DNA of 64,000 bases. Origin: Streptomyces sp. cg36. Lineage in GTDB: Bacteria; Actinomycetota; Actinomycetes; Streptomycetales; Streptomycetaceae. The DNA is taken from contig NZ_CP163520.1 in assembly GCF_041080675.1 (NCBI RefSeq), positions 7,965,501-8,029,500 of the forward strand, given 5' to 3'. Both the position numbers and the translations under genes were made by a program. Shown piece after piece: positions 1 through 64,000 of the stretch. The notes beneath the pieces were generated by a model. It had not been told where the DNA came from and ran no database searches. It was given only the letters and a program-made list of their open reading frames with translations. Each line of letters opens with the position of its first letter. The first letter of the stretch is position 1.

Positions 1-326
1 GTCTCGGGGGTGAGCAGCTGTGCATCTGGGGTGTCGTGGTGGGCACAGGTGCCGAGGGGGACGAGGGCGTAGTACCAGACGCCCGCGTCGTAGGCGTCGT
101 GGATGACGGGCCCGTCCGCCATGTGGTTGAGGTACGCGGCGACCGTGTCCGAGTCGCCGCTCTGTGCGGCAGCGTGGACGATGGCGGCGGAGATGCGGAC
201 GGTGTCGAAGGCCCGGCCGGTCGGCAGCATCGCCAGGCCGCCGATCATCCACTCCCCGCGGGCCGCCGGGGGTGCTGGGTGCGCGGACGCGAGCCAGTCG
301 GTGATGGCCGTGGTCTGGTCCGTCAT
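1..326 (-). CDS. Hypothetical protein, C-terminus cut by window edge
   Basis: Open from an ATG at 326 to the left edge, giving at least 108 residues. The protein begins MTDQTTAITDWLASAHPA and contains an LPTGRAFDTVRI segment. Similar LP-x-G-x-x-FD-x-VR segments occur in small Streptomyces proteins related to bifunctional primase/polymerase N-domains; that link is from memory and weak. The start codon overlaps the stop of the upstream gene by four bases (ATGA), so the two genes are probably translationally coupled. No signal peptide or membrane segment is visible. Function unknown. Confidence 0.6.
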   Translation of the reverse strand, partial: MTDQTTAITDWLASAHPAPPAARGEWMIGGLAMLPTGRAFDTVRISAAIVHAAAQSGDSDTVAAYLNHMADGPVIHDAYDAGVWYYALVPLGTCAHHDTPDAQLLTPE

Positions 327-742
327 GAGCCCGCCTCAGCCGCCTCGACGTAACGGACCGCCACACCAAGGTCGTCGAGCCATGCGGCGAGTGCCGCCCG
401 TTCTGTCGGTGTGGTGGCGCTCATGTGGACGGCGGCCGGCGTGATGATCTCGGCGATACGGCCCTCCTCGGCGAGGCGGCTGACGCGCATGAGCGCGGGG
501 CGCTGGGATCGTGGCGGCCCCGACGAGCCGACGTCGTACAGCGCGGCGGTGATGGTCATCCCCCGTGCTGTGGCGTAGGCGCGTAGCGCACGCATGGCGC
601 TCTGGGGGTCTTGGCCGTCCGGGGCGTTGACATACAGGGCGACGATCGTCGGCGTCTCGGCGAGGCCGGTCGATGCGTCGGCGAGGGCCTGCCGCCGGGC
701 GGTGCCCTCAGCGGTGTGGCGCGTGACCATGGTGGACTCCAT
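323..742 (-). CDS. Resolvase-like small protein lacking the catalytic serine
   Basis: 139 residues. The middle (ALYVNAPDG, then RAYATARGMTI, then a GSSGPPRSQRPALMR stretch and LAEEGRIAEII) follows the order of the serine recombinase N-terminal domain. In active enzymes the first block reads ALYVRVS with a catalytic serine. Here the Arg and Ser are replaced (YVNAP), and no DNA-binding tail follows, so recombinase activity is unlikely. The ATG at 742 is preferred because a longer GTG start at 796 would sit inside the upstream terminator hairpin. It overlaps the next gene by four bases. Family assignment is inference; it could instead be a private Streptomyces hypothetical. Confidence 0.6.
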   Translation of the reverse strand: MESTMVTRHTAEGTARRQALADASTGLAETPTIVALYVNAPDGQDPQSAMRALRAYATARGMTITAALYDVGSSGPPRSQRPALMRVSRLAEEGRIAEIITPAAVHMSATTPTERAALAAWLDDLGVAVRYVEAAEAGS

Positions 743-781
743 GTCATCGGGGTCTGTGACGACAGGCTCCACCCACGCCAA

Positions 782-817
782 GGCCCCGACTATCACGACA
801 TGTTGATAGTCGGGGCC
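782..817 (-). terminator. Perfect 14-bp stem terminator after the XRE gene
   Basis: Inverted repeat 782-795 / 804-817 with an 8-base loop, without mismatch. It lies 17 bp beyond the stop of the XRE-type gene and ahead of the resolvase-like gene. There is no U tract, as is usual in Streptomyces. Confidence 0.75.
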
Positions 818-833
818 ACGGATTGGCGCTCAG

Positions 834-2018
834 TTATACGCCCAGCCAGGAGCCGTACGACAGGAACGAGTCCGGCAGCTGACGCTTCGCTGCCTCAAGC
901 CCCGCGTACGTCTCCCGGACCGTGAGGTGGTAGCGGGCCTGTTGCGGTGCCACCTTCCGCGCCCGCACTAGATTCCGAAACGACTCGCTGAGGTCACCCG
1001 TCCACATCTGGGCCCGCGCGACCTCGGCGTAGTGGTGGCTCCGCCGGGATGCCGGCCAGTCCGCAGGAATAACCAGTCCCCGCGCCGCCTGTGCTGCCTC
1101 CCCGTACTCGTCCAGCTCGGCGAGCACCGAGACCCGGTGGACACTGACATTCGTCGGTCCGAACGACAGCCAGTGCACATCGACGGCCTCGCCCGTGGAC
1201 TCGGCGAACCTCTTCGCCTCGTCAAGGTGCCCGGTTGCCCGCGCTCCTTCCTTCGAGCGCCCAGCCATGACGGCAGCGCCGAGATGCAACTGGCCTGTCA
1301 ACACATCGCGTTCCCGGCCGGCGTCGGCCTGTTCCAGCGTGCGCAAGCCGAGGTCGACGAGCCGTGCCCCGGTGCGGTACTGACCGGCGCGCAGGTAGGT
1401 GAGCGCGCGCATGTAGCGGTACATGCCGCCAACGACCGCGTCTGATCCGCGTTCGGCTGCCCAGTCCATGCGCGCGAGCGCGATCGTCGCCAGGTCATGG
1501 AAACCGAGCTTCGAGGCCACGTCGTACGCGGTGCGGTACGTGTTGGCGAGGAGCAACCAGGAGTTCCGGCTCGGTGCGGTGTGTGCGGCCGTCGTTGCCT
1601 CCTGGATAAGTCCGGGAACCTGGCTTGCGACCTGCTTGATCTCGCCCGCTCGCACCGCAACAAGGAGTGCCTCGGCATCGTCAGCCAGGAGCCGGTGTGC
1701 GCGGGGCCTGATGTCCGGATCGACTCCGAGGTCGTAGACGTCGAGGGCCTCGCGGATCGGCCTTATCAGCACGTCCAGTTCGTCGGCGCGAAGCTCGGTC
1801 ATGTACGGCTGGCCGGTTACGGTGGCGACCTCGACGCCGAGGGCGCGGGCGACGGCCCCGGCAACGTACGGCGAAGCCGGGATGACACCCTGTTCCGTCT
1901 TGGTCAGGGTGCTGTACGGGATGAGGGAGAGGTCCGCCAGGGCCCTCTGGGTGAGGTGGCGCTCCTGGCGTAGACGTTTGATTCGCGCGCCGGTGTGGTC
2001 ATGGGGTAGAGCGTGCAT
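834..2018 (-). CDS. XRE-family regulator with tetratricopeptide-like C-terminus
   Basis: 394 residues. Residues about 10-62 form a Cro/C1 helix-turn-helix (IKRLRQERHLTQRALADLS, then a second helix ending in an EQGVIPASPYVAGAVARALGV block). The remaining roughly 300 residues are alanine- and leucine-rich helical hairpins resembling TPR-type ligand or peptide sensors, a common Streptomyces architecture. The ATG at 2018 is chosen because the open frame upstream runs through the terminator of the neighbouring operon. Single-gene unit with its own terminator at 782-817. Targets are not deducible; partners may be the two small downstream genes. Confidence 0.85.
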   Translation of the reverse strand: MHALPHDHTGARIKRLRQERHLTQRALADLSLIPYSTLTKTEQGVIPASPYVAGAVARALGVEVATVTGQPYMTELRADELDVLIRPIREALDVYDLGVDPDIRPRAHRLLADDAEALLVAVRAGEIKQVASQVPGLIQEATTAAHTAPSRNSWLLLANTYRTAYDVASKLGFHDLATIALARMDWAAERGSDAVVGGMYRYMRALTYLRAGQYRTGARLVDLGLRTLEQADAGRERDVLTGQLHLGAAVMAGRSKEGARATGHLDEAKRFAESTGEAVDVHWLSFGPTNVSVHRVSVLAELDEYGEAAQAARGLVIPADWPASRRSHHYAEVARAQMWTGDLSESFRNLVRARKVAPQQARYHLTVRETYAGLEAAKRQLPDSFLSYGSWLGV

Positions 2019-2081
2019 ACTGGCTCCGTTCTGACTCGACACCAGAACGGTACCTGCGGTCGGCTCCGTGGGTACACGAAC

Positions 2082-2111
2082 AGCCCCGTCCCTGTTTCCG
2101 GGGGCGGGGCT
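2082..2111 (-). terminator. Terminator of the valine catabolic operon
   Basis: Inverted repeat 2082-2092 / 2101-2111, 11 bp with one mismatch and an 8-base loop. It starts about 50 bp after the stop of the last operon gene and before the XRE start region. Confidence 0.7.
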
Positions 2112-2163
2112 CTCGTGCTTCGTAGGCCCGGCGGGCCCGCCGCCATGCACGCCGACGGTCAGG

Positions 2164-2940
2164 TCAGCCGTGCGTGAAGTGCGGCGGGCGTTTGTCGACG
2201 AAGGCGGACATGCCCTCTTTCTGGTCGGCGGTGGCGAACACCGCGTGGAACAGGCGGCGTTCGAAGCGGACGCCCTCGGTGAGGGTGGTTTCGAAGGCGC
2301 GGTTGACGGCCTCCTTGGCCATCATCGCGACCGGCTTGGACATCTCCGCGACGGTCGTCGCGACGGCGAGGGCCTCGGCGAGCAGCTCGTCGGCGGGGAC
2401 GATCCGCGAGACCAGCCCTGCGCGTTCGGCCTCGGCGGCGTCCATGGTGCGGCCGGTGAGACACAGCTCCATGGCCTTGGCCTTGCCGACGGCACGGGTC
2501 AGGCGCTGGGAGCCGCCGATGCCGGGGATGACACCCAGTTTGATCTCGGGCTGGCCGAACTTGGCGGTGTCGGCGGCCAGGAGGATGTCGCAGAGCATGG
2601 CGAGTTCACAGCCCCCGCCGAGGGCGTATCCGGCGACGGCGGCCAGGGTGGGGGTGCGGAGCTGGCCGAGGCGGTCCCAGGCGGTGAACCAGTCGGAGAG
2701 GTACATGTCCATGTAGCTCTGCGGGCGCATCTCCTTGATGTCCGCGCCGGCCGCGAAGGCTTTCGCGGAGCCGGTGAGGACGATGCAGCCCACGTCCGGG
2801 TCCCGGTCGAGCTCCTCGGTGAGGGCTACGACCTCGGTCATGACCTTCAGGTTCAGGGCGTTGAGGGCCTCGGGACGGTCGAGGGTGAGGAGGGCCACCC
2901 GCCCCTTGCGCTCCAGCAGGACGGTTTCGTAGGTGGTCAT
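2164..2940 (-). CDS. Enoyl-CoA hydratase
   Basis: 258 residues, the usual length for monofunctional crotonases. It has the crotonase oxyanion-hole segment ([15 protein letters not shown], about residues 57-71) and the [13 protein letters not shown] block near residue 105, followed by [20 protein letters not shown] carrying the catalytic glutamate. Predicted role: hydration of methacrylyl-CoA or another short enoyl-CoA in valine breakdown. Its ATG overlaps the mmsB stop by four bases (ATGA), and it is the last gene of the operon, ahead of the terminator at 2082-2111. Substrate is inferred from context; crotonase sequences alone do not fix chain length. Confidence 0.92.
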
Positions 2941-3839
2941 GCGGTGGTTCCGTTCTCAGGTCGCAGGGTGCGGACGATGGCCGAGAAGTCGAGGTCGGCG
3001 CCCTCGGCCGCGGCGAACGCCGCGTACATTTCGGCGGCCTTGAGGCCCAGGGGCGCCTGGAGGTCGCCCGCCCGCAGGGCGTTGGCGGCGAGGCCGAGGT
3101 CCTTGGCCATCAAGGGGGCGGCGAAGCCGGGGCGGTAGTCGCGGTTGGCGGGGCTGGCCGGGACCGGGCCGGGCACGGGGCAGTTGACGGTGAGGGCCCA
3201 GCACTGCCCGGAGGCGGTGGAGGCGACGTCATAGAGGGCCTGGTGGTCGAGGCCCAGGCTCTCGGCGAGGACGAAGGCTTCGCTGACGCCGATCATCGAG
3301 ACGGCCAGGATCATGTTGTTGCAGATCTTCGCGGCCTGTCCGGCACCGGCCGCGCCGCAGTGCACGGCCTTCTTGCCCATGGCGGCGAGCAGCGGCTCGG
3401 CGGCGGCGAACTCGGCGTCGTCGCCGCCCGCCATGAAGGTGAGCGTGCCCGCCTCCGCGCCCACCACCCCGCCGGACACGGGGGCGTCCAGCCCCCGGTG
3501 ACCGGCCGCGACGACGGCCTCGTGCGCGGCCCGGGCGTCGGCGACGTCGATGGTGGAGCAGTCCACGAACAGCGTGCCCGGCCGGGCGGCGGCCAGCAGG
3601 CCCTGGTCGCGGTAGAGGGAGAGGACGTGGTGGCCCGCGGGGAGCATGGTGATCACCACGTCGGCGCGGGCCGCGGCCTCCGCCGCAGAGGCCGCGGGTT
3701 CGACCCCGGTCGCGGCGGCGGAGGCCAGCAGGGCGGGGACGAGGTCGAAGCCGAGGACGCGGTGTCCGGCCTCGACGAGGCGGGCGGCCATCGGGCCGCC
3801 CATGTGGCCGAGGCCGATGAACGCGACGGTGGTGCTCAC
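2937..3839 (-). CDS. mmsB: 3-hydroxyisobutyrate dehydrogenase
   Basis: 300 residues. An N-terminal Rossmann motif ([12 protein letters not shown], residues about 7-18) binds NAD(P). The [19 protein letters not shown] substrate loop and the [10 protein letters not shown] segment with the catalytic lysine identify the beta-hydroxyacid dehydrogenase family, and the valine context points to 3-hydroxyisobutyrate oxidised to methylmalonate semialdehyde, the substrate of MmsA encoded upstream. The GTG at 3839 overlaps the preceding stop by four bases (GTGA). Length and motifs are intact. Confidence 0.92.
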
Positions 3840-4921
3840 CAGACGACCTCCTGGGACGGGGCGATCGCGTCGAGGCGGAGCTCGCGCGTGCCGGGCGGGG
3901 CGAAGTAGCGGTCCACGTGTGCGGGGGTGACGTGCGCCAGCGTGGCTGGTGACCAGTGCGGGTCGCGGTCCTTGTCGATGACCTGGGCGCGGATGCCCTC
4001 CACCAGGTCGGCGGAGGCGAGCGCCGCGCAGGAGACGCGGTACTCCTGCTCCAGCACCCGCTCCAGCGGTCCCAGGTGGCGGGCCCGGCGGAGCGCGGCC
4101 AGGGTGACCTTGACGGCCGTGGGGGACTTGGACAGCAGGGTGTCGGCGGCCTCCTTGGCGGCGGGCACGCCCGAGGCCCGCAGCCGTTCGATGATCTCCT
4201 CGGCGGTGTCGGCGGCGTAGCAGTGGTCGATCCAGTCGCGGGCGGCGTCGAGCGTGCCGGGCGGTGGCTGCGTCACGTACCGCTCCAGGACGTCGTGCAC
4301 CGGTGAGGTGCTCAAATCCTTTACGAGAGGCGGCAGTTGCGAGGACGGTACGAAATGGTCGGCGAGCCCGCACAGCAGCGCGTCGGCGGCGCCCACGGGA
4401 GCCCCGGTCAACGCGAGGTGGGTGCCGAGTTCTCCGGGGGCCAGGGCGAGGAGATACGTACCGCCGACGTCGGGGACGAAGCCGATCCCGGTCTCGGGCA
4501 TCGCGACCTTGGACCGCTCGGTGACGATGCGGACGCTGCCGTGGGCCGAGACGCCGACTCCGCCGCCCATCACGATGCCGTCCATGAGGGCGACGTACGG
4601 TTTGGGGTAGCGGGCGATGAGCGCGTTGAGCCGGTACTCGTCCCGCCAGAAGTCCGCCGAGGCGGTACCGCCCGTGCGGGCGTCCTCGTGGATCGCGCGG
4701 ATGTCGCCGCCCGCGCACAGGCCCCGCTCGCCGGCGCCGTCGATGACGACCTGTGCGACGCGGGGATCGTCGGCCCAGGCCGAGAGCGCCTCATCGATCC
4801 GGAGCACCATGGGATGGGTCAGGGCGTTGAGGGCCTTGGGGCGGTTGAGGGTGATGTGGGCGGCGTGGCCCTCGGTCCGCAGCAGGACGTGGTCGTGTGC
4901 GGGATGGGGGGTGTGGTTCAT
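3836..4921 (-). CDS. 3-hydroxyisobutyryl-CoA hydrolase (HIBCH-type crotonase)
   Basis: 361 residues, about 100 longer than a normal hydratase, which is typical of HIBCH. The oxyanion segment GERGLCAGGDIRAIHEDA and the block MGGGVGVSAHGSVRIVTERS followed by MPETGIGFVPDVGGTY are characteristic of this subgroup. It would release 3-hydroxyisobutyrate from its CoA ester so that MmsB can oxidise it. ATG at 4921, overlapping the acyl-CoA dehydrogenase stop by four bases. It stands directly between the dehydrogenase and mmsB, the expected order for valine catabolism. Confidence 0.9.
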   Translation of the reverse strand: MNHTPHPAHDHVLLRTEGHAAHITLNRPKALNALTHPMVLRIDEALSAWADDPRVAQVVIDGAGERGLCAGGDIRAIHEDARTGGTASADFWRDEYRLNALIARYPKPYVALMDGIVMGGGVGVSAHGSVRIVTERSKVAMPETGIGFVPDVGGTYLLALAPGELGTHLALTGAPVGAADALLCGLADHFVPSSQLPPLVKDLSTSPVHDVLERYVTQPPPGTLDAARDWIDHCYAADTAEEIIERLRASGVPAAKEAADTLLSKSPTAVKVTLAALRRARHLGPLERVLEQEYRVSCAALASADLVEGIRAQVIDKDRDPHWSPATLAHVTPAHVDRYFAPPGTRELRLDAIAPSQEVVW

Positions 4922-6063
4922 CGCAGGGTCTCCGTCAGTCCGCGCGCGACGATCACGCGCATGACCTCGTTGGTGCCTTCGAGGATCTGGTGGACGCGCA
5001 GGTCGCGGACGATCTTCTCGATGCCGTACTCGCTCAAATAGCCGTAACCGCCGTGCAGTTGGAGCGCGGCGTCGGCCACCGCGTAGCCGGTGTCGGTGGC
5101 GAACCGCTTGGCCATCGCGCACAGGCGGGGAGCCAGCGGATCACCCGTGTCCAGGGCTTCGGCGGCTTGGCGGACCAGCGCCCGGGCGGCGGCCAGCTCG
5201 GTGGCCATGTCGGCCAGGCGGAACTGGAGCGCCTGGCGCTCCAGCAGTCGGCTGCCGAACGCCTCGCGGTCCGCCAGATGGGTCAGCGAGCGGTCGAGGG
5301 CGCTCTGGGCGCCGCCGAGCGAGCAGGCGGCGATGCCGAGCCGGCCGCCGTTGAGGCCGTTCATGGCGATGCGGAACCCGTCGCCCTCCGCGCCGAGCCG
5401 CCGGTCGGCGGGGACGCGGACGCCGTCGAGGACCACCTGGCGCGTCGGCTGGGCGTTCCAGCCCATCTTGCGTTCGTTGGGCCCGAAGGAGACGCCCGGG
5501 TCCTCGCGTGCGACGACGAACGCGGAGATGCCGCCCGGACCCGGTGCACCGGTGCGGGCCATGACCACATAGAGGCCGGCGGACCCGGCCCCCGAGATGA
5601 ACTGCTTGACGCCGCTCAGCACGTAGTGGTCGCCCTGCCGCTCGGCGCGGGTGGACAGCGCGGCGGCGTCCGAACCCGCGCCCGGTTCGGTCAGGCAGTA
5701 GCTGCCCAGGGTGGCCGCGGAGCACAGGTGGGGCAGCCAGCGGGCGCGCTGGGCGCCGTCGCCGTAGCGGTCGATCATCCAGGCGACCATGTTGTGGATG
5801 GAGAGGTACCCGGCGATGGACGGGCAGCCCGTCGCGAGCGTCTCGAAGACGAGGACGCCGTCGCTGCGGGACAGGGCCGAACCGCCGTGCTCCTCGCGGA
5901 CGTACACACCGGCGAGCCCGAGTGCGGCGGCCCGCTGGATGACGTCGATGGGGAAGTGCTTGTCCTGGTCCCAGGCGACGGCATGGGGGGCCAGCTGCTC
6001 CTGGGCGAAGTCGAGGGTGACCTCGGCCAGGGCGAGCTGGTCCTTGGTGAGGGTGGAGGTCAT
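4918..6063 (-). CDS. Acyl-CoA dehydrogenase, probably isobutyryl-CoA dehydrogenase
   Basis: 381 residues, normal length. The FAD-binding signature SYCLTEPGAGSDAAAL is near residue 125 and the C-terminal block HGGYGYLSEYGIEKIVRD, then QILEGTNEVMR, near residue 360; the glutamate of ILEGTNE is the catalytic base position in short-chain and isobutyryl-type enzymes. Role: oxidation of isobutyryl-CoA to methacrylyl-CoA. The ATG at 6063 lies five bases after the mmsA stop. Substrate preference is inferred from the operon. Confidence 0.9.
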   Translation of the reverse strand: MTSTLTKDQLALAEVTLDFAQEQLAPHAVAWDQDKHFPIDVIQRAAALGLAGVYVREEHGGSALSRSDGVLVFETLATGCPSIAGYLSIHNMVAWMIDRYGDGAQRARWLPHLCSAATLGSYCLTEPGAGSDAAALSTRAERQGDHYVLSGVKQFISGAGSAGLYVVMARTGAPGPGGISAFVVAREDPGVSFGPNERKMGWNAQPTRQVVLDGVRVPADRRLGAEGDGFRIAMNGLNGGRLGIAACSLGGAQSALDRSLTHLADREAFGSRLLERQALQFRLADMATELAAARALVRQAAEALDTGDPLAPRLCAMAKRFATDTGYAVADAALQLHGGYGYLSEYGIEKIVRDLRVHQILEGTNEVMRVIVARGLTETLR

Positions 6064-6068
6064 GGCGC

Positions 6069-7568
6069 TCACCCCATCGTCGGGATGGTGAAGCTCGCGC
6101 CCTCCTTGACCCCGGAGGGCCAGCGCGAGGTGACGGTCTTGGTGCGGGTGTAGAAGCGGATCGAGTCCGGTCCGTGCTGGTTGAGGTCCCCGAACCCGGA
6201 CCGCTTCCAGCCGCCGAAGGTGTGGTACGCGACGGGCACCGGGATGGGGACGTTGACGCCGACCATGCCGGTGTTGACCCGGCGGGTGAACTCGCGGGCG
6301 GTGTCCCCGTCGCGGGTGAAGACGGCCACACCGTTGCCGTACGGGTGCTCGCTGGGCAGGCGCAGCGCCTCCTCGAAGTCGGCGGCCCGCACGACGGTGA
6401 GTACGGGGCCGAAGATCTCCTCGCGGTAGACGCGCATCTGCGGGGAGACGCGGTCGAAGAGGGTGGCGCCCGCGAAGTAGCCGTTCTCGTGACCGGGCAG
6501 GGTGAACCCGCGCCCGTCCACGACGAGTTCGGCGCCCTCGTTCACCCCGATGTCGACGTAGCGGTTCACCCGGTCCAGGGCGTCGCGGCTGACCAGGGGA
6601 CCGAAGTCCGCCTCCGGGTCGTCGGAGCGGCCGATCTTGAGGGTGGCGATCCGGTCCTTGAGGGCGGTGACCAGGCGGTCCGCCGTCTCCTCGCCCACGG
6701 GTACGGCCACGGAGATGGCCATGCAGCGCTCGCCCGCCGAGCCGTATCCGGCGCCGATCAGTGCGTCCACGGCCTGGTCGAGGTCGGCGTCGGGCATCAC
6801 GACCATGTGGTTCTTGGCGCCGCCGAAGCACTGGGCGCGCTTGCCGTGCGCGGCGGCGGTGGCGTAGATGTGCGCGGCGATCGGGGTGGAGCCGACGAAG
6901 CCGACGGCCTGGACGCGCGGGTCCTCCAGGAGCGTGTCGACGGCTTCCTTGCCGCCGTTGACGACGTTCAGCACGCCCGGCGGCAGGCCCGCCTCCAAGA
7001 ACAGCTCCGCGAGGCGCAGCGGTACGGACGGATCGCGCTCGGACGGCTTGAGGATGAAGGCGTTGCCGCAGGCCAGGGCGGGGGCGGCCTTCCAGAGCGG
7101 GATCATCGCCGGGAAGTTGAACGGGGTGATGCCGGCGACCACGCCGAGCGGGCCGCGCAGCGAGTGCACGTCGATGCCGGTGCCGGCGTTGTCGGTGAAC
7201 TCGCCCTTGAGCAGGTGCGGGATCCCCGCGGCGAACTCGACCACCTCCAGGCCGCGTTGCAGGTCGCCGTGGGCGTCGGCGATCGTCTTGCCGTGCTCGG
7301 CCGACAGCAGGCGGGCCAGCGCGTCGCGCTCGCCCTCGACGAGCTGGAGGAAGCGCAGCAGGACGCGGGCGCGCCGCTGGGGGTTCCACTGGCCCCAATC
7401 GGCCTGCGCTGACTCGGCGTTGGCGATCGCCGCCTCGGTGTCGGCGCGCCCGGCCAGCGGGACGCGGGCCTGGACGGCGCCGGTGTTCGGGTCGTGGACG
7501 TCGGAGAAGAGCCCGGACGTGCCGGTGGTGTGCTTTCCGCCGATGAAGTGGGTGAGTTCTCGGACCAT
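6069..7568 (-). CDS. mmsA: Methylmalonate-semialdehyde dehydrogenase (CoA-acylating)
   Basis: 499 residues, the standard length. It has the NAD-binding segment TPFNFPAMIPLWK near residue 150, GFVGSTPIAAHIYATAA near 225, and the nucleophile region YGSAGERCMAISVAV near 280 (catalytic cysteine in ERCMA). It converts methylmalonate semialdehyde to propionyl-CoA; the same family (IolA) also takes malonate semialdehyde. First gene of the five-gene operon. The leader upstream carries a cobalamin riboswitch about 200 bp from the ATG, which is unusual for this enzyme. The ribosome-binding site is modest (AGAGCAGG). Confidence 0.95.
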   Translation of the reverse strand: MVRELTHFIGGKHTTGTSGLFSDVHDPNTGAVQARVPLAGRADTEAAIANAESAQADWGQWNPQRRARVLLRFLQLVEGERDALARLLSAEHGKTIADAHGDLQRGLEVVEFAAGIPHLLKGEFTDNAGTGIDVHSLRGPLGVVAGITPFNFPAMIPLWKAAPALACGNAFILKPSERDPSVPLRLAELFLEAGLPPGVLNVVNGGKEAVDTLLEDPRVQAVGFVGSTPIAAHIYATAAAHGKRAQCFGGAKNHMVVMPDADLDQAVDALIGAGYGSAGERCMAISVAVPVGEETADRLVTALKDRIATLKIGRSDDPEADFGPLVSRDALDRVNRYVDIGVNEGAELVVDGRGFTLPGHENGYFAGATLFDRVSPQMRVYREEIFGPVLTVVRAADFEEALRLPSEHPYGNGVAVFTRDGDTAREFTRRVNTGMVGVNVPIPVPVAYHTFGGWKRSGFGDLNQHGPDSIRFYTRTKTVTSRWPSGVKEGASFTIPTMG

Positions 7569-7664
7569 GGATGCCTGCTCTCGTCAGGTCGGCTCCGGGG
7601 ATGGCACGGCTGGCCGGCGGACGGCACCCGGATCGGGGTGCGCCGCTGCGGCGGGCCGTGAGAA

Positions 7665-7736
7665 CTACGAGCGCGCGGACGTGGTGTGTGCGCGCTCCGC
7701 CGGATCACCAGGGTCGTGGGTACAAACCGGTGCCAT
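7665..7736 (-). CDS. Possible 23-codon ORF just after the cobalamin riboswitch
   Basis: ATG at 7736 preceded by GGAG with a 9-base spacing, giving MAPVCTHDPGDPAERAHTTS and three more residues before a TAG. It begins about 40 bases after the end of the riboswitch, where the first regulated gene would normally start, and ends about 100 bp before mmsA. It may be the N-terminal stump of a lost cobalamin-regulated gene, a leader peptide, or noise. Third-codon GC is only moderate. Low confidence. Confidence 0.25.
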   Translation of the reverse strand: MAPVCTHDPGDPAERAHTTSARS

Positions 7737-7775
7737 GCGTGTCTGCTCCATCCTCGTGGACAACACGGAACATCC

Positions 7776-7930
7776 GCGGCCGGTATCCTGACTCCCGGAT
7801 CACCATGTGCCGCCCGCCTTCCCGACAGACCTCGTCAGTGGCGTGTGGATGGCAGCACACTCCCCGGTCACAGTGGCGGGACCGTGCCGGATTCACACCG
7901 GCTTCCCTGCACCGCGGACCTACTTCCCCG
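7776..7930 (-). promoter_or_regulatory. Cobalamin (adenosylcobalamin) riboswitch
   Basis: On the minus strand the conserved elements appear in the correct order: GGTGCAGGGAAGCCGGTG, then AATCCGGCACGGTCCCGC, then CCACTGTGACCGGGGAG, then GCCACTGACGAGG, GTCGGGAAGGCGGG, and finally the B12-box GAGTCAGGATACCGGCC (7778-7794). This matches the cobalamin riboswitch family throughout its core. It faces mmsA, whose ATG is about 200 bp downstream; no other complete gene lies between. Orthodox targets are B12 synthesis or uptake genes, so its place before a valine operon is odd. Confidence 0.9.
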
Positions 7931-7932
7931 AA

Positions 7933-7961
7933 GATATAGTTGGACGTCCTAGTAAGTCCAG
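7933..7961 (-). promoter_or_regulatory. Promoter with embedded palindrome driving the riboswitch leader
   Basis: On the minus strand CTGGAC (7956-7961) and TATATC (7933-7938) are separated by 17 bp, a good vegetative promoter. The spacer contains the palindrome GGACGTCC (7942-7949), a position where a repressor could act. Transcription would start a few bases before the riboswitch. Confidence 0.65.
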
Positions 7962-7990
7962 AGCTTCCCTGACGCGCCTACAGCCGGACC

Positions 7991-8107
7991 ACGCGCATCG
8001 TCTCCCTCCTCCCGGCGGCCACCGGCATCGTTGCGGGCCCCGGGCGCGCCGCTGACCTGGCCGGACGCGCCCCTTGGGGTCCGGGCCGCCGGCGGGCCCG
8101 TGACTGA
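7991..8107 (+). pseudogene. 5' remnant of a cobalamin-binding-protein-like (BtuF-type) gene
   Basis: Frame starting TRIVSLLPAATGIVAG, continuing PGRAADLAGRAP, then a TGA at 8105-8107. Intact periplasmic-binding-like cobalamin proteins of actinobacteria begin with a near-identical RIVSLLPAATEIV block followed by LG-x-ADDLVG. Only about 30 residues are recognisable, the initiator ATG is ACG here and a stop follows. It faces away from the riboswitch. I infer a decayed divergent B12-related gene; the match is from memory of the family and should be searched. Confidence 0.5.
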
Positions 8108-8118
8108 CGAAGCGTCAG
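8104..8118 (-). terminator. Short hairpin at the end of the SDR gene
   Basis: 6-bp perfect stem with a 3-base loop spanning the SDR stop codon, followed by a GC-rich inverted repeat at about 8083-8101. A plausible but weak terminator. Confidence 0.35.
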
Positions 8119-8864
8119 CGCATGCCGCCGGAGGCGAGGATGACGTCTCCGGTGATCCAGCGGGCGTCGTCGGAAGCCAGGAAGGCGACCAGCGGGCCGT
8201 AGTCCTCCGGGGTGCCCGTGCGGCCCAGCGGAGTGTCGGCGATCGCCTGCGCTTCCTGTGCCGAGCCCGGGAATCCCATCGCCCTGCTGCCCTCGGTGTC
8301 GGAGGGGCCGGGCATGATCGCGTTGACCCGGATGCCGCGCGGGCCCAGCTCCTTGGCCGCGACGATGGTGAACGCGTTGACGGCGCTCTTGGACGCGACA
8401 TACAGCGAGGCGTACGACGGGTGGGTGAGGGTGCCCGCCGTCGAGACGTTGATGATGGACGCGGCGTCGATGTCGTCCTGCGCGGCCAGGGCCTGGGTGG
8501 TGAGGATCGGGCCCAGCAGGTTCGTGTTCATCTCACGCTGGAACTCTTCCTCGGTGATGTGCGACAGCGGTGCGAACGTGACGACCGCCGCGTTGTTCAC
8601 GAGCACGTCGACCGGCCCGTACTCCTCGCGCGCACGGTCGAACAGTTCGCGCACGTCGTCACCGCGGGTCACGTCCGCCCGGACCGCGATGGCCCGGCCG
8701 CCCTTGGCGGCGATGTCCGCGACGACCCGCTCGGCGCCCGCCGCGTCCTCGCGGTAGTTGACCACGACGGCCGCGCCGCTCCCCGCCAGCGCCTTGGCGA
8801 TCCCCGCGCCGAGACCCTTCGACGCACCGGTGACGATCGCCGTACGCGTGTTGTTGCTGCTCAC
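8115..8864 (-). CDS. SDR-family NAD(P)-dependent oxidoreductase
   Basis: 249 residues. It has the cofactor motif TGASKGLGAGIA (residues 11-22), NNAAV near 88, a catalytic serine in INVSTAG and the YVASK catalytic pair near 153-157. It resembles 3-oxoacyl-ACP reductase-like or glucose-dehydrogenase-like SDRs; the substrate cannot be told. Start GTG at 8864 with an AAGGAG ribosome-binding site six bases upstream. Divergent from the HxlR regulator, with a perfect 12-bp palindrome in the shared intergenic region, so it is probably repressed by that regulator, which is a common arrangement for HxlR proteins and redox enzymes. Confidence 0.9.
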   Translation of the reverse strand: MSSNNTRTAIVTGASKGLGAGIAKALAGSGAAVVVNYREDAAGAERVVADIAAKGGRAIAVRADVTRGDDVRELFDRAREEYGPVDVLVNNAAVVTFAPLSHITEEEFQREMNTNLLGPILTTQALAAQDDIDAASIINVSTAGTLTHPSYASLYVASKSAVNAFTIVAAKELGPRGIRVNAIMPGPSDTEGSRAMGFPGSAQEAQAIADTPLGRTGTPEDYGPLVAFLASDDARWITGDVILASGGMR

Positions 8865-8925
8865 AGTGGCTCCTTGAACGTTGGTGCTGGTGAAAGTCAC
8901 CGTAGGAAAGGTGCTTACTGCGGGG

Positions 8926-8937
8926 AAGTACGTACTT
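8926..8937. promoter_or_regulatory. Palindromic operator candidate AAGTACGTACTT
   Basis: Perfect 12-bp palindrome between the divergent SDR and HxlR genes, 18 bp before the HxlR start. HxlR proteins bind such GTAC-containing palindromes and autoregulate; binding here is inference. Confidence 0.6.
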
Positions 8938-8954
8938 TTTTGTAACCTGATGAC

Positions 8955-9350
8955 GTGATGGAAACTGAGCAGGTCGCGACGGCCGCCCGACTCCTGGCCC
9001 ACGACACCTTCGACAACAAGTGCGTGCTCCGGCCGATCATGGATCAGACGACGAGCCGCTGGGCGACGCTGATCATCTCGGCCCTCATCGCGGGCCCGCA
9101 CCGCTTCGCGCAGCTGCACCAACGAGTGGGTGGCATAAGCCAGAAGATGCTGTCGCAGAACCTCAAGGCGCTGGCCCGGGCCGGGCTCGTCGACCGCGAG
9201 GTCGCACCCACCAACCCGCCCCAGGTCACCTACACGTTGACGGAGCTCGGCGTCAGCCTGGCCGGGCCGCTGACCGAACTCATCCACTGGTTCGGCCGCC
9301 ACGGAGACGAACTCCTCGCCGCCCAGGAGCAGTACGACAGCCGGCAGTAG
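8955..9350 (+). CDS. HxlR-family winged-helix regulator
   Basis: 131 residues. A cysteine near the start (NKCVLRPIMD), a winged-helix core (RWATLIISALIAGPHRFAQL, then GGISQKMLSQNLKALARAGL) and the wing segment PPQVTYTLTELG are typical HxlR features; the cysteine often senses oxidants or electrophiles in this family. GTG at 8955 (ATG at 8958 possible). No ribosome-binding site is visible, but TAACCT at 8943-8948 ends six bases before the GTG, so the transcript may be leaderless. Divergent from the SDR gene. Confidence 0.9.
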   Translation: MMETEQVATAARLLAHDTFDNKCVLRPIMDQTTSRWATLIISALIAGPHRFAQLHQRVGGISQKMLSQNLKALARAGLVDREVAPTNPPQVTYTLTELGVSLAGPLTELIHWFGRHGDELLAAQEQYDSRQ

Positions 9351-9452
9351 CCGCCCCGCGCCTGACGGTCCGGGAGCCCTGGCACGTGTGCGCTGTCCGC
9401 CGAGTCCTCTGTGCCTCGCGGCAGGAGTACGGCTGCCGGTCCGTCCCGCGCG

Positions 9453-9674
9453 TCAGGCGTCTGCGGCGTCCTCGCCTTCCCAGCGCAGGAGGTCGCCCGG
9501 CTGGCAGTCGAGTACCTCGCAGAGCGCGGCGAGCGTCGCGAAGCGTACGGCTTTGGCGCGGCCGTTCTTCAGTACGGCGAGGTTGGCGGGGGTGATCCCT
9601 ATGCGGTCCGCGAGTTCCCCCACGGACATCTTGCGTTTGGCCAGCATGACGTCGATGTCGACGGCGATCGGCAT
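9453..9674 (-). CDS. Small XRE/Cro-type DNA-binding protein
   Basis: 73 residues, almost entirely a helix-turn-helix domain (LAKRKMSVGELADRIGITPANLAVL, then FATLAALCEVLDCQPGDLL). It resembles the YozG-like regulators that accompany DUF2975 membrane proteins. Its ATG overlaps the upstream DUF2975 stop by one base (TGATG), so the two proteins are co-translated. Likely regulates the pair through the palindrome at 10198-10214. Confidence 0.88.
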   Translation of the reverse strand: MPIAVDIDVMLAKRKMSVGELADRIGITPANLAVLKNGRAKAVRFATLAALCEVLDCQPGDLLRWEGEDAADA

Positions 9675-10165
9675 CAAATCACCGCGTCCAGCTCTGCCTG
9701 CATCTGTGCCGCCTCGCCGTCGCGTGCGACGGCTTGGGCGAGCAGCATGCGCAGGACGAGCACGAGAAGTGCGACTCCCAGGATGGCCACGCCGATCCCG
9801 CCCATGATGAGGGTGACGCCGGGGTCGTCCCGCTGGCCCGGGGCATTGACGCCCGTGACGGTGAACCACACGAGGGCAGCCGCCACGATCGATCCGATCA
9901 CGCCGTCCACGTACCGGAAAGCGGCGTGGGAGAACACCGTCCCGCGCCGCACCATCGTCACCAGCCGCCATACGCAGACGAGGGCGACCTGCACCGACAC
10001 CATGCCCACGATGGTGATCACCCGCAGGGCGGTCAGCGGTACCGAACCGTCCTCGGGATCGTTTCCGCTGATCAGCGTCCACATCATCATGGTCTGTACG
10101 AACGCGGTGCCCGCGAGCACCACCGCGAGCACGCCGCGCAGCGCCCGTACGGTCAGCTTTCCCAT
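9674..10165 (-). CDS. DUF2975-type membrane protein
   Basis: 163 residues with four predicted membrane helices (about residues 10-30, 47-70, 85-108 and 122-148). This four-helix protein followed by a small XRE regulator is a recurring pair in Firmicutes and Actinobacteria (YoaS/YozG-like); its biochemical role is unknown. The ATG at 10165 follows a promoter region with a perfect inverted repeat. The cytoplasmic C-terminus is short and acidic. Confidence 0.8.
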   Translation of the reverse strand: MGKLTVRALRGVLAVVLAGTAFVQTMMMWTLISGNDPEDGSVPLTALRVITIVGMVSVQVALVCVWRLVTMVRRGTVFSHAAFRYVDGVIGSIVAAALVWFTVTGVNAPGQRDDPGVTLIMGGIGVAILGVALLVLVLRMLLAQAVARDGEAAQMQAELDAVI

Positions 10166-10197
10166 GCCACACCCTTCCATCGAATCACGATGTAAAT

Positions 10198-10214
10198 CTA
10201 TCGAGATTCGATAG
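10198..10214. promoter_or_regulatory. Palindrome CTATCGA-N3-TCGATAG upstream of DUF2975
   Basis: Perfect inverted repeat with 7-bp arms, 33 bp before the DUF2975 start; a second TCGA-containing half site lies at about 10180-10193. A good candidate operator for the small XRE protein encoded downstream. Confidence 0.6.
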
Positions 10215-10589
10215 GTAGGGCAAGCGGGGTGCTCCACGGGCCGGGCGCCGCCCGCGCCTCCGATCGCATGGCGGCCTTGTGGTGCTCTGCGGATGGCCGA
10301 CCCTTGCAATGCCGCACAGGAAATGTTGAGGACTGGAATTCGGCGTCTTGATGGAAAAGGCAACAATAATTCGAGCGAGTAGCCGGGAATCCTGTGATCC
10401 GGCAGGGGCGGAAGTCCTTGCCGGAAGGCCATTGGTCCTCGCTCGTCCGAGGGTTTGCGAGTAACAGTTTCGTGAAGCGACATAGGGCTGCCCGTTACGT
10501 TTCCTACTTGGGAGCGCAATACCAGCCCTTTACCTTTTTTCTGTCCGAACGAACGGCGGCGCTCAGCCGCTTGAGACAGGAGAAAAACC
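10215..10589. other. Intergenic region upstream of the secreted repeat protein
   Basis: 375 bp without a convincing gene. From about 10320 it is AT-richer than its surroundings and probably holds the promoter of the rightward gene. I see no clear -35/-10 pair and no riboswitch. A CAGGAG ribosome-binding site lies before the GTG at 10590. Confidence 0.5.
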
Positions 10590-11765
10590 GTGAAGGCCAG
10601 CCGCCGCACCATGTTCCGTACCGCCGCGATCGCCGCAGGTACGGTGACTGCCGTAGCCCTGCCGATGGGGGCCGCCTTCGCCGACTCCCCGGCCGCGCCG
10701 GGCTCCCACCCCACGAATTCGGTCGTCCAGCCGGAGAACCCGGACCGGCCGGAGACCACCCCGGACACCAAGCCGGAGAGCAGGCCCGAGGACAAGCCCG
10801 AGACCACCCCGGACATCAAGCCCGGTCCCGAGACGAAGCCCGAGACCAAGCCAGACGCGGAGCGCGAGCAGGACAAGCCGCAGGACCAGGTGGAGTCCAA
10901 GACGGTGAGCCTGAAGGACGGCGGTGTCGCGAAGATCAACTGGATTCTCGGCAAGCCCCGCGCCGAACTGTTCAGCCGGTTCGACAAGGCCATCGGCACG
11001 CTGGAGCGGCCGGGCTCCGCCAAGACGCTGGACTCCGGCCTGAGAGTCACCCTGCTGCACGGCGGCGACCTCAAGCAGGTCTGGACCGACACCAAGCCGG
11101 GTGGTGAGGGTGGCCGACACGACTACCAGGAGCGCACCGTCAAGCTGCGGGACGGCGGCAAGGCCATCGTCTCCAAGGCCAAGAACGGCGTCTTCGGCGC
11201 CCAGCTGTGGGACAAGCACGGCAACGTCGGCCAGGCCCTGGAGGCGAACGCGAAGCCGACGGCCACGCTCAGGTCGGGACTGAAGGTCACCCTCACCAAG
11301 TCCGGCAAGATCGTGCAGGAGTGGACCAAGAGCAGCAAGCCCAACCCGAAGCCGAAGCCCGGCAAGGACGAGTCGAAGGAGTGGACCGTCAAGCTGAAGG
11401 ACGGCAACAGCGCGCTGGTCGGCAAGGGCACCGACGGCGTCTACGGCGCGAAGATATGGGACGAGAACGGCGCCGCCCTCGACGGTGTCCACGCCAAGAT
11501 CCGTCCGTCGGTCACCCTCCCCAGCGGCCTGAAGGTCACCGTCACCAAGGACGGCAAGATCCTCCAGGCGTGGACCGGCAAGACGGCCAAGCCGGAGGAG
11601 GGCCGTCACACGACGATGCCCAAGGGCGGAGTCAAGGCCGGTGCCGACGGCGTCGAGTCCGGTGGCAACACCCTGCTGCTCGCCGGTGGCGGTGCCGCAG
11701 CCGCTGGGGCCGCGGGCCTCGGCTTCACCATGCTGCGCCGCCGGAAGGCTGACGACAACACCTGA
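10590..11765 (+). CDS. Secreted cell-surface protein with three repeats and C-terminal anchor
   Basis: 391 residues. A signal peptide (residues 1-31, cleavage after AAFA) is followed by a Pro/Glu/Lys-rich stalk (about 35-100). Three repeats of about 63 residues follow (about 105-166, 183-246, 266-329), each beginning V-S/K-L-K/R-DG and ending SGLKVT-x-T-K-x-GKI-x-Q-x-WT. The tail has a PKGGVKAGADG segment, a hydrophobic alanine/glycine helix and an RRRK end, the layout of a sortase sorting signal without a classical LPXTG or LAXTG. Repeat function unknown. GTG start with CAGGAG six bases upstream. A strong terminator follows. Confidence 0.85.
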   Translation: MKASRRTMFRTAAIAAGTVTAVALPMGAAFADSPAAPGSHPTNSVVQPENPDRPETTPDTKPESRPEDKPETTPDIKPGPETKPETKPDAEREQDKPQDQVESKTVSLKDGGVAKINWILGKPRAELFSRFDKAIGTLERPGSAKTLDSGLRVTLLHGGDLKQVWTDTKPGGEGGRHDYQERTVKLRDGGKAIVSKAKNGVFGAQLWDKHGNVGQALEANAKPTATLRSGLKVTLTKSGKIVQEWTKSSKPNPKPKPGKDESKEWTVKLKDGNSALVGKGTDGVYGAKIWDENGAALDGVHAKIRPSVTLPSGLKVTVTKDGKILQAWTGKTAKPEEGRHTTMPKGGVKAGADGVESGGNTLLLAGGGAAAAGAAGLGFTMLRRRKADDNT

Positions 11766-11788
11766 GCCACGGGATCCGCGGAACGGGA

Positions 11789-11836
11789 GTGCCGGCGGTC
11801 GACGCCCTCACGCATGAGGGTGTCGACCGCCGGCAC
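11789..11836. terminator. Long bidirectional hairpin terminator
   Basis: 22-bp stem with one mismatch and a 4-base loop between convergent genes (secreted repeat protein and RibD-like reductase). Probably terminates both. Confidence 0.9.
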
Positions 11837-11929
11837 AAGGGTGTTTCCCGGGCTCGGCATCACCGGCCGCGCTCGGCGCCGATCGCCCATGAGTGCTGGC
11901 CGGGCGCCATGGCGAGGGCGGGAGCCGTG

Positions 11930-12502
11930 TCAGCGGACCACCTCGAAGACGTTCTTCTGCAGGCCGTTGGCGTAGGCGTCGTGCTCGACGAGCTTCAGCT
12001 TCTGGACGTCCTTGTCCGTGGCACTGAAGAGCCGCTTGCCGGCGCCCAGCAGGAGCGGGAAGACGAGCAGGTGGTAGCGGTCGATCAGACCGGCGTCCGA
12101 CAGCGCGTGGTTCAGCGACGCGCTCCCGTGGACGATGATGGGGCCGCCCTCCGTCGCCTTCAGCGCGGCGACCTCGTCGAGCGAGCGCAGGATCGTGGTC
12201 TCGCCCCAGTTCGACACCAGGTCGTCGTCGGTGAGGGTGGCGGAGACGACGTACTTCGGCATCACCTTGTAGTCGGCGAACTCCTCCATGTCCGGCCACA
12301 CCTGGCTGAACGCCTGGTAGCTGGTCCGGCCCAGCAGCATCGCGGTGGCTTCCTGCTGCTCCCGGCCCTTGATGTCGAACGCCTCGGGGAGGAACTCGGT
12401 GTGCTTGAAGGTCCAGCCGGAGTTGCGGTAGCCGGGTTCGCCGCCGGGGGCCTCCACGACGCCGTCGAGCGAGATGAACGCGGTGCTGATGAGGGTGCGC
12501 AT
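11930..12502 (-). CDS. Dihydrofolate reductase-family protein (RibD C-terminal-like)
   Basis: 190 residues. MRTLISTAFISLDGVVEAPGG at the N-terminus and GGPIIVHGSASLNHALSDAGLIDRY near residue 120 are hallmarks of the RibD_C/YwjB-like group, which bind NADPH. True folate or flavin roles are rarely shown for such single-domain paralogues; the substrate is unknown. The ATG at 12502 is chosen over a longer GTG-led frame because it follows an AGGAACC ribosome-binding site at about eight bases and matches the family's N-terminus. Confidence 0.85.
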   Translation of the reverse strand: MRTLISTAFISLDGVVEAPGGEPGYRNSGWTFKHTEFLPEAFDIKGREQQEATAMLLGRTSYQAFSQVWPDMEEFADYKVMPKYVVSATLTDDDLVSNWGETTILRSLDEVAALKATEGGPIIVHGSASLNHALSDAGLIDRYHLLVFPLLLGAGKRLFSATDKDVQKLKLVEHDAYANGLQKNVFEVVR

Positions 12503-12660
12503 CTGAAGGGTTCCTCGGTCTCTCGTGTCCATGTGCGGCGGCTTGAGCCGTGCGCGCTTCTCCGCGCTCGTTGCCGGGGCCGCGCTGCACCAGTCATGAT
12601 CTCTGACCGCCGCACCCGGCGAAACTCATCGGTCCGCGTCGTACGCGTTCGGCGGGCCGT

Positions 12661-15276
12661 TCACTCCGGCGGCCCCGTCAGGACCTCGATGCCGATGAGG
12701 CAGGTGTCGTCGTCGGTGTCGGACTTGCTGTACGTCAGGAGGTGGTCGAGGCGCTGGTGGAGGCTGTCGACCGGGGTCTGGGCGTTGGTGAGCAGTTGGG
12801 TGAGGGACTCGTGCATGGCGGTGTCACGCCGTTCGACGAGGCCGTCCGTGTACATCAACAGCGTGTCCCCGGGCTGGAGTTGCACCTCGTCCTCCTCGTA
12901 GACGACCTCGGGCAGCGCCCCGAGGAGGAGGCCGCCGGTGACGGGGAGGGCGCTGGCCTGGTCGGTGCGGACCAGGACCGGGGGGAGGTGTCCGGCGCGG
13001 GCCCAGCGCAGGGTGCGGGTGGTGGGGTCGTACAGCGCGCAGACGGCGGTGGCGGTCACCTGGTCGGTGAGGTGGTGGGCGACGTTGTTGAGCCAGGACA
13101 GCAGCTGGGCCGGTCCGGCGCCCGTCATGGCCAGGCCGCGCAGCGCGTTGCGCAGGACCACCATGCCGGTGGCCGCGTCGATGCCGTGTCCGGCGATGTC
13201 GCCGACGCACAGCAGGATCTGCTGGGAGGGCAGCACGACCGCGTCGTACCAGTCGCCGCCGACGAGTGCTTCGGACTCGGCGGGCCGGTAGCGCACGGCC
13301 ACCTGGAGGCCGGGCACCTGGAGCGGGCCGTGGGTGGGCGGCATGATGGCGTGTTGGAGCTGGAGGGTGAGCCGGTTGCGTTCGGCGACCTCCTGTGCTG
13401 TCTGGGCGAGTTGGTCGCGGGTGGCGGCGAGTGCGACCTCGGTCCAGTGCTGGGCGGAGATGTCCTGGTAGGCGCCTCGGATGCGCAGGAGGTGGCCGTC
13501 GCTGTCGAGGACGGGTTCGGCGACGATGCGGATGTGGCGGGTGACGCCGTCGGCGCGCTGGAGGCGGAAGGCGACGGTGGCGGAGCGCTGGTGGTGCAGG
13601 ACGGTCCGCAGGAAGCGGCCGATGGCGTTGGCGTCGTCGCGGTGGGCGTGGGCGGCGAGGTCCTTGAGTGCGACGGGGCCCTGGGGGAGTGGGCGGCCGT
13701 GCAGGGCGTACAGGGTGCTGTTCCAGGTGATCTCGCCGGTGGTGAGGTCTTCCTCGAACCCGCCGATGCGGCCCAGGCGTTGGGCGTGCTGGAGCAGGCT
13801 CGCCAGACGGGCGGTCTCGTCCTCGATGCGCCAGATCACCAGCAGGCTGTTGCCGAGACGGCTGACGCTGATGTCGGCGACCATCTGCAGGGGCACCTGG
13901 TCGACGAGGGTGGTGAGCGTGATGCGCTGTACGCGCAGGGGCTCGCCGGTGGCGTAGACCCGTTCCATGTGGTGGTAGAGGTCGCCGGCGCCGATGGACA
14001 GGGGGAAGCTCTCCAGCAGCAGGGTGTTGTTGAGGGTGCTGCGCGGGCGGCCGGCCGGGTCCTGGAAGTGGACGTTGGTGTGGTGGATGCGGAAGTCGAT
14101 GAGGTTGCCGTCGGCGTCCAGGTGGGGGGTGAGGACGAGGGCGGCGTCGTGCAAGGCGTCGGACAGGTCGACGAGTTCGGCTGCGGCGGGGTCGTGGTGG
14201 GCGGAGCGGGGCGAGGGTGCGGGGTGGTTCTCCAGGGTGTGGGCGCACAGCTCGGCCAGTGCTTCGAGTTGCCGTTCGACTGCTTGGGGCAGGGGGGTGA
14301 GGGGGTGGGGCCAGCAGATTTCCAGGACGCCGTGGATACGGCCCCCGGTGCCCGCGCAGATGGCGACGCGACCCCCTTGGGGACATTCGGGCTGGCCGAT
14401 GGAGGGCAGGGCGGCGACGGATTCGAGGCGGACGGTGCTGCGGCTCGCGAGGGCCTGGCGGGCGACGGTGGCCACACCGGGCGGGACGTAGCGCCAGCGT
14501 TCGGCTTCCTCCCTGGTGAAGCCGGCGTGGCCGCTGAGGACCAGGGAGCCGTCGCGGCCCGCGGTCCACACCGCGACGGCCACCGCCTCCAGGGGGGCCA
14601 GCGCGTGCTGGAGGAGTGACTCGGCGACCGTCTGGGTGTCGTTGGCGGCCAGCGCCGCGCTCTCCGCCGTTCTCAGCCGCAGGGCCACGGAGGCGGGGGC
14701 GTCCTGGCTGGCGGCGGAGGTGGTGGTGCGCTGGACGAAGTCGGCGGCGACCTGGGCGACCTGGTCGCGGGCGGCCTCGTTGATGATGTCGGCGGCCAGT
14801 TCCAGTTCGGACATGTCCGCCTGCGCGGCGAGCTCGGTGAGCTGCCGGGCCGCCTGCGCGGGCCCGCAGTGCAGGCGCTCGACCATGATGCCCTTGGCGA
14901 GTTCGACCAGGGCGCGGCCGTCGACGGCGGCGCGCGCGGCCTGGACCTCGGCGCGCAGCCGCTCCACGGTGGCGGCCAGCCTGCCCACCGCTTCGGCGCT
15001 GTCCTGGCCGGTGGTGCCCGGGGCGGGTGTGTGCGGCGGATACGGCGACGGGCCGGTGGCCTCGGACGGTGTGTGCGCCGGGTACACCGCCGGCCCGGTG
15101 GCTTCGGGCGCGGACTGCGGGAGATCGGCGCTGTCACCGGTCGGCTGTACCGGCACCGCCATGGGTGCCGTGTGCGAGCGCGGCGCGGGTGTGACGTCGA
15201 AGGCGTCGGTGGTGGGGGGCACATCCTGAGAGGCGTGCGGTTCGCGGTGGCCCCCGCGCTGCTCGGGAGCACTCAT
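12661..15276 (-). CDS. Multi-domain SpoIIE-type PP2C phosphatase
   Basis: 871 residues. After a Pro-rich leader (1-85), a helical ANTAR-like segment (about 95-180; LAKGIMVERLHCGPAQAARQL), a GAF-like domain (about 200-340), PAS-type domains (about 370-480 and 490-620) and a C-terminal SpoIIE/PP2C phosphatase (about 650-865; GGDWYDAVV, GDIAGHGIDAATGMV, YTDGLVERR). Such proteins dephosphorylate anti-sigma antagonists in partner-switching pathways. It lies downstream of the large hybrid kinase on the same strand (88 bp gap), so the two may work together. Cytosolic; no membrane helices. Confidence 0.9.
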   Translation of the reverse strand: MSAPEQRGGHREPHASQDVPPTTDAFDVTPAPRSHTAPMAVPVQPTGDSADLPQSAPEATGPAVYPAHTPSEATGPSPYPPHTPAPGTTGQDSAEAVGRLAATVERLRAEVQAARAAVDGRALVELAKGIMVERLHCGPAQAARQLTELAAQADMSELELAADIINEAARDQVAQVAADFVQRTTTSAASQDAPASVALRLRTAESAALAANDTQTVAESLLQHALAPLEAVAVAVWTAGRDGSLVLSGHAGFTREEAERWRYVPPGVATVARQALASRSTVRLESVAALPSIGQPECPQGGRVAICAGTGGRIHGVLEICWPHPLTPLPQAVERQLEALAELCAHTLENHPAPSPRSAHHDPAAAELVDLSDALHDAALVLTPHLDADGNLIDFRIHHTNVHFQDPAGRPRSTLNNTLLLESFPLSIGAGDLYHHMERVYATGEPLRVQRITLTTLVDQVPLQMVADISVSRLGNSLLVIWRIEDETARLASLLQHAQRLGRIGGFEEDLTTGEITWNSTLYALHGRPLPQGPVALKDLAAHAHRDDANAIGRFLRTVLHHQRSATVAFRLQRADGVTRHIRIVAEPVLDSDGHLLRIRGAYQDISAQHWTEVALAATRDQLAQTAQEVAERNRLTLQLQHAIMPPTHGPLQVPGLQVAVRYRPAESEALVGGDWYDAVVLPSQQILLCVGDIAGHGIDAATGMVVLRNALRGLAMTGAGPAQLLSWLNNVAHHLTDQVTATAVCALYDPTTRTLRWARAGHLPPVLVRTDQASALPVTGGLLLGALPEVVYEEDEVQLQPGDTLLMYTDGLVERRDTAMHESLTQLLTNAQTPVDSLHQRLDHLLTYSKSDTDDDTCLIGIEVLTGPPE

Positions 15277-15364
15277 GGCGCGGGGGACTCCTTGACGTCA
15301 CGGCGGGGAAGGGCCCGGGGCACGGGCCGGGGCTGTGGGGTGGCCCGGCGGGCCGGGGCGGGGC

Positions 15365-19954
<4,590 letters not shown>

Positions 19955-20390
19955 GACAACCTCGTTCCAACGCTGGCGTTACGACATGGTGGGGTGCGCC
20001 GTGGAGCCGCCCCGGTGCTGACCCACGCACCGGCGAACCCCCGACTGTTTCCGTGTGGAAAGTGTGCACAACGATACCTGGCTGTAGTAAGTGGGAAGAG
20101 ATGCTGGGAAGTTCGCGTGACGGCTGGTGCAGGTGCTGAGGTCAAGTTCGTCACGAGCCTGTACCGCGAAGAACGCACACCAAACCACCTGATTTTCGTG
20201 ACCCCGGTCACGCGCCGCCGCCGTTTGCCCCCGGTATGCGCGGAATGCGGACGGGGTGTGCCCGTCAGGGAGTCGGCCTCGCCGGGCGGGACCGTCCTCT
20301 CCGGGCCGCGCCCTCTCAGGCGTGTCCCCTGTGAGGGGCACGAGAACAGAGGGTCTTGTCATCGTGACTGTTCCTCTCGTTACTGGTGGG
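19955..20390. other. Divergent intergenic region (hybrid kinase / LGFP nuclease)
   Basis: 436 bp without a convincing gene. It holds the inverted repeat GTGACC-CC-GGTCAC (20198-20211) and a small hairpin at about 20322-20341 shortly before the start of the rightward gene. I looked for a cyclic-di-AMP (ydaO) riboswitch, common before cell-wall enzymes in actinobacteria, and did not find its conserved segments. Confidence 0.5.
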
Positions 20391-22568
20391 ATGACGAGAA
20401 GAAGACGACCACCTCATACGGTGACGCTGGTGAAGGCCGCGGCTGCCGCCCTGGTGTCCGTGCTGCTGGTCACCGTGACGACGACCACCGCGAGCGCCGC
20501 CGACCGCAGCCCGGGAGCGCGGAAGTGGCAGCCGACGGTACGGCCGCACGCCACCATCGCGCCGGGACACATGCGGTCCGACCGGGACGTGTTACCCAAG
20601 GGGTTCAGCAAGCGGCAGGCCGATGAGGCCGAGACGATGGAAGCCCGTGCCACGGACGGGTGCCAGGTGTACTGGCCCGCCCCCTACGAAGTCTGCGGCG
20701 CGATCCGCGACAAGTACAACGAGCTCGGCGGCCCGGGCGGCTTCCTGTCGTTCCCGAAGTCCAACGAGCTCACCAACCCCGACGGGGTCGGCAAGCGCAC
20801 CGAGTTCATCAACGGGCCGATCTACTGGTCCCCGCAGGGCGGTGCTCATCCGGTCCTCAACCACTTCTTCGCGGCGTGGGCCCGCAACGGCTGGGAGGCC
20901 GGACCGCTGGGCTATCCCACATCGGACGAGATCGTGAACCCCGACGGCGTCGGCCGCCGACAGCACTTCGTCTCCGGTGACATCTACTGGAAGCTGAACG
21001 AGGCGTACGCCGTGCGCGGCGCGATCCGCGACAAGTGGGCCCAAGCCGGCTGGGAGGCCGGATATCTGGGCTACCCTGTGTCCGACGAGTTCGCCACGCC
21101 CGACGGCATCGGCAGCGGTGCCCGGTTCGAGCACGGAACGATCTACTGGACCGCCGCGTACGGGGCGCATCCCGTCAGCGGGGGACTGCTGACCAAGTGG
21201 GAACTGTCCGGGTACGAGAAGGGCCCGTACGGGTATCCGGTCGCCGACCAGCAGCCGCGCGGATCGTCGTGGGACCAGGAGTTCCAGTTCGGGACGATGG
21301 GCTTCCCGACCGATCCGGCCGCGGCCGTCGACCCCGACGACGGGGACGCGGACCCGACCGTGGGCGACCAGGTGCCGGTGACATGGGGGGACTTCGCCGC
21401 CGACGCCAACACCGAAGGCGCGGGCAGAGCGGTGGTCCAGGCCGGGCCCGGCTCGCTGGAGCCCTGCACCGCGGGCGAGTCCTGCATGCACACGACGATG
21501 GCCGCGGCCGAGGACGACCCGCCGGACGATCCGGTCATCGACGGCCCCAACACACAGGGCGCCTTCATCTCCCCGCTCTGTCTGGACCAGGCGTGGGACG
21601 GTCAGTGGCGTACGCAGCGCAAGCACGCGTGCATGATCTGGAAGAACCTGGACGTCGACGTGATCGACACCAAGGGCGCTGAGATCGGGTCGATACCGTT
21701 CACGGTGAGGACGGGCGTCCTGACGTCGCACAAGTCGGGCGAGTTCCAACAGGAGTTCCGTGTCGACTTCCACGGCCTGACCGGCAAGACGGGCAAGCCG
21801 ACCTTCCGGTACAAGCTGACGTACAACAACGCACCAGCCGGTTCCTACAGCGTCGACGGAGCCGCCGACGGGTCACCGATCAAGTCGGGTCAGTCGAAGG
21901 TCATCGTCGTGAAGTGGAAGCAGCAGGCGATGGCCGACGGCACGCTGAAGTACCCCGTCGTCAACATCGCGTGGAACTTCGGGAACCTGGACCCCGATGT
22001 CGTCCCCGGCAAGCAGTGGGGCAACATCCGGGTCGCCAACGTGCGGTGCGACTCCACGATGAAGCTGTCCAACGGGAAGTTCCGCCAGGGATGCGTGTTC
22101 CCCGGTATCACCCCTGAGTTCAAGCTGACGTCCGTCACCCCCGAGCAGACCTGGCACGTCGCGGAGGCGATCACATCGGGTCTTCCCGGCGCGGCCGGCC
22201 GGCCGCTCCACCGGCAGGCCGACAAGTCCAAGCGGGACATCAACCGTCAGACGTCCTGCCCCCGCAAGGGCCCGGTCGCCGACGCCCGACGGCTGAGTGG
22301 CCGATCCTGCGACGAGTTCCCGTTCGCGTCCAGCAACGAAGGCGCAGCCGCCCATCCCGGCCTGGGCCGCACCGTCCACGCCAACTGCAACGTCAAGGAC
22401 CTGCCGATCAGCACCGGCCCCGACGGATACAGCGTCTGCATGATTGACGCCAAGCAGAACTCGCAGAGCGGCAGCCTGCTGGGCAAGTTCTACGGCGAGG
22501 AACGCGTCGTCGACCAGGACGCCTTCAGCCTGGCGACCTCCGGCGGCGCACCGCCCGGCACCCCGTAG
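20391..22568 (+). CDS. Secreted LGFP-repeat protein with C-terminal NucA/NucB-type nuclease domain
   Basis: 725 residues from ATG 20391; GTG 20364 has a better-spaced ribosome-binding site (AGAGGG) and is an alternative. A signal peptide (1-35, TTTTASA) is followed by four LGFP-type wall-binding repeats (about 85-300; FLSFP, PLGYP, YLGYP, PYGYP), a middle beta-rich region (about 380-580) and a NucA/NucB-like domain (about 600-715) with the block SCDEFPFASSNEGA and the late VCMIDAKQNSQSGSLL and FY-x-x-E-RVVD segments. Likely a wall-attached secreted DNase for nutrient capture or competition. No immunity gene is evident beside it. Strong terminator downstream. Confidence 0.85.
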   Translation: MTRRRRPPHTVTLVKAAAAALVSVLLVTVTTTTASAADRSPGARKWQPTVRPHATIAPGHMRSDRDVLPKGFSKRQADEAETMEARATDGCQVYWPAPYEVCGAIRDKYNELGGPGGFLSFPKSNELTNPDGVGKRTEFINGPIYWSPQGGAHPVLNHFFAAWARNGWEAGPLGYPTSDEIVNPDGVGRRQHFVSGDIYWKLNEAYAVRGAIRDKWAQAGWEAGYLGYPVSDEFATPDGIGSGARFEHGTIYWTAAYGAHPVSGGLLTKWELSGYEKGPYGYPVADQQPRGSSWDQEFQFGTMGFPTDPAAAVDPDDGDADPTVGDQVPVTWGDFAADANTEGAGRAVVQAGPGSLEPCTAGESCMHTTMAAAEDDPPDDPVIDGPNTQGAFISPLCLDQAWDGQWRTQRKHACMIWKNLDVDVIDTKGAEIGSIPFTVRTGVLTSHKSGEFQQEFRVDFHGLTGKTGKPTFRYKLTYNNAPAGSYSVDGAADGSPIKSGQSKVIVVKWKQQAMADGTLKYPVVNIAWNFGNLDPDVVPGKQWGNIRVANVRCDSTMKLSNGKFRQGCVFPGITPEFKLTSVTPEQTWHVAEAITSGLPGAAGRPLHRQADKSKRDINRQTSCPRKGPVADARRLSGRSCDEFPFASSNEGAAAHPGLGRTVHANCNVKDLPISTGPDGYSVCMIDAKQNSQSGSLLGKFYGEERVVDQDAFSLATSGGAPPGTP

Positions 22569-22590
22569 CGTTCGGGCACGTCCGCCACAC

Positions 22591-22637
22591 GCACGAGGGG
22601 GTCGCGCGGACCACGAGGTCGCGCGACCCCTTCGTGC
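22591..22637 (+). terminator. Strong hairpin terminator after the nuclease gene
   Basis: Long interrupted stem (GCACGA plus GGGGTCGCGCG with its complement) 22 bp beyond the stop codon; may also serve the convergent glycosyltransferase. Confidence 0.85.
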
Positions 22638-22729
22638 CGTGCTCCGCCCGCAGCGCAGGCGGTGATGCCGCAGGTATCAGAGCATCCTGATCGCGGCGCT
22701 CTCCGCCTGGCCGGGACGATGGCCGGGGA

Positions 22730-23503
22730 TCAGATCCGCGAGTTGCGCAGCGACTGGATGACAGCGCCGGCGAGCGCCCGCGTCGAGCGCGGGACCGAGA
22801 GGTGCTCGTGCTTGCGGTACAGGTCCCAGTTGTACTGGACGAGCGACAGCTTGTTGGAGGACAGCGACCCGGCCTGGTGGGCCCGGTACACCGCCAACGG
22901 CTCGGCCAGCCCCCGGGCGTCGGCGCCGTCCCGCATGATCGACAGCCAGAGGGCGTAGTCCTGGCGCTTGCGCATGTCCGGCATCAGCCGGGTGCCGAGG
23001 ACGCGGCGGTCGTACATGGCGGTGAGGGCGCCGATGTGGTCCTGGACCAGCATCGCGCGGTAGTCCACGTGGGCCCGCGCCTGGATGACCCGTCCGTTGG
23101 GAACCCAGTCGGTGCTGTCGCCGCTGTAGTCGGCGTCCATCTTGAAGTACGAGGTGAACGTCAAGGGCGCCGTGCCCTGGGCGGCGAAGGCGAGCTGCTT
23201 CTCCGTCTTCTCCGGAAGCCACATGTCGTCGCTGTCCAGGAAGGCGATGTAGTCGCCGCGAGCCCGCTCGATCGCGAGGTTGCGGGCCCGGCCGGCGCCG
23301 CCCTGCTCGGGTGCCGACTGCGGCAGGACCCGCTCGTCCTGGGCGGCGAACTCGCGGAGCAGGTCCATGGAGGTGTCGGTGGACTTGTCGTCGGTGATCA
23401 GCAGCTCCACGTCACTGTGGGTCTGTGTCAGCACTGATCGGACGGCTGCGCCGAGGGTGGCTGCCGAGTTGTAGACGGGCATCACGACGGACACCAGAGG
23501 CAC
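22730..23503 (-). CDS. Family 2 glycosyltransferase
   Basis: 257 residues. VPLVSVVMPVYNSAATLGAAV at the N-terminus is the GT2 nucleotide-sugar motif, with AFLDSDDMW (the DXD metal site) near residue 88 and a KRQDYALWL acceptor-side motif near 190. Cytosolic, probably acting on a wall or exopolysaccharide acceptor. GTG 23503 is chosen because AAGGAG lies eight bases upstream and the family begins exactly here. It stands alone, without other sugar genes, so the product cannot be named. Confidence 0.9.
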   Translation of the reverse strand: MPLVSVVMPVYNSAATLGAAVRSVLTQTHSDVELLITDDKSTDTSMDLLREFAAQDERVLPQSAPEQGGAGRARNLAIERARGDYIAFLDSDDMWLPEKTEKQLAFAAQGTAPLTFTSYFKMDADYSGDSTDWVPNGRVIQARAHVDYRAMLVQDHIGALTAMYDRRVLGTRLMPDMRKRQDYALWLSIMRDGADARGLAEPLAVYRAHQAGSLSSNKLSLVQYNWDLYRKHEHLSVPRSTRALAGAVIQSLRNSRI

Positions 23504-23720
23504 AGCATTTCTCCTTGCTAGGTCAGGAACAAGGGTCCATTCAAGCACCGAGATCGCACATGAGCTGACGAGCATGCCGTTGTTGCTGGTCAAGGCCGCG
23601 TGGAGCGCCCGCCGACCGGACGTGCCGGGGAGGCGGGCCAGGACCCTCCGGCGCCGTCCGCCGCCATCGGGACAGCGGTGCCGCGGGCGGGCTCTTCACT
23701 GCTTCGGGCCCGCCCGCCGG

Positions 23721-24392
23721 TCACCGTGGTCGGTGCGGCGGCTTGTAGAGGTCGTCGAGGCGGAGTGGCGCGGGCCGGGGCAGGGGTGTGCCGTGCGTCG
23801 GCGCGCAGGACTGGAGGAAGTAGGCCAGCAGGCGGCGGGACGCGGCCATGGAGGCCGCCGGGGAGTCCTGCAGGACGCCGTTGTTGGCCAGGAGCAGGAG
23901 GGTGACGTCGCTGGTGGCGAAGTCCTCGCGCAGTTGTCCGGTGTCCTTCGCGCGCTGTACGAGTAGGGCGAGGGATTCCTCGGCGCGGGCTCGCTCGTGG
24001 TGGATGTCGGGCGCGTCGGGGAACTGGGAGAGGAATGCGGCGCTGAAGCCGCGGTCCTGCGCCTGCATCGCGCACACCTTGGTGAGGAGGGCGCGCAGTC
24101 CGTGCCAGGGATCGTCGTCCTGAAGGGCCTCGTCGAGGGCCGCGACGCACTGGCTGAGCTGTTCGGAGAACGCGGCGGCGATGAGCGAGCCGCGGGTGGG
24201 GAAGTGCCGGTAGAGGGTGGCGGCGCTCACACCGGCTCTGCGGGCGATCGCGCTGGAGGGCACATCGGAGCCGTTGAGGGCGTACGCCTCGCGGGCGGCC
24301 TGGAGGAGCCGGGCACGGTTGTGCCGGGCGTCGGCTCTCCGGCCCGTGGCAGGGGTGCCGGACGACGCGTTCCGAGACGGTTGAACAGGCAT
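23721..24392 (-). CDS. TetR-family repressor
   Basis: 223 residues. The N-terminal helix-turn-helix (LLQAAREAYALNGSDVPSSAIARRAGVSAATLYRHFPTR, about residues 30-70) is unmistakable; the ligand domain is typical length. It is divergent from the oxidoreductase at 24551 with 158 bp between, so that gene is the likely target. ATG 24392 is used; GTG 24401 is possible. The ligand is unknown. Confidence 0.9.
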   Translation of the reverse strand: MPVQPSRNASSGTPATGRRADARHNRARLLQAAREAYALNGSDVPSSAIARRAGVSAATLYRHFPTRGSLIAAAFSEQLSQCVAALDEALQDDDPWHGLRALLTKVCAMQAQDRGFSAAFLSQFPDAPDIHHERARAEESLALLVQRAKDTGQLREDFATSDVTLLLLANNGVLQDSPAASMAASRRLLAYFLQSCAPTHGTPLPRPAPLRLDDLYKPPHRPR

Positions 24393-24550
24393 GTCTCTCA
24401 CTTAACCAGAGGTGAACGGGGTTGCCCGTGCGGCGAGTTAGCGTGATCGGGCGCTGCGGTTCCCCGCGGCGGGTCCCGCGTCGCAGTGGCAGAGAGACCG
24501 CGAGCTCTCCTGCTGAACGCCACGACACGTCATACGTACGGAGGTTGTCC

Positions 24551-25477
24551 GTGTTTGCTGTGCAGTATCACCGCTACGGCGGTTCCGAGGTGCTCCGGGT
24601 CGAAGAGGCCGTAGAGCCGCACGCCGGGCCGGGCCAGGTCCGCATCGCGGTGCGCGCCACCGGCGTCACCCCTGCTGACTGGTATCTCCGCTCAGGGATG
24701 CTGCGGTCCGTGGCCACCGTGGGCTTCCCCCACATACCCGGCATGGATGCCGCCGGAATCGTCGACGAGGTGGGAGAGGGAGTGACCGGAACCGCAGTGG
24801 GAGACGCGGTCTTCGGTCTCGTCCCCTTCGCGGATCTGGGGGGCGGCGCGGCCCAGTACGCCGTGCTGGAGGCATGGGCGCCCAAGCCCCGGTCGTGGTC
24901 GTTCGAGGAGGCGGGGGGAGCCGCGGGCAACATCGACACGGCCACCCGTGTACTGGAGGCCCTGGCAGCCGCCGAGGGCATGACGTTGCTGATCGAGGGG
25001 GCCGCGGGAGGTGTGGGCACGATGACCGCGCAGCTCGCCCGTGCCCGAGGTCTCACCGTGATCGGGACCGCGAGTGAGGGCAACCACGGCTTCCTCCAAC
25101 AGCTCGGCGTCATACCGGTCACCTACGGGGCGGGGCTGGCCGATCGACTTGCCCCGCTGGCTCCGCACGGTGTCGATGTGGTGCTGGACGCGGCGGGAAA
25201 GGGCTCCCTCGCCGAGTTGGTGGCCATTGCCGGTGGCCCGCACCGCGTGGTGACCATCGCCGACTTCGACGCCGATCGGCACGGGGTGCGCTACTCCCGC
25301 TCCGAAGCGGGGCAGTCGCCGGGCTGGGCCGGGCTGCCCCGGGCGGCCGACCTCGCCGACCAGGGCCGTCTCACCGTCCCGCTGCACGCCGTGTTCCCGT
25401 TGGAGGAGGCCGCCGCGGCCCATGACATGAGTGCCACCGGCCATGCGCGCGGCAAGATCGTCATCAGCGTGCCCTGA
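24551..25477 (+). CDS. NADP-dependent quinone oxidoreductase-like (MDR) protein
   Basis: 308 residues. A GroES-like N-domain (residues 1-120) with GMDAAGIVDEVGEGV, and a Rossmann domain with LIEGAAGGVGTMTAQLARARG (about residues 140-160). Zinc ligands of alcohol dehydrogenases are absent, placing it with zeta-crystallin/quinone reductase types that reduce quinones or enones. GTG 24551 follows GGAGG at six bases. Paired with the divergent TetR gene, suggesting induction by a toxic carbonyl or quinone. Confidence 0.9.
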   Translation: MFAVQYHRYGGSEVLRVEEAVEPHAGPGQVRIAVRATGVTPADWYLRSGMLRSVATVGFPHIPGMDAAGIVDEVGEGVTGTAVGDAVFGLVPFADLGGGAAQYAVLEAWAPKPRSWSFEEAGGAAGNIDTATRVLEALAAAEGMTLLIEGAAGGVGTMTAQLARARGLTVIGTASEGNHGFLQQLGVIPVTYGAGLADRLAPLAPHGVDVVLDAAGKGSLAELVAIAGGPHRVVTIADFDADRHGVRYSRSEAGQSPGWAGLPRAADLADQGRLTVPLHAVFPLEEAAAAHDMSATGHARGKIVISVP

Positions 25478-25510
25478 GCCGAGGGGCCACGGCCGCATCA
25501 ACACCCGTGC

Positions 25511-26284
25511 CTATCGGGGGAATCCGTAGAACGTGCGGGCGTTGGTGCGCAGCACGGCCGCCAAGGCTTCTGGCCCCAACGTGTTCCCGATGAGGCGGAT
25601 GTCGCCGTCCCGGAAGGGCCGCCGCGCGCGAGTCGAGGGCAGGTCCGTTCCCGCCATGAGGGCGGTGGGATCGATGCGGTGGACCTGCCGCAGTGCGGAG
25701 GCCACGTCCAGCGAGACACGGCCGAACCCGGTCGCCTTGACCTTGGCTCCCGACTCGACCAAACGCAGCAGGCTGGAGTGGCCCAGGGATGACATGCCCA
25801 GGTGATCGATGCTGATCCGGGGGAGCGAGAGCAGTACCGGCTCCAGATCCCGCAGGTCCTTGGCGTCGACGTAGAGCTCGACGTGCCAACCGACGAGATC
25901 GTGGACCCGATGCGCGAGGTCCTTGAGGCGGGCGGGGGCTTCGGGGCCGTTGCGGTAGAGGTTGAAACGCAGGGCACGGACTCCGGCTCGGTGCAGTGCG
26001 AGAATGCGGCTGTCGCTGGTGCCGGCGGGCAGTTGCGTCACCCCCACGAAGCCCGGACCCAGCTGCCGCAGTGCCTCCAGCAGGTAGTCCTGGTCGTACG
26101 CCTGGAAGGACGCGGAGACCACCGCACCGCCGGTCACACCGAGAGCGAGCGTGCGCCGCAGATAGTCCTCGACGGTGAACGGTTCGGGGAGGAAGCCGGA
26201 GTTGGGCAGGAGCGGGAAACGCGGGTCGATGATGTGGAAGTGGCAGTCGAAGAGCGTGTCTGCCGGTGCGGTAGCTGTGTTCAT
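25511..26284 (-). CDS. Amidohydrolase-2 family protein
   Basis: 257 residues. DCHFHIIDPRFPLLPNSGF near the start provides the metal-binding HxH pair. A middle segment ends in ISIDHLGM (third histidine position) and MAGTDLPS carries the catalytic aspartate, then NARTFYGF. This is the TIM-barrel family of 2-pyrone-4,6-dicarboxylate and related lactone hydrolases or decarboxylases. It follows the acetoacetate decarboxylase-like gene by 59 bp on the same strand, so both may serve one catabolic route. Substrate unknown. Confidence 0.87.
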   Translation of the reverse strand: MNTATAPADTLFDCHFHIIDPRFPLLPNSGFLPEPFTVEDYLRRTLALGVTGGAVVSASFQAYDQDYLLEALRQLGPGFVGVTQLPAGTSDSRILALHRAGVRALRFNLYRNGPEAPARLKDLAHRVHDLVGWHVELYVDAKDLRDLEPVLLSLPRISIDHLGMSSLGHSSLLRLVESGAKVKATGFGRVSLDVASALRQVHRIDPTALMAGTDLPSTRARRPFRDGDIRLIGNTLGPEALAAVLRTNARTFYGFPR

Positions 26285-26343
26285 GGTGCTGCCTCGGTTC
26301 CTCGTGCCGCCACTCGTGGTGTCGCGGAAGCCTCAGCCGTGCG

Positions 26344-27084
26344 TCAGGCCGCCAGATAGTCGTGGACGACGGTGGCGGGCCCGTAGCCGAGATCGGTGCA
26401 GGCGATGTGGTGGGCGGTCGTGTCACCCATGACGGGCAGGTCGGCGACCGGGGCCAGGGCATGGGGCACCAGGTGCAGCCGGGCGGGGCCGGACCAGGCG
26501 CCGGTCACGGTGACGTGCTGCACGGCCAGGCGCACCAGTTGGCAGCCGGCCAGTGTGCCATCGGCTTCGCGGGTCATCTTGACCATGAAGAGGGGAGCGG
26601 TGACCTCTTCGCGCGCCGCGCCCGGAGCCAGGGGGAAGTGCTTGTACCCCATGGTCGCGGTGGCCACCCGCAATGATCCGTAGTCGAGCGTACCGACGAG
26701 GGTGTCTGTGTCGCGGGCCAGCCGGGGTGCGCCGAGCTTCTTGGGGAACCCCGCTGTTTCCCGCCCCACGAGCAGAGCGGGCGTGCTGTCGAGGTACATC
26801 GCGTCGAGGTAGTAGCCGGGCTCTCCGTCGTACTCGACCGAGACGGCCTGGGAGGCGCTGGCGTGATCGCCGAGGCCGGTGGTGTCGGGCATGCGCATGA
26901 CCTGGAAGCGGACGAGACCGTCGCGGACCTTCAGGGGCTCGGGCACCAGGGCGGCGAGTGCGCCGAGGTCGGAGCGGTAGGTGAGGTTCAGCACCTCGAC
27001 GCCGTACGAGATGAAGGGGCCGGGGGACCATGCGGGGGCGGACAGCGGGGTGGCGGTGCGGCTGAGCAGTTCGGCGGGTGTCAT
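26344..27084 (-). CDS. Acetoacetate decarboxylase-family protein
   Basis: 246 residues, the usual length. The family lysine lies in the GFPKKLGAPRL segment (about residues 119-129), with YLDAMYLDS and VGRETAGFPKK around it and KMTREADGTLAGCQLVRL later. ATG 27084 has a GAGGAG site eight bases upstream. True decarboxylases form a Schiff base on this lysine; many actinobacterial homologues act on other oxo-acids or as aldolase-dehydratases. Probably the first gene of a two-gene operon with the amidohydrolase. Confidence 0.88.
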   Translation of the reverse strand: MTPAELLSRTATPLSAPAWSPGPFISYGVEVLNLTYRSDLGALAALVPEPLKVRDGLVRFQVMRMPDTTGLGDHASASQAVSVEYDGEPGYYLDAMYLDSTPALLVGRETAGFPKKLGAPRLARDTDTLVGTLDYGSLRVATATMGYKHFPLAPGAAREEVTAPLFMVKMTREADGTLAGCQLVRLAVQHVTVTGAWSGPARLHLVPHALAPVADLPVMGDTTAHHIACTDLGYGPATVVHDYLAA

Positions 27085-27636
27085 GGGTGAGCTCCTCGGG
27101 GGCGGCTGCGGATCGGGCAGTTCGGGCGGCTCGGGTGGTGGGACAGCGGGTGAACGACCGCGAGGCCCGGGCCGGAACACGCAGGTCACAAAGCGTGCTG
27201 GTGCCATTCCAGCCGATGGCCCCGGCGGTGGCAGTCGGGTGATCGGCGTAACCGATGGGGGAGGTGGTGACACCCAACGGTGGGCCGTCGTGTCCGCCTG
27301 TTTGAGGGTGGTGGCGGACGGCGGCGCCAGCGCGCCGCCGCTGTGCATTTCGAATTACCCGATTCCATCTTCGCCGTGCCGCATCGCTTCGGCGAGTGCG
27401 GTAGGTGTGGGGTTCGATTTCAAAAATTCCGGTGAACGAGAGGCCCGGAAGTGATATCGAGTTCTGCGGGCGGTCTCCCTGGGGCATGACGAAACCCGAG
27501 AGATGCGAAGGGATACATACAGGTCAACCGACTGGCGGACCAACCGGTCGGACGATCGGTGGAAATGGTTGGGGAAGTGCAGTTTCCTTCTTCTGAGTCC
27601 TCGTTTTTCTCTCGGTGAGGGGATTATGGTGACTTT
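27085..27636. other. Divergent intergenic region (decarboxylase / VOC-LysR)
   Basis: 552 bp. The left half is GC-rich with no convincing gene. The right half (about 27340-27630) is clearly AT-richer and holds an interrupted repeat around 27520-27560 (GACCAACCGGTC-like). It probably carries the promoters of both neighbours and LysR sites. No gene is seen. Confidence 0.45.
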
Positions 27637-27990
27637 ATGAAAGCGAAGATCGGGCAGATAACCCTGAAATGCGCCGACAGGCAGAAGTCGGCTTCCTTCT
27701 GGTCGCTCATCCTCAACGGCGCTCCGGTCGGAACCGACGGTGAGAGCCCGTGGATCACGGCAGAAGGGCCGCTGAGGATGGCCTTCGAGGACGTTGCCGA
27801 TGGCGAGGCGATCACCCGCCTCGGCCTGGACGTCGACGTGGACTATCTGGAGCTGGCCGTCGTGCGGGCGGTCCGCCTGGGCGCGTCCCCGGTCGGCCCG
27901 ATCGACCGCGGGGGCCCTGACGCCTTTCAGCTGATGCGGGACCCGGAGGGGTTTCCGTTCCGCTTCGTCAGCCGGAGCGCCGGTGACTAG
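27637..27990 (+). CDS. VOC-fold (glyoxalase-like) small protein
   Basis: 117 residues. Begins MKAKIGQITLKCADRQKSASFW, the first beta-alpha unit of the vicinal oxygen chelate fold, and ends in a DPEGFPFRFV strand like other lyase/bleomycin-resistance relatives. Metal ligands are poorly conserved, so activity is uncertain. Overlaps the LysR start by eight bases, so the two are co-translated; it may bind a ligand or be the regulator's product. Confidence 0.75.
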   Translation: MKAKIGQITLKCADRQKSASFWSLILNGAPVGTDGESPWITAEGPLRMAFEDVADGEAITRLGLDVDVDYLELAVVRAVRLGASPVGPIDRGGPDAFQLMRDPEGFPFRFVSRSAGD

Positions 27991-28981
27991 CCTGTCGCTG
28001 CGCCAGATCGAGTATCTGGTGGCAGTCGTCGACGAGGGAAGGCTCACCTGGGCGGCCCGGCGGCTGCACGTCACTGAACCGACGCTCTCGCAGCAGCTCA
28101 AGACGCTCGAACGGTCCGTGGGAGCCCAGCTGTTGATCCGGGGAGCCGACGGCGTGCGCCCCACGCCCGCGGGCGCGGCCTTCCTGCCGTACGGGCGCGC
28201 CGCACTGCGCAGCAGCGCGGAGGCGTGCGCGGCGGCCCGGTCGGCGGACGGTCAACGGCAGGTGCCCGTACGCCTCGACACCCTCCCCTCGTTGCTGCCC
28301 GGACTGCTGCCGGCGCTCGCGCACTGGTCGCGCGCCTGGCCGGAGGTGTGTCTCGCCGTCTCGGTCCAGTCAAGCCGGGAAGTGCTCCAGGAACGTGTGG
28401 TGGCGGGAGCCGCCGACATGGCGATCGGGCCCCGCCCGATGGACTGGAACGGTCCGGTGCTTTCGCTGGGCGAGGAGGAGGTCCTGGTGGTGTGCTCCAT
28501 CGACGAACCCCTGTGGGGCGGTGCCTGCGCGGCCGAGGAACTGCTGCGGCGGCGCTGGGTGCGCTACCCGGAGGCCGGCTGGGCACCCGCCGACCTCGTG
28601 AGGGGACAGGGCGAGGCCGTGAGCGGCGCGCGGCCCGGCCCGGTGGACGTGCCGTCGGTCGCGGAGGCCGTCGAGCTCGCCGCTCGCGGGGTCGGACTCA
28701 CCGCCGTACCCGCGAGCGCGGTGCCGGACCGGCTGCGGTCACAGACCATTCGGCTCGCGCCCCGCCAGGCCCGCGAGACCACGCTGTACCGGGCACCGAA
28801 CGCGGAGGAGGGCATCGCCCGCCATTTCGCGACGCTGGGGTCGAGCGTGGCGCACGCGGAGCGCGGCGACCAGAAGGAGGCACCTTCCGGTCCTTCCGGC
28901 AGGAGGGCGCAGTCCCCGCGGCTGACTCGCCCGGAACGTGAGGATCCTCACCGTCGCCCTCGCCCGTACGGCGCCGAGTAG
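27983..28981 (+). CDS. LysR-family transcriptional regulator
   Basis: 332 residues. An N-terminal winged helix-turn-helix (LRQIEYLVAVVDEGRLTWAARRLHVTEPTLSQQLKTLE, about residues 6-43), then an effector-binding domain (about 90-300) and a basic, Pro-rich tail beyond the usual LysR end (about residues 300-332). GTG at 27983 lies inside the VOC gene. No divergently transcribed enzyme lies immediately beside it, but acetoacetate decarboxylase is divergent from the VOC gene across 552 bp and is a candidate target. Confidence 0.9.
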   Translation: MTSLSLRQIEYLVAVVDEGRLTWAARRLHVTEPTLSQQLKTLERSVGAQLLIRGADGVRPTPAGAAFLPYGRAALRSSAEACAAARSADGQRQVPVRLDTLPSLLPGLLPALAHWSRAWPEVCLAVSVQSSREVLQERVVAGAADMAIGPRPMDWNGPVLSLGEEEVLVVCSIDEPLWGGACAAEELLRRRWVRYPEAGWAPADLVRGQGEAVSGARPGPVDVPSVAEAVELAARGVGLTAVPASAVPDRLRSQTIRLAPRQARETTLYRAPNAEEGIARHFATLGSSVAHAERGDQKEAPSGPSGRRAQSPRLTRPEREDPHRRPRPYGAE

Positions 28982-29140
28982 CGCGAATAGCGCGGGCCTA
29001 TCGGGCGGTTGAACCGGTCACCTTGATCTGTACGGGCAGGGGCCGGTTGGCTCCTTGGTGAACCGTCCCGCGCGGCCCGCCCACCTTTCGTCCGCCGCGC
29101 CACGGCGGACCCGTGCCCGTGCGCGACCGGTGAGGAACCG

Positions 29141-30427
29141 ATGAGTCATAAAATACTGCGTCTGACCGTCCCCTTGGCCCTGCTCGGGGTGGTGGGGCCC
29201 GCCGCGACGGCGATGGCCGCGGACCAGGGTGAGCAGCCGCCCGCCCTGGCGGTGACCCAGGGGCCCGCGGACAAAACCTCTGTGACGGTGGTCCGCCCGG
29301 GCGCCGACGGCAAGGTGACCCCGGTGTCCACCGGACAGCTGCGGCTGAAGAACCTCGACGCCTCCGGCCGGGGCGTCCTCACGCCGGGCCCGTCCTTGCG
29401 ATCGGGGGCGTCCGGCGCACAGCAACTGCGCCCCGGCGATGTCATCGCCGCTCCGGCCGCGCCCGGCACCCCGCACGGTGCGCTGGTCAAGGTCAACGAG
29501 GTGCACACCGGTGCCGACGGGTCGGTGGATGTGCGGACCGTTCCCGCCGACCTGACCGAACTCCTCGGAGACGCCCGCGCCGATCTGAACGTGCCGCTCA
29601 CCCGCGACGACATCAAGGTGAGGCCGCTCGGCGCCGGAACCACCGTACGGACCGGCCCGCAGCAGACCGGTTCGGGCAACGGACTCCACTTCGACGTCGA
29701 CGTCCCGCTGCCGAGCGCCATCACCCCGACCCAGGGCCACAGCGCCCCGCTGTCGGCCGGCGTCGACTTCGCCCCCGAACTCAAGTTCAGCTACGAACGG
29801 GCCCATTGGTACGGCGTGGCACCGTCCAAGGCGCTCATCGGGCTGGCGGGCGACTACACGTACGGCGTGAAAGTGCACGCCCAGACGGGTGGCGCGTACG
29901 AGAGTGGCCACAAGCCGCTGCACATCCCCGCAGCTGAGGTGAACGTCGACAAGACGGTCTGGCTGGGGCCCGTGCCGATCGTCCTCAACCTCAAGGTGGA
30001 CTACTTCTACGAGGTGTCCGCGGACGGGAAGGTGTCCCTCGACGCCGAGCAGCACACCCAGGGGCGGCTGGAGGTCGGCGCCCGCTACGACAAGAGCGAG
30101 GGGTGGCGCGCGCTGACCAGCCCCCGTCCGACGAGCACCGCGACGCCTCCGCAGGTTTCGGGGTCCGCCACCGCCAAGTCCGGCATCGGCGCCCACACCG
30201 AGATGGGGCTGTACGGATCGGTGGGCGTGGCCGCGGACACCGAGCCCTATCTCAAGGCCAAGGCGGCGACCCAGGACTCGCGTACGCAGTGGTCGCTCGA
30301 CGCGGGTCTCGACGTCACCGGTTCCTTCTTCGCGAAGCTCAAGCTGTTCGGGACGCCGGTGGTCGACCAGAAGTGGCCGCTGCCGCCGTTGAACTGGCAG
30401 TGGAAGGTGGCCGGCAGCGACACCTGA
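29141..30427 (+). CDS. Secreted protein of unknown function
   Basis: 428 residues with a signal peptide (residues 1-26, ATAMAAD). I do not recognise a family. The region at about 195-420 is rich in alternating hydrophobic residues (beta structure): FAPELKFSYERAHW, YGVKVHAQTGG, LNLKVDYFYEV, DAEQHTQGRLEVGARY, LDAGLDVTGSFFAKLKL. It ends KWPLPPLNWQWKVAG. No membrane anchor or sorting tail. ATG 29141 with a GAGGAA ribosome-binding site. It stands alone. A soluble extracellular or wall-associated beta protein is the most that can be said. Confidence 0.75.
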   Translation: MSHKILRLTVPLALLGVVGPAATAMAADQGEQPPALAVTQGPADKTSVTVVRPGADGKVTPVSTGQLRLKNLDASGRGVLTPGPSLRSGASGAQQLRPGDVIAAPAAPGTPHGALVKVNEVHTGADGSVDVRTVPADLTELLGDARADLNVPLTRDDIKVRPLGAGTTVRTGPQQTGSGNGLHFDVDVPLPSAITPTQGHSAPLSAGVDFAPELKFSYERAHWYGVAPSKALIGLAGDYTYGVKVHAQTGGAYESGHKPLHIPAAEVNVDKTVWLGPVPIVLNLKVDYFYEVSADGKVSLDAEQHTQGRLEVGARYDKSEGWRALTSPRPTSTATPPQVSGSATAKSGIGAHTEMGLYGSVGVAADTEPYLKAKAATQDSRTQWSLDAGLDVTGSFFAKLKLFGTPVVDQKWPLPPLNWQWKVAGSDT

Positions 30428-30469
30428 GTCGGTGCGTCGGCACAGCAGGCACAAGGTGGGCGGCGGATT

Positions 30470-31285
30470 TCATGCGGGAGCGCCGGTGCGCGGGGCGACC
30501 ACGGTGAACACACCTCCTTGGGGATCCGCCAGGGTCGCCGTGCGCCCGTAGGCGCTCTGGTGGGGCGACTCCACCACGGAGCCGCCGGACGACACGGCAC
30601 GTGCGGCCGTGTCGTCCACATCGGGGACAGGGAAGTAGGGGCGCCACTGCGGGGCTTGGGCGGGGTGCACACTGACCGCGGGCACGTCTCCGGTGAGGGT
30701 CAGTGCGATGTGGTCGTCGATCCGCAGGACGATCCGCTCGTCGGTGTACGTGAGGTCGTAACGTCCCTGGTCGCGCCGGTCCCAGTTGAAGAGCCTTCCG
30801 TAGAAGACGGCGGAGTTGAAGATGTCGGGCGCGTGCAGCTCGGCGTACGGCGCCCCCCGGGAGGAGGGCCCGGCACCCGTCCAGCGCGGCGCCGAGTCCT
30901 CCTCCCACACCCCGAACGACGCACCGGCAGGGTCCGTGGCCAGAGCGAGCCGGCCGCTGCCCAGGTCCGTAGGCCCCAGACCGACGGTCGCGCCCAGATC
31001 TCTGATCATGTCCGCGGCGACGGCGGCGTCGTCCACGATGAAGAACACCGACCACCGTGCCACGACCGTGGGGACCGCCCGGGACACCACCAGGTCGGCG
31101 AGCGGTACTCCTTGACGGCTCGCCCGGACGTACCGGTCCGATCCCGCGGTGCGGGTGTCGAAGTCCCAGGGCGTCACGGCGCCGTAGAAGGCGGTGGCCG
31201 CGTCGAGGTCCCTGGTCAGCAGCACGCTCCAGCAGGGCGTGCCCTGGGCCCGACGGGTCGGACGGGCCGTCAAGGAGGGGCGCAT
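30470..31285 (-). CDS. Two-domain VOC family protein
   Basis: 271 residues made of two glyoxalase-like halves (about residues 15-130 and 140-265), each starting with an SVLLTRDLDAATAFYG- or YAELHAPDIFNSAVFYG-like unit and ending with a DP-x-G-x-x-F strand (DPAGASFGVWE; DPQGGVFTVV). This matches the CFP30B/27-kDa-antigen-like actinobacterial group; function unproven. ATG 31285 starts one base after the stop of the secreted protein gene, so translation is probably coupled. Confidence 0.85.
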   Translation of the reverse strand: MRPSLTARPTRRAQGTPCWSVLLTRDLDAATAFYGAVTPWDFDTRTAGSDRYVRASRQGVPLADLVVSRAVPTVVARWSVFFIVDDAAVAADMIRDLGATVGLGPTDLGSGRLALATDPAGASFGVWEEDSAPRWTGAGPSSRGAPYAELHAPDIFNSAVFYGRLFNWDRRDQGRYDLTYTDERIVLRIDDHIALTLTGDVPAVSVHPAQAPQWRPYFPVPDVDDTAARAVSSGGSVVESPHQSAYGRTATLADPQGGVFTVVAPRTGAPA

Positions 31286-31286
31286 G

Positions 31287-31910
31287 TCACTTGCCGTCGC
31301 GCGCACCCTGGCGTCGGCCCAGCCGTGCGCCGACGAGCCCGCCGGCCGCCACGGTGACGAGTCCCGCGCCCGCCAGCGTCATGTCGGCGTTGACGCTGTG
31401 GTCGGCCGGGAGACCGGTGCGCGGGGCACCCTTGGGAGTGGTGTGGCCGGTGCTGCCTCCGCCGCCCGAGGGGTGCGTGGGAGCGGGGTTCGGCGCGGGC
31501 GGTGTGGGCTTGGGCGCCTTGACGACGTGGAGCGTCACGCTGGCCGTGCCGTTGCTGAACTTCATGGTGATCTTGTACGTGCCGGGGCCCGCGTTGACGC
31601 GCATGGTGCCGCGCACGTGTTCGGCGTCGGTGTCGGTGATGTGCACGACGCCGGCCTTGGTGTCCACGGACTCGTACTTCGCGCCCGGGTAGGGAGCGGA
31701 CTTGCCGGTGACGGTCACCGTGTCGCCGGTGTGGGCCGTGCTCGGGGACACCGTCACCTCGGCGGCGCCGACCTCGTGGTCGGGAGCGGCCGAGGAGGAC
31801 GACGAAGGGGAGTCGCCCGACCCGGAGTCGGCGAACGCGGTCGCCGGTGCGAAGGCCACCGCTCCGCAGAGCGCGAGAGCGGGGCAGGCCGTGAGGAGCG
31901 TGCTGCGCAT
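31287..31910 (-). CDS. Secreted surface protein with sortase-like tail
   Basis: 207 residues. A signal peptide (1-28, ATAFADS), a Ser-rich linker, an Ig-like beta domain (about 45-125; VTVSPSTAHTGDTVTVTGK), a Pro-rich stalk and a tail of APRTGLP, a hydrophobic helix and a basic end (GRRQGARDGK). That tail has the layout of a sorting signal with PRTG in place of LPXTG. ATG 31910 is preferred over GTG 31919 because GGAA then sits eight bases upstream. Co-transcribed with the downstream VOC gene. Confidence 0.8.
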   Translation of the reverse strand: MRSTLLTACPALALCGAVAFAPATAFADSGSGDSPSSSSSAAPDHEVGAAEVTVSPSTAHTGDTVTVTGKSAPYPGAKYESVDTKAGVVHITDTDAEHVRGTMRVNAGPGTYKITMKFSNGTASVTLHVVKAPKPTPPAPNPAPTHPSGGGGSTGHTTPKGAPRTGLPADHSVNADMTLAGAGLVTVAAGGLVGARLGRRQGARDGK

Positions 31911-32172
31911 GAACGTCACTTCCTTTGTTCAACACTCTTGAGTGGTGGCGCGGGTGCGGGACGGGGCCGCGTGCCCATGCCGTGAGTGCCGTACCGGAGA
32001 GTCCCCCGGGGAGGGCGGACCGGTTGCGGTGAATCCCAGCGTCTGCCTCTCCCGCGGCGATCGGCGTCGGGCGGTCGGAGGGCGGCCGGGGTGATGGCCC
32101 GCTCCTCCGGCTGACGGGCCGTCGGGGGAGCCCGGACCAGGGCTCGGCGGCGCTGCCCGGCCGCGCAGCTGG

Positions 32173-32919
32173 TCAGTCGCCGCGTTGCCGGAACGGGCCC
32201 GGGGAGCGCAGTGGGCCCGCGAGGCGCACCAGGAGGCACACGGCCAGCCCGCAGCAGGCGGCCAGCACGTGGCCGAGATCCCAGATGGTGCGGCTGGTGA
32301 GCACGGGCGTGACGAGGAAGACCAGGAGGACCGCGGCGGCAGCCGCGCGTACGCGTCCCGACAGGGCGGTCACGGCCGCCACCAGACCGGCCACCAGCAT
32401 GTAACTCACCCCGACGTCGGTGGTGGTGGCCAGTTTGGCCGGGAGCCGTCCCGCGTTGATGGCCCGGCGCAGCAGTCCCTCGGTGAGCAGGGAACCCAGG
32501 ACATGGCCCGCCAGTGCGATGAGGAGGAGCCGTGGTGTGCCCCAGCGCCGCTCGGCGTAGGCCACGGCGGCGGCGAAGCCCACGATGTACAGCGACAGGC
32601 CGCTGCCGTGGTCGGCCACCCAGAACGAGCTGGTGGCCAGCACCTGTACCGCGTTCTTGCGCAGATGGTGGAGGTTGGTGCTGTCGATGGCGGTCATGAC
32701 GTCGATCAGCCGGGGCGGGGCCGTCGTCTGGACGAGGGTGAAGCAGGTGAACACGGCGACGTAGCAGAACGTGGCGGGGGCGCTCAGCACCCAGGCGTGG
32801 ACGCCACGGGTCCAGGGCGTGAGGCGGGACACCGCCATTGCGGCGATCGCCAGGTGTCGTGCCAGCCACTTGAGCAGATACCACGCGAGGACGGTGGTGA
32901 GCCCGATCAGGACGATCAT
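32173..32919 (-). CDS. Rhomboid-like membrane protein
   Basis: 248 residues with five or six hydrophobic segments. The order of an NLHHLRKNAVQVLATSSFWV stretch, a TTDVGVSYMLV segment (a rhomboid GxS-like site) and a DLGHVLAACCGLAV helix with histidine matches the rhomboid-like group in actinobacteria. In true proteases the motif is GxSG and the histidine pairs with the serine; here the residue after Ser is Tyr, so protease activity is uncertain. Single gene; no clear promoter seen. Confidence 0.78.
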   Translation of the reverse strand: MIVLIGLTTVLAWYLLKWLARHLAIAAMAVSRLTPWTRGVHAWVLSAPATFCYVAVFTCFTLVQTTAPPRLIDVMTAIDSTNLHHLRKNAVQVLATSSFWVADHGSGLSLYIVGFAAAVAYAERRWGTPRLLLIALAGHVLGSLLTEGLLRRAINAGRLPAKLATTTDVGVSYMLVAGLVAAVTALSGRVRAAAAAVLLVFLVTPVLTSRTIWDLGHVLAACCGLAVCLLVRLAGPLRSPGPFRQRGD

Positions 32920-33084
32920 GCGAGGGGCGGTCGGTGCGCGGCCGTCCCGCGCTGCCGGTGGAGCACCGCGCGCGCGTGCCGGACGTGTGCCCCTTGGCAG
33001 CGGTGGCCTGTGGTGTGCGACGGCATGGTTTCAGTCAATCCGGTCCGGGGTGGGCGCGCATGGTGTGACAGCCGGGTTGGTGAT

Positions 33085-33717
33085 TCAGCCGCGCCACTCC
33101 CACAGGTCCTGGCCGTCGAGGGGAACGATCAGGCGCGGATGAGGGGCGCCCGCCGCGCAGACGTTGCTGCCGTCGTCCCCGGCTGCCGTGACCCGCTCGT
33201 TCGGACGGACGACGAGGACGGGGCAGTGGGCCTCGCGCAGGCACCGGCGGGCGACCGATCCGAACAGGGCGTGGTGCAGGGGGCCGTGGCTGCTGGCGCC
33301 CATGACGAGGAGGTCGGTGGGCAGGCAGGCGCAGGAGACGAGGACGTCGGCGGGCTGGCCGCAGAAGACGCGCGGGGCGAGCCGTACCTGTTCGGGGGCG
33401 CGGCCCAGGACCAGCTCGCAGGCTTGCGTCAGCCGGGTGTGCGCCTGCTGGACCCAGCGGCTGCGCGGGCCGTCGTACGCGGGAGCGGGGGCGCCCGGTG
33501 TGTCGTCGGTGAGGGGCGTGAAGGCGGCCATCGGCCACAGTTCCGCTGTAGGGGAGAGGACGTCCGGTGTGCTGCCGGGCGGGGGCGTGAAGGCGATGAC
33601 GGGCCACAGCTCCGCCGCGTGGCAGCGTGCTTCGTCGGCGGCCTGGCGCAGCGCGGCCAGGCTGCCCGGTGAGCCGTCGACACCGACGACGACGCGCTCG
33701 ATGGCGGGTGCGGTCAT
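33085..33717 (-). CDS. Universal stress protein (Usp1 of the island)
   Basis: 210 residues, one UspA domain with an extended middle loop and a C-terminal tail. N-terminal VVVGVDGSPGSLAALRQAADEA and the nucleotide segment DLLVMGASSHG followed by FGS show an ATP-binding type. The last strand is preceded by a C-x5-C pair (CLREAHC before PVLVV), also found in its paralogues. ATG 33717. Lies 35 bp after the next Usp gene and shares its promoter at 34395-34439. Confidence 0.92.
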   Translation of the reverse strand: MTAPAIERVVVGVDGSPGSLAALRQAADEARCHAAELWPVIAFTPPPGSTPDVLSPTAELWPMAAFTPLTDDTPGAPAPAYDGPRSRWVQQAHTRLTQACELVLGRAPEQVRLAPRVFCGQPADVLVSCACLPTDLLVMGASSHGPLHHALFGSVARRCLREAHCPVLVVRPNERVTAAGDDGSNVCAAGAPHPRLIVPLDGQDLWEWRG

Positions 33718-33752
33718 GAGGGATCCTCCCGGTGGTCGACGCGGTGTGGGAG

Positions 33753-34310
33753 TCAGGTGTGGCTCGCGCCGTGCAGCAGCGCCTCGCGTGCGGCCTCGTC
33801 GGCCTGGCGGCGTACCCAGCCGTTCCAGCGGCGTGCGCCCTTGCCGTACTCGCGGACCAGGGCGGGGGCGGGGACGGACAGCACGGGGCACTGTGCGTGG
33901 CGGAAGCAGTAGGCGGTCACCGACGAGGTGAACAGCCGCTTGAGCAGCCTGGCGGAGCCGGCGCCGACCAGGAGGAGGTCGGTGGGGCGGTCCGCGTACC
34001 GGGTCAGTACGGCACCCGGGCGGCCCCGGACCACCATGATGGTGATCGGGAGCTCGGCCGGTGTGCGGCCCAGCGCGTCGACGCAGATCTTCCGTAGCTC
34101 CTCCCGGGCCCGGCGCCGCTGTTCGGCGTGCAGGTCGGGGGCCCCGATGCAGGCAGGGCCGTACTGCTGGGGGTCGGAGCCGCCGAAGGCATGGATGACG
34201 TGCAGTACGGCCCCGTGGCGCTGGGCCTCGGCCCAGGCGTGGCGCAGGGCGGTGAGGCTGCCGGGGCCGGTGTCGACACCGATGACGACGCGGGTGATCT
34301 GCGCATCCAT
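33753..34310 (-). CDS. Universal stress protein (Usp2)
   Basis: 185 residues. VVIGVDTGPGSLTALRHA at the start and DLLLVGAGSARLLKRLFTSS near residue 115; the second glycine of the ATP motif is lost (TSS), so nucleotide binding may be altered. The CFRHAQC pair precedes the last strand. A basic tail (YGKGARRWNGWVRRQADEA) is shared with the Usp at 52362, suggesting a subgroup. First gene of a two-gene unit with a box-type promoter. Confidence 0.92.
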   Translation of the reverse strand: MDAQITRVVIGVDTGPGSLTALRHAWAEAQRHGAVLHVIHAFGGSDPQQYGPACIGAPDLHAEQRRRAREELRKICVDALGRTPAELPITIMVVRGRPGAVLTRYADRPTDLLLVGAGSARLLKRLFTSSVTAYCFRHAQCPVLSVPAPALVREYGKGARRWNGWVRRQADEAAREALLHGASHT

Positions 34311-34394
34311 GACGGTTCCTTGCCGCGCCCGGTGCACTGGCCCCCGGGCGGCTTGCTCGACGGGGCCCGCCGGTCGGGGCGGGCCGTTGAGGAA

Positions 34395-34439
34395 ACCGTA
34401 CGAACCGGGGTGGCGGCGCAGGATCGGCCGATGGGCGGA
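34395..34439 (-). promoter_or_regulatory. Island-type promoter: box + N23 + TACGGT
   Basis: Box TCCGCCCATCGGCCGA (34424-34439) fits TC-N3-C-N4-G-N3-GA; 23 bp later is the -10 element TACGGT (34395-34400). No -35 element. Drives Usp2-Usp1. Confidence 0.65.
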
Positions 34440-34506
34440 ACAGCCGGGGGACACGCGCGGGACGAACGGTCGCCGGGTCCTGGCGGCCAGCCGCGGGCGG
34501 AACGCG

Positions 34507-34546
34507 AGCGGCGGCGTACGGCAGAGGGGTGCCGTACGCCGCCGCT
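34507..34546 (-). terminator. Perfect 17-bp hairpin terminator
   Basis: Stem 34507-34523 / 34530-34546 without mismatch, 6-base loop, 15 bp after the response regulator stop. Confidence 0.9.
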
Positions 34547-34560
34547 TGAGACGCTGCGGG

Positions 34561-35241
34561 CTATTCGAGCAGGCCGCGGCGCATGGCCTCGGCGACGGCC
34601 GCCGCCCGGTCGGAGACGCCGAGCTTCTCGTAGAGGCGTTGGGTGTGGGTTTTGACGGTGCTGGCGCCCAGGAACAGCTCGGCCGCCAGCTGGGGAATGC
34701 TCTGCCCCTTGGCGAAGCCCTTCAGTACTTGGCGTTCGCGCTCGGAGAGGATGACCGTGTCGCGGTCCGCGCGAATGCGGATCTCGTCCACCAGTCCGCC
34801 GGTGAGCTCTTCGGAGACGACCTGCTTGCCCGCGGCGACCCGCATCACCGCGTGCACGATCTCCGACCGTTTGGCGTCCTTGGCGAGGTACCCGGCGGCG
34901 CCCTCTTCGAGCGCGCGGAAGACCACGGCGCTGTCGGTGGTGGCCGACAGCAGGATGGTGCGGGTCGGCAGCTGGTCCCGGACGACCGCGTGGATGACGG
35001 CGATGCCGTCGAGCTTGGGGATGCGGTAGTCGAGCAGGGCGACATCGGGGTTCAGCTCGCGGATGGCCTCCAGCGCGGCCTCGCCGTCCTCCGCCTCGGC
35101 GACCACGTCGATCTGGCCGCTGAGCTGGAGTCCGCGGGCGATGCCCTCGCGGAAGACGGGGTGGTCGTCCGCGACCACCACGGAAACTCGGTTACCGGAG
35201 TCGGTCACCTCGACCTCGCTTTCTGGTGCGGCGGTGCGCAC
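34561..35241 (-). CDS. NarL/LuxR-family response regulator
   Basis: 226 residues. The receiver domain (about 18-135) has VVADDHP and the phospho-acceptor in VALLDYRIPKLDG, with the conserved Thr/Ser and Lys in LLSATTDS and YLAKDAKR. The LuxR-type helix-turn-helix (about 160-220) reads LSERERQVLKGFAKGQSIPQLAAELFLGASTVKTHTQRLYEKL. GTG 35241 is the longest start; GTG 35208 is an alternative. It follows Usp3 by 66 bp in one operon under an island-type promoter and has no adjacent kinase gene; two NarL-type kinases lie 19-23 kb to the right. The most likely regulator of the island (inference). Confidence 0.92.
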   Translation of the reverse strand: MRTAAPESEVEVTDSGNRVSVVVADDHPVFREGIARGLQLSGQIDVVAEAEDGEAALEAIRELNPDVALLDYRIPKLDGIAVIHAVVRDQLPTRTILLSATTDSAVVFRALEEGAAGYLAKDAKRSEIVHAVMRVAAGKQVVSEELTGGLVDEIRIRADRDTVILSERERQVLKGFAKGQSIPQLAAELFLGASTVKTHTQRLYEKLGVSDRAAAVAEAMRRGLLE

Positions 35242-35307
35242 CTCAACAGTGGCAGGCTTCGCGGGCGACCGCTTGTCGGGTGACCACGCGGGTGGGGGTG
35301 GGGGTGG

Positions 35308-35847
35308 TCAGGCGCGGTGGCTGGGCCGCGAGGGGATCCTCGGCGGGCAGGAGCCGGGAGACGGCGGGGCTGCGGGCGCCTCGGTGGACTCCTGCCCGGC
35401 TGTCTCGTGCGGTACGACCAGGACGGGGCAGGACGCGTACTTGAGGCAGTGCTTGCGCGTCGACCCGAAGAAGAACCGGTACAGCGCGCTGTGCCGACTC
35501 GTGCCGACGACGAGCAGGTCGCCGTCCCGGCGGGCGAGCCGGGACAAGGTGCGGCCCGGGTCGCTTCCCGTGATGACGGCCGGGTTCACGGGCGTCCCGT
35601 CATCGCTGAGCGTGACGGTGCAGTCGTGCTCCAGGTCGTGGCAGGCGTTGGAGTGCAGCGCCCGCTCCAGTTCGTCGTCGAGCGGCCAGAGGTCGCCCTG
35701 GGCGTCGCTCTCCAAGGCGCGGCGGACCCGTATCGGGCGGAGCTCGGCCCGGTGGCGGCGGGCCTCGCAGGCGGCCTGGCGCAGCGCCGCGAGGCTGCCC
35801 GGTGTCCCGTCGACTCCTACCACCACCCGGCGTACGGCCTGGCTCAT
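35308..35847 (-). CDS. Universal stress protein (Usp3)
   Basis: 179 residues. VVVGVDGTPGSLAALRQAACEARRH, then DLLVVGTSRHSALYRFFFGST, and the CLKYASC pair before PVLVV. It ends in a Pro/Ser-rich tail. ATG 35847 with GAGGAG seven bases upstream. Co-transcribed with the response regulator downstream, so the regulator and this Usp are expressed together. Confidence 0.92.
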   Translation of the reverse strand: MSQAVRRVVVGVDGTPGSLAALRQAACEARRHRAELRPIRVRRALESDAQGDLWPLDDELERALHSNACHDLEHDCTVTLSDDGTPVNPAVITGSDPGRTLSRLARRDGDLLVVGTSRHSALYRFFFGSTRKHCLKYASCPVLVVPHETAGQESTEAPAAPPSPGSCPPRIPSRPSHRA

Positions 35848-35951
35848 GTTCTTCTCCTCGTCGGTGTGCGTCGATGTGTGCGCGCCGATGGGTGTTGCGT
35901 ACTGCATGGGAAACCGGCGTCCAGCGGCGCACGGTGGACTCCGGTGTCTTC

Positions 35952-35996
35952 ACGCTAGGCGTGGGAGGGCGCCGGACGGATCGGGCGGGTGGCCGA
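35952..35996 (-). promoter_or_regulatory. Island-type promoter: box + N23 + TAGCGT
   Basis: Box TCGGCCACCCGCCCGA (35981-35996) and -10 TAGCGT (35952-35957), 23 bp apart. Drives Usp3 and the response regulator, consistent with autoregulation. Confidence 0.65.
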
Positions 35997-36048
35997 TCGG
36001 GCGGTGGAGGGGCTGTTCCCCCGAACGGGGCGGGGGCGGGGCCGTCGC

Positions 36049-38064
36049 TCAGAGCGTGGTGCCGGGGTCTTCGCGGCGCAGAGTGAGCAGGGCGGCGTCG
36101 TCCAGGTGTCCGGTCAGTTGGGCGGTCGCCAGGAGCGCTTCGGCGAGTTCGTCGGCGTCCGCCCGCGGGTTTTCCGCCGTGATGCGGCGGACCCGTTGCA
36201 GCCCGCTGTCGAGGGTGACCTGGGGGCCTTCCACCAGGCCGTCGCTGAACAGGGACAGCGTGCGGATGAGGGTGAGCGGGCGGCGGATCGTGCCGTAGCG
36301 GGAGCCCGGCAGGATGCCCAGCGGGGGGCCGGGAGGCGGGGCGAGCAGCACGCTGCTCCCGTCCATCAGGCCCAGCACGCCGGGGACGTGGCCGGCGGTG
36401 GCCGCGGTCAGCTCGTCGGCCCGGGGGTCGATGACCACATAGGTGCAGGTGGCGAAGTGGGAGCCGGTCAGGGCGCAGAACAGGTCGTTCGCCTTGGCCA
36501 GCACGTCGCCGGGGGTGGCTTCGGTCTGCGCGTAGGCGCGTACGGCGGTGCGTGCCTGGCCCATGGCGGCGGCGGCCCGGACGTCGTGGCCCTCCACGTC
36601 GCCGATGCACAGTCCGTAGCGGCCGTCGGGCAGCGGGAAGGCGTCGTACCAGTCGCCGCCCACGTCGATGCCGCCGCGGGCCGGGACGTAGCGGCCCGCC
36701 AGCCGTAGCCCGGGCAGGTCGGGCAGGGCGGCGGGCATCATCACCTGCTGGACGGCGTGGGCGAGGTCGACGCGGTCCTGTACCAGCGCGGAGCGCTCCA
36801 GGGCCTGGCCGGTGAGTCCGGCGACCGTCAGCAGCAGCGACCGTTCCTCGGGGGGAAACGTGTGGGTGCGGGCGTAGCCCAGGACCAGGGCGCCGGGCTC
36901 CCGACTGCCGCGGTCCAGCGGGAGGACCGCCCAGGAGCGGGCCTGGGTGCGGGAGAGCAGACCGTGGGGGTCCCCGTCGCTGAGTTCGCGGAACTCCTGG
37001 TGGGAGGCGATGAAGCAGGGTTGCCCGGTGCGGATGACATGGGCGGCGGGCACCGCGGAGTCGACGGGCAGCCCGTCCATGACCTCGCCGGCGGGCCCAC
37101 CGGCGCCGGAGGCGGCCAGTGGGCGCAGCACCCCGCTGTCGGGGACGACGACCAGCGCGCCGATCGCGTTGAGCTCTTGGTGGAAGCCGTCGGTGAGGGC
37201 GCAGGCGATGCCCTGGGTGGTGGTGGCCGAGACGAGGGAGGCGGCCACCTTCTCGATGCGCGTGGCGCGGTCGGCCTCGTTGCGCGCCCGGTCCTCCAGG
37301 GCGCCGCGCCGTGCCGTCTCGTCGGTGATGTCGCGGGTGATGCCGACCAGCCAGCGGCGCGGCGGATGGCTGAGCAGGTGGACGCGGGCGTCGATGCGCA
37401 TCCAGCGGAGTGCTCCGGAGTCGTCGTGCATGGCGTAGGTGGCTTCGAGGGTGTCGGCGCCGTTGACCGCCCGGGTGAAGGCGTCCCTCACCGCGTCGAG
37501 GTGTTCGGGGGCGGTGGCGGCCTCCAGCTGGGCGCCGATGGGTGCGGTGCCCAGCCTCAGACCGTAGAGCTCCTCGGAGCCGTCGAACCAGCGTTCGTCG
37601 CCCGTGACCAGGTCGATGCTCCAGACGGCGAGGGAGGCGGTGCGCAGGGCCAGGCGGAGTTGCGTGCGGCGTTCGGTGATCTCGTCGCCGACCTCGCTCA
37701 CCTGCGCCACGCAGTACTCCGCGGTGTCCGCTCGGCGCACGCTCAGGAGCACCGCGCGGTCAGGGTCGGGCGGGGTGGGCAGGTGCAGCACCTGTTCGGC
37801 GGAGGCGCCCACGGCGTGGAACGCCCGGTGGAGGGTGGTGCGGGCGGCCCGGTGGTGTTCCGCCGGGAGCCGGTCGGTCCAGCAGATGTCGCCCGCCTCG
37901 CGCGGCGCGGGGCCCAGCAGGCGGGCCCACTGGGGGTTGGTGAGCAGTTCACGGCCGTGCCGGTCGAGTACGGCCAGGCCGCCGGGCGCGCCCTCGAAGG
38001 CTTGGGCCGTGAGGTCGGCGGTGGTCCCGGGTGCCGGGTCGGCCGGGTCGGAGTGGCGGTGCAT
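36049..38064 (-). CDS. PAS/GAF/SpoIIE-type PP2C phosphatase
   Basis: 671 residues, soluble. Two PAS domains (about 20-130 and 135-260; the second ends in a WLVGITRDITDETARR PAC motif), a GAF domain (about 285-430) and the SpoIIE phosphatase (about 450-665; GGDWYDAFPLPDG, IGDVEGHDVRAAAAMG, LFSDGLVEG). It would dephosphorylate an anti-sigma antagonist in response to a signal bound by PAS/GAF. It lies 62 bp after the class F sortase gene and probably belongs to the Usp4-sortase-phosphatase operon. Confidence 0.9.
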   Translation of the reverse strand: MHRHSDPADPAPGTTADLTAQAFEGAPGGLAVLDRHGRELLTNPQWARLLGPAPREAGDICWTDRLPAEHHRAARTTLHRAFHAVGASAEQVLHLPTPPDPDRAVLLSVRRADTAEYCVAQVSEVGDEITERRTQLRLALRTASLAVWSIDLVTGDERWFDGSEELYGLRLGTAPIGAQLEAATAPEHLDAVRDAFTRAVNGADTLEATYAMHDDSGALRWMRIDARVHLLSHPPRRWLVGITRDITDETARRGALEDRARNEADRATRIEKVAASLVSATTTQGIACALTDGFHQELNAIGALVVVPDSGVLRPLAASGAGGPAGEVMDGLPVDSAVPAAHVIRTGQPCFIASHQEFRELSDGDPHGLLSRTQARSWAVLPLDRGSREPGALVLGYARTHTFPPEERSLLLTVAGLTGQALERSALVQDRVDLAHAVQQVMMPAALPDLPGLRLAGRYVPARGGIDVGGDWYDAFPLPDGRYGLCIGDVEGHDVRAAAAMGQARTAVRAYAQTEATPGDVLAKANDLFCALTGSHFATCTYVVIDPRADELTAATAGHVPGVLGLMDGSSVLLAPPPGPPLGILPGSRYGTIRRPLTLIRTLSLFSDGLVEGPQVTLDSGLQRVRRITAENPRADADELAEALLATAQLTGHLDDAALLTLRREDPGTTL

Positions 38065-38126
38065 GGCGGTCTTTCGGCGCGGGGACGGGGGAGCGCTGGG
38101 CGGGGCCGCCCTCCGGGCCGGGCGGT

Positions 38127-38780
38127 TCACCGTGAGCTGCTGAGCGTGGCGTAGACGACGATGTTGTCCAGGTACTGGTGGTGGGAGTCACGCGGTCCGG
38201 CGCAGGTGATCAGGCGGAGGTCGGCGGCCGAGCCCCCGCGGTAGACCTCCTGCGTGGGGAAGTCGCTCTTGGGGTATTCCCGGACCGTGCGCACGGTGAA
38301 ACGGGCCATGGTGTGGTCGGCGCGGCTCACGTCGATCTCCCGGCCGGGGGTGAGGGTGCCCAGTCGGAAGAAGACGCCCTTGCCGTAGGAGCCGACGGTG
38401 GAGTGGCCGACGATCACGGAGGCGCCGGGCTCGCCGGGCGTGGGAGAGCCGCGGTACCAGCCGACCGGGGCGCGCGCCTCGATGGGCGGCACCTGCACGG
38501 TGCCGTCCGGTGCCAGTCCGAGCGTGACGACCGGGGTGGACAGGTCCAGTGACGGGATGCGGAGCCGGACCGGCCGCGACGCGTGGAGGGGTGTGACTGC
38601 GGATGGCGCGGCGGAGGAGCGCGATGTGGTCGCGTTGGAGGACGGGCGGGGCGGGTCGAGGGCGGTGGTGCCCTTGCCTTCGCCGAGCATGATCAGTCCG
38701 ATGCCGATGAGCAGGACGGCGAAGCAGACCACCCCGAGGGCGGGCGCCCTGGACGGGGCCGCCGTGCGGCGGGCCATCAC
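38127..38780 (-). CDS. Class F sortase
   Basis: 217 residues. One N-terminal membrane helix (about 14-33), a linker, then a sortase barrel: APVGWYRGSPTPGEPGA, VGHSTVGSYGKGVFF (catalytic His) and DLRLITCAGPR (catalytic Cys in the TC pair). Class F sortases of actinobacteria have no assigned role in Streptomyces. GTG 38780 overlaps the Usp4 stop by four bases. Paralogue of the sortase at 59822. Possible substrates are the PRTG/PKGG-tailed proteins elsewhere in the window. Confidence 0.9.
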   Translation of the reverse strand: MMARRTAAPSRAPALGVVCFAVLLIGIGLIMLGEGKGTTALDPPRPSSNATTSRSSAAPSAVTPLHASRPVRLRIPSLDLSTPVVTLGLAPDGTVQVPPIEARAPVGWYRGSPTPGEPGASVIVGHSTVGSYGKGVFFRLGTLTPGREIDVSRADHTMARFTVRTVREYPKSDFPTQEVYRGGSAADLRLITCAGPRDSHHQYLDNIVVYATLSSSR

Positions 38781-39367
38781 ACGCGGTGGGGGCTGCGGAT
38801 GGCGACGGCGGACACGTCCTCAAGGAGGCGGAACAGGGAGCCGGTGCGCGGCTTGGGGAGGGGATCCTCCTGCCGCTGGCCGGAGTGGGTGGTGGCGTCG
38901 CTGGAGGCGGGTGTCTTCTCTGCGGCGGGGACTACGAGGACGGTGCGCTCGCTGTGGCTCAGGCAGTAGCGGCTGACCGAGCCGTGGACCAGCCGGTGCA
39001 TCAGGCTCGGCGTGCCGCCGCCCAGGACCAGGAGGTCGTCGGCGCGGTCGGCAGCCGCCACCAGGAGCGGGCCGGGTGCCCCCGGGGCCGCCAGCGGGTT
39101 GCAGCGGACCTCGGCGGGGAGGTCGGCCAGGACCTGTGCGCACGAACGGGTGAGGTCGGCGTAGGCCGCGGTCCGGTAGTCGTCGGCCTCGGACGGGGCG
39201 GGCGGCCAGACCATGTCCAGGTATTCGCCCTGCGGGGACGAGTAGGCGAGGACCGGACGGAGTTCGGCGTGGTGGCGCAGGGCTTCCTCGGCTGCCCGGC
39301 GCAGCGCGGTGAGGCTGTTGCGGGAACCGTCGACGCCGACGACGACGCGGTTGATGGTGGTGTTCAT
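38777..39367 (-). CDS. Universal stress protein (Usp4)
   Basis: 196 residues. VVVGVDGSRNSLTALRRAAEEALRH, then DLLVLGGGTPSLMHRLVHGS. The second cysteine of the paralogue pair is missing here (CLSHSERTVLVV). The tail is long and charged. ATG 39367 with AAGGAG nine bases upstream. Leads the operon with the sortase and probably the phosphatase. Confidence 0.92.
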   Translation of the reverse strand: MNTTINRVVVGVDGSRNSLTALRRAAEEALRHHAELRPVLAYSSPQGEYLDMVWPPAPSEADDYRTAAYADLTRSCAQVLADLPAEVRCNPLAAPGAPGPLLVAAADRADDLLVLGGGTPSLMHRLVHGSVSRYCLSHSERTVLVVPAAEKTPASSDATTHSGQRQEDPLPKPRTGSLFRLLEDVSAVAIRSPHRV

Positions 39368-39487
39368 GTGCGGCTCCTTGTTCCGTGGGGTGCGTGGGGC
39401 ACGAGGAGAACGGGGTGTGGGCGCTCCTCCGGCCGGGCCGGGTGCGGCAACCGGGGCTCTCGCGGTACGGAGCTGCCCGGTGATTCC

Positions 39488-39532
39488 ACGGTAGGAGGGC
39501 GCGGGCGGACGGTTCATCGCACGTTCGGTCCC
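39488..39532 (-). promoter_or_regulatory. Island-type promoter: box + N23 + TACCGT
   Basis: Box GGGACCGAACGTGCGA (39517-39532; first two positions differ from consensus) and TACCGT (39488-39493). A second candidate palindrome, TCCCCCGATCCAGGGA, lies just upstream and overlaps it. Drives the Usp4-sortase operon. Confidence 0.55.
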
Positions 39533-39664
39533 TGGATCGGGGGAGGTGGATGTCCTCCGGCCGGTGGGCGCTCGGGCTCCCCGGGGCAGGCGGAGAGCCC
39601 TGGCCGGGAGGGCTCGGCGGTGGCCGGTGCCGCCCGTGCGCAGGGCTCTGGTGTCGTGGTGGAT

Positions 39665-40249
39665 TCAGGTGTGGTGGATGCCGGCCAGGGTGTCGATCGG
39701 GCTCAGCGGTACCACCGAGGGGGTGGCCGGGGCGGGGGCGTGGGCGGACTCGCCGGGCAGCGGGGTCCGCGAGACTCCAGCCGCGGCGTTGCCGCTCGTG
39801 GGCTCCGAGTGGACCACCAGGACGGGGCAGCGGGAGTGCTTGAGGCAGTGGCGGCGGGCCGACCCGTGGGTGAGCCGGTGGAGCATGCCGTGGCCTCCGA
39901 CGCCGACCACGAGCATGTCGGTGTCCCGGCTGGAGCAGGCCACGAGCGTGGGACCGGCACCGGCGCGTACCACCCGGGAGGAGACGCGCACCTCGGCGTC
40001 GATGTCGCCGAGGGCGGTGTCGCAGGCGGCGCTGAGGCGCCGACGGGCGTCCTGCTCCCACTGGCGGTGCTGGTGCGGGGCCGCGGGGTGGACCGCGTAG
40101 CGGGCCTCGCCACCCGGCGGGGACCAGGCCATGACCGGGCAGAGTTCGGCGCCGTGCCGGGCGGCCTCGCGGGCCGCCTGCCTGAGCGCGGCGAGGCTGC
40201 CCTGCGAACCGTCGACGCCCACTATCACGCGCTGCACACGTGCCGACAT
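39665..40249 (-). CDS. Universal stress protein (Usp5)
   Basis: 194 residues. VIVGVDGSQGSLAALRQAAREAARH, DMLVVGVGGHGMLHRLTHGSARR (full ATP-binding glycine pattern) and the CLKHSRC pair before PVLVV. ATG 40249. The leader between promoter and start carries a strong hairpin. Monocistronic as far as can be seen; the next gene on this strand (Usp4) has its own promoter. Confidence 0.92.
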   Translation of the reverse strand: MSARVQRVIVGVDGSQGSLAALRQAAREAARHGAELCPVMAWSPPGGEARYAVHPAAPHQHRQWEQDARRRLSAACDTALGDIDAEVRVSSRVVRAGAGPTLVACSSRDTDMLVVGVGGHGMLHRLTHGSARRHCLKHSRCPVLVVHSEPTSGNAAAGVSRTPLPGESAHAPAPATPSVVPLSPIDTLAGIHHT

Positions 40250-40308
40250 ATCTGATCAACTCCTTGGAGGATGCGGGTGCTCCGCACGGGAGGCGTCCCA
40301 TGAGGAGG

Positions 40309-40346
40309 GGCCCCGTGGAATGTCCGTGACCGCGTTCCACGGGGCC
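40309..40346 (-). terminator. Hairpin: lipoprotein terminator and Usp5 5' leader
   Basis: Perfect 12-bp stem (40309-40320 / 40335-40346) with a 14-base loop. It starts 10 bp after the lipoprotein stop, so it can terminate that gene. It also falls at the very 5' end of the Usp5 transcript predicted from the -10 at 40354. Confidence 0.65.
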
Positions 40347-40353
40347 GACGCCA

Positions 40354-40398
40354 ACGCTAGGTCCGGGGACCCTCGGCGGGTGTCGGGCGATCGGGGGA
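40354..40398 (-). promoter_or_regulatory. Island-type promoter: box + N23 + TAGCGT
   Basis: Box TCCCCCGATCGCCCGA (40383-40398) and -10 TAGCGT (40354-40359). It lies inside the 3' end of the lipoprotein gene; the -10 includes that gene's stop codon. Confidence 0.65.
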
Positions 40399-40791
40399 CC
40401 GGCCGGGGGACGGGCACGCGCCCAGGCAGTGCGTCTTGAGGTACACGCGCCCGCCGACGGTCACGGTGAAGTCACCGTTGGTGACGCCCTTGCCGTGGGC
40501 GTCGTTGGCCGTCTTGGTGACGGTGCCGAACAGCCGGACCTTCTGGTTGTCGACCGTCTCGGACGTGCACTCGATGGACATCAGGCCGTCGCGTCCGGAA
40601 CCGGGAGTGGACTTGCACTCCAGGTCGTCCTTGAGCTTGAGGCCCGCGTTGTGGAGGGTGGTGTCGCCGACGCCGGGGCCGGCCAGGTTCATGGCCAGGC
40701 CGTTCATCCTGCTGTCGGGGGTGGAGCAGGCGGCGGCGCAGGCGATGGCACCGACGGCGACGGTGGTGGCGACGATCAGACGGATACGCAT
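40357..40791 (-). CDS. Putative lipoprotein, DUF4333-like
   Basis: 144 residues. A signal sequence with a lipobox-like AIACAAAC end (lipidated Cys near residue 19 or 22), then a small domain with cysteines in DLECKSTPG, SIECTSETV and KTHCLGACPSPG. The layout resembles DUF4333 lipoproteins of actinobacteria; function unknown. ATG 40791 with AAGGA eight bases upstream. Lies 79 bp after the DsbB-like gene, so its paired cysteines could be DsbB-dependent substrates (inference). Confidence 0.7.
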   Translation of the reverse strand: MRIRLIVATTVAVGAIACAAACSTPDSRMNGLAMNLAGPGVGDTTLHNAGLKLKDDLECKSTPGSGRDGLMSIECTSETVDNQKVRLFGTVTKTANDAHGKGVTNGDFTVTVGGRVYLKTHCLGACPSPGRSPDRPTPAEGPRT

Positions 40792-40851
40792 GGGGGTCCT
40801 TCGGTGGGCCACACGGCTCGGGGCGCGTGTGGGCGAAGTGGGTTGGGGGTC

Positions 40852-40883
40852 AGGTCACTTGAAGCCGAGGTCACTTGAGGCCG
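40852..40883. repeat. 16-bp tandem duplication at the end of the DsbB-like gene
   Basis: Two copies (40852-40867, 40868-40883) differing at one base. The duplication covers the last codons and stop, so a second in-frame-like LK-stop copy follows the real one. Confidence 0.8.
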
Positions 40884-41482
40884 AGGTCGTACAGGAGCTG
40901 GTAGCGCAGCGGTATGTGGGGCAGTGCCCAGTGGAAGCCGACCTCGAAGAAGACGGACACGATGTTCGCCACGACCATCAGGAAGAAGAAGCCGAGGACG
41001 AGCTTGGACGCCCGGCCGATCGGCACCCGGGCCGGCGGGGTGAGTTCGACGGCGAAGAGCATGTTGACACCCGCCCACAGCACGACGACGGCGAAGCTTA
41101 CGAAGGCCCAGGTGTAGGCGTGCAGACCCAGCACGGTCGTGCCGTATCCGGGGTCGAGCGCGGCACCCCGGTTGGTGATCTGGCGCAGCGACATGAGGAG
41201 ACCGATCACCGCGCCGACGAGGGTGAAGCCGTAGCCGCGGGCGAAGTTGGTGACCGACATCTCGTGGTGCATGGAACGGCTGATGATGTAGATCGGCCCC
41301 ATGCAGGTGAAGATCATCGCCATGCGCTGGAGCATGCAGAGCACGCAAGGAAGCTCGGAGCCCGCGAACTGGAGCAGGAAGGCGCTGAGGAGCACCAGCG
41401 AATAGGCGAGGACGAAGAGATGGGCTCCCCAATAGCCCACGAAGCGGATGTCGCGCTGGATGGTCCGGGTCACGACGCTCAC
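40871..41482 (-). CDS. DsbB-family disulfide bond formation protein
   Basis: 203 residues with five or six membrane helices. ELPCVLCMLQRM (about residues 44-55) is the DsbB CxxC quinone-reactive motif. The family reoxidises a DsbA-like partner using membrane quinones. The second periplasmic cysteine pair of E. coli DsbB is not obvious, so partner choice may differ. GTG 41482 overlaps the stop of the 55-residue membrane protein gene by four bases (GTGA). No thioredoxin-fold DsbA gene is adjacent. Confidence 0.85.
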   Translation of the reverse strand: MSVVTRTIQRDIRFVGYWGAHLFVLAYSLVLLSAFLLQFAGSELPCVLCMLQRMAMIFTCMGPIYIISRSMHHEMSVTNFARGYGFTLVGAVIGLLMSLRQITNRGAALDPGYGTTVLGLHAYTWAFVSFAVVVLWAGVNMLFAVELTPPARVPIGRASKLVLGFFFLMVVANIVSVFFEVGFHWALPHIPLRYQLLYDLGLK

Positions 41483-41646
41483 AGCGTCACCTCCGTCACG
41501 CCAGGAGTGGCGAATTCGTGGAATATCCACCAGCCGACGAGCGTCACCAGTGCGATGCCCCACAAGGGCCAGATATGCGGGTCTCCGGGCTTCTTTATCG
41601 TGAGGGCGATCATTATCGCCATGATGAGCAGGATGATGGCATCCAT
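41479..41646 (-). CDS. 55-residue membrane protein coupled to DsbB
   Basis: MDAIILLIMAIMIALTIKKP opens with a hydrophobic helix, and a second helix (LWGIALVTLVGWWIFHEFA) follows; two-pass topology. ATG 41646 follows GGAGA at four bases. Overlaps the DsbB start by four bases, so it is made together with it. No family recognised; a small partner or stabiliser of DsbB is a reasonable guess only. Confidence 0.7.
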   Translation of the reverse strand: MDAIILLIMAIMIALTIKKPGDPHIWPLWGIALVTLVGWWIFHEFATPGVTEVTL

Positions 41647-42051
41647 GACGTCTCCGATGCGGGTGGAAAACGAAAGGAGGGCCTGTAGGGAAAGGCTCCT
41701 GCCTTGTCGCACCAGACTGCCCTGATCCGGCGACATGGCCCCATCCCGGCATCGGTGGACCGGTCGGTGGAGAGGGCGGGAACCGATTGGTGGATGTCGC
41801 GTCGATCAATTCGAGGAAAAAGAGCAGGGTGTCTTTCTATTCCTCTGCATGCTGGATACTCTGAAATGAGTGAAAGATTCTACGGTGCGCTTTCGCGGAA
41901 ATTCGGACTACCTTGAAGGTTTTCTCCAGGTGCCGCTCCGAAAGAATTCCGGCCCGGGGCGTGCCGTTCGGCGCCGTGTGCGGGCCCGTACGGACACAGG
42001 GGGCGGGACCCGTCGCCCCGTCGCCCGCTGACCCACCCACAGGACGTACTC
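41647..42051. other. Divergent intergenic region (DsbB operon / DUF1275 gene)
   Basis: 405 bp without a convincing gene. Around 41800-41900 it is unusually AT-rich for this genome and contains TACGGT at 41880-41885 facing right. A partial match to the island palindrome (41744-41759; core G replaced by C) faces the DsbB operon but has no TANNGT at the right spacing. Confidence 0.5.
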
Positions 42052-42858
42052 ATGGACACCTCGGCGTACTCCGCCCTCATCCGGATCCGCCCGCCGAACC
42101 CGGGCGCTTCACCCGCCACTTCGATCGCGCGCGGCGACCGGCCGTCGCCGGTGCGGTGCGCCCTGCGCCGGATCGCGGGAAGCAACCCGCTGCCCGGCGC
42201 GCTGGTGGGGCTGACGATGGTGACCGGGATGCTCGACGTCATCAGCTTCCTCGGACTGGGCAAGGTGTTCCTCGCGATGATGACGGGAAACGTCATCTTC
42301 CTCGGCGCCGCTGTCGGTGGCACGGCGGGACTCTCCGCGGCGCGTGAGGTCCTCGCGTTCGCCTGCTTCGCCACCGGGATCGTGATCGGCGCGCGCACCG
42401 AGCGGTTCGCCGCCCAACGGGCCCGCCGGCACTGGTTCTTCCTCGCCATGAGCGCCGAGATCGCCCTGCTGGCCGGTGCCGTGGCCGCGGTGTGGCTGAT
42501 GCCTTCGGGATCGGACGCGTCGCAGTACGTGGCCATCGCCCTGCTCGCCCTCGCGATGGGCGCCCGCTGCGCCACCGTGCGCCGGCTCGGAGTGACCGAC
42601 ATGCCGGTGACGGTCGGGGTGACGGGCGCGCTGATCGCCCTGGTCCACGACTCCCCGCTGGCCGGGGCACCGGCCAGCGCGTTCAAGGGGCGGCGGCTGG
42701 GGATGGTGCTGGCCATGGGCACCGGAGCCGCGTTCGGCGCGTTCCTCATGGGGAACGCGGGACTGCGCTGGGCGCTCGTGGCCGTGCTGCTGTGTGTCGT
42801 GGTCATCACGGTGGCCGTGCGCCTGCATCCGCGCCATCCGGTCGTCACCGACCGGTAG
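42052..42858 (+). CDS. DUF1275 (YoaK-like) membrane protein
   Basis: 268 residues with six predicted membrane helices. The opening MVTGMLDVISFLGLGKVFLAMM and GNVIFLG motif identify DUF1275. Function is not known; relatives are sometimes annotated as transporters. A hydrophilic N-terminal extension of about 45 residues precedes the first helix. ATG 42052. Single gene. Confidence 0.85.
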   Translation: MDTSAYSALIRIRPPNPGASPATSIARGDRPSPVRCALRRIAGSNPLPGALVGLTMVTGMLDVISFLGLGKVFLAMMTGNVIFLGAAVGGTAGLSAAREVLAFACFATGIVIGARTERFAAQRARRHWFFLAMSAEIALLAGAVAAVWLMPSGSDASQYVAIALLALAMGARCATVRRLGVTDMPVTVGVTGALIALVHDSPLAGAPASAFKGRRLGMVLAMGTGAAFGAFLMGNAGLRWALVAVLLCVVVITVAVRLHPRHPVVTDR

Positions 42859-42888
42859 GGCCGGGGCGACGCCCGCATCCACCGGGTC

Positions 42889-42904
42889 CCCTCCGATCGG
42901 GGGA
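42889..42904 (+). promoter_or_regulatory. Island-type palindrome upstream of hemerythrin
   Basis: CCCTCCGATCGGGGGA fits the box at all but the first position and is the core of an 18-bp near-palindrome (42887-42904). A TACGGG follows after 17 bp rather than 23, so the promoter alignment is uncertain. Confidence 0.45.
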
Positions 42905-43050
42905 TCGGGCGCGAACCGTTGTACGGGCCGGTCGGCCGTGTCGCGCCCGTACCGCCTCATGACACGTTTGACCTGCGGCTTTCTCATACCGCCACGGACT
43001 CTCGGTTCCGTGTACGCCGCGCTGTCACGCGCCCCGAAAGTGGAGAGACC

Positions 43051-43518
43051 ATGACGCAGCACTGCACCGACCTCACGATGGAGCTGGCCGACGACCATCG
43101 CGCCATCCTGGCGATCTTCGACCGCATCCACAGCACGCCCCTGGAGGACCCGGCCCGCGAGCGGCTCCTGCGGCACGCGGCGGGCGAGCTGGAGCGCCAC
43201 GCGATCGCCGAGCGGCGGTTCCTGCTGCCCGTTCTGCGTCGTCGGCTGACGGAGGGCGAGGACATGGCCCGTGCCGAGGCCGAGGAGCACGAGCGACTGA
43301 CGGGGATGGTCAACGCCCTGGGCTCCGCTTCTGTGGCGCGCCCTGGGTTCGACGCTCAATTGCGGGCGTTGGAGCTGGAGGTCAAGCGGCACATCCGGCA
43401 TGACGAGCACAGCCTGTTCCCCCTGCTGCGGCAGGCATGCCCGCACGAGGACCTGCACATGCTCGGCTCGGCCTTCCGGGAGCACGCCACCCGCCACCAC
43501 GCGGACGTAGCTGCGTGA
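43051..43518 (+). CDS. Hemerythrin-like protein
   Basis: 155 residues. Histidines in ADDHRAI, LERHAIAERR, EEHERL, HIRHDEH and EHATRHH suit the four-helix bundle with a di-iron centre that binds oxygen or nitric oxide. Cytosolic. ATG 43051 with GGAGAG five bases upstream. Its place among Usp genes suggests a role in oxygen or NO handling under stress. A terminator follows. Confidence 0.87.
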   Translation: MTQHCTDLTMELADDHRAILAIFDRIHSTPLEDPARERLLRHAAGELERHAIAERRFLLPVLRRRLTEGEDMARAEAEEHERLTGMVNALGSASVARPGFDAQLRALELEVKRHIRHDEHSLFPLLRQACPHEDLHMLGSAFREHATRHHADVAA

Positions 43519-43534
43519 AGCCCGCCCCGCACGT

Positions 43535-43569
43535 AGAACGCCCCACCGGTCCCGCCGACGGGGCGTTCT
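43535..43569. terminator. Terminator between hemerythrin and WhiB genes
   Basis: Perfect 10-bp stem (43535-43544 / 43560-43569) with a 15-base loop, between convergent genes. Confidence 0.8.
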
Positions 43570-43579
43570 CCGTCTGCCG

Positions 43580-43882
43580 TCAGCACGCTGTGACAGCGGT
43601 GGTGGAGGGCGCCGCGGCCCTGTGCGGGTCGTAGCCGTTCTGCGACTCCGTTAGGCCGCCCCAGATTCCCCACTCGTGGTGATCGCGGGCCCAGGCCGCA
43701 CACGCGGTGCGCAACTCGGCCGGACAGCCGGCGCACAGCCGCCGTGCGTCCGCCGTGCGTTCGGCGCGCTCCGTACGCGACTCGAAGCGGTCCGGAGCGA
43801 AGTACAGGTCGGGCCGGCTGGCGCAGGGCAGCGGCAGTTCTTCCGGCAGCGGTACGAAGGGCGGTGGCTGTACGGCAATCAC
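43580..43882 (-). CDS. WhiB-like iron-sulfur regulator
   Basis: 100 residues. Four cysteines: one in LPCASRPDLYF and three in LCAGCPAELRTAC, binding a [4Fe-4S] cluster. The GIWGGLTE turn follows, as in all WhiB proteins; the basic C-terminal DNA-binding tail is weak here (NGYDPHRAAAP). GTG 43882 with GGAGG five bases upstream. WhiB-like proteins sense O2, NO or redox state and partner with sigma factors. Confidence 0.9.
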   Translation of the reverse strand: MIAVQPPPFVPLPEELPLPCASRPDLYFAPDRFESRTERAERTADARRLCAGCPAELRTACAAWARDHHEWGIWGGLTESQNGYDPHRAAAPSTTAVTAC

Positions 43883-44057
43883 GTCGACCTCCAAGAGGTC
43901 CGGGACAGTTGTGGATGTCCAGGCTGGCTCTGGAGGCCGCCGAGCGGAGTCGGCCGACCGGGGGAGCGGGAGGGCCACAAGCGGCGGTCGGCGTTGCCGG
44001 GTCCCGGTGGCGCGTCGTTGCTGGAGGCGCTTCGGCCGGGACGGCCGCGTCAGGGGT

Positions 44058-44666
44058 TCAGCCGCCCGCGGGAGCGTCGGCGTCCTGGGCCGCCGGTGGC
44101 AGCAGCCCCTGTGCGAGGAGCGCGTGCACGAGGTCGACGACCTGCTCGGGGGAGGCGGCGGCCAGCTCGGTCAGGGTGCCCGCCGTGCGCGCCAGAGCGA
44201 CTCCGGCCAGTGCGGCGGCTGCCAGTTCGGCGCGCAGCGCGGGAGCGGGCAGACCGTCAGCGGCCAGACGCTCCTGCAACGGCGTGACCAGGCGTTCATA
44301 GAGGTGGGTGCGGGCGGCCTCGTGGACGGCGGTGTCGTCATTGGGAGCCAGTGCCGCGCGCAGTACCGGACCGGGAGCGCGATGACCGGCGTCTCCCAGC
44401 AGTTCGCGCAGCCGTGACCGGTCGAGCAGGTCCCCGGGGCCGTCCGCCTTGGCGTCGGTGCGCGCTTCCAGCACGGCGAGGTACAGCTTCGTCTTGTTGC
44501 CGAAGTACCGGGCGATCAGCGCCGCGTCGACACCGGCGCGCTCCCCGATCTCGCGGGTGGTCGTACGGTCGAAGCCGCGCTCGGCGAAGAGTTCCAGTGC
44601 CGCGTCGAGCAGCAGTTGACGGCTGCGGCTCGAATCCCTGGGACGCCGCGCGGGCTTGGCTTCCAA
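44058..44666 (-). CDS. TetR-family repressor
   Basis: 202 residues. SRQLLLDAALELFAERGFDR followed by TTREIGERAGVDAALIARYFGNKTKLY is the TetR helix-turn-helix. Start TTG 44666 with GAGGAG about eight bases upstream. Divergent from the SpoIIE/kinase fusion (296 bp between), which may be its target. Confidence 0.9.
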   Translation of the reverse strand: MEAKPARRPRDSSRSRQLLLDAALELFAERGFDRTTTREIGERAGVDAALIARYFGNKTKLYLAVLEARTDAKADGPGDLLDRSRLRELLGDAGHRAPGPVLRAALAPNDDTAVHEAARTHLYERLVTPLQERLAADGLPAPALRAELAAAALAGVALARTAGTLTELAAASPEQVVDLVHALLAQGLLPPAAQDADAPAGG

Positions 44667-44814
44667 CGACTGCTCCTCGAACGTGACGGACCGGGATCCG
44701 GCTCATGGGCCGTTTCCGCAGGATAGCGGCTGTTGGACGGAGCCTTCGGCGCGTGGGCACCCGGGCGCCGGCTTCCGGGCGGGACCGTGCGGTCGCTGTC
44801 CTCGGACCGTCGCT

Positions 44815-44859
44815 TCCCCCGATCGGATGGGCCCCTGGCCGCACCCCGCGAGTGAGGGT
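44815..44859 (+). promoter_or_regulatory. Weak island-type promoter: box + N23 + GAGGGT
   Basis: Box TCCCCCGATCGGATGG (44815-44830; last base differs) and GAGGGT (44854-44859) at the same 23-bp spacing. The -10 is poor. Upstream of the SpoIIE/kinase fusion. Confidence 0.4.
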
Positions 44860-44962
44860 GGGAGGGAGAGCCGCGCGATGCGAGCGGAGGGGAACACGGG
44901 CTCGCGGTGGGCGGGGGCGCGGCCCGGGGTGAGTTTTTGGACGCGACGACGAGGACCAGCCG

Positions 44963-47359
44963 ATGACATGGGTACTTCCCGATGGGCGATCCGGCGGTGA
45001 CGGCACGGCCGTCGCCGCGGTGGACGTATACGGCAGGATCATCTGGTGGAATCCGCAGGCGGGCCGACTACTGGGCTACGCACCGACGCAAGTGGCCGGC
45101 CGCGCCGCCCCCGAACTGCTGGCCGAAGCGCTGCCCACGGCGGCGCTGCGCGCGCTGGTGTGCCGTACGCCCTGGCGCGGCGAGCTGCGGCTACGCCGGA
45201 GCGACGGGAGCGCGGGTGCGGTGATCTGTGAGCTGCAGCCGAACCCCTGGGCCACGGCGGGACCCGACTGGATCGTCCTGGCCGCGAGCCCAGGGGCCGC
45301 GCCGCCCGGTCAGAGTGTTCGGGGAGAGCGGTCGGCCGTGCTGACCGACCGGGCGTTCACCCAGGCACCGCTGGCCATGTCGCTGTACGACCGGCAGGGC
45401 CAGCTGGTTCGCGCCAACAGCGCGATGGAGCGGCTGTCGGGCCGCCACGAGGAGGAGATGCGGGGGCGGACGCTGCACGAGCTGATGGCGGCCCCTCCGC
45501 TCGACACGGTTGCGGAGGCAGCCGCCACGGTCCTGGAAACGGGCCACGAGGCCCGCGTACAGACCCTGGAGGCGGGCGGCGCGGGCGAGCAGCAGCGGCT
45601 TCTGACGTCGTTCCTCACTCCGGTCACGGACGACGACCGGACCGTGGGGCTGGCCGGTGTGGTGGTGGACACCACGCGGGAGTATCTCGCCGGGCAGCGC
45701 CTGTCGTTGGCCGCCGAGGCGGCGGGCCGGATCGGCACGACGCTCGACGTCGTGCGCACCGCACGGGAACTGGTCGACTTCTTGTGCGGACGCTTCGCCG
45801 ACTGGGTCTGCGTCGACCTCGTGGCTGACTGTTTCGACGGCCTGGGCGACACCGGGGGCAAGCCGGTGGACCACCGGGCGGGTTCCCCGCTGCTGCGCGT
45901 GGCCGAGCGCGGTGGCCCGCGCCCGCAGCAGGCGTTCCCTGCGCGGCGTGGGAGGACGTCGTGGGCCGGGCGGCTGTGGGAGGCGGGCGGAGCACGACAG
46001 ACAGGCACGGGTGATGGCGCCCGGCACGGGGCCACCACGAGTGACCCGGGGCCGGCCGACCACGATGCCGCTCTGGTCGTCGCCCTGCGGGCGCAGGGCG
46101 AGCTCCTGGGGCTGGTGCGTTTCGCCCGTGACCGTGGGCATCCGCCGTTCGACGCGGAGGAGCACCTGCTGGCCCGGAGCATCGTCGCGCGGGCCGCGCT
46201 GAGCCTCGACAACGCGCGGCGCTATCTGCGCGAGAGGTCGGTGGCCGTCACCTTGCAGCGCAGCCTGCTGCCGCAGGAGCCGGCGGTGCAGAACGCGGTC
46301 GAGGTCGGCTTCCGCTACCTTCCCGCCGCGACCGCGGCGGGCGTGGGAGGGGACTGGTTCGACGTCATCCCCCTGTCGGGTGCCCGGGTCGCCCTGGTGG
46401 TGGGAGACGTGGTGGGCCACGGCCTGCACGCGAGCGCCACCATGGGGCGCCTGCGGATGGCGGTGCGGACCCTCGCCGATCTCGATCTGCCGCCCGACGA
46501 ACTCCTGGCCCGTCTCGACGACATGGTGGTGCGCGACGCGGCCGAGTGGGCCGCGGGCGGCGACTTCGCCGCCGAGATCTGCGCCACCTGTGTGTACGCG
46601 GTGTACGACCCGGTCTCACGGCGCTGCTCGGTGGCCTGCGCGGGGCACCCCGTGCCCGTGGTGGTCACGCCCGACGGCGGGGCGGAGTTCCTGGACGTGG
46701 TGGCCGGGCCGCCGCTGGGCATCGGCGGTCTGCCCTTCGAGGCCCTCGACCTGCGGTTGCCCGAAGGGAGTCTGCTGGCCCTGTACTCCGACGGCCTCGT
46801 CGAGGGCATGGACCGGGATCTCGTCCGCAACACCGACACCCTGCTGCGCACCCTGGGGGGCGAGGCGGCGAGCGTGGAGGACGCCTGCGAGCGGGCCGTG
46901 GGCACGCTCGTGCCCGAGGACGCCCGGGACGACGTCACGCTCCTGGTGACCCGTACCCGGACGCTGCCCGACGAACGGGTCCACTACTGGGACCTGTCGT
47001 CGGACCCGGCGGCCGTGGGCGAGGCCCGCGCGCTGGTGCGGGAGCAACTCGGCCGGTGGGGTCTGCGAGAGCTGGAGTTCGCCACCGAACTCGTGGTGAG
47101 CGAACTGGTCACCAACGCGCTGCGGCACGCCGAGGCTCCGGTGCGGCTGCGGCTGATCCGCGACACCGGTCTCATCTGCGAGGTGTCCGACGCCAGCAAC
47201 ACCTCGCCCCGCCAGCGCCGGGCCCGCGCCCTGGACGAGGGCGGGCGGGGTCTGCTGCTGGTGGCCCGGCTCACCCACCGCTGGGGCACGCGGTTCACCC
47301 CGGACGGCAAGACCATCTGGGCGGAGCAGCGGATCGAGGCGCCGTGCACCGGCGGGTGA
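44963..47359 (+). CDS. PAS-PAS-GAF-SpoIIE phosphatase fused to anti-sigma-type kinase
   Basis: 798 residues. Two PAS domains (about 20-110, 125-235), a GAF domain (about 245-400), a SpoIIE/PP2C phosphatase (about 440-650; GGDWFDVIPL, VGDVVGHGLHASATMG, YSDGLVEGMD) and a C-terminal RsbW-like HATPase (about 670-795; ELVVSELVTNALRHA, GGRGLLLVARL). Phosphatase and kinase of a partner switch thus share one chain, as in several Streptomyces regulators. It could both phosphorylate and dephosphorylate an anti-sigma antagonist. ATG 44963 with GAGGA nine bases upstream. Cytosolic. Confidence 0.9.
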   Translation: MTWVLPDGRSGGDGTAVAAVDVYGRIIWWNPQAGRLLGYAPTQVAGRAAPELLAEALPTAALRALVCRTPWRGELRLRRSDGSAGAVICELQPNPWATAGPDWIVLAASPGAAPPGQSVRGERSAVLTDRAFTQAPLAMSLYDRQGQLVRANSAMERLSGRHEEEMRGRTLHELMAAPPLDTVAEAAATVLETGHEARVQTLEAGGAGEQQRLLTSFLTPVTDDDRTVGLAGVVVDTTREYLAGQRLSLAAEAAGRIGTTLDVVRTARELVDFLCGRFADWVCVDLVADCFDGLGDTGGKPVDHRAGSPLLRVAERGGPRPQQAFPARRGRTSWAGRLWEAGGARQTGTGDGARHGATTSDPGPADHDAALVVALRAQGELLGLVRFARDRGHPPFDAEEHLLARSIVARAALSLDNARRYLRERSVAVTLQRSLLPQEPAVQNAVEVGFRYLPAATAAGVGGDWFDVIPLSGARVALVVGDVVGHGLHASATMGRLRMAVRTLADLDLPPDELLARLDDMVVRDAAEWAAGGDFAAEICATCVYAVYDPVSRRCSVACAGHPVPVVVTPDGGAEFLDVVAGPPLGIGGLPFEALDLRLPEGSLLALYSDGLVEGMDRDLVRNTDTLLRTLGGEAASVEDACERAVGTLVPEDARDDVTLLVTRTRTLPDERVHYWDLSSDPAAVGEARALVREQLGRWGLRELEFATELVVSELVTNALRHAEAPVRLRLIRDTGLICEVSDASNTSPRQRRARALDEGGRGLLLVARLTHRWGTRFTPDGKTIWAEQRIEAPCTGG

Positions 47360-47369
47360 GGGGCGGCGC

Positions 47370-47392
47370 GCCGGGCGTGGGCACTGCCCGGC
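47370..47392 (+). terminator. Hairpin after the SpoIIE/kinase fusion
   Basis: 7-bp stem (47370-47376 / 47386-47392), 9-base loop, 10 bp beyond the stop. Modest strength. Confidence 0.5.
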
Positions 47393-47498
47393 CCGTCACC
47401 CGTGTGGACCGGTGGGTCTGTCGGCTCCCGTGGAGCCTGCCTACGGTGGAGTCGACCTTGCGCGCGCCCTCGGCGCACCTGCTCCGTTAGGGGGGCCG

Positions 47499-49244
47499 AT
47501 GGCTCTGTCGACGAGGCGCCCGCCTTCCGCGCGGTCGGAGAACCGGAGCTTCTTCGGTGGCTCCCTGTGGATCGATGCCGCGGTGGCCCTGGCCGTACTG
47601 CTGATCGGCTACTTGATCCTCCGGGTCGGCAAGGGGACGACGGTCTCCTTCGACCCGGCCGACGTCCTGCACGTGGACACCTCCCCGTCCCAGCTGCCCT
47701 ATTACGCGGCCCGCAGTCTGCTGCGGATGTTCGTGGCGCTGGCCGCGTCGATCCTGTTCACGCTGGTGTACGCGTACGCGGCGGCCAAGAGCCGTCGACT
47801 GGAGCGCATCCTGATCCCCGCTCTGGACATCCTGCAGTCGGTGCCGGTGCTCGGGTTCCTGACGGTGGCGGTGACGGGGTTCATCGCCCTGTTCCCGGGG
47901 TCGTTGATGGGGCTGGAGTGCGCCTCGATCTTCGCGATCTTCACGTCGCAGGCGTGGAACATGACGTTCGGCTTCTACCAGTCGCTGGTCTCCCTGCCAC
48001 GGGAGTTCGACGAGCTCTCGCGGTCCTTCCGGCTGTCGCGGTGGATGCGGTTCTGGCGGATCGAGGTCCCCGCCGGGATGATCGACCTCGTCTGGAACGG
48101 GATGATGAGCTTCGCGGGCGGTTGGTTCTTCCTGGTCGCCTCGGAGGCCATCAGCATCGGCAACGACAAGTACGCGCTGCCCGGCGTCGGCAGTTACGCG
48201 GGCACGGCCATCGACCAGGGCGACCTGGGCAAGATGGGCTGGGCCATCCTGACCATGGCCATCATGGTGATCGGCGTCAACTTCCTGTTCTGGCGACCGC
48301 TGACCGCGTGGGTGGAGAAGTTCAAGGTCGAGCAGTCGGAGGCGAGCGAGCTCCAGCGCAGCACGGTGCTCGACCTGTTGCGCCGCTCGCGCTGGCCCGG
48401 CTGGCTGGGGCGGGTGTGGCACCCGGTCGGGCGGGCCCTGAACTCCGCGGGCCAGGTGTTCGGCCGGGACGACCGGCCGCTGCACCTCGACCCGGTGCGC
48501 CGGCGCACCGGTGACGTGGTCTTCACGCTCGTCGCGGTGGCGCTGATCGGCTGGGGGCTGGCCGACCTGGTGCGTTACTTCCAGCGCACCACGGGCTTCG
48601 CCGTCTTCGGCGAGCCGCTGTGGCTGGGGCTGGTCACCCTGTTGCGGGTGGTCGTGCTGGTCGCGGCGGCCACTGTGGTGTGGGTGCCGATCGGGGTGTG
48701 GATCGGCTTCTCGCCCAGGCTCACCCGCGTCGCCCAGCCCGTCGTGCAGGTGCTCGCCAGCTTTCCGGCCAACTTCCTCTTCCCGCTGGCCATGTGGTTC
48801 TTCCTGCGGACCGGATTGGCGATCAACATCGGCTGTGTACTGCTGATGGCGCTGGGCGCCCAGTGGTACATCCTCTTCAACACGATCGCCGGAGCCATGG
48901 CGATCCCCAGCGATCTGCGCGAAGCCATGGACGACCTGGGCATCCGGGGGTGGCTGCGCTGGAAGCGCCTGATCCTGCCCGGTGTCTTCCCGGCGTACGT
49001 CACCGGCGCGATCACCGCGACCGGCGGCGCCTGGAACGCGTCGATCGTCTCGGAGGTGGTCTCCTTCCACGGGACCACCCTGACCGCCACCGGCCTCGGC
49101 GCCTACATCGCCCAGGCCACCAGCGACGGCGACTTCCCCGAGCTCCTCGCCGGTGTCGCGGTGATGAGCCTGTACGTCGTCGCCCTCAACCGGCTGTTCT
49201 GGCGCCGGCTGTACCGCCTCGCGGAATCGAGGTACGGCCTGTGA
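47499..49244 (+). CDS. ABC transporter permease with duplicated membrane domain
   Basis: 581 residues carrying two BPD_transp_1 units (about 75-275 and 390-575). Each has an EAA-like loop (LPREFDELSRSFRLSRWMRFWRIEVPAG, IPSDLREAMDDLGIRGWLRWKRLILPG), so a single chain may form the whole permease core. It resembles nitrate/sulfonate/taurine-type permeases. ATG 47499 follows a GGGGGG-rich site. No substrate-binding protein gene is nearby. Followed directly by its ATPase gene. A TACGGT lies upstream at 47442-47447, but without a good box. Confidence 0.88.
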   Translation: MALSTRRPPSARSENRSFFGGSLWIDAAVALAVLLIGYLILRVGKGTTVSFDPADVLHVDTSPSQLPYYAARSLLRMFVALAASILFTLVYAYAAAKSRRLERILIPALDILQSVPVLGFLTVAVTGFIALFPGSLMGLECASIFAIFTSQAWNMTFGFYQSLVSLPREFDELSRSFRLSRWMRFWRIEVPAGMIDLVWNGMMSFAGGWFFLVASEAISIGNDKYALPGVGSYAGTAIDQGDLGKMGWAILTMAIMVIGVNFLFWRPLTAWVEKFKVEQSEASELQRSTVLDLLRRSRWPGWLGRVWHPVGRALNSAGQVFGRDDRPLHLDPVRRRTGDVVFTLVAVALIGWGLADLVRYFQRTTGFAVFGEPLWLGLVTLLRVVVLVAAATVVWVPIGVWIGFSPRLTRVAQPVVQVLASFPANFLFPLAMWFFLRTGLAINIGCVLLMALGAQWYILFNTIAGAMAIPSDLREAMDDLGIRGWLRWKRLILPGVFPAYVTGAITATGGAWNASIVSEVVSFHGTTLTATGLGAYIAQATSDGDFPELLAGVAVMSLYVVALNRLFWRRLYRLAESRYGL

Positions 49245-49267
49245 CCCCCACCTCTTCTGGAGACGGT

Positions 49268-50623
49268 ATGCGCCGCTCGATGTCGCCCGCCACGGACCGC
49301 CCGGTGAACGGGGAGGTCCTGCTGGAGACCGTTGATCTGACCAAGACCTATGCGGGCGCCGACGGTGAGCTGCCGGTGCTGCGCGGCATCGACCTGACGG
49401 TGCGGGCGGGCGAGATCGTGGCCCTGCTCGGCAAGTCGGGCTCGGGCAAGTCGACGCTGCTGCGCTGTCTTGCGGGGCTGGTGGCGCCGAGCCAGGGCAC
49501 GGTGTCCTTCCGGGGCACCCCGCTGGCGGGGGCCAACCCGGGCACCGCGATGGTGTTCCAGACGTTCGCGCTGCTGCCCTGGCTGACGGTGCAGCAGAAC
49601 GTCGAACTCGGCCTGGAGGCACGGCAGGTACCCCCGCGGGAGCGGGCGCGCGCGACCCTGGACGCCATCGATCTGATCGGTCTGGACGGCTTCGAGTCCG
49701 CCTACCCCAAGGAGCTCTCCGGCGGGATGCGCCAGCGCGTCGGGTTCGCGCGGGCCCTGGTGGTGGAGCCCGATGTGCTCATGATGGACGAGCCGTTCTC
49801 GGCGCTGGACGTGCTGACGGCGGAGAACCTGCGCGGCGAGCTGATGGAGCTGTGGGAGTCGGGTCGCTTCCCCACCCGGGCGATCGTGCTGGTCACGCAC
49901 AACATCGAGGAGGCGGTCATGATGGCGGACCGCATCGTCGTGCTCGGCGCGCGGCCCTACGGCACCATCCGCGAGACGTTCGAGGTGGATCTCGCCCGGC
50001 CGCGGGACCGGGCCTCGGCGGAGTTCGAGGACCTCATCGACCGGGTGTACCGCACCATGACCGGGCGGGCGAAGGAGTCCCGTCTGCCGGGCCGTGCCGG
50101 GGCGGAGGAGATCGAGCGGCGCACGGTCGCCAACTCCCCGCTGCCGACGGCGAGCGTGGACGGCCTGTCGGGTCTGGCGGAGATCGTCGCGCACCGGGGA
50201 GGCCGCTGCGATCTGGCGGATCTCGCCGACGACCTGGGCCTGGAGGTCGATGACGCACTGCCGCAGGTCGACGCGTTGGAGCTGCTGGGCTTCGCGACGG
50301 TCAGCGACGACGACCTGGTGCTGACCGAGCTCGGTACCGCGTTCGCGCGGGCCGACGTACAGCGCTCGAAGCAGATCTTCGCGGACGCGGCGCTGGAGGC
50401 GCCGCTGGTGAAGCTGATCGCGACGGGGGTGCGGCAGAGCCGCAGCGGCACCATGGGGGACGGGTTCTTCCGCGACCTGCTCGCCCACCACTTCACCAGC
50501 GAGCAGGTGAACCAGCAGCTGGAGCGGGCGACCGACTGGGGGCGGTACGCCGAGCTGTACGGCTATGACGCGGAGCCGCGCGAGTACCGGCTCGACGAGG
50601 GGGTCCAGCGCTCCAGCACCTGA
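49268..50623 (+). CDS. ABC transporter ATPase with C-terminal AAA-associated domain
   Basis: 451 residues. Walker A GKSGSGKST (about residue 55), Q-loop VFQTFALLPW, signature LSGGMRQRVGFARAL, Walker B VLMMDEPFSAL and switch histidine in VTHNIEEA. After the ATPase (to about 250), a C-terminal helical domain (about 300-430) matches the AAA-associated C-terminal type found with this ABC subclass. ATG 49268 has GGAGA five bases upstream; GTG 49241, overlapping the permease stop, is the alternative. The 3' end overlaps the convergent Usp6 gene by 61 bp. Confidence 0.9.
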   Translation: MRRSMSPATDRPVNGEVLLETVDLTKTYAGADGELPVLRGIDLTVRAGEIVALLGKSGSGKSTLLRCLAGLVAPSQGTVSFRGTPLAGANPGTAMVFQTFALLPWLTVQQNVELGLEARQVPPRERARATLDAIDLIGLDGFESAYPKELSGGMRQRVGFARALVVEPDVLMMDEPFSALDVLTAENLRGELMELWESGRFPTRAIVLVTHNIEEAVMMADRIVVLGARPYGTIRETFEVDLARPRDRASAEFEDLIDRVYRTMTGRAKESRLPGRAGAEEIERRTVANSPLPTASVDGLSGLAEIVAHRGGRCDLADLADDLGLEVDDALPQVDALELLGFATVSDDDLVLTELGTAFARADVQRSKQIFADAALEAPLVKLIATGVRQSRSGTMGDGFFRDLLAHHFTSEQVNQQLERATDWGRYAELYGYDAEPREYRLDEGVQRSST

Positions 50624-51072
50624 CCGCAAGGGCCGCTGTCGCCGACCACGACGACCGGGCACGGCGCGTGCCTGCGGCAGTAGCGCCGGGTGCGGTCGTG
50701 GCGGAGCGAGTGGTCGCCGTCGGCGCTGATGACGAGCAGGTCGGTGGGGTGGGTGGCGCAGGCGATCAGCGCCCGGCCCGCGTCGGCGCGGGCCACGACC
50801 GCCTCGATGTCCAGCCGGTCGGCCTGGCGCGGCAGCGCCGCCCGGCACAGAGCGGTGAGCTGCTTGCGGGCGGCCTCGCCGCACCGCGTGTCGGCGGCCT
50901 CGGGGCCGGGGAACAGCGCGGAGAGGGTTTCGCCGTAGGGCGGGGACCAGGCGAGGACCGGGCAGAGGACGGCGTGGCGGTGGAGGGCTTCCTTGGCCGC
51001 CCAGCGCAGGGCGGCGCGCTGGCTGAGCAGCGCGTCGACGCCGACGACGACTCGGTCCGTGCGTACGGGCAT
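50563..51072 (-). CDS. Universal stress protein (Usp6), altered nucleotide motif
   Basis: 169 residues. VVVGVDALLSQRAALRWAAKEALHRH at the N-terminus. The nucleotide loop is shortened to LLVISADGDHSLRHDRTRRYC and lacks the usual glycine pattern, so ATP binding is doubtful. The C-x5-C pair is kept (CRRHAPC before PVVVV). ATG 51072 with AAGGAG eight bases upstream. The stop (TAG) lies within the ABC ATPase gene. Confidence 0.88.
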   Translation of the reverse strand: MPVRTDRVVVGVDALLSQRAALRWAAKEALHRHAVLCPVLAWSPPYGETLSALFPGPEAADTRCGEAARKQLTALCRAALPRQADRLDIEAVVARADAGRALIACATHPTDLLVISADGDHSLRHDRTRRYCRRHAPCPVVVVGDSGPCGQVLERWTPSSSRYSRGSAS

Positions 51073-51127
51073 GGCTCGTCTCCTTGTGCCGGGGGAAAAG
51101 GGAGGGGCCGGTGAGGGCCCCTTTCCC

Positions 51128-51172
51128 ACGGTAGGGAGGGAGCCGTGGCCGGGGTGTCCCACGAAGGGGGGA
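51128..51172 (-). promoter_or_regulatory. Island-type promoter: box + N23 + TACCGT
   Basis: Box TCCCCCCTTCGTGGGA (51157-51172) and -10 TACCGT (51128-51133), upstream of Usp6. Confidence 0.65.
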
Positions 51173-51220
51173 GACGGTGGGGGCGGACATGTCCACCACT
51201 GGGCCGCGTGCGCCGCTCGC

Positions 51221-52282
51221 TCACCCGGCGGGTGCGGTGAGTTCGGAGCTGAGGAAGGCGAAGGCGTCCGGGTACATCCCGGTCCAAGTGCCGTAGTTGT
51301 GGCCGCCGGTGGGCCGGATGAGGGTGCTGACCCGTACGGAAGAGCCCTTGGCCGCCTGGACGAACGCCTCGATCTGGGCGGGCGGGCTCTCCCGGTCCTG
51401 GCGCGAAGTCGCCAGGAAGAGCGCCACGTTGGCGCGGGAGCCGCGCACCAGCGTGGTGGGGGCGTTGCGCGCCCGTAGCGCGGGGTCGGGCAGGACGCCG
51501 GCCTCGCCCGCCAGCGGATCGGGGTCCAGGGCCGCTCCGGCGCCGAAGACGGAGGGGAACTGCAGGGGCAGTTTGGCCGCGCAGTAGCCGCCGGTGGAGT
51601 ACCCCATGACGCCCCACGCCTTGGGGCCTGACAGGGTGCGGAAGTGCTGGCGCACCAGGTCGGGGACGTCCTTCGCGAGCCAGGTGGCGACCTTGCGCCG
51701 GGGGGTGTCCGAGCAGTCCGTGTCGACGCCGCCCGGGTCCACGACGGGCATGACCAGCAGGAAGGGGTGGGTGGCACCGTCCTCGACGAGCCGCTCGAAG
51801 GCCGCGGGCATGTGCCCGTTCTCCAGCCAGGACTGCGGACCGCCCGGAACTCCGTGCAGCAGCAGGACGACGGGCAGGGGCGTGTCGGTGCGGCTGTTGA
51901 CGTGGTGGCCGGGTGGCGCCCACACGATGACCTGGCCGGACAGCTTCGAGGCCGGGCCACGGAACTGGGTGGTCAGCGTGCCGCTGGTGCCGCGCGAGAA
52001 CTTGGCCATGCGCGGGGGAACTCCGGCCATGGCGGGGTTCTCGGTGAGCGTGTCCCGGCCCAGCAGGTCGTTCCAGGACGCGTACAGGCCGAAGCTGGAG
52101 TTGATCCAGGTCGCGGTCGCGGCGATGGCGGTGAGCTGGCACAGCACGAGCAGGGCGGTCCGGGCGGGCCAGCGGACCCAGCCCGGGCCGGGAATGCGCT
52201 GCCACACCAGGAGGGTGGCGGCCATGACCAGGAGGCAGACGACGATGAGGGTGACGAAGAAGGCCGTGCTGGTCAGGCGCAT
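51221..52282 (-). CDS. Membrane-anchored esterase (alpha/beta hydrolase, esterase D-like)
   Basis: 353 residues. Two N-terminal membrane helices (about 5-27 and 38-58) precede an extracytoplasmic alpha/beta hydrolase. VVLLLHGVPGGPQSWLENG, then the nucleophile elbow GYSTGGYCAAKLPLQFP (Ser) and a late PTGGHNYGTW histidine resemble the esterase/mycolyltransferase-fold group. ATG 52282 is used; MKPC (52315) is possible, and neither start has a strong ribosome-binding site. It is the last gene after the phosphatase and Usp7. Natural substrate unknown. Confidence 0.83.
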   Translation of the reverse strand: MRLTSTAFFVTLIVVCLLVMAATLLVWQRIPGPGWVRWPARTALLVLCQLTAIAATATWINSSFGLYASWNDLLGRDTLTENPAMAGVPPRMAKFSRGTSGTLTTQFRGPASKLSGQVIVWAPPGHHVNSRTDTPLPVVLLLHGVPGGPQSWLENGHMPAAFERLVEDGATHPFLLVMPVVDPGGVDTDCSDTPRRKVATWLAKDVPDLVRQHFRTLSGPKAWGVMGYSTGGYCAAKLPLQFPSVFGAGAALDPDPLAGEAGVLPDPALRARNAPTTLVRGSRANVALFLATSRQDRESPPAQIEAFVQAAKGSSVRVSTLIRPTGGHNYGTWTGMYPDAFAFLSSELTAPAG

Positions 52283-52361
52283 TGTCCATGTATGTTCGCG
52301 ATCGCAGGGTTTCATTCATGGACGTGCGCCGGTGCGCGCCCGGACGGGTGACCCCGACGGT

Positions 52362-52916
52362 TCATGCCGCGTCCAGGTCGTGCAGCCCCGCGGTCTGCGC
52401 GGTCGGGTCGGCCCGGCGCCGTGCCCAGCCGCTCCATCGGCGCAGGCCCCGGCGGTATTCGCGCATCAGCGCGGGGCGGGCGACCACCAGGACCTGGCAG
52501 CGGGCGTGCCGCGCGCACTGTGCGGCCACCGAGCGGTGCCACAGGCGGCGCAGACCGGTGGGGCCGGGGCCGACGACCAGGAGGTCGTCCTCGTGCCACG
52601 CCTGTCTGGCCAGGACCCGCCAGTGGCGGCCGGGCTCGGTCACGCCAGTGATGAGCAGGTCTTCGGGGAGTGCCCCCAGAGCCCGCAGACAGGTGCTGCG
52701 CAGGGTGTCGAGGGCGGCCTCCCGCTCCCAGCAGGTGGCGACCGCCGCGCCCGGGTACCCGTATTCGGTGACTACGGCCGGGGTGAGGCGGTAGGCCACC
52801 ACGATCCGCAGCTCGGCCTCGCGGCGGCATGCCTCGGTGTAGGCGCGGCGCAGGACGGCCAGGCTGGTGGCGCTGCCGTTGACTCCGACGACGACGCGTT
52901 TGACGTGCGCGTTCAT
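52362..52916 (-). CDS. Universal stress protein (Usp7)
   Basis: 184 residues. VVVGVNGSATSLAVLRRAYTEACRRE, then DLLVVGPGPTGLRRLWHRSV, and the CARHARC pair before QVLVV. Its tail (MREYRRGLRRWSGWARRRAD) matches that of Usp2. ATG 52916, 44 bp after the phosphatase gene. Part of the phosphatase-Usp7-esterase unit. Confidence 0.92.
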   Translation of the reverse strand: MNAHVKRVVVGVNGSATSLAVLRRAYTEACRREAELRIVVAYRLTPAVVTEYGYPGAAVATCWEREAALDTLRSTCLRALGALPEDLLITGVTEPGRHWRVLARQAWHEDDLLVVGPGPTGLRRLWHRSVAAQCARHARCQVLVVARPALMREYRRGLRRWSGWARRRADPTAQTAGLHDLDAA

Positions 52917-52960
52917 GGCGTGCCTGCTCTCTGAGCCCGTGCTGGGGTGGTCCACGGGCC

Positions 52961-53629
52961 TCATGCCGTGTCGCGGCCCCGGTGCGTGGGGGAGGCGAGG
53001 GCGGGGGAGGGGGAGGATGCCTGGGTGAAGGGCGCGGGGACGTTCCAGGAGAGGACGGCGGGATCGCCGTGCTCGGTGCCCAGCCGGCTCACGGAGGCCG
53101 GGCCCAGCGTGAACATGGCGGCGTTCTCGGGCGGCAGGCCCAGATAACGGGCGGCGAGCACCCGCAGGACATGTCCGTGGGCGACGAGGGCGACGTCCTG
53201 GTGGCGCCGGGTGTCACGCAGCAGTGGGGTGACGCGCCGGAGCACCCGCTCGCAGCGCTCGGCCAGCTCCACAAGGGTTTCGCCGAGGTGACCGGGGCCG
53301 CCGGGGACCGGCCCGTCGTGCCACAGGCTCCAGCCGGGCTGGCGGGTGCGGATCTCCGGGGTGGTGAGTCCCTCGCAGCCGCCGTAGTCCCACTCGCGCA
53401 GCTCCGGTTCCGTGGTGCAGGCGCTGATTCCGGCGAGCTGCGCCGTGCGCTGGGCGCGCTGGAGAGGACTGACCAGGGCCAGTGCCAGATGACAGCGGGT
53501 GAGCGGGACCTGGAGCGCCTGGGCCTGTGCTTCACCGAGGCGGGTCAGCGGCAGGTCGGTGCGGCCGGTGTGCTTGCCCTGGCGGCTCCATTCGGTCTCA
53601 CCGTGGCGAATGAGGAACAGCTCACCCAT
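52961..53629 (-). CDS. Histidine phosphatase (phosphoglycerate mutase-like)
   Basis: 222 residues. LIRHGETEWS (RHG catalytic motif, residues 7-16), GRTDLPLTRLGEAQAQ, SPLQRAQRTAQLAG, EWDYGGCEG and late VAHGHVLRVLAARYLGLP. Such enzymes remove phosphate from small phospho-metabolites; the specific substrate is unknown. ATG 53629. First gene of a unit with Usp7 and the esterase under an island-type promoter. Confidence 0.92.
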   Translation of the reverse strand: MGELFLIRHGETEWSRQGKHTGRTDLPLTRLGEAQAQALQVPLTRCHLALALVSPLQRAQRTAQLAGISACTTEPELREWDYGGCEGLTTPEIRTRQPGWSLWHDGPVPGGPGHLGETLVELAERCERVLRRVTPLLRDTRRHQDVALVAHGHVLRVLAARYLGLPPENAAMFTLGPASVSRLGTEHGDPAVLSWNVPAPFTQASSPSPALASPTHRGRDTA

Positions 53630-53723
53630 GGGGGGCGCCTTTCTCGTGGGTGCGAAAGCGTGCGGTGCTCGGATACGGCGGGTCCGCTATTGGCCGGTGA
53701 CGACCGCGAAGCGCCTGCACTTG

Positions 53724-53768
53724 ACGCTACGGAGGGATGCGGGGGCGTTGGATCCGTCATACGGTCGA
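53724..53768 (-). promoter_or_regulatory. Island-type promoter: box + N23 + TAGCGT
   Basis: Box TCGACCGTATGACGGA (53753-53768) and -10 TAGCGT (53724-53729). It lies between the divergent phosphatase and kinase genes, so it may affect both. Confidence 0.65.
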
Positions 53769-53833
53769 GCGGGCGGGGGAGGCAGATATCCGCCGCCCGG
53801 CTGTGGACGGCGGACGTGTCCGGGCGGTGTGCG

Positions 53834-55033
53834 ATGACGACTCGGTGGCGTGAAGAGCAGCTGGCGTCCATGACGGAGCTGACGAGCCGCTACGTCGCCT
53901 GGCTGCGGCTGCCCGCCCTCGTGCCCGTGCTGCTCGCCGCGCTGGCGGCCGAGCGGTATCTGAACGCGGGCGGTTTCTTCACCGTGTTCGGCCTGTACGC
54001 GGTGTGGTCGGTGGCGCGCCTGGTGCAGGTGCACCGGCAGCCGTCGGCCGGACCCGGCGGAGCGGTCCTGGCGGCCACGGTGGACGTGCTGGCCATCACC
54101 GCGATGGGCGCCCTGTCCGGGGGGCCGCACTCCTTCGTACGCTACGCGTACTACGTACTGCCGATGGCCAGCACCATGTGGCAGCGGCCCCGGCTCACCG
54201 CCTGGCTGAGTGCCGCCTGTATGGGCGGATACCTGGTGATGACGCTGCCGCACCTGCTGACGCACCACGACGCCGACGGGCTGCCGATCGCGGTGGACCT
54301 GGTGTACCTGCTGTGGGACGTCGGGGTGTGCGTGCTGGTGGCGGTGTTGCTGCGACGGCGCAGCAACCAGCTCGCGGAGCTCCTGGACAACCGGGAGTCG
54401 CTGCTGCGCAACGCCCTGGACGCGGAGGAACGCGAGCGGGCCCAGCTCGCCGACGCGCTGCACGACAGCGCGGTGCAGAACCTGCTGGCCGCGCTGCACG
54501 ACTTGGAGGAGGCCGCGGACGCGGCGCCGTCGGAAGCGTTGGAGCGGGCGTCGCACGAAGTGCGCGGATCGGTCAAGGAGATCCGGGACGTCATCTACGT
54601 CCTGCATCCGCAGGTCCTTGCCGCGGCCGGGATCGCACCCGCGCTGGAGTCCATCGGCGGCCGACTGGCACGGCGCGGGGGGTTCACGGTCCACTACGAC
54701 CTGCGCCTGGCGGAGCGGGGGCCGTTCGAGTCGCTGCTGTTCTCGGCGGCCCGCGAACTGCTCAACAACGTCGTCAAGCATGCCGGGGCGAAGAACGTGT
54801 GGGTGAGCCTGCGGCGGGACGGCGACGACGTGGTGCTGGCCGTGCGGGACGACGGCAAGGGGTTTGACCGCAGCGTCATCCAGGAGCGGTTGCGGGCCGG
54901 CCACATCGGGCTGGCCAGCCACTACGTACGGGTGGAGAGCGCGGGCGGGCGGTTCACGGTGGACAGCGCGCCCGGTGGCCCCACCGACGTGGAGGTCCGC
55001 CTGCCGGTGCGGACGCCCGCCGCGAAGGTCTGA
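53834..55033 (+). CDS. NarL-type sensor histidine kinase (kinase A)
   Basis: 399 residues. Four or five membrane helices (about 25-175), then HisKA_3 dimerisation (about 205-270) with the phospho-acceptor His in ADALHDSAVQNLLA, then HATPase (about 300-395; N box ELLNNVVKHA, DDGKGFD, GHIGLASH). No sensor domain beyond the membrane part. ATG 53834; a second in-frame ATG lies at 53870. Paralogue of the kinase at 56580. No adjacent response regulator; the NarL-type regulator at 34561 is the obvious candidate partner. Confidence 0.9.
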   Translation: MTTRWREEQLASMTELTSRYVAWLRLPALVPVLLAALAAERYLNAGGFFTVFGLYAVWSVARLVQVHRQPSAGPGGAVLAATVDVLAITAMGALSGGPHSFVRYAYYVLPMASTMWQRPRLTAWLSAACMGGYLVMTLPHLLTHHDADGLPIAVDLVYLLWDVGVCVLVAVLLRRRSNQLAELLDNRESLLRNALDAEERERAQLADALHDSAVQNLLAALHDLEEAADAAPSEALERASHEVRGSVKEIRDVIYVLHPQVLAAAGIAPALESIGGRLARRGGFTVHYDLRLAERGPFESLLFSAARELLNNVVKHAGAKNVWVSLRRDGDDVVLAVRDDGKGFDRSVIQERLRAGHIGLASHYVRVESAGGRFTVDSAPGGPTDVEVRLPVRTPAAKV

Positions 55034-55083
55034 GGGGAACCGCCTGGGCGGGCCGATCGGCGGAGCCGCGCTCACCAGGCCAA

Positions 55084-55128
55084 GCCCCCGGTCGGACCCG
55101 GCGCCGGGGCTGCCGGGCGTGCCATCGT
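55084..55128 (+). promoter_or_regulatory. Degenerate island-type promoter: box + N23 + CATCGT
   Basis: GCCCCCGGTCGGACCC (55084-55099) keeps the C-N4-G core but not the final GA; CATCGT (55123-55128) follows at the same spacing. Tentative promoter of the MFS-kinase pair. Confidence 0.3.
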
Positions 55129-55260
55129 GAACTGCGCGGTCGCGGTGCCTGACCACCCCGGCCGCCTCATCCGCCGCCTCGCGGCCTTCCGCCTTCGCGT
55201 ACCCGGCCCCTGTGCGGGCCCCGTCGCGCTTTCGCCTGCCGCCGTCCTGGAGGGGACTTC

Positions 55261-56586
55261 ATGCTGCGCTCGTACCGTGACCTGTTCTCCGTGCCAGGGG
55301 CACGCCCCCTGCTGTCCGCGGGTGTGGTGGCCCGTCTTCCGCGGGCCATGGTGTGTCTGGGGATCATCACGATGATCTCGCTGCGCACGGGCAACTACGC
55401 GCTGGCCGGGGCGGTCTGCGCGACCTACTCCCTGGCGGTCGCGACCCTGGGGCCACTGGTGGCGCGCGGGGTCGACCGGTACGGACAGCGGCGCGCGGCG
55501 CGGGCCGCACTGGCCTTCGCCTTCCTCGCGCTCGGCGTGCTCGTCGGGTGCAGCTACTGGGGCGCGCCGGTGTGGACGCTGTTCCCGTGCGCGCTCGCCG
55601 CCGGGACGATGCCGAACATCGGCGGGCTGGCCCGGGCGCGCTGGGCGCACCTGTTCGGCGACACCCCGCCGCTGCACACCGCGTACGCGGCGGAGTCGGT
55701 CGCCGACGAGATCTCGTTCGTGACCGGTCCCATCCTCGCGGTCACGCTCTCGACGGCCTGGTTCCCGGAGGCCGGGGTACTGGCGGCGATCGGCATCGGC
55801 CTCGTGGGCACCCTCGCGCTCACCGCCCAGCGCCGCACCGAGCCGCCCGCCTCTTCCGCGCACGCGCGTCGGCCGACCGTGCTGCGCGATGCCGGGGTGC
55901 GCGCGCTGGTCCTGGTGTTCTGCGCGTTCGGCGCGATCTTCAGCACGGTCGAGGTCATCACCGTGGCCTTCGCCGCCTCGCACGGGCACCGGGGCCAGGC
56001 CGCCTTCGCGCTGGCCGCCTTCGGTGTCACCAGCGGAGTGTCCGGACTGATCGTGGGCGCCCGCAAGCTCCGCTCCTCGCCTCCGGTGCGGCTCGCGGTG
56101 TGCCTGCTGGCCCTGGCGGCCTCACTGGTTCCGCTGCCGTTCGTCGGCGGCATGACGGAACTGACCCTCACGCTGCTGGTGTGCGGGCTGTTCATCTCGC
56201 CGAGCCTGATCACCGCGTACGGCCTGATCGAACGCCTGGTGGACAGGAAGCAGCTCAACGAGGGGCTCACCTGGCTGCTGTCCGGCATCACCTTCGGGCT
56301 GGCGGTGGGTTCGCTGCTGGGAGGTGTCGCGACGGACTGGCTGGGCCCGCAGCGGGCCCTGTGGGTTCCCGTCGCCTGTGCGGTTGCCACGGCCGTCCTC
56401 GCCGTCGTGGGGATGCGGCGGCTGAGCGGGCGCCGGGCGGTACCGGCCCCGGCGGACGTGAACCCGACGGGAGACGAGCCCGCGGGCTGCGGAACCTGGG
56501 CCCTGCCCGAGGAGGCGGGGGAGAGGGGCGTCGTGGAGGCCCGCGCGGCGACGGGCCCGGTGCGGGCGGAGGCGAGACCATGCTGA
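55261..56586 (+). CDS. MFS transporter overlapping a sensor kinase gene
   Basis: 441 residues with about twelve membrane helices (to about residue 395) and a soluble Pro/Ala/Gly-rich tail of about 45 residues. MFS features include the ARGVDRYGQRRAARA cytosolic loop after helix 2. The substrate is not deducible; relatives are annotated as drug or sugar exporters. ATG 55261 with GGAGG eight bases upstream. The last seven bases overlap the kinase start, so transporter and kinase are co-translated and may form one sensory unit. Confidence 0.88.
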   Translation: MLRSYRDLFSVPGARPLLSAGVVARLPRAMVCLGIITMISLRTGNYALAGAVCATYSLAVATLGPLVARGVDRYGQRRAARAALAFAFLALGVLVGCSYWGAPVWTLFPCALAAGTMPNIGGLARARWAHLFGDTPPLHTAYAAESVADEISFVTGPILAVTLSTAWFPEAGVLAAIGIGLVGTLALTAQRRTEPPASSAHARRPTVLRDAGVRALVLVFCAFGAIFSTVEVITVAFAASHGHRGQAAFALAAFGVTSGVSGLIVGARKLRSSPPVRLAVCLLALAASLVPLPFVGGMTELTLTLLVCGLFISPSLITAYGLIERLVDRKQLNEGLTWLLSGITFGLAVGSLLGGVATDWLGPQRALWVPVACAVATAVLAVVGMRRLSGRRAVPAPADVNPTGDEPAGCGTWALPEEAGERGVVEARAATGPVRAEARPC

Positions 56587-57905
56587 GAGCGGGCTCGCCG
56601 CACGGGCGCACGGGCGGCGACGGCGGACAGGAGCCGGGCGCCCGGCGGGCGTTGGGCGGCTGGTCCCGGTGCGGCGGTGACTGGATGTGCCGCGCGGACC
56701 AGGCGGACCCGCAGCTGGAGCGGTGTGCGGCCGGGATGCGCTTGGCGCTCCTGGCGCCCCTCGTCCTGACGGGGCTGACCGTCATCGACAGCGGGGCACG
56801 CGGCGCGTACTGGGTGCTGCTGGCCGCGTTCGCCGTGTGGAGCGTGCTGCAGGCGTGGCACCTGCGGTGGCGTGCCGCCACGCGGCTGAACCAGGCGGTG
56901 GCGGTCCTGCTGACCGACCTGGCGGTGCTGGCGCTGCTGGCTGAGCTGAGCGGCGGGCCCTACTCGCCCGTGTGCTTCGTGTACTTCCTGGTCCCCCTGA
57001 CCACGGTGCTGTGGCAACTGCCGCGCGTCTCGGTGGTGGTGGGGATGCTGTGCATCGGGGTGTACGCGGTGCTGGCCCTGGTGAACCTGTCGCCGCCGCG
57101 GCGCTCCCCCGACCTCGGCATGGACCTGCTGATCCAAGGGGTCTACCTGATGTGGCTCAGCGGGGTCGCCACCACGCTCTGTGTGCTGCTGAGCAGGCGC
57201 TCGCGGCGGGTGGCGCAGCTGCTGAGCGCGAGCCAGACCCTGCTGGAGGACGCGCTCGCGGCGGAGGAGCGCGAACGGGCCGAACTGGCCGACCAGTTGC
57301 ACGACGGTGCCGTGCAGAGCCTCCTCGCGGCCTGCCAGGATCTGGAGGAGGTCGCCGAGGAAGGCACCTCCCCGGCGCTGGAACGGGCCACGGCCTGCGT
57401 GCGCCAGACCGTGGCGGAGCTGCGGGAGACCGTCCTGGACCTGCATCCGCAGGTGCTCGCCGCGGTCGGACTCGCCGAGGCCCTGCGCCAGGCGGGCGGG
57501 CGCGCCGCACAGCGCGGCGGCCTCGACGTGCGGTACGCGATGCAACCGCGCGGACACGTGCCGGGAGAGCCGTTGATCTACGCGGCGGTGCGCGAGGCAC
57601 TGGCCAACGTCGTACGCCACGCGGAGGCGACCCGGGTACGCATCGAGCTGCGCGGCGAGGACCGGCACACGGTAGCGTGCGTGGTGGACGACGGCGTCGG
57701 CTTCGCCCCGGCACTGCTGACGGCCCGCATCGCCGAGGGGCACATCGGGCTGGCCAGCCACCGGGTGCGCATCGAGAGCGCGGGCGGCACCTTCCGGGTC
57801 GAGAGCACTCCGGGGTGCGGCACCCGCGTCGAGATCCGGTTGCCGAGCGAAGGCGTGCGGTTGCGGCCCCGGGCACCGGGGGCCACGGCGGCGGCAGCGC
57901 GGTGA
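56580..57905 (+). CDS. NarL-type sensor histidine kinase (kinase B)
   Basis: 441 residues. A variable N-terminus, four or five membrane helices (about 52-205), HisKA_3 (about 225-290) with the phospho-acceptor in ADQLHDGAVQSLLAACQDLEE, and HATPase (about 320-425; AVREALANVVRHA, DDGVGFA, GHIGLASHRV). Clear paralogue of kinase A with the same domain order. ATG 56580 lies inside the MFS stop region. No adjacent response regulator. Confidence 0.9.
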   Translation: MLRAGSPHGRTGGDGGQEPGARRALGGWSRCGGDWMCRADQADPQLERCAAGMRLALLAPLVLTGLTVIDSGARGAYWVLLAAFAVWSVLQAWHLRWRAATRLNQAVAVLLTDLAVLALLAELSGGPYSPVCFVYFLVPLTTVLWQLPRVSVVVGMLCIGVYAVLALVNLSPPRRSPDLGMDLLIQGVYLMWLSGVATTLCVLLSRRSRRVAQLLSASQTLLEDALAAEERERAELADQLHDGAVQSLLAACQDLEEVAEEGTSPALERATACVRQTVAELRETVLDLHPQVLAAVGLAEALRQAGGRAAQRGGLDVRYAMQPRGHVPGEPLIYAAVREALANVVRHAEATRVRIELRGEDRHTVACVVDDGVGFAPALLTARIAEGHIGLASHRVRIESAGGTFRVESTPGCGTRVEIRLPSEGVRLRPRAPGATAAAAR

Positions 57906-58012
57906 GCCGGGAGCCCGGGCGGGGTGAGCGGGGCTCGGACGTGCGCTCGCGGCGGGGTGACGCCGTCCACGGGCGAAGAAGCCGATCGGCGCCGGGTGCG
58001 TCCCCTGCCGGG

Positions 58013-58057
58013 CCCCCCACTCGTGGGATCCGGCGGCGCTGCCGCGCTGCCTAGAGT
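58013..58057 (+). promoter_or_regulatory. Island-type promoter: box + N23 + TAGAGT
   Basis: Box CCCCCCACTCGTGGGA (58013-58028) and -10 TAGAGT (58052-58057). Upstream of the leader peptide and second MFS gene. Confidence 0.6.
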
Positions 58058-58135
58058 CGACAGCGGTGCCAGGGGCACGGCGCTCTGGCGGCGGGCCGGG
58101 TAAACCCCCCGCGTCGGGCCGCAGCCCGCACCGTG

Positions 58136-58179
58136 GCGGCCGTACAGGCCGATGCCGTCGCATCGGCCTGTACGGCCGC
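58136..58179 (+). terminator. Perfect 20-bp hairpin in the MFS leader
   Basis: Stem 58136-58155 / 58160-58179 with no mismatch and a 4-base loop. It lies 231 bp after the kinase B stop, but also about 70 bp downstream of the predicted start of the MFS transcript, so it may terminate kinase B, attenuate the MFS gene, or both. Confidence 0.7.
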
Positions 58180-58267
58180 GCCCCGCCCCCCTGTCCGGTG
58201 TGCGGGTGAACAGATCCGCCCGTGCGCCGGCCCCGCCGCGCGCGGACAGTGAAAGTGAGCGCAACCC

Positions 58268-58336
58268 ATGAGGATCCCCGAGATCACACCTGCCCGCCGC
58301 CCCACGCCCGCCAACACCCATGCGCGGGTGCGGTGA
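58268..58336 (+). CDS. Possible 22-residue leader peptide of the MFS gene
   Basis: ATG 58268 encodes MRIPEITPARRPTPANTHAR plus two residues and ends in a TGA that overlaps the MFS ATG by one base (TGATG). A weak GTGAG lies about nine bases upstream. The MFS gene itself has no good ribosome-binding site, which fits translational coupling to this peptide. Pro- and Arg-rich composition is of the sort that can stall ribosomes. Not proven. Confidence 0.45.
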   Translation: MRIPEITPARRPTPANTHARVR

Positions 58337-59796
58337 TGACGGGCCTCGGCTCGGCGCGTGCGCGTCTGCTGGTCCTGGTGTGCTGCCTGGCGGTGCTCAT
58401 GGTCGGCCTCGACAGCACGGCGCTCAACGTCGCACTGCCCGCCATGCAGAGGCAGTTGCACACCTCCGTCTCCGGCATGCAGTGGGTGGTCGACGCCTAC
58501 AACCTCGTGGTGGCCGCGTTGATCCTGCTCACCGGGTCGACCGGGGACCGCGTCGGTCGGCGCCGGGTCTTCATGGCCGGTGCTGCCCTGTTCGCCGTCG
58601 GATCCACGCTGTGCGCGCTGGCGTCGAGCCTGGAGTGCCTGGTGGGGTTCCGGGTGATCCAGGCGCTAGGCGGAGTGATGATCGCCCCCGCCTCCCTCTC
58701 CCTGATCACCCATGCCTTCCCGGACCAGGCCGTGCGCAGCCGGGCGATCGGTATCTGGAGCGCCGCGTTCGGCACCGGCCTCGCCCTCGGTCCGATCATC
58801 GGCGGCGCACTGGTGGCCAGTGCGGGGTGGCGTTCGATCTTCTGGATCAACGTGCCGGTCGCGGCGCTGGCCGTGGTGCTCTCCCACCGTTTCGTCGCCG
58901 AGTCGCGCGCGGCGCGGGCCCGGCGCGCCGACCCGGTGGCACAGCTGCTGGTCATCGTCCTGCTGGGCAGTGTGAGCTACGGGGTCATCGAGGCCCCGCG
59001 CAACGGCTGGACCTCGGGCCTGATCGTGGGCTGTCTCGCGGTCGCCGTCGCGGCGCTGGCCGCGCTCGTCGTATGGGAGCGCCGCAGGGACGAGCCGCTG
59101 GTGGAGACGCGGTTCTTCCGCAGCGTCCCGTTCAGCGGATCCGTGGTGGTCTCGCTGGCGTCGTTCGCCGCGCTCGGCGGATTCCTGTTCGTGAACACGC
59201 TCTACTTGCAGGACGTGCGGGGCATGAGCGCCCTGGCGGCGGGGCTGTGGATGCTGCCGATGGCGGCGATGACGGTGGTGTGCGCGCCGCTGGCGGGCCG
59301 GCTCGCGGGCCGGTCCGGGCCGCGGGTCCCCGTGGTCCTGTCCGGCGCCGCGATGGCTCTGAGCGGTCTGCTGCTCGCTGTCTGCCACGCCGAGTCGTCG
59401 GGGGTGGCGCTGTGCGTGGCGTACGCGCTGTTCGGTGCCTCGATCGGTCTGGTCGACGTGCCCGCTACGGCGCTGGCGGTGGCGGGCATGCCGAGGGAGC
59501 AGGCGGGCACCGCCTCCGCCATCACGATGTCGAGTTGCCGCATCGGTGTGGCGCTGGGTGTCGCGGTGTTCGGCTCGGTCCTGGCCGAAGGGCTGCACCG
59601 CACGACCGGTCACGCGGCGCGGCCGATGGCGGGCTTCCTGGCCGCGGCGCAGCCGATCTGGTGGCTCGTGGTGGGCTGCGGTCTTGTCGTCGGCCTGCTG
59701 GGCGTGCTCGTCAGCGGGGCCTGGGCCACCTCGACGGCCCGCGAGGCCGTGACCGGGCTGAGCCGGACCCCGGCCCTGGAAAACGCCGAGTCGTGA
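58336..59796 (+). CDS. 14-helix MFS drug exporter (EmrB/QacA type)
   Basis: 486 residues with about fourteen membrane helices. Motif C-like GTGLALGPIIGGAL (about residues 145-158), the loop TGSTGDRVGRRRVF (motif A) and the opening LDSTALNVALPAMQRQLHTSV are typical of drug:H+ antiporters. ATG 58336 is preferred; the upstream in-frame extension is hydrophilic. Expression probably depends on the box promoter at 58013, the hairpin and the leader peptide. Confidence 0.9.
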   Translation: MTGLGSARARLLVLVCCLAVLMVGLDSTALNVALPAMQRQLHTSVSGMQWVVDAYNLVVAALILLTGSTGDRVGRRRVFMAGAALFAVGSTLCALASSLECLVGFRVIQALGGVMIAPASLSLITHAFPDQAVRSRAIGIWSAAFGTGLALGPIIGGALVASAGWRSIFWINVPVAALAVVLSHRFVAESRAARARRADPVAQLLVIVLLGSVSYGVIEAPRNGWTSGLIVGCLAVAVAALAALVVWERRRDEPLVETRFFRSVPFSGSVVVSLASFAALGGFLFVNTLYLQDVRGMSALAAGLWMLPMAAMTVVCAPLAGRLAGRSGPRVPVVLSGAAMALSGLLLAVCHAESSGVALCVAYALFGASIGLVDVPATALAVAGMPREQAGTASAITMSSCRIGVALGVAVFGSVLAEGLHRTTGHAARPMAGFLAAAQPIWWLVVGCGLVVGLLGVLVSGAWATSTAREAVTGLSRTPALENAES

Positions 59797-59821
59797 CCGC
59801 CGGACGAGCGGGGCGCGGGGG

Positions 59822-60469
59822 TCAGCCGGAGGAGGTCATGTCGGCGTAGGCCACGATGTTGTCGCTGTATCCGTCCGCGCCACGGGTGCCCCCGCAGGTG
59901 ACCAGCCGCAGCTGCGGCCCGCCCGACCCGCCGTACACCTCGTCGGCCGGGAAGCGGGACTTGGGATACTGACGCACCTCGCCCACGGTGAAGTGGACGG
60001 TGGAGCCGTCGGCGCGCGCCACGTCGACGCGGTCGCCGGGCCGCAGCCGCCCCACGTCGAAGAACGCGCCCTTGCCGTACACACCGACCGTGGAGTGCCC
60101 CAGCAGTACGGAGGCGCCGTCCTGCCCCGGCGTCGGTGAACCGCGGTACCAGCCGACGGGGGCGTCGCGTTCGATCGGAGGCACCTGCACCGTGCCGTCG
60201 CCCTCCAGACCGAGGGGGACCACCGGTGCCGAAAGGCCGAAGCGGGGGATGTCCACGCGGACCGGCTCGGAGCGGCCGAGCGGGGCGACGGAGCGGTTCG
60301 GGTGCACGGGGGCCGTGGTGGTGGGTGCGGTGGGCCGGGGCGGTGTGTCGGCGTCGGAGGGCCCGAACCAGAGGAATCCGATGAGCACCAGCGCGAGACC
60401 GGCGAGGAGTATGACGACGTACACCGGTCCCGGGGTGCGTCGAGTGGGGGTCTTGCGGTCGGAACGCAT
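59822..60469 (-). CDS. Class F sortase
   Basis: 215 residues. One N-terminal membrane helix (about 15-36), then the sortase barrel with LGHSTVGVYGKGAFF (His) and QLRLVTCGGTR (Cys). Closely related to the sortase at 38127 (shared APVGWYRGSPTPG, YPKS-x-FP and D-x-Y-x-DNIV segments). ATG 60469. Convergent with the MFS gene 25 bp away. No sortable substrate gene is directly adjacent. Confidence 0.9.
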   Translation of the reverse strand: MRSDRKTPTRRTPGPVYVVILLAGLALVLIGFLWFGPSDADTPPRPTAPTTTAPVHPNRSVAPLGRSEPVRVDIPRFGLSAPVVPLGLEGDGTVQVPPIERDAPVGWYRGSPTPGQDGASVLLGHSTVGVYGKGAFFDVGRLRPGDRVDVARADGSTVHFTVGEVRQYPKSRFPADEVYGGSGGPQLRLVTCGGTRGADGYSDNIVAYADMTSSG

Positions 60470-60660
60470 CGTCAGGGCCTCTCTGCCGTAGGTCGCGGTG
60501 GTGGACGGCGTTCGCGCAGGACAGCCGGTCGCCGGGGCATTGCTCCACGGCCACCGGGGTGGGAACACGCGGCAATTGGCGCACGCGGTGGGGGAGTTGG
60601 CGGACCGCCAGCGGCCATGGCGGCGGGTGCGACGCGGCCGTCACCCGTGCTGACGCACGC

Positions 60661-60984
60661 TCAGCAGGAGCGGCGCAGCAGGGCACGCCGTTCGGTCGCG
60701 CTCATCCCGCCCCACACTCCGGTGGTCTCCTTGTTCCGCAGGGCCCAGGACAGGCACTCGGGCTGGACGGGGCAGGTGAAGCAGATCGCTTTGGCCCGCT
60801 CGACCTCGGCCGGGCTGGGCCCGTGGCGGCGGGGTGAGAAGAACACTTCCGGGGCCATGTCCCGGCAGGCCGCCGAGTGCCGCCAGTCCTCGCGGTCGCG
60901 GGGTGCGGGGCCGGTCCGCCGCTGGTGGCGTCGCAGGTACTGGAGGACGGCCGGGGCGAGTTGGGTGGTGGTCGCGCGATGCAC
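60661..60984 (-). CDS. WhiB-like iron-sulfur regulator
   Basis: 107 residues. Cysteines in SAACRDM and in ICFTCPVQPEC give the C-x29-C-x2-C-x5-C cluster pattern, followed by TGVWGGMSATERRALLRR with a basic DNA-binding tail. GTG 60984 with AGGAG six bases upstream. Divergent from the MmgE/PrpD gene; both starts have island-type boxes, which suggests the WhiB protein is itself part of the regulon. Confidence 0.92.
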   Translation of the reverse strand: MHRATTTQLAPAVLQYLRRHQRRTGPAPRDREDWRHSAACRDMAPEVFFSPRRHGPSPAEVERAKAICFTCPVQPECLSWALRNKETTGVWGGMSATERRALLRRSC

Positions 60985-61066
60985 AGGCGTCTCCTGTTCC
61001 GGTGAGGATACGGGCGCCGCGCGTATCCCTTCGGCCCTCGCGGACGCGGACGCGCGGTAGGCCGAC

Positions 61067-61111
61067 ACGGTAGGCAGGTGCCCCGGCGCCACGGTTCATC
61101 CCGGTGGGGGA
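61067..61111 (-). promoter_or_regulatory. Island-type promoter: box + N23 + TACCGT
   Basis: Box TCCCCCACCGGGATGA (61096-61111) and -10 TACCGT (61067-61072), driving the WhiB gene. Confidence 0.6.
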
Positions 61112-61178
61112 GACGGCAGGGGAAGTGGTGTTCCTCTGCCGGACGCCGCCGCCGTTGTCGCGGCCGTCCACCGGCCGC

Positions 61179-61223
61179 CCCTCTCATCGGGGGACACTCC
61201 CGGCCCGCCGGGTCTCCTACGGT
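61179..61223 (+). promoter_or_regulatory. Island-type promoter: box + N23 + TACGGT
   Basis: Box CCCTCTCATCGGGGGA (61179-61194; two positions off) and -10 TACGGT (61218-61223), facing the MmgE/PrpD gene. Confidence 0.55.
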
Positions 61224-61337
61224 TCTGTCACGGCCACGGGACGGACGCGGCCCCCGTGCGCACACGTCTCGGACGTGCGGCCGGACAGACCTGTGCCCGT
61301 CACGTGGGCACGCCGACGCGGACGCGAGGTGGAAGAC

Positions 61338-62828
61338 ATGAACCTGCATACGGGGAAGGCGAGTTGGCCCCTGGAGACGGCGATGCGCGGCCAGGCCGCG
61401 TGGGTCTCCCGGCTGGACCACGCGGACCTGCCTGCGTCAATACGTACACACGCACGCCTGGACGTGCTCGACTGGACGGGTGCGACGCTGCACGGGGCGT
61501 CCTCCGGCAGCGCCCGGGGCGTCCGGCGGGCCATCATGGCGGCGGATTCCCAAGGACCCGCGGCCGTTTTCGGCACGGGGCTCGGCGCGCCCGCTCCGGC
61601 CGCCGCCTTCGCGAACGCGGTGGCCGCGCAGGCCGACGGTTTCGACGACGCCTACCTGTGGCTGCCCTCGGACGTTCCGGCCGGGCCGGTGGCGTACGCG
61701 CCCTGCCATCCCGGCGCCGCGGTGCTGGCCGCGGTGCTGGCCGTGGCCGAGAGCAGGCCGGTGAACGGGCGTGACGTGCTGGTCGCGCACATCGCGGGGG
61801 TGGAGACCGCCTGCCGCGTACGACGCCTGCTGGCCGGGCAGCCGCGAGGCTGGGGGCGGCCCCTGCCCTGCGACGGCGCGGAGGCGGCTCTGGGGGCCGC
61901 CGCCGGGGTCTCCCGCCTGCTTGGCGCGTCGGGACGGCGTACCGCTGCGGCGCTGGAACTCGCCGCCACTCTGGCAGCAGGCCCGAGCCTGGCCCCGACC
62001 ACCGCAACCGCGGGTCTGGACGCGGGGCGAGCCGCCTACGGCGGTGTGCTGGCGGCTCTGCTCGCGCGGGACGACGCCTGCGGGGCGAGCGCGACCGTGA
62101 CGGGCCTCGACGTCGTCACAGGGGAGCACGGCCTACGGGCGGGCATCGGTGGCCGCTGGGAGATGAACGCCCTGGTGATGCGGCCCTTGCCGGTGAGCGA
62201 GGTCATCGCGCCGGTGGTGGATGCTGCGTCGGGGCTGGCCCCGGCTGCCGGGGAGGCGGACCGGGTCCGGGCGATCGAGATCGAACTGCCGGGGCGGGTT
62301 CTCGGTCTCTGCGACGTGCGCGAACCGCGCGACCCCTCGCAGGCGCGGTGCAGTGTCCGCCGTCTAGTCGCGATGGCGCTGCTCGGCGACGACCTGTACG
62401 AGCGCGGTGCCCTCGCCCCGGCCCGCTACGGCCGACCCCAGGTGACCGCGCTGTGCTCCAGGACGCTGGTGCGGGCCCGCCGGGACCTGGTCCCGGGCTC
62501 GGGCGTGGTCCGGGTGTGCGGAGCGGACGGCTCGGTGCGGAGTGTGGCGGCCGGGCTCGGAGCGTCGGCGCAGGGCGGTGGCGGGGTGCGCGACCGCGTG
62601 GTGGCGAAGTTCGAGAGGCTGGCGCGCCCGGTGCTCGGCGACGACACCACCGCTTCGGCCATCGAGGCGGCCGACGGCCTGAACACCCCGGACGGCCTGG
62701 GTGAGCTGCTGTGGGTGCTCAACCAGCCGCTGGCCCTGGACGGAACCGCACCCGCTCCGGATGGGGGCCCCGCGCAACGGTGCACGGTGCGGCCGGCCCG
62801 CCGGGAGCCCGTCGTACGGGATCGGTGA
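61338..62828 (+). CDS. MmgE/PrpD family protein
   Basis: 496 residues. An N-terminal helical domain (ARLDVLDWTGATLHGASSG, then AAFANAVAAQADGFDDAYL and CHPGAAVLAAVLAVAE) and a smaller C-terminal domain follow the MmgE/PrpD layout. Characterised members dehydrate 2-methylcitrate or decarboxylate cis-aconitate. The usual HD of the first motif is altered (DGFDDAY), so the reaction is open. ATG 61338 has GGTGGA five bases upstream. A link to propionyl-CoA from the mmsA operon is possible but distant (54 kb). Confidence 0.8.
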   Translation: MNLHTGKASWPLETAMRGQAAWVSRLDHADLPASIRTHARLDVLDWTGATLHGASSGSARGVRRAIMAADSQGPAAVFGTGLGAPAPAAAFANAVAAQADGFDDAYLWLPSDVPAGPVAYAPCHPGAAVLAAVLAVAESRPVNGRDVLVAHIAGVETACRVRRLLAGQPRGWGRPLPCDGAEAALGAAAGVSRLLGASGRRTAAALELAATLAAGPSLAPTTATAGLDAGRAAYGGVLAALLARDDACGASATVTGLDVVTGEHGLRAGIGGRWEMNALVMRPLPVSEVIAPVVDAASGLAPAAGEADRVRAIEIELPGRVLGLCDVREPRDPSQARCSVRRLVAMALLGDDLYERGALAPARYGRPQVTALCSRTLVRARRDLVPGSGVVRVCGADGSVRSVAAGLGASAQGGGGVRDRVVAKFERLARPVLGDDTTASAIEAADGLNTPDGLGELLWVLNQPLALDGTAPAPDGGPAQRCTVRPARREPVVRDR

Positions 62829-62965
62829 AGAGGGCCGGGCCGTGACCGGCCGGAGGGCGACAGCCGCCCGCCCGAGCCGTGTCCCGACGGCGGACGGGCG
62901 CAGCCCTGCTGCGCGGTGCTCGCGAGCGGATTGCCGCGCAGGAAGGACACCGAGGCGGGCTGAGG

Positions 62966-64000
62966 TCAGTTGCCGGGTGCGGGGGGCTGCTGGGCCAGGC
63001 CCAGTGCCACCGAGACGAGCCCGAGATGGCTGAACGCCTGGGGAAAGTTGCCCAGTTGGCGGCGGGCGACGGGGTCGTACTCCTCGGCGAGGAGGCCGAC
63101 GTCGTTGCGCAGCGCGAGCAGCCGCTCGAACAGCTCGTGTGCCTCGTCGGGGCGGCCGGTCAGGCGCAGTGCGTCGGCCAGCCAGAAGGAGCAGATCAGG
63201 AACGTGCCCTCGCCTCCGGGCAGGCCGTCCACACTGCCGCCCTCGGTGGTGTAGCGGCGCATGAGCCCGTCGGAGGCGAGCGCGGCGCGCACGGCGTCCA
63301 CGGTCCCCACGGCCCGGGGATCATCGGCGGGCAGGAATCCGCTGCGGACGACCAGCAGGGTCGCGGCGTCGAGCTCCATGGAGCCGTACGACTGGGTGAA
63401 CGTGTTGCGTACCGGGTCGTAGCCGTGTTCGCACACGTCCTGGTGCACCTGCTCGCGCATGCCTCGCCAGCGCTCGGGGTCGCCGTCGAGGTCGGGGTGG
63501 GCCTCCAGGGTCCGCACCGCACGGTCGGCGGCCAGCCAGGCCATGACCTTGGAGTGGACGAAGTGGCGGCGCGGGCCGCGGATCTCCCAGATGCCCTCGT
63601 CGGGCTCGCGCCAGTGCGATTCGATGAACTCCAGCATGTTGAGCTGGAGCTCCCAGGCGTGGCGTTCCGCCGGGATTCCGAAAGTGCGCGCCACATAGAG
63701 GGAGTTGAGGACTTCGCCGTACACGTCCAGTTGGAACTGGTCGACCGCTGCGTTGCCGACCCGTACCGGGCGCGAGCCGAAATGCCCGTCCAGCCAGGGG
63801 AGTTCCATCTCGGGCAGTCGGCGCTCACCGGCCAGGCCGTACATGATCTGCAGGTCCTCGGGATCGCCCGCGGTGGCGCGCAGCAGCCAGTCGCGCCAAC
63901 GTGCCGCCTCGTCCACGTACCCCGTCCTGAGCAGGGCGCCGAGGGTGAGGGTGGCGTCGCGCAGCCAGCAGTAGCGGTAGTCCCAGTTGCGCACCCCGCC
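62966..64000 (-). CDS. GH15 glucoamylase/trehalase-like protein, N-terminus cut by window edge
   Basis: At least 344 residues, the C-terminal part of the GH15 (alpha/alpha)6 barrel. RNWDYRYCWLRDATLTLGAL near the cut edge is the GH15 substrate motif, and ELPWLDGHFGSRPVRVGN and late EGTFLICSFWLADALRL (catalytic Glu region) follow. Actinobacterial members of this length are often trehalases or glucoamylase-like enzymes. The start lies beyond 64000. Cytosolic as far as seen. Confidence 0.9.
   Translation of the reverse strand, partial: GGVRNWDYRYCWLRDATLTLGALLRTGYVDEAARWRDWLLRATAGDPEDLQIMYGLAGERRLPEMELPWLDGHFGSRPVRVGNAAVDQFQLDVYGEVLNSLYVARTFGIPAERHAWELQLNMLEFIESHWREPDEGIWEIRGPRRHFVHSKVMAWLAADRAVRTLEAHPDLDGDPERWRGMREQVHQDVCEHGYDPVRNTFTQSYGSMELDAATLLVVRSGFLPADDPRAVGTVDAVRAALASDGLMRRYTTEGGSVDGLPGGEGTFLICSFWLADALRLTGRPDEAHELFERLLALRNDVGLLAEEYDPVARRQLGNFPQAFSHLGLVSVALGLAQQPPAPGN

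What the first reader, a model, noticed from the sequence alone, without database searches (positions are those of the whole stretch)
34395..61223. A shared palindrome-plus-spacing promoter defines a stress regulon across the island
Nine transcription units carry a 16-bp element of form TC-N3-C-N4-G-N3-GA placed exactly 23 bp before a TANNGT -10 element and without a -35 element. Sites (plus coordinates): 34424-34439, 35981-35996, 39517-39532, 40383-40398, 51157-51172, 53753-53768, 58013-58028, 61096-61111, 61179-61194. The central G and final GA are present in all nine; the paired C residues in eight of nine. Weaker copies at the same spacing lie before the SpoIIE/kinase fusion (44815) and the MFS-kinase pair (55084), and a box at another spacing before hemerythrin (42889). 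The targets include five Usp-led units, the response regulator, a sortase, a WhiB gene, MFS and MmgE/PrpD genes. The C-N4-G core resembles NarL/DevR-type boxes, and the NarL-type regulator at 34561 lies in a site-bearing operon. The site position fits a class II activator.
Basis: partly seen in the sequence, partly recalled or inferred. Interest (0 to 1): 0.9.

Follow-up and report, generated by a model that had tools for sequence, protein, structure and literature searches.

The report
NarL-type stress regulon with composite operator
A cluster of stress-protein genes in a Streptomyces shares one unusual switch sequence, and comparison with other actinobacteria points to the little-understood regulator that probably works that switch.

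Summary
All nine boxes lie where stated, exactly 23 bp before TANNGT; six fit the full pattern, where Markov-shuffled sequence gives 0.01. A whole-genome profile scan finds one more strong site and one weak one, both before Usp genes.

The local regulator belongs with mycobacterial NarL. Loci of its orthologues in Gordonia, Mycobacterium, Pseudonocardia and Cellulomonas carry the palindrome TCCNCCGATCGGNGGA. In Gordonia 29 of 33 genomes with the regulator have it, against 2 of 26 without, and 13 of 13 Gordonia promoters examined repeat the geometry: palindrome, half-site, box, N23, NANNGT. Two sister kinases in the island are probable partners. The association is weaker within Streptomyces. 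Binding, transcription starts and signal are untested.

The parts
34395..34451 (-). promoter: half-site (-12), box 34424-34439, N23, -10 TACGGT 34395-34400; before Usp 33753-34454
   Evidence: leave-one-out 28.2 bits
35952..36032 (-). promoter: distal palindrome 36017-36032 (36 bp upstream), half-site, box 35981-35996, -10 TAGCGT 35952-35957; before Usp 35308-35907, followed by the response regulator gene
   Evidence: rank 1 of 127,840 positions on the Gordonia-trained promoter matrix
39488..39568 (-). promoter: distal palindrome 39553-39568, half-site, box 39517-39532, -10 TACCGT 39488-39493; before the Usp-sortase-SpoIIE unit (38777-39517, 38127-38780, 36049-38130)
   Evidence: rank 5
40354..40410 (-). 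promoter: half-site, box 40383-40398, -10 TAGCGT 40354-40359; before Usp 39665-40249
   Evidence: rank 31
51128..51184 (-). promoter: half-site, box 51157-51172, -10 TACCGT 51128-51133; before the Usp gene inside ORF 50563-51960
   Evidence: rank 2253
53724..53780 (-). promoter: half-site, box 53753-53768, -10 TAGCGT 53724-53729; before the phosphatase-Usp-esterase unit; kinase HK1 starts 66 bp from the box on the other side
   Evidence: rank 3
58001..58057 (+). promoter: half-site, box 58013-58028, -10 TAGAGT 58052-58057; before MFS 58222-59796
   Evidence: rank 788
61067..61123 (-). promoter: half-site, box 61096-61111, -10 TACCGT 61067-61072; before WhiB 60661-61092 and sortase 59822-60568
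   Evidence: rank 1513
61167..61223 (+). promoter: half-site, box 61179-61194, -10 TACGGT 61218-61223; before MmgE/PrpD (ORF 61104-62828, true start probably downstream of the promoter)
   Evidence: rank 27
34561..35241 (-). NarL/FixJ-family response regulator, candidate activator; orthologous group of mycobacterial NarL
   Evidence: PF00072 + PF00196; best PDB relative 3eul, 78 of 138 identical; near-invariant DNA-binding helix in orthologues
53834..55033 (+). HK1, histidine kinase (HisKA_3 + HATPase_c, N-terminal half hydrophobic by eye), candidate partner kinase
56685..57905 (+). HK2, sister kinase of HK1 (43% identical), candidate partner kinase
42889..42904 (+). strong palindrome before hemerythrin 42919-43518 (start probably further in); possibly the distal member of a pair with 42924-42939
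   Evidence: rank 1 of 63,985 16-mers on the non-Streptomyces palindrome matrix; 42924; pairing is inference
44815..44830 (+). single box before the SpoIIE-kinase gene 44963-47359; GAGGGT at N23
   Evidence: rank 6
   Evidence: 41743 (-) is rank 2 on the Gordonia-trained matrix

Best explanation
The island is the local regulon of a NarL-family two-component system in the orthologous group of mycobacterial NarL. The phosphorylated response regulator (34561-35241) binds the palindrome TCCNCCGATCGGNGGA (degenerate in this island) that ends 23 bp before a TANNGT -10 element, with help from a TCCNCC half-site 12 bp upstream and at some promoters a second palindrome 36 bp upstream, and recruits RNA polymerase at promoters without a good -35 (class II activation). 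It would switch on Usp, WhiB, sortase, SpoIIE-phosphatase, MFS and MmgE/PrpD units and its own operon. The input kinases are probably HK1 and HK2. Shown by sequence: sites, geometry, restriction to the island, and association of palindrome and regulator across genera. Inferred: binding, activation, kinase pairing, the weak -35 and a redox, hypoxia or NO-like signal.
For: Fixed geometry far above chance. Whole-genome profile scan: nine training sites E<=4.2e-7, next 9.4e-4 before a Usp gene. In the 80 loci fetched by regulator homology, exact TCCNCCGATCGGNGGA sites: Gordonia 14 (in 10 of 14 loci), Mycobacterium 4 (16 loci), Pseudonocardiales 2 (14), close Streptomyces 2 (11), further Streptomyces 1 (6), other actinobacteria 1 (9); Markov-1 expectation 0.0 each; none in 10 loci of distant regulators, none in 14 own control stretches, 280 kb. 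Genome-wide, 15 of 30 exact TCCVCCGATCGGBGGA sites in 16 relatives' genomes lie inside the regulator's locus (binomial p 2e-29 taking the loci as 0.35% of the DNA). Gordonia: 29 of 33 genomes with the regulator have the exact palindrome, 2 of 26 without (Fisher p 2.5e-10); 24 of 57 sites lie within 5 kb of the regulator gene. Thirteen of 13 separate Gordonia promoters repeat the geometry (12, one); a matrix from the twelve ranks the window sites 1, 3, 5, 27, 31, 543, 788, 1513 and 2253 of 127,840. Outside Gordonia, 3 of 10 exact sites checked (Cellulomonas L022, Pseudonocardia L084, Mycobacterium L063) have NANNGT at the same place on one strand, with a poorer second box. In 11 close Streptomyces loci 17 promoters score over 20 bits; 11 precede Usp relatives (12 counting L013, whose downstream gene shows in L152), one a hemerythrin, one an MFS gene. 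The DNA-binding helix is nearly invariant.
Against: No binding or transcription data. The window boxes are degenerate: no exact TCCVCCGATCGGBGGA lies in the window, and the genome's two exact copies (559466, 8284137) are elsewhere. Four of nine sites rank 543 to 2253 on the Gordonia matrix. In Streptomyces the association is weaker: with model R2, at a cut of E<=1e-4 chosen after seeing the list, 8 of 12 regulator-bearing genomes have hits against 1 of 14 without; at E<=0.01 it is 11 of 12 against 7 of 14; of the six bearing genomes not used in training only 2 pass 1e-4. With R1 at E<=0.01, 80 of 199 genomes had hits, and G031, which lacks the regulator, reached 30.9 bits. Target genes differ between genera. 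Four of 33 Gordonia genomes with the regulator lack the exact palindrome, and 7 of 10 exact sites outside Gordonia lack NANNGT at the expected place.
Confidence: 0.82

Rival explanations
1. The boxes are OsdR/DevR boxes and the island is part of the known OsdR dormancy regulon, activated by one of the two DevR/OsdR orthologues elsewhere in the genome.
For: Same 16-bp C-N4-G shape as the OsdR consensus AGGGCCGATCGGCCCT; the S. coelicolor OsdR regulon is also a Usp-rich island (PMC5069765); orthologues of 61% and 59% exist here.
Against: Window boxes score -26.6 to +3.7 on the OsdR matrix, published sites 11.4 to 18.7. Of the own-genome stretches around the two OsdR orthologues (L095-L097), L095 and L096 hold OsdR-type boxes up to 16.9 and L097 only one of 9.7; none of the three has a window-type promoter over 11 bits, and none of seven OsdR-type boxes inspected has NANNGT at N23. 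The palindrome tracks the other regulator across Gordonia.
Confidence: 0.07
2. Another regulator, for example one of the many further NarL-family proteins of this genome, reads the box; the local regulator is a bystander or a co-regulator.
For: 82 matches to the regulator in the genome, itself included; Streptomyces genomes without it carry partial matches (box end + N23 + TAGCGT or TACCGT) lacking the half-site, so the spacing may be general.
Against: The association with this orthologous group holds in several genera, with a near-invariant DNA-binding helix; the best full-length paralogue is only 42% identical.
Confidence: 0.09
3. Chance or GC-rich composition; no regulon.
For: The pattern has few fixed positions and the DNA is 71.5% G+C; weak profile hits are common in other genomes.
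Against: Six exact matches against 0.01 expected; leave-one-out scores 12.4-34.1 bits, while 20 other own stretches (400 kb) give only two hits over 11, both before Usp genes; recovery by matrices from other genera.
Confidence: 0.01

Closest known systems
OsdRK regulon of Streptomyces coelicolor / DevRS-DosT of M. tuberculosis (PMC5069765; abstract, passages, and sections 7 and 16 read)
   Same: Two-component control of a Usp-rich island by a NarL/FixJ-family regulator; 16-bp palindrome with C-N4-G core; sites clustered around the regulator gene.
   Different: Different orthologous group of regulator (32% to DevR), different palindrome (TCCNCCGATCGGNGGA against AGGGCCGATCGGCCCT), a middle half-site at -12 and a fixed N23 to NANNGT; Pfam finds no GAF domain in the candidate kinases.
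NarL (Rv0844c) with its kinase Rv0845 in M. tuberculosis
   Same: Same orthologous group by sequence: best PDB hit 3eul; seven mycobacterial regulators compared are 74-87% identical to 3eul and 59-63% to the window protein; a kinase of the HK1/HK2 family lies near the regulator in both mycobacterial loci shown. The locus number of 3eul is recalled.
   Different: [quoted passage not shown] tuberculosis are unknown (PMC5855569, passage); a 2017 review assigns it nitrate metabolism (PMC5309233, passage). In six of 16 mycobacterial loci here the palindrome (exact or one mismatch) lies just before the regulator gene, and no window-like Usp island was seen in the loci shown.
MacRS / MadRS / MctRS families (NCBIfam)
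   Same: The kinase ORF resembles MctS and MacS, the regulator NarL, MctR and MadR.
   Different: All scores lie far below the curated cut-offs.

Membership tests
NarL/FixJ response regulators | receiver domain plus GerE/LuxR-type HTH | tested here: met
   PF00072 1.3e-24 and PF00196 5e-15
Orthologous group of mycobacterial NarL | closer to this protein than to other NarL-family members | tested here: met
   3eul is the best PDB hit (151 bits over the receiver only) against DevR 94 bits; own full-length paralogues at most 42%, loci of other genera treated as orthologues 55-73%. No tree was built.
Orthologous group of mycobacterial NarL | conserved DNA-binding helix | tested here: met
   STVKTH(T/V)QRLYEKLGV nearly invariant over the orthologues printed; own OsdR orthologue L090 reads SEKTVKNHISRLLAKLGV
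Orthologous group of mycobacterial NarL | kinase encoded near the regulator | tested here: inconclusive
   17 of 23 loci shown have a kinase of the HK2 family within the fetched flank; here the two kinases lie about 19 and 21 kb away in the same island
OsdR/DevR regulon | regulator orthologous to DevR/OsdR | tested here: not met
   65 of 201 identical to DevR; two better orthologues in the genome
OsdR/DevR regulon | boxes fit the OsdR matrix | tested here: not met
   -26.6 to +3.7 against 11.4 to 18.7 for published sites
OsdR/DevR regulon | kinase with GAF sensor domains (recalled feature of OsdK/DevS) | tested here: not met
   Pfam at E 0.1 shows only HisKA_3 and HATPase domains in HK1 and HK2
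Class II activator promoter | activator box at a fixed short distance from the -10 | tested here: met
   N23 in nine of nine and N23 to NANNGT in 13 of 13 Gordonia promoters
Class II activator promoter | activation by contact with RNA polymerase | not testable with these tools
   needs transcription start mapping and in vitro transcription

The most novel reading that the evidence does not exclude
An undescribed actinobacterial regulon type: the NarL-group response regulator reads TCCNCCGATCGGNGGA in a fixed composite operator (distal palindrome -36, half-site -12, proximal palindrome 0, N23, NANNGT). The operator and the DNA-binding helix have stayed the same from Gordonia to Streptomyces while the target genes changed from small secreted proteins to a Usp-WhiB-hemerythrin stress island, so that two independent, similar-looking Usp regulons (OsdR and this one) run in one genome.
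Probability: 0.65. Interest if true: 0.72.

Novelty: new variant of a known kind. Interest (0 to 1): 0.62.

Why it matters
It gives a concrete DNA target and promoter layout for a widespread actinobacterial regulator whose targets in M. tuberculosis were called unknown in a 2018 review (PMC5855569, passage), and shows that a Usp stress island need not belong to the OsdR/DevR dormancy regulon it resembles. The claim is testable with one purified protein and one 80-bp probe.

Tried and rejected
Filing the boxes as OsdR sites was my first guess after reading PMC5069765; the OsdR matrix rejected it. Model R1 over 199 same-genus genomes was too noisy at E<=0.01 to show co-occurrence (80 of 199 hit); R2 on 26 chosen genomes was cleaner but only partly independent, and two of its 14 controls (G031, G054) were picked because R1 had hit them. 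The Gordonia-trained matrix gave nothing over 5 bits in 400 kb of own stretches, but the best window score is only 4.2, so that is no control. The own genome's two exact palindromes (559466, 8284137) were looked at and not tied to the regulon. Partial matches in genomes without the regulator (L145, L148, L149, L150) have box end, N23 and TAGCGT or TACCGT but no half-site. In loci of non-Streptomyces regulators the full window matrix gives no enrichment (54 hits over 8 bits in 1.05 Mb, best 16.1) and in the six further Streptomyces loci two hits over 20 bits, both in L076. Literature: the string TCCACCGATCGGTGGA is in 0 of 5.39 million papers; searches with NarL, NarS, Rv0844c and Rv0845 listed no paper whose title or shown abstract start describes this site; of the papers listed only three were opened (PMC5069765, PMC5309233, PMC5855569), and most subscription papers are not held. 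No structure was predicted and no tree built.
Full report
What was checked. Six of nine fit the full pattern; 200 order-2 Markov versions of the window average 0.01 matches, and the 40 other spacings between 5 and 45 bp give two matches in all. Leave-one-out scores are 12.4-34.1 bits; in 20 other stretches of the same genome (400 kb, 12 of them picked for Usp or regulator genes or for lying next to the window) only two positions exceed 11 bits, both just before Usp genes at 7.898 and 8.033 Mb.

Genome scan. A sequence-only profile of the nine sites searched over the 9.02-Mb genome returns the nine (E<=4.2e-7, by construction), then 7898410-7898473 (E 9.4e-4, before a Usp gene), then a tail from E 0.065 that includes 8032825 (E 0.12, before a Usp gene). 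Only 150 of 10,359 first-look candidates were scored, so weak sites may be missed. The genus is Streptomyces by inference: a same-genus genome (G060) is the one behind locus L013, titled Streptomyces klenkii.

Not OsdR. The nearest published case is OsdR of S. coelicolor, with consensus AGGGCCGATCGGCCCT and a Usp-rich target island (PMC5069765). A matrix from 25 sites of its Table 1 scores its own sites 11.4-18.7 and the window boxes -26.6 to +3.7. The genome has two DevR/OsdR orthologues, 61% at 4144392 and 59% at 7817390, against 32% for the local regulator. The stretches at 7.80-7.83 Mb hold OsdR-type boxes (up to 16.9) and no window-type promoter over 11 bits; seven OsdR-type boxes inspected there lack NANNGT at N23 on either strand.

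The regulator. The local response regulator's best relative of known structure is the mycobacterial NarL receiver 3eul (78 of 138 identical). A scan of one genome per species kept the 80 best loci (268 relatives found), from Streptomyces, Pseudonocardia, Gordonia, Mycobacterium, Cellulomonas and others. The DNA-binding helix is nearly invariant among orthologues and differs from OsdR's. Only 7 of 199 same-genus genomes, this one included, have a match at E<=1e-60 (14 candidates scored per genome).

The operator in other genera. Scanning all 80 loci for TCCNCCGATCGGNGGA gave exact sites in Gordonia (14 sites in 10 of 14 loci), Mycobacterium (4; 16 loci), Pseudonocardiales (2; 14), close Streptomyces (2; 11), further Streptomyces (1; 6) and other actinobacteria (1; 9), with a Markov-1 expectation of 0.0 each; loci of distant regulators (10) and own controls (14 stretches, 280 kb) gave none exact, the controls one with a single mismatch. 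Over whole genomes, 19 relatives and the own genome were searched for TCCVCCGATCGGBGGA: 16 relatives have 30 exact sites, 15 of them inside the regulator's fetched locus; three close Streptomyces have none; the own genome has two, neither in the window; the reversed control pattern gave none. The best control is within one genus: in 59 Gordonia genomes, 29 of 33 with the regulator and 2 of 26 without have the exact palindrome; the reversed control pattern occurs in one genome (p 2.5e-10).

The geometry in other genera. Twelve Gordonia promoters show distal palindrome, half-site 24 bp on, second box 36 bp on, N23 and NANNGT. The thirteenth separate exact site (L050 4288), first left out, shows the same on its other strand. 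A matrix from the twelve ranks the window sites 1, 3, 5, 27, 31, 543, 788, 1513 and 2253 of 127,840; a palindrome matrix from non-Streptomyces loci ranks them 4, 8, 11, 12, 22, 42, 134, 452 and 761 of 63,985. Of 10 exact sites outside Gordonia, three (Cellulomonas L022, Pseudonocardia L084, Mycobacterium L063) have NANNGT at the same distance on one strand, with a second box of 4-6 mismatches; seven do not.

Targets elsewhere. In 11 close Streptomyces loci (223 kb), 17 of 49 hits over 8 bits exceed 20 bits; own controls peak at 11.9. Of the 17, 15 have TANNNT at N23 (the matrix includes the -10, so this is partly by construction); 11 precede Usp relatives, one a hemerythrin, one an MFS gene, four no relative of a window protein, of which L013 does precede a Usp relative in the longer stretch L152. 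In Gordonia the downstream genes are mostly ~154-aa proteins with a signal-like start; the one tested has no Pfam family above cut-off. So the operator seems older than its present stress targets.

Kinases. A kinase that lies near the regulator in S. albireticuli (L009) has only two matches at E<=1e-20 in the own genome, both in this island: HK1 (53834-55033, 60%) and HK2 (56685-57905, 51%). They are 43% identical, have HisKA_3 and HATPase domains and by eye a hydrophobic N-terminal half. HK1 starts 66 bp beyond the box at 53753. Pairing is inferred from neighbourhood.

Results that weigh against. Streptomyces co-occurrence is incomplete: with R2 at E<=1e-4 (a cut chosen after seeing the list) 8 of 12 genomes with the regulator and 1 of 14 without have hits; at E<=0.01, 11 of 12 and 7 of 14; of six bearing genomes outside the training set, two pass 1e-4. 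R1 at E<=0.01 hits 80 of 199 genomes. The window boxes are degenerate forms, and binding, transcription starts and signal are untested.

Verdict. A real, well-conserved composite promoter, most likely read by the local NarL-group regulator. Its kind (two-component stress regulon, class II promoter) is known; the operator, the regulator group and its independence from OsdR appear not to be described in what I could search.

Noticed in passing
window 41718-41817 (-): Cluster of TCCACC half-sites and boxes before a small ORF and a DsbB-like gene in relatively AT-rich DNA; second-best position of the window on the Gordonia-trained matrix.
   Followed up: partly
window 27524-27563: Two good palindromes 24 bp apart between an acetoacetate-decarboxylase-like gene (26344-27348 -) and a glyoxalase-like gene (27637 +); no NANNGT at N23 was seen by eye.
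   Followed up: partly
window 53834-55033 and 56685-57905: Two sister histidine kinases in one island with one probable partner regulator.
   Followed up: partly
L033, L034, L041, L045, L048, L075 (Gordonia): Secreted-looking proteins, mostly ~154 aa, of unknown function downstream of the palindrome promoters, in two copies in L048 and L075.
   Followed up: no
L145, L148, L149, L150: Streptomyces genomes without the regulator have promoters with a box end, N23 and TAGCGT or TACCGT but no half-site; the 23-bp geometry may be general for NarL-family activators.
   Followed up: partly
own genome 559466 and 8284137: The only two exact TCCVCCGATCGGBGGA palindromes of the genome lie outside the island; 559466 is near another NarL-family regulator gene.
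   Followed up: no
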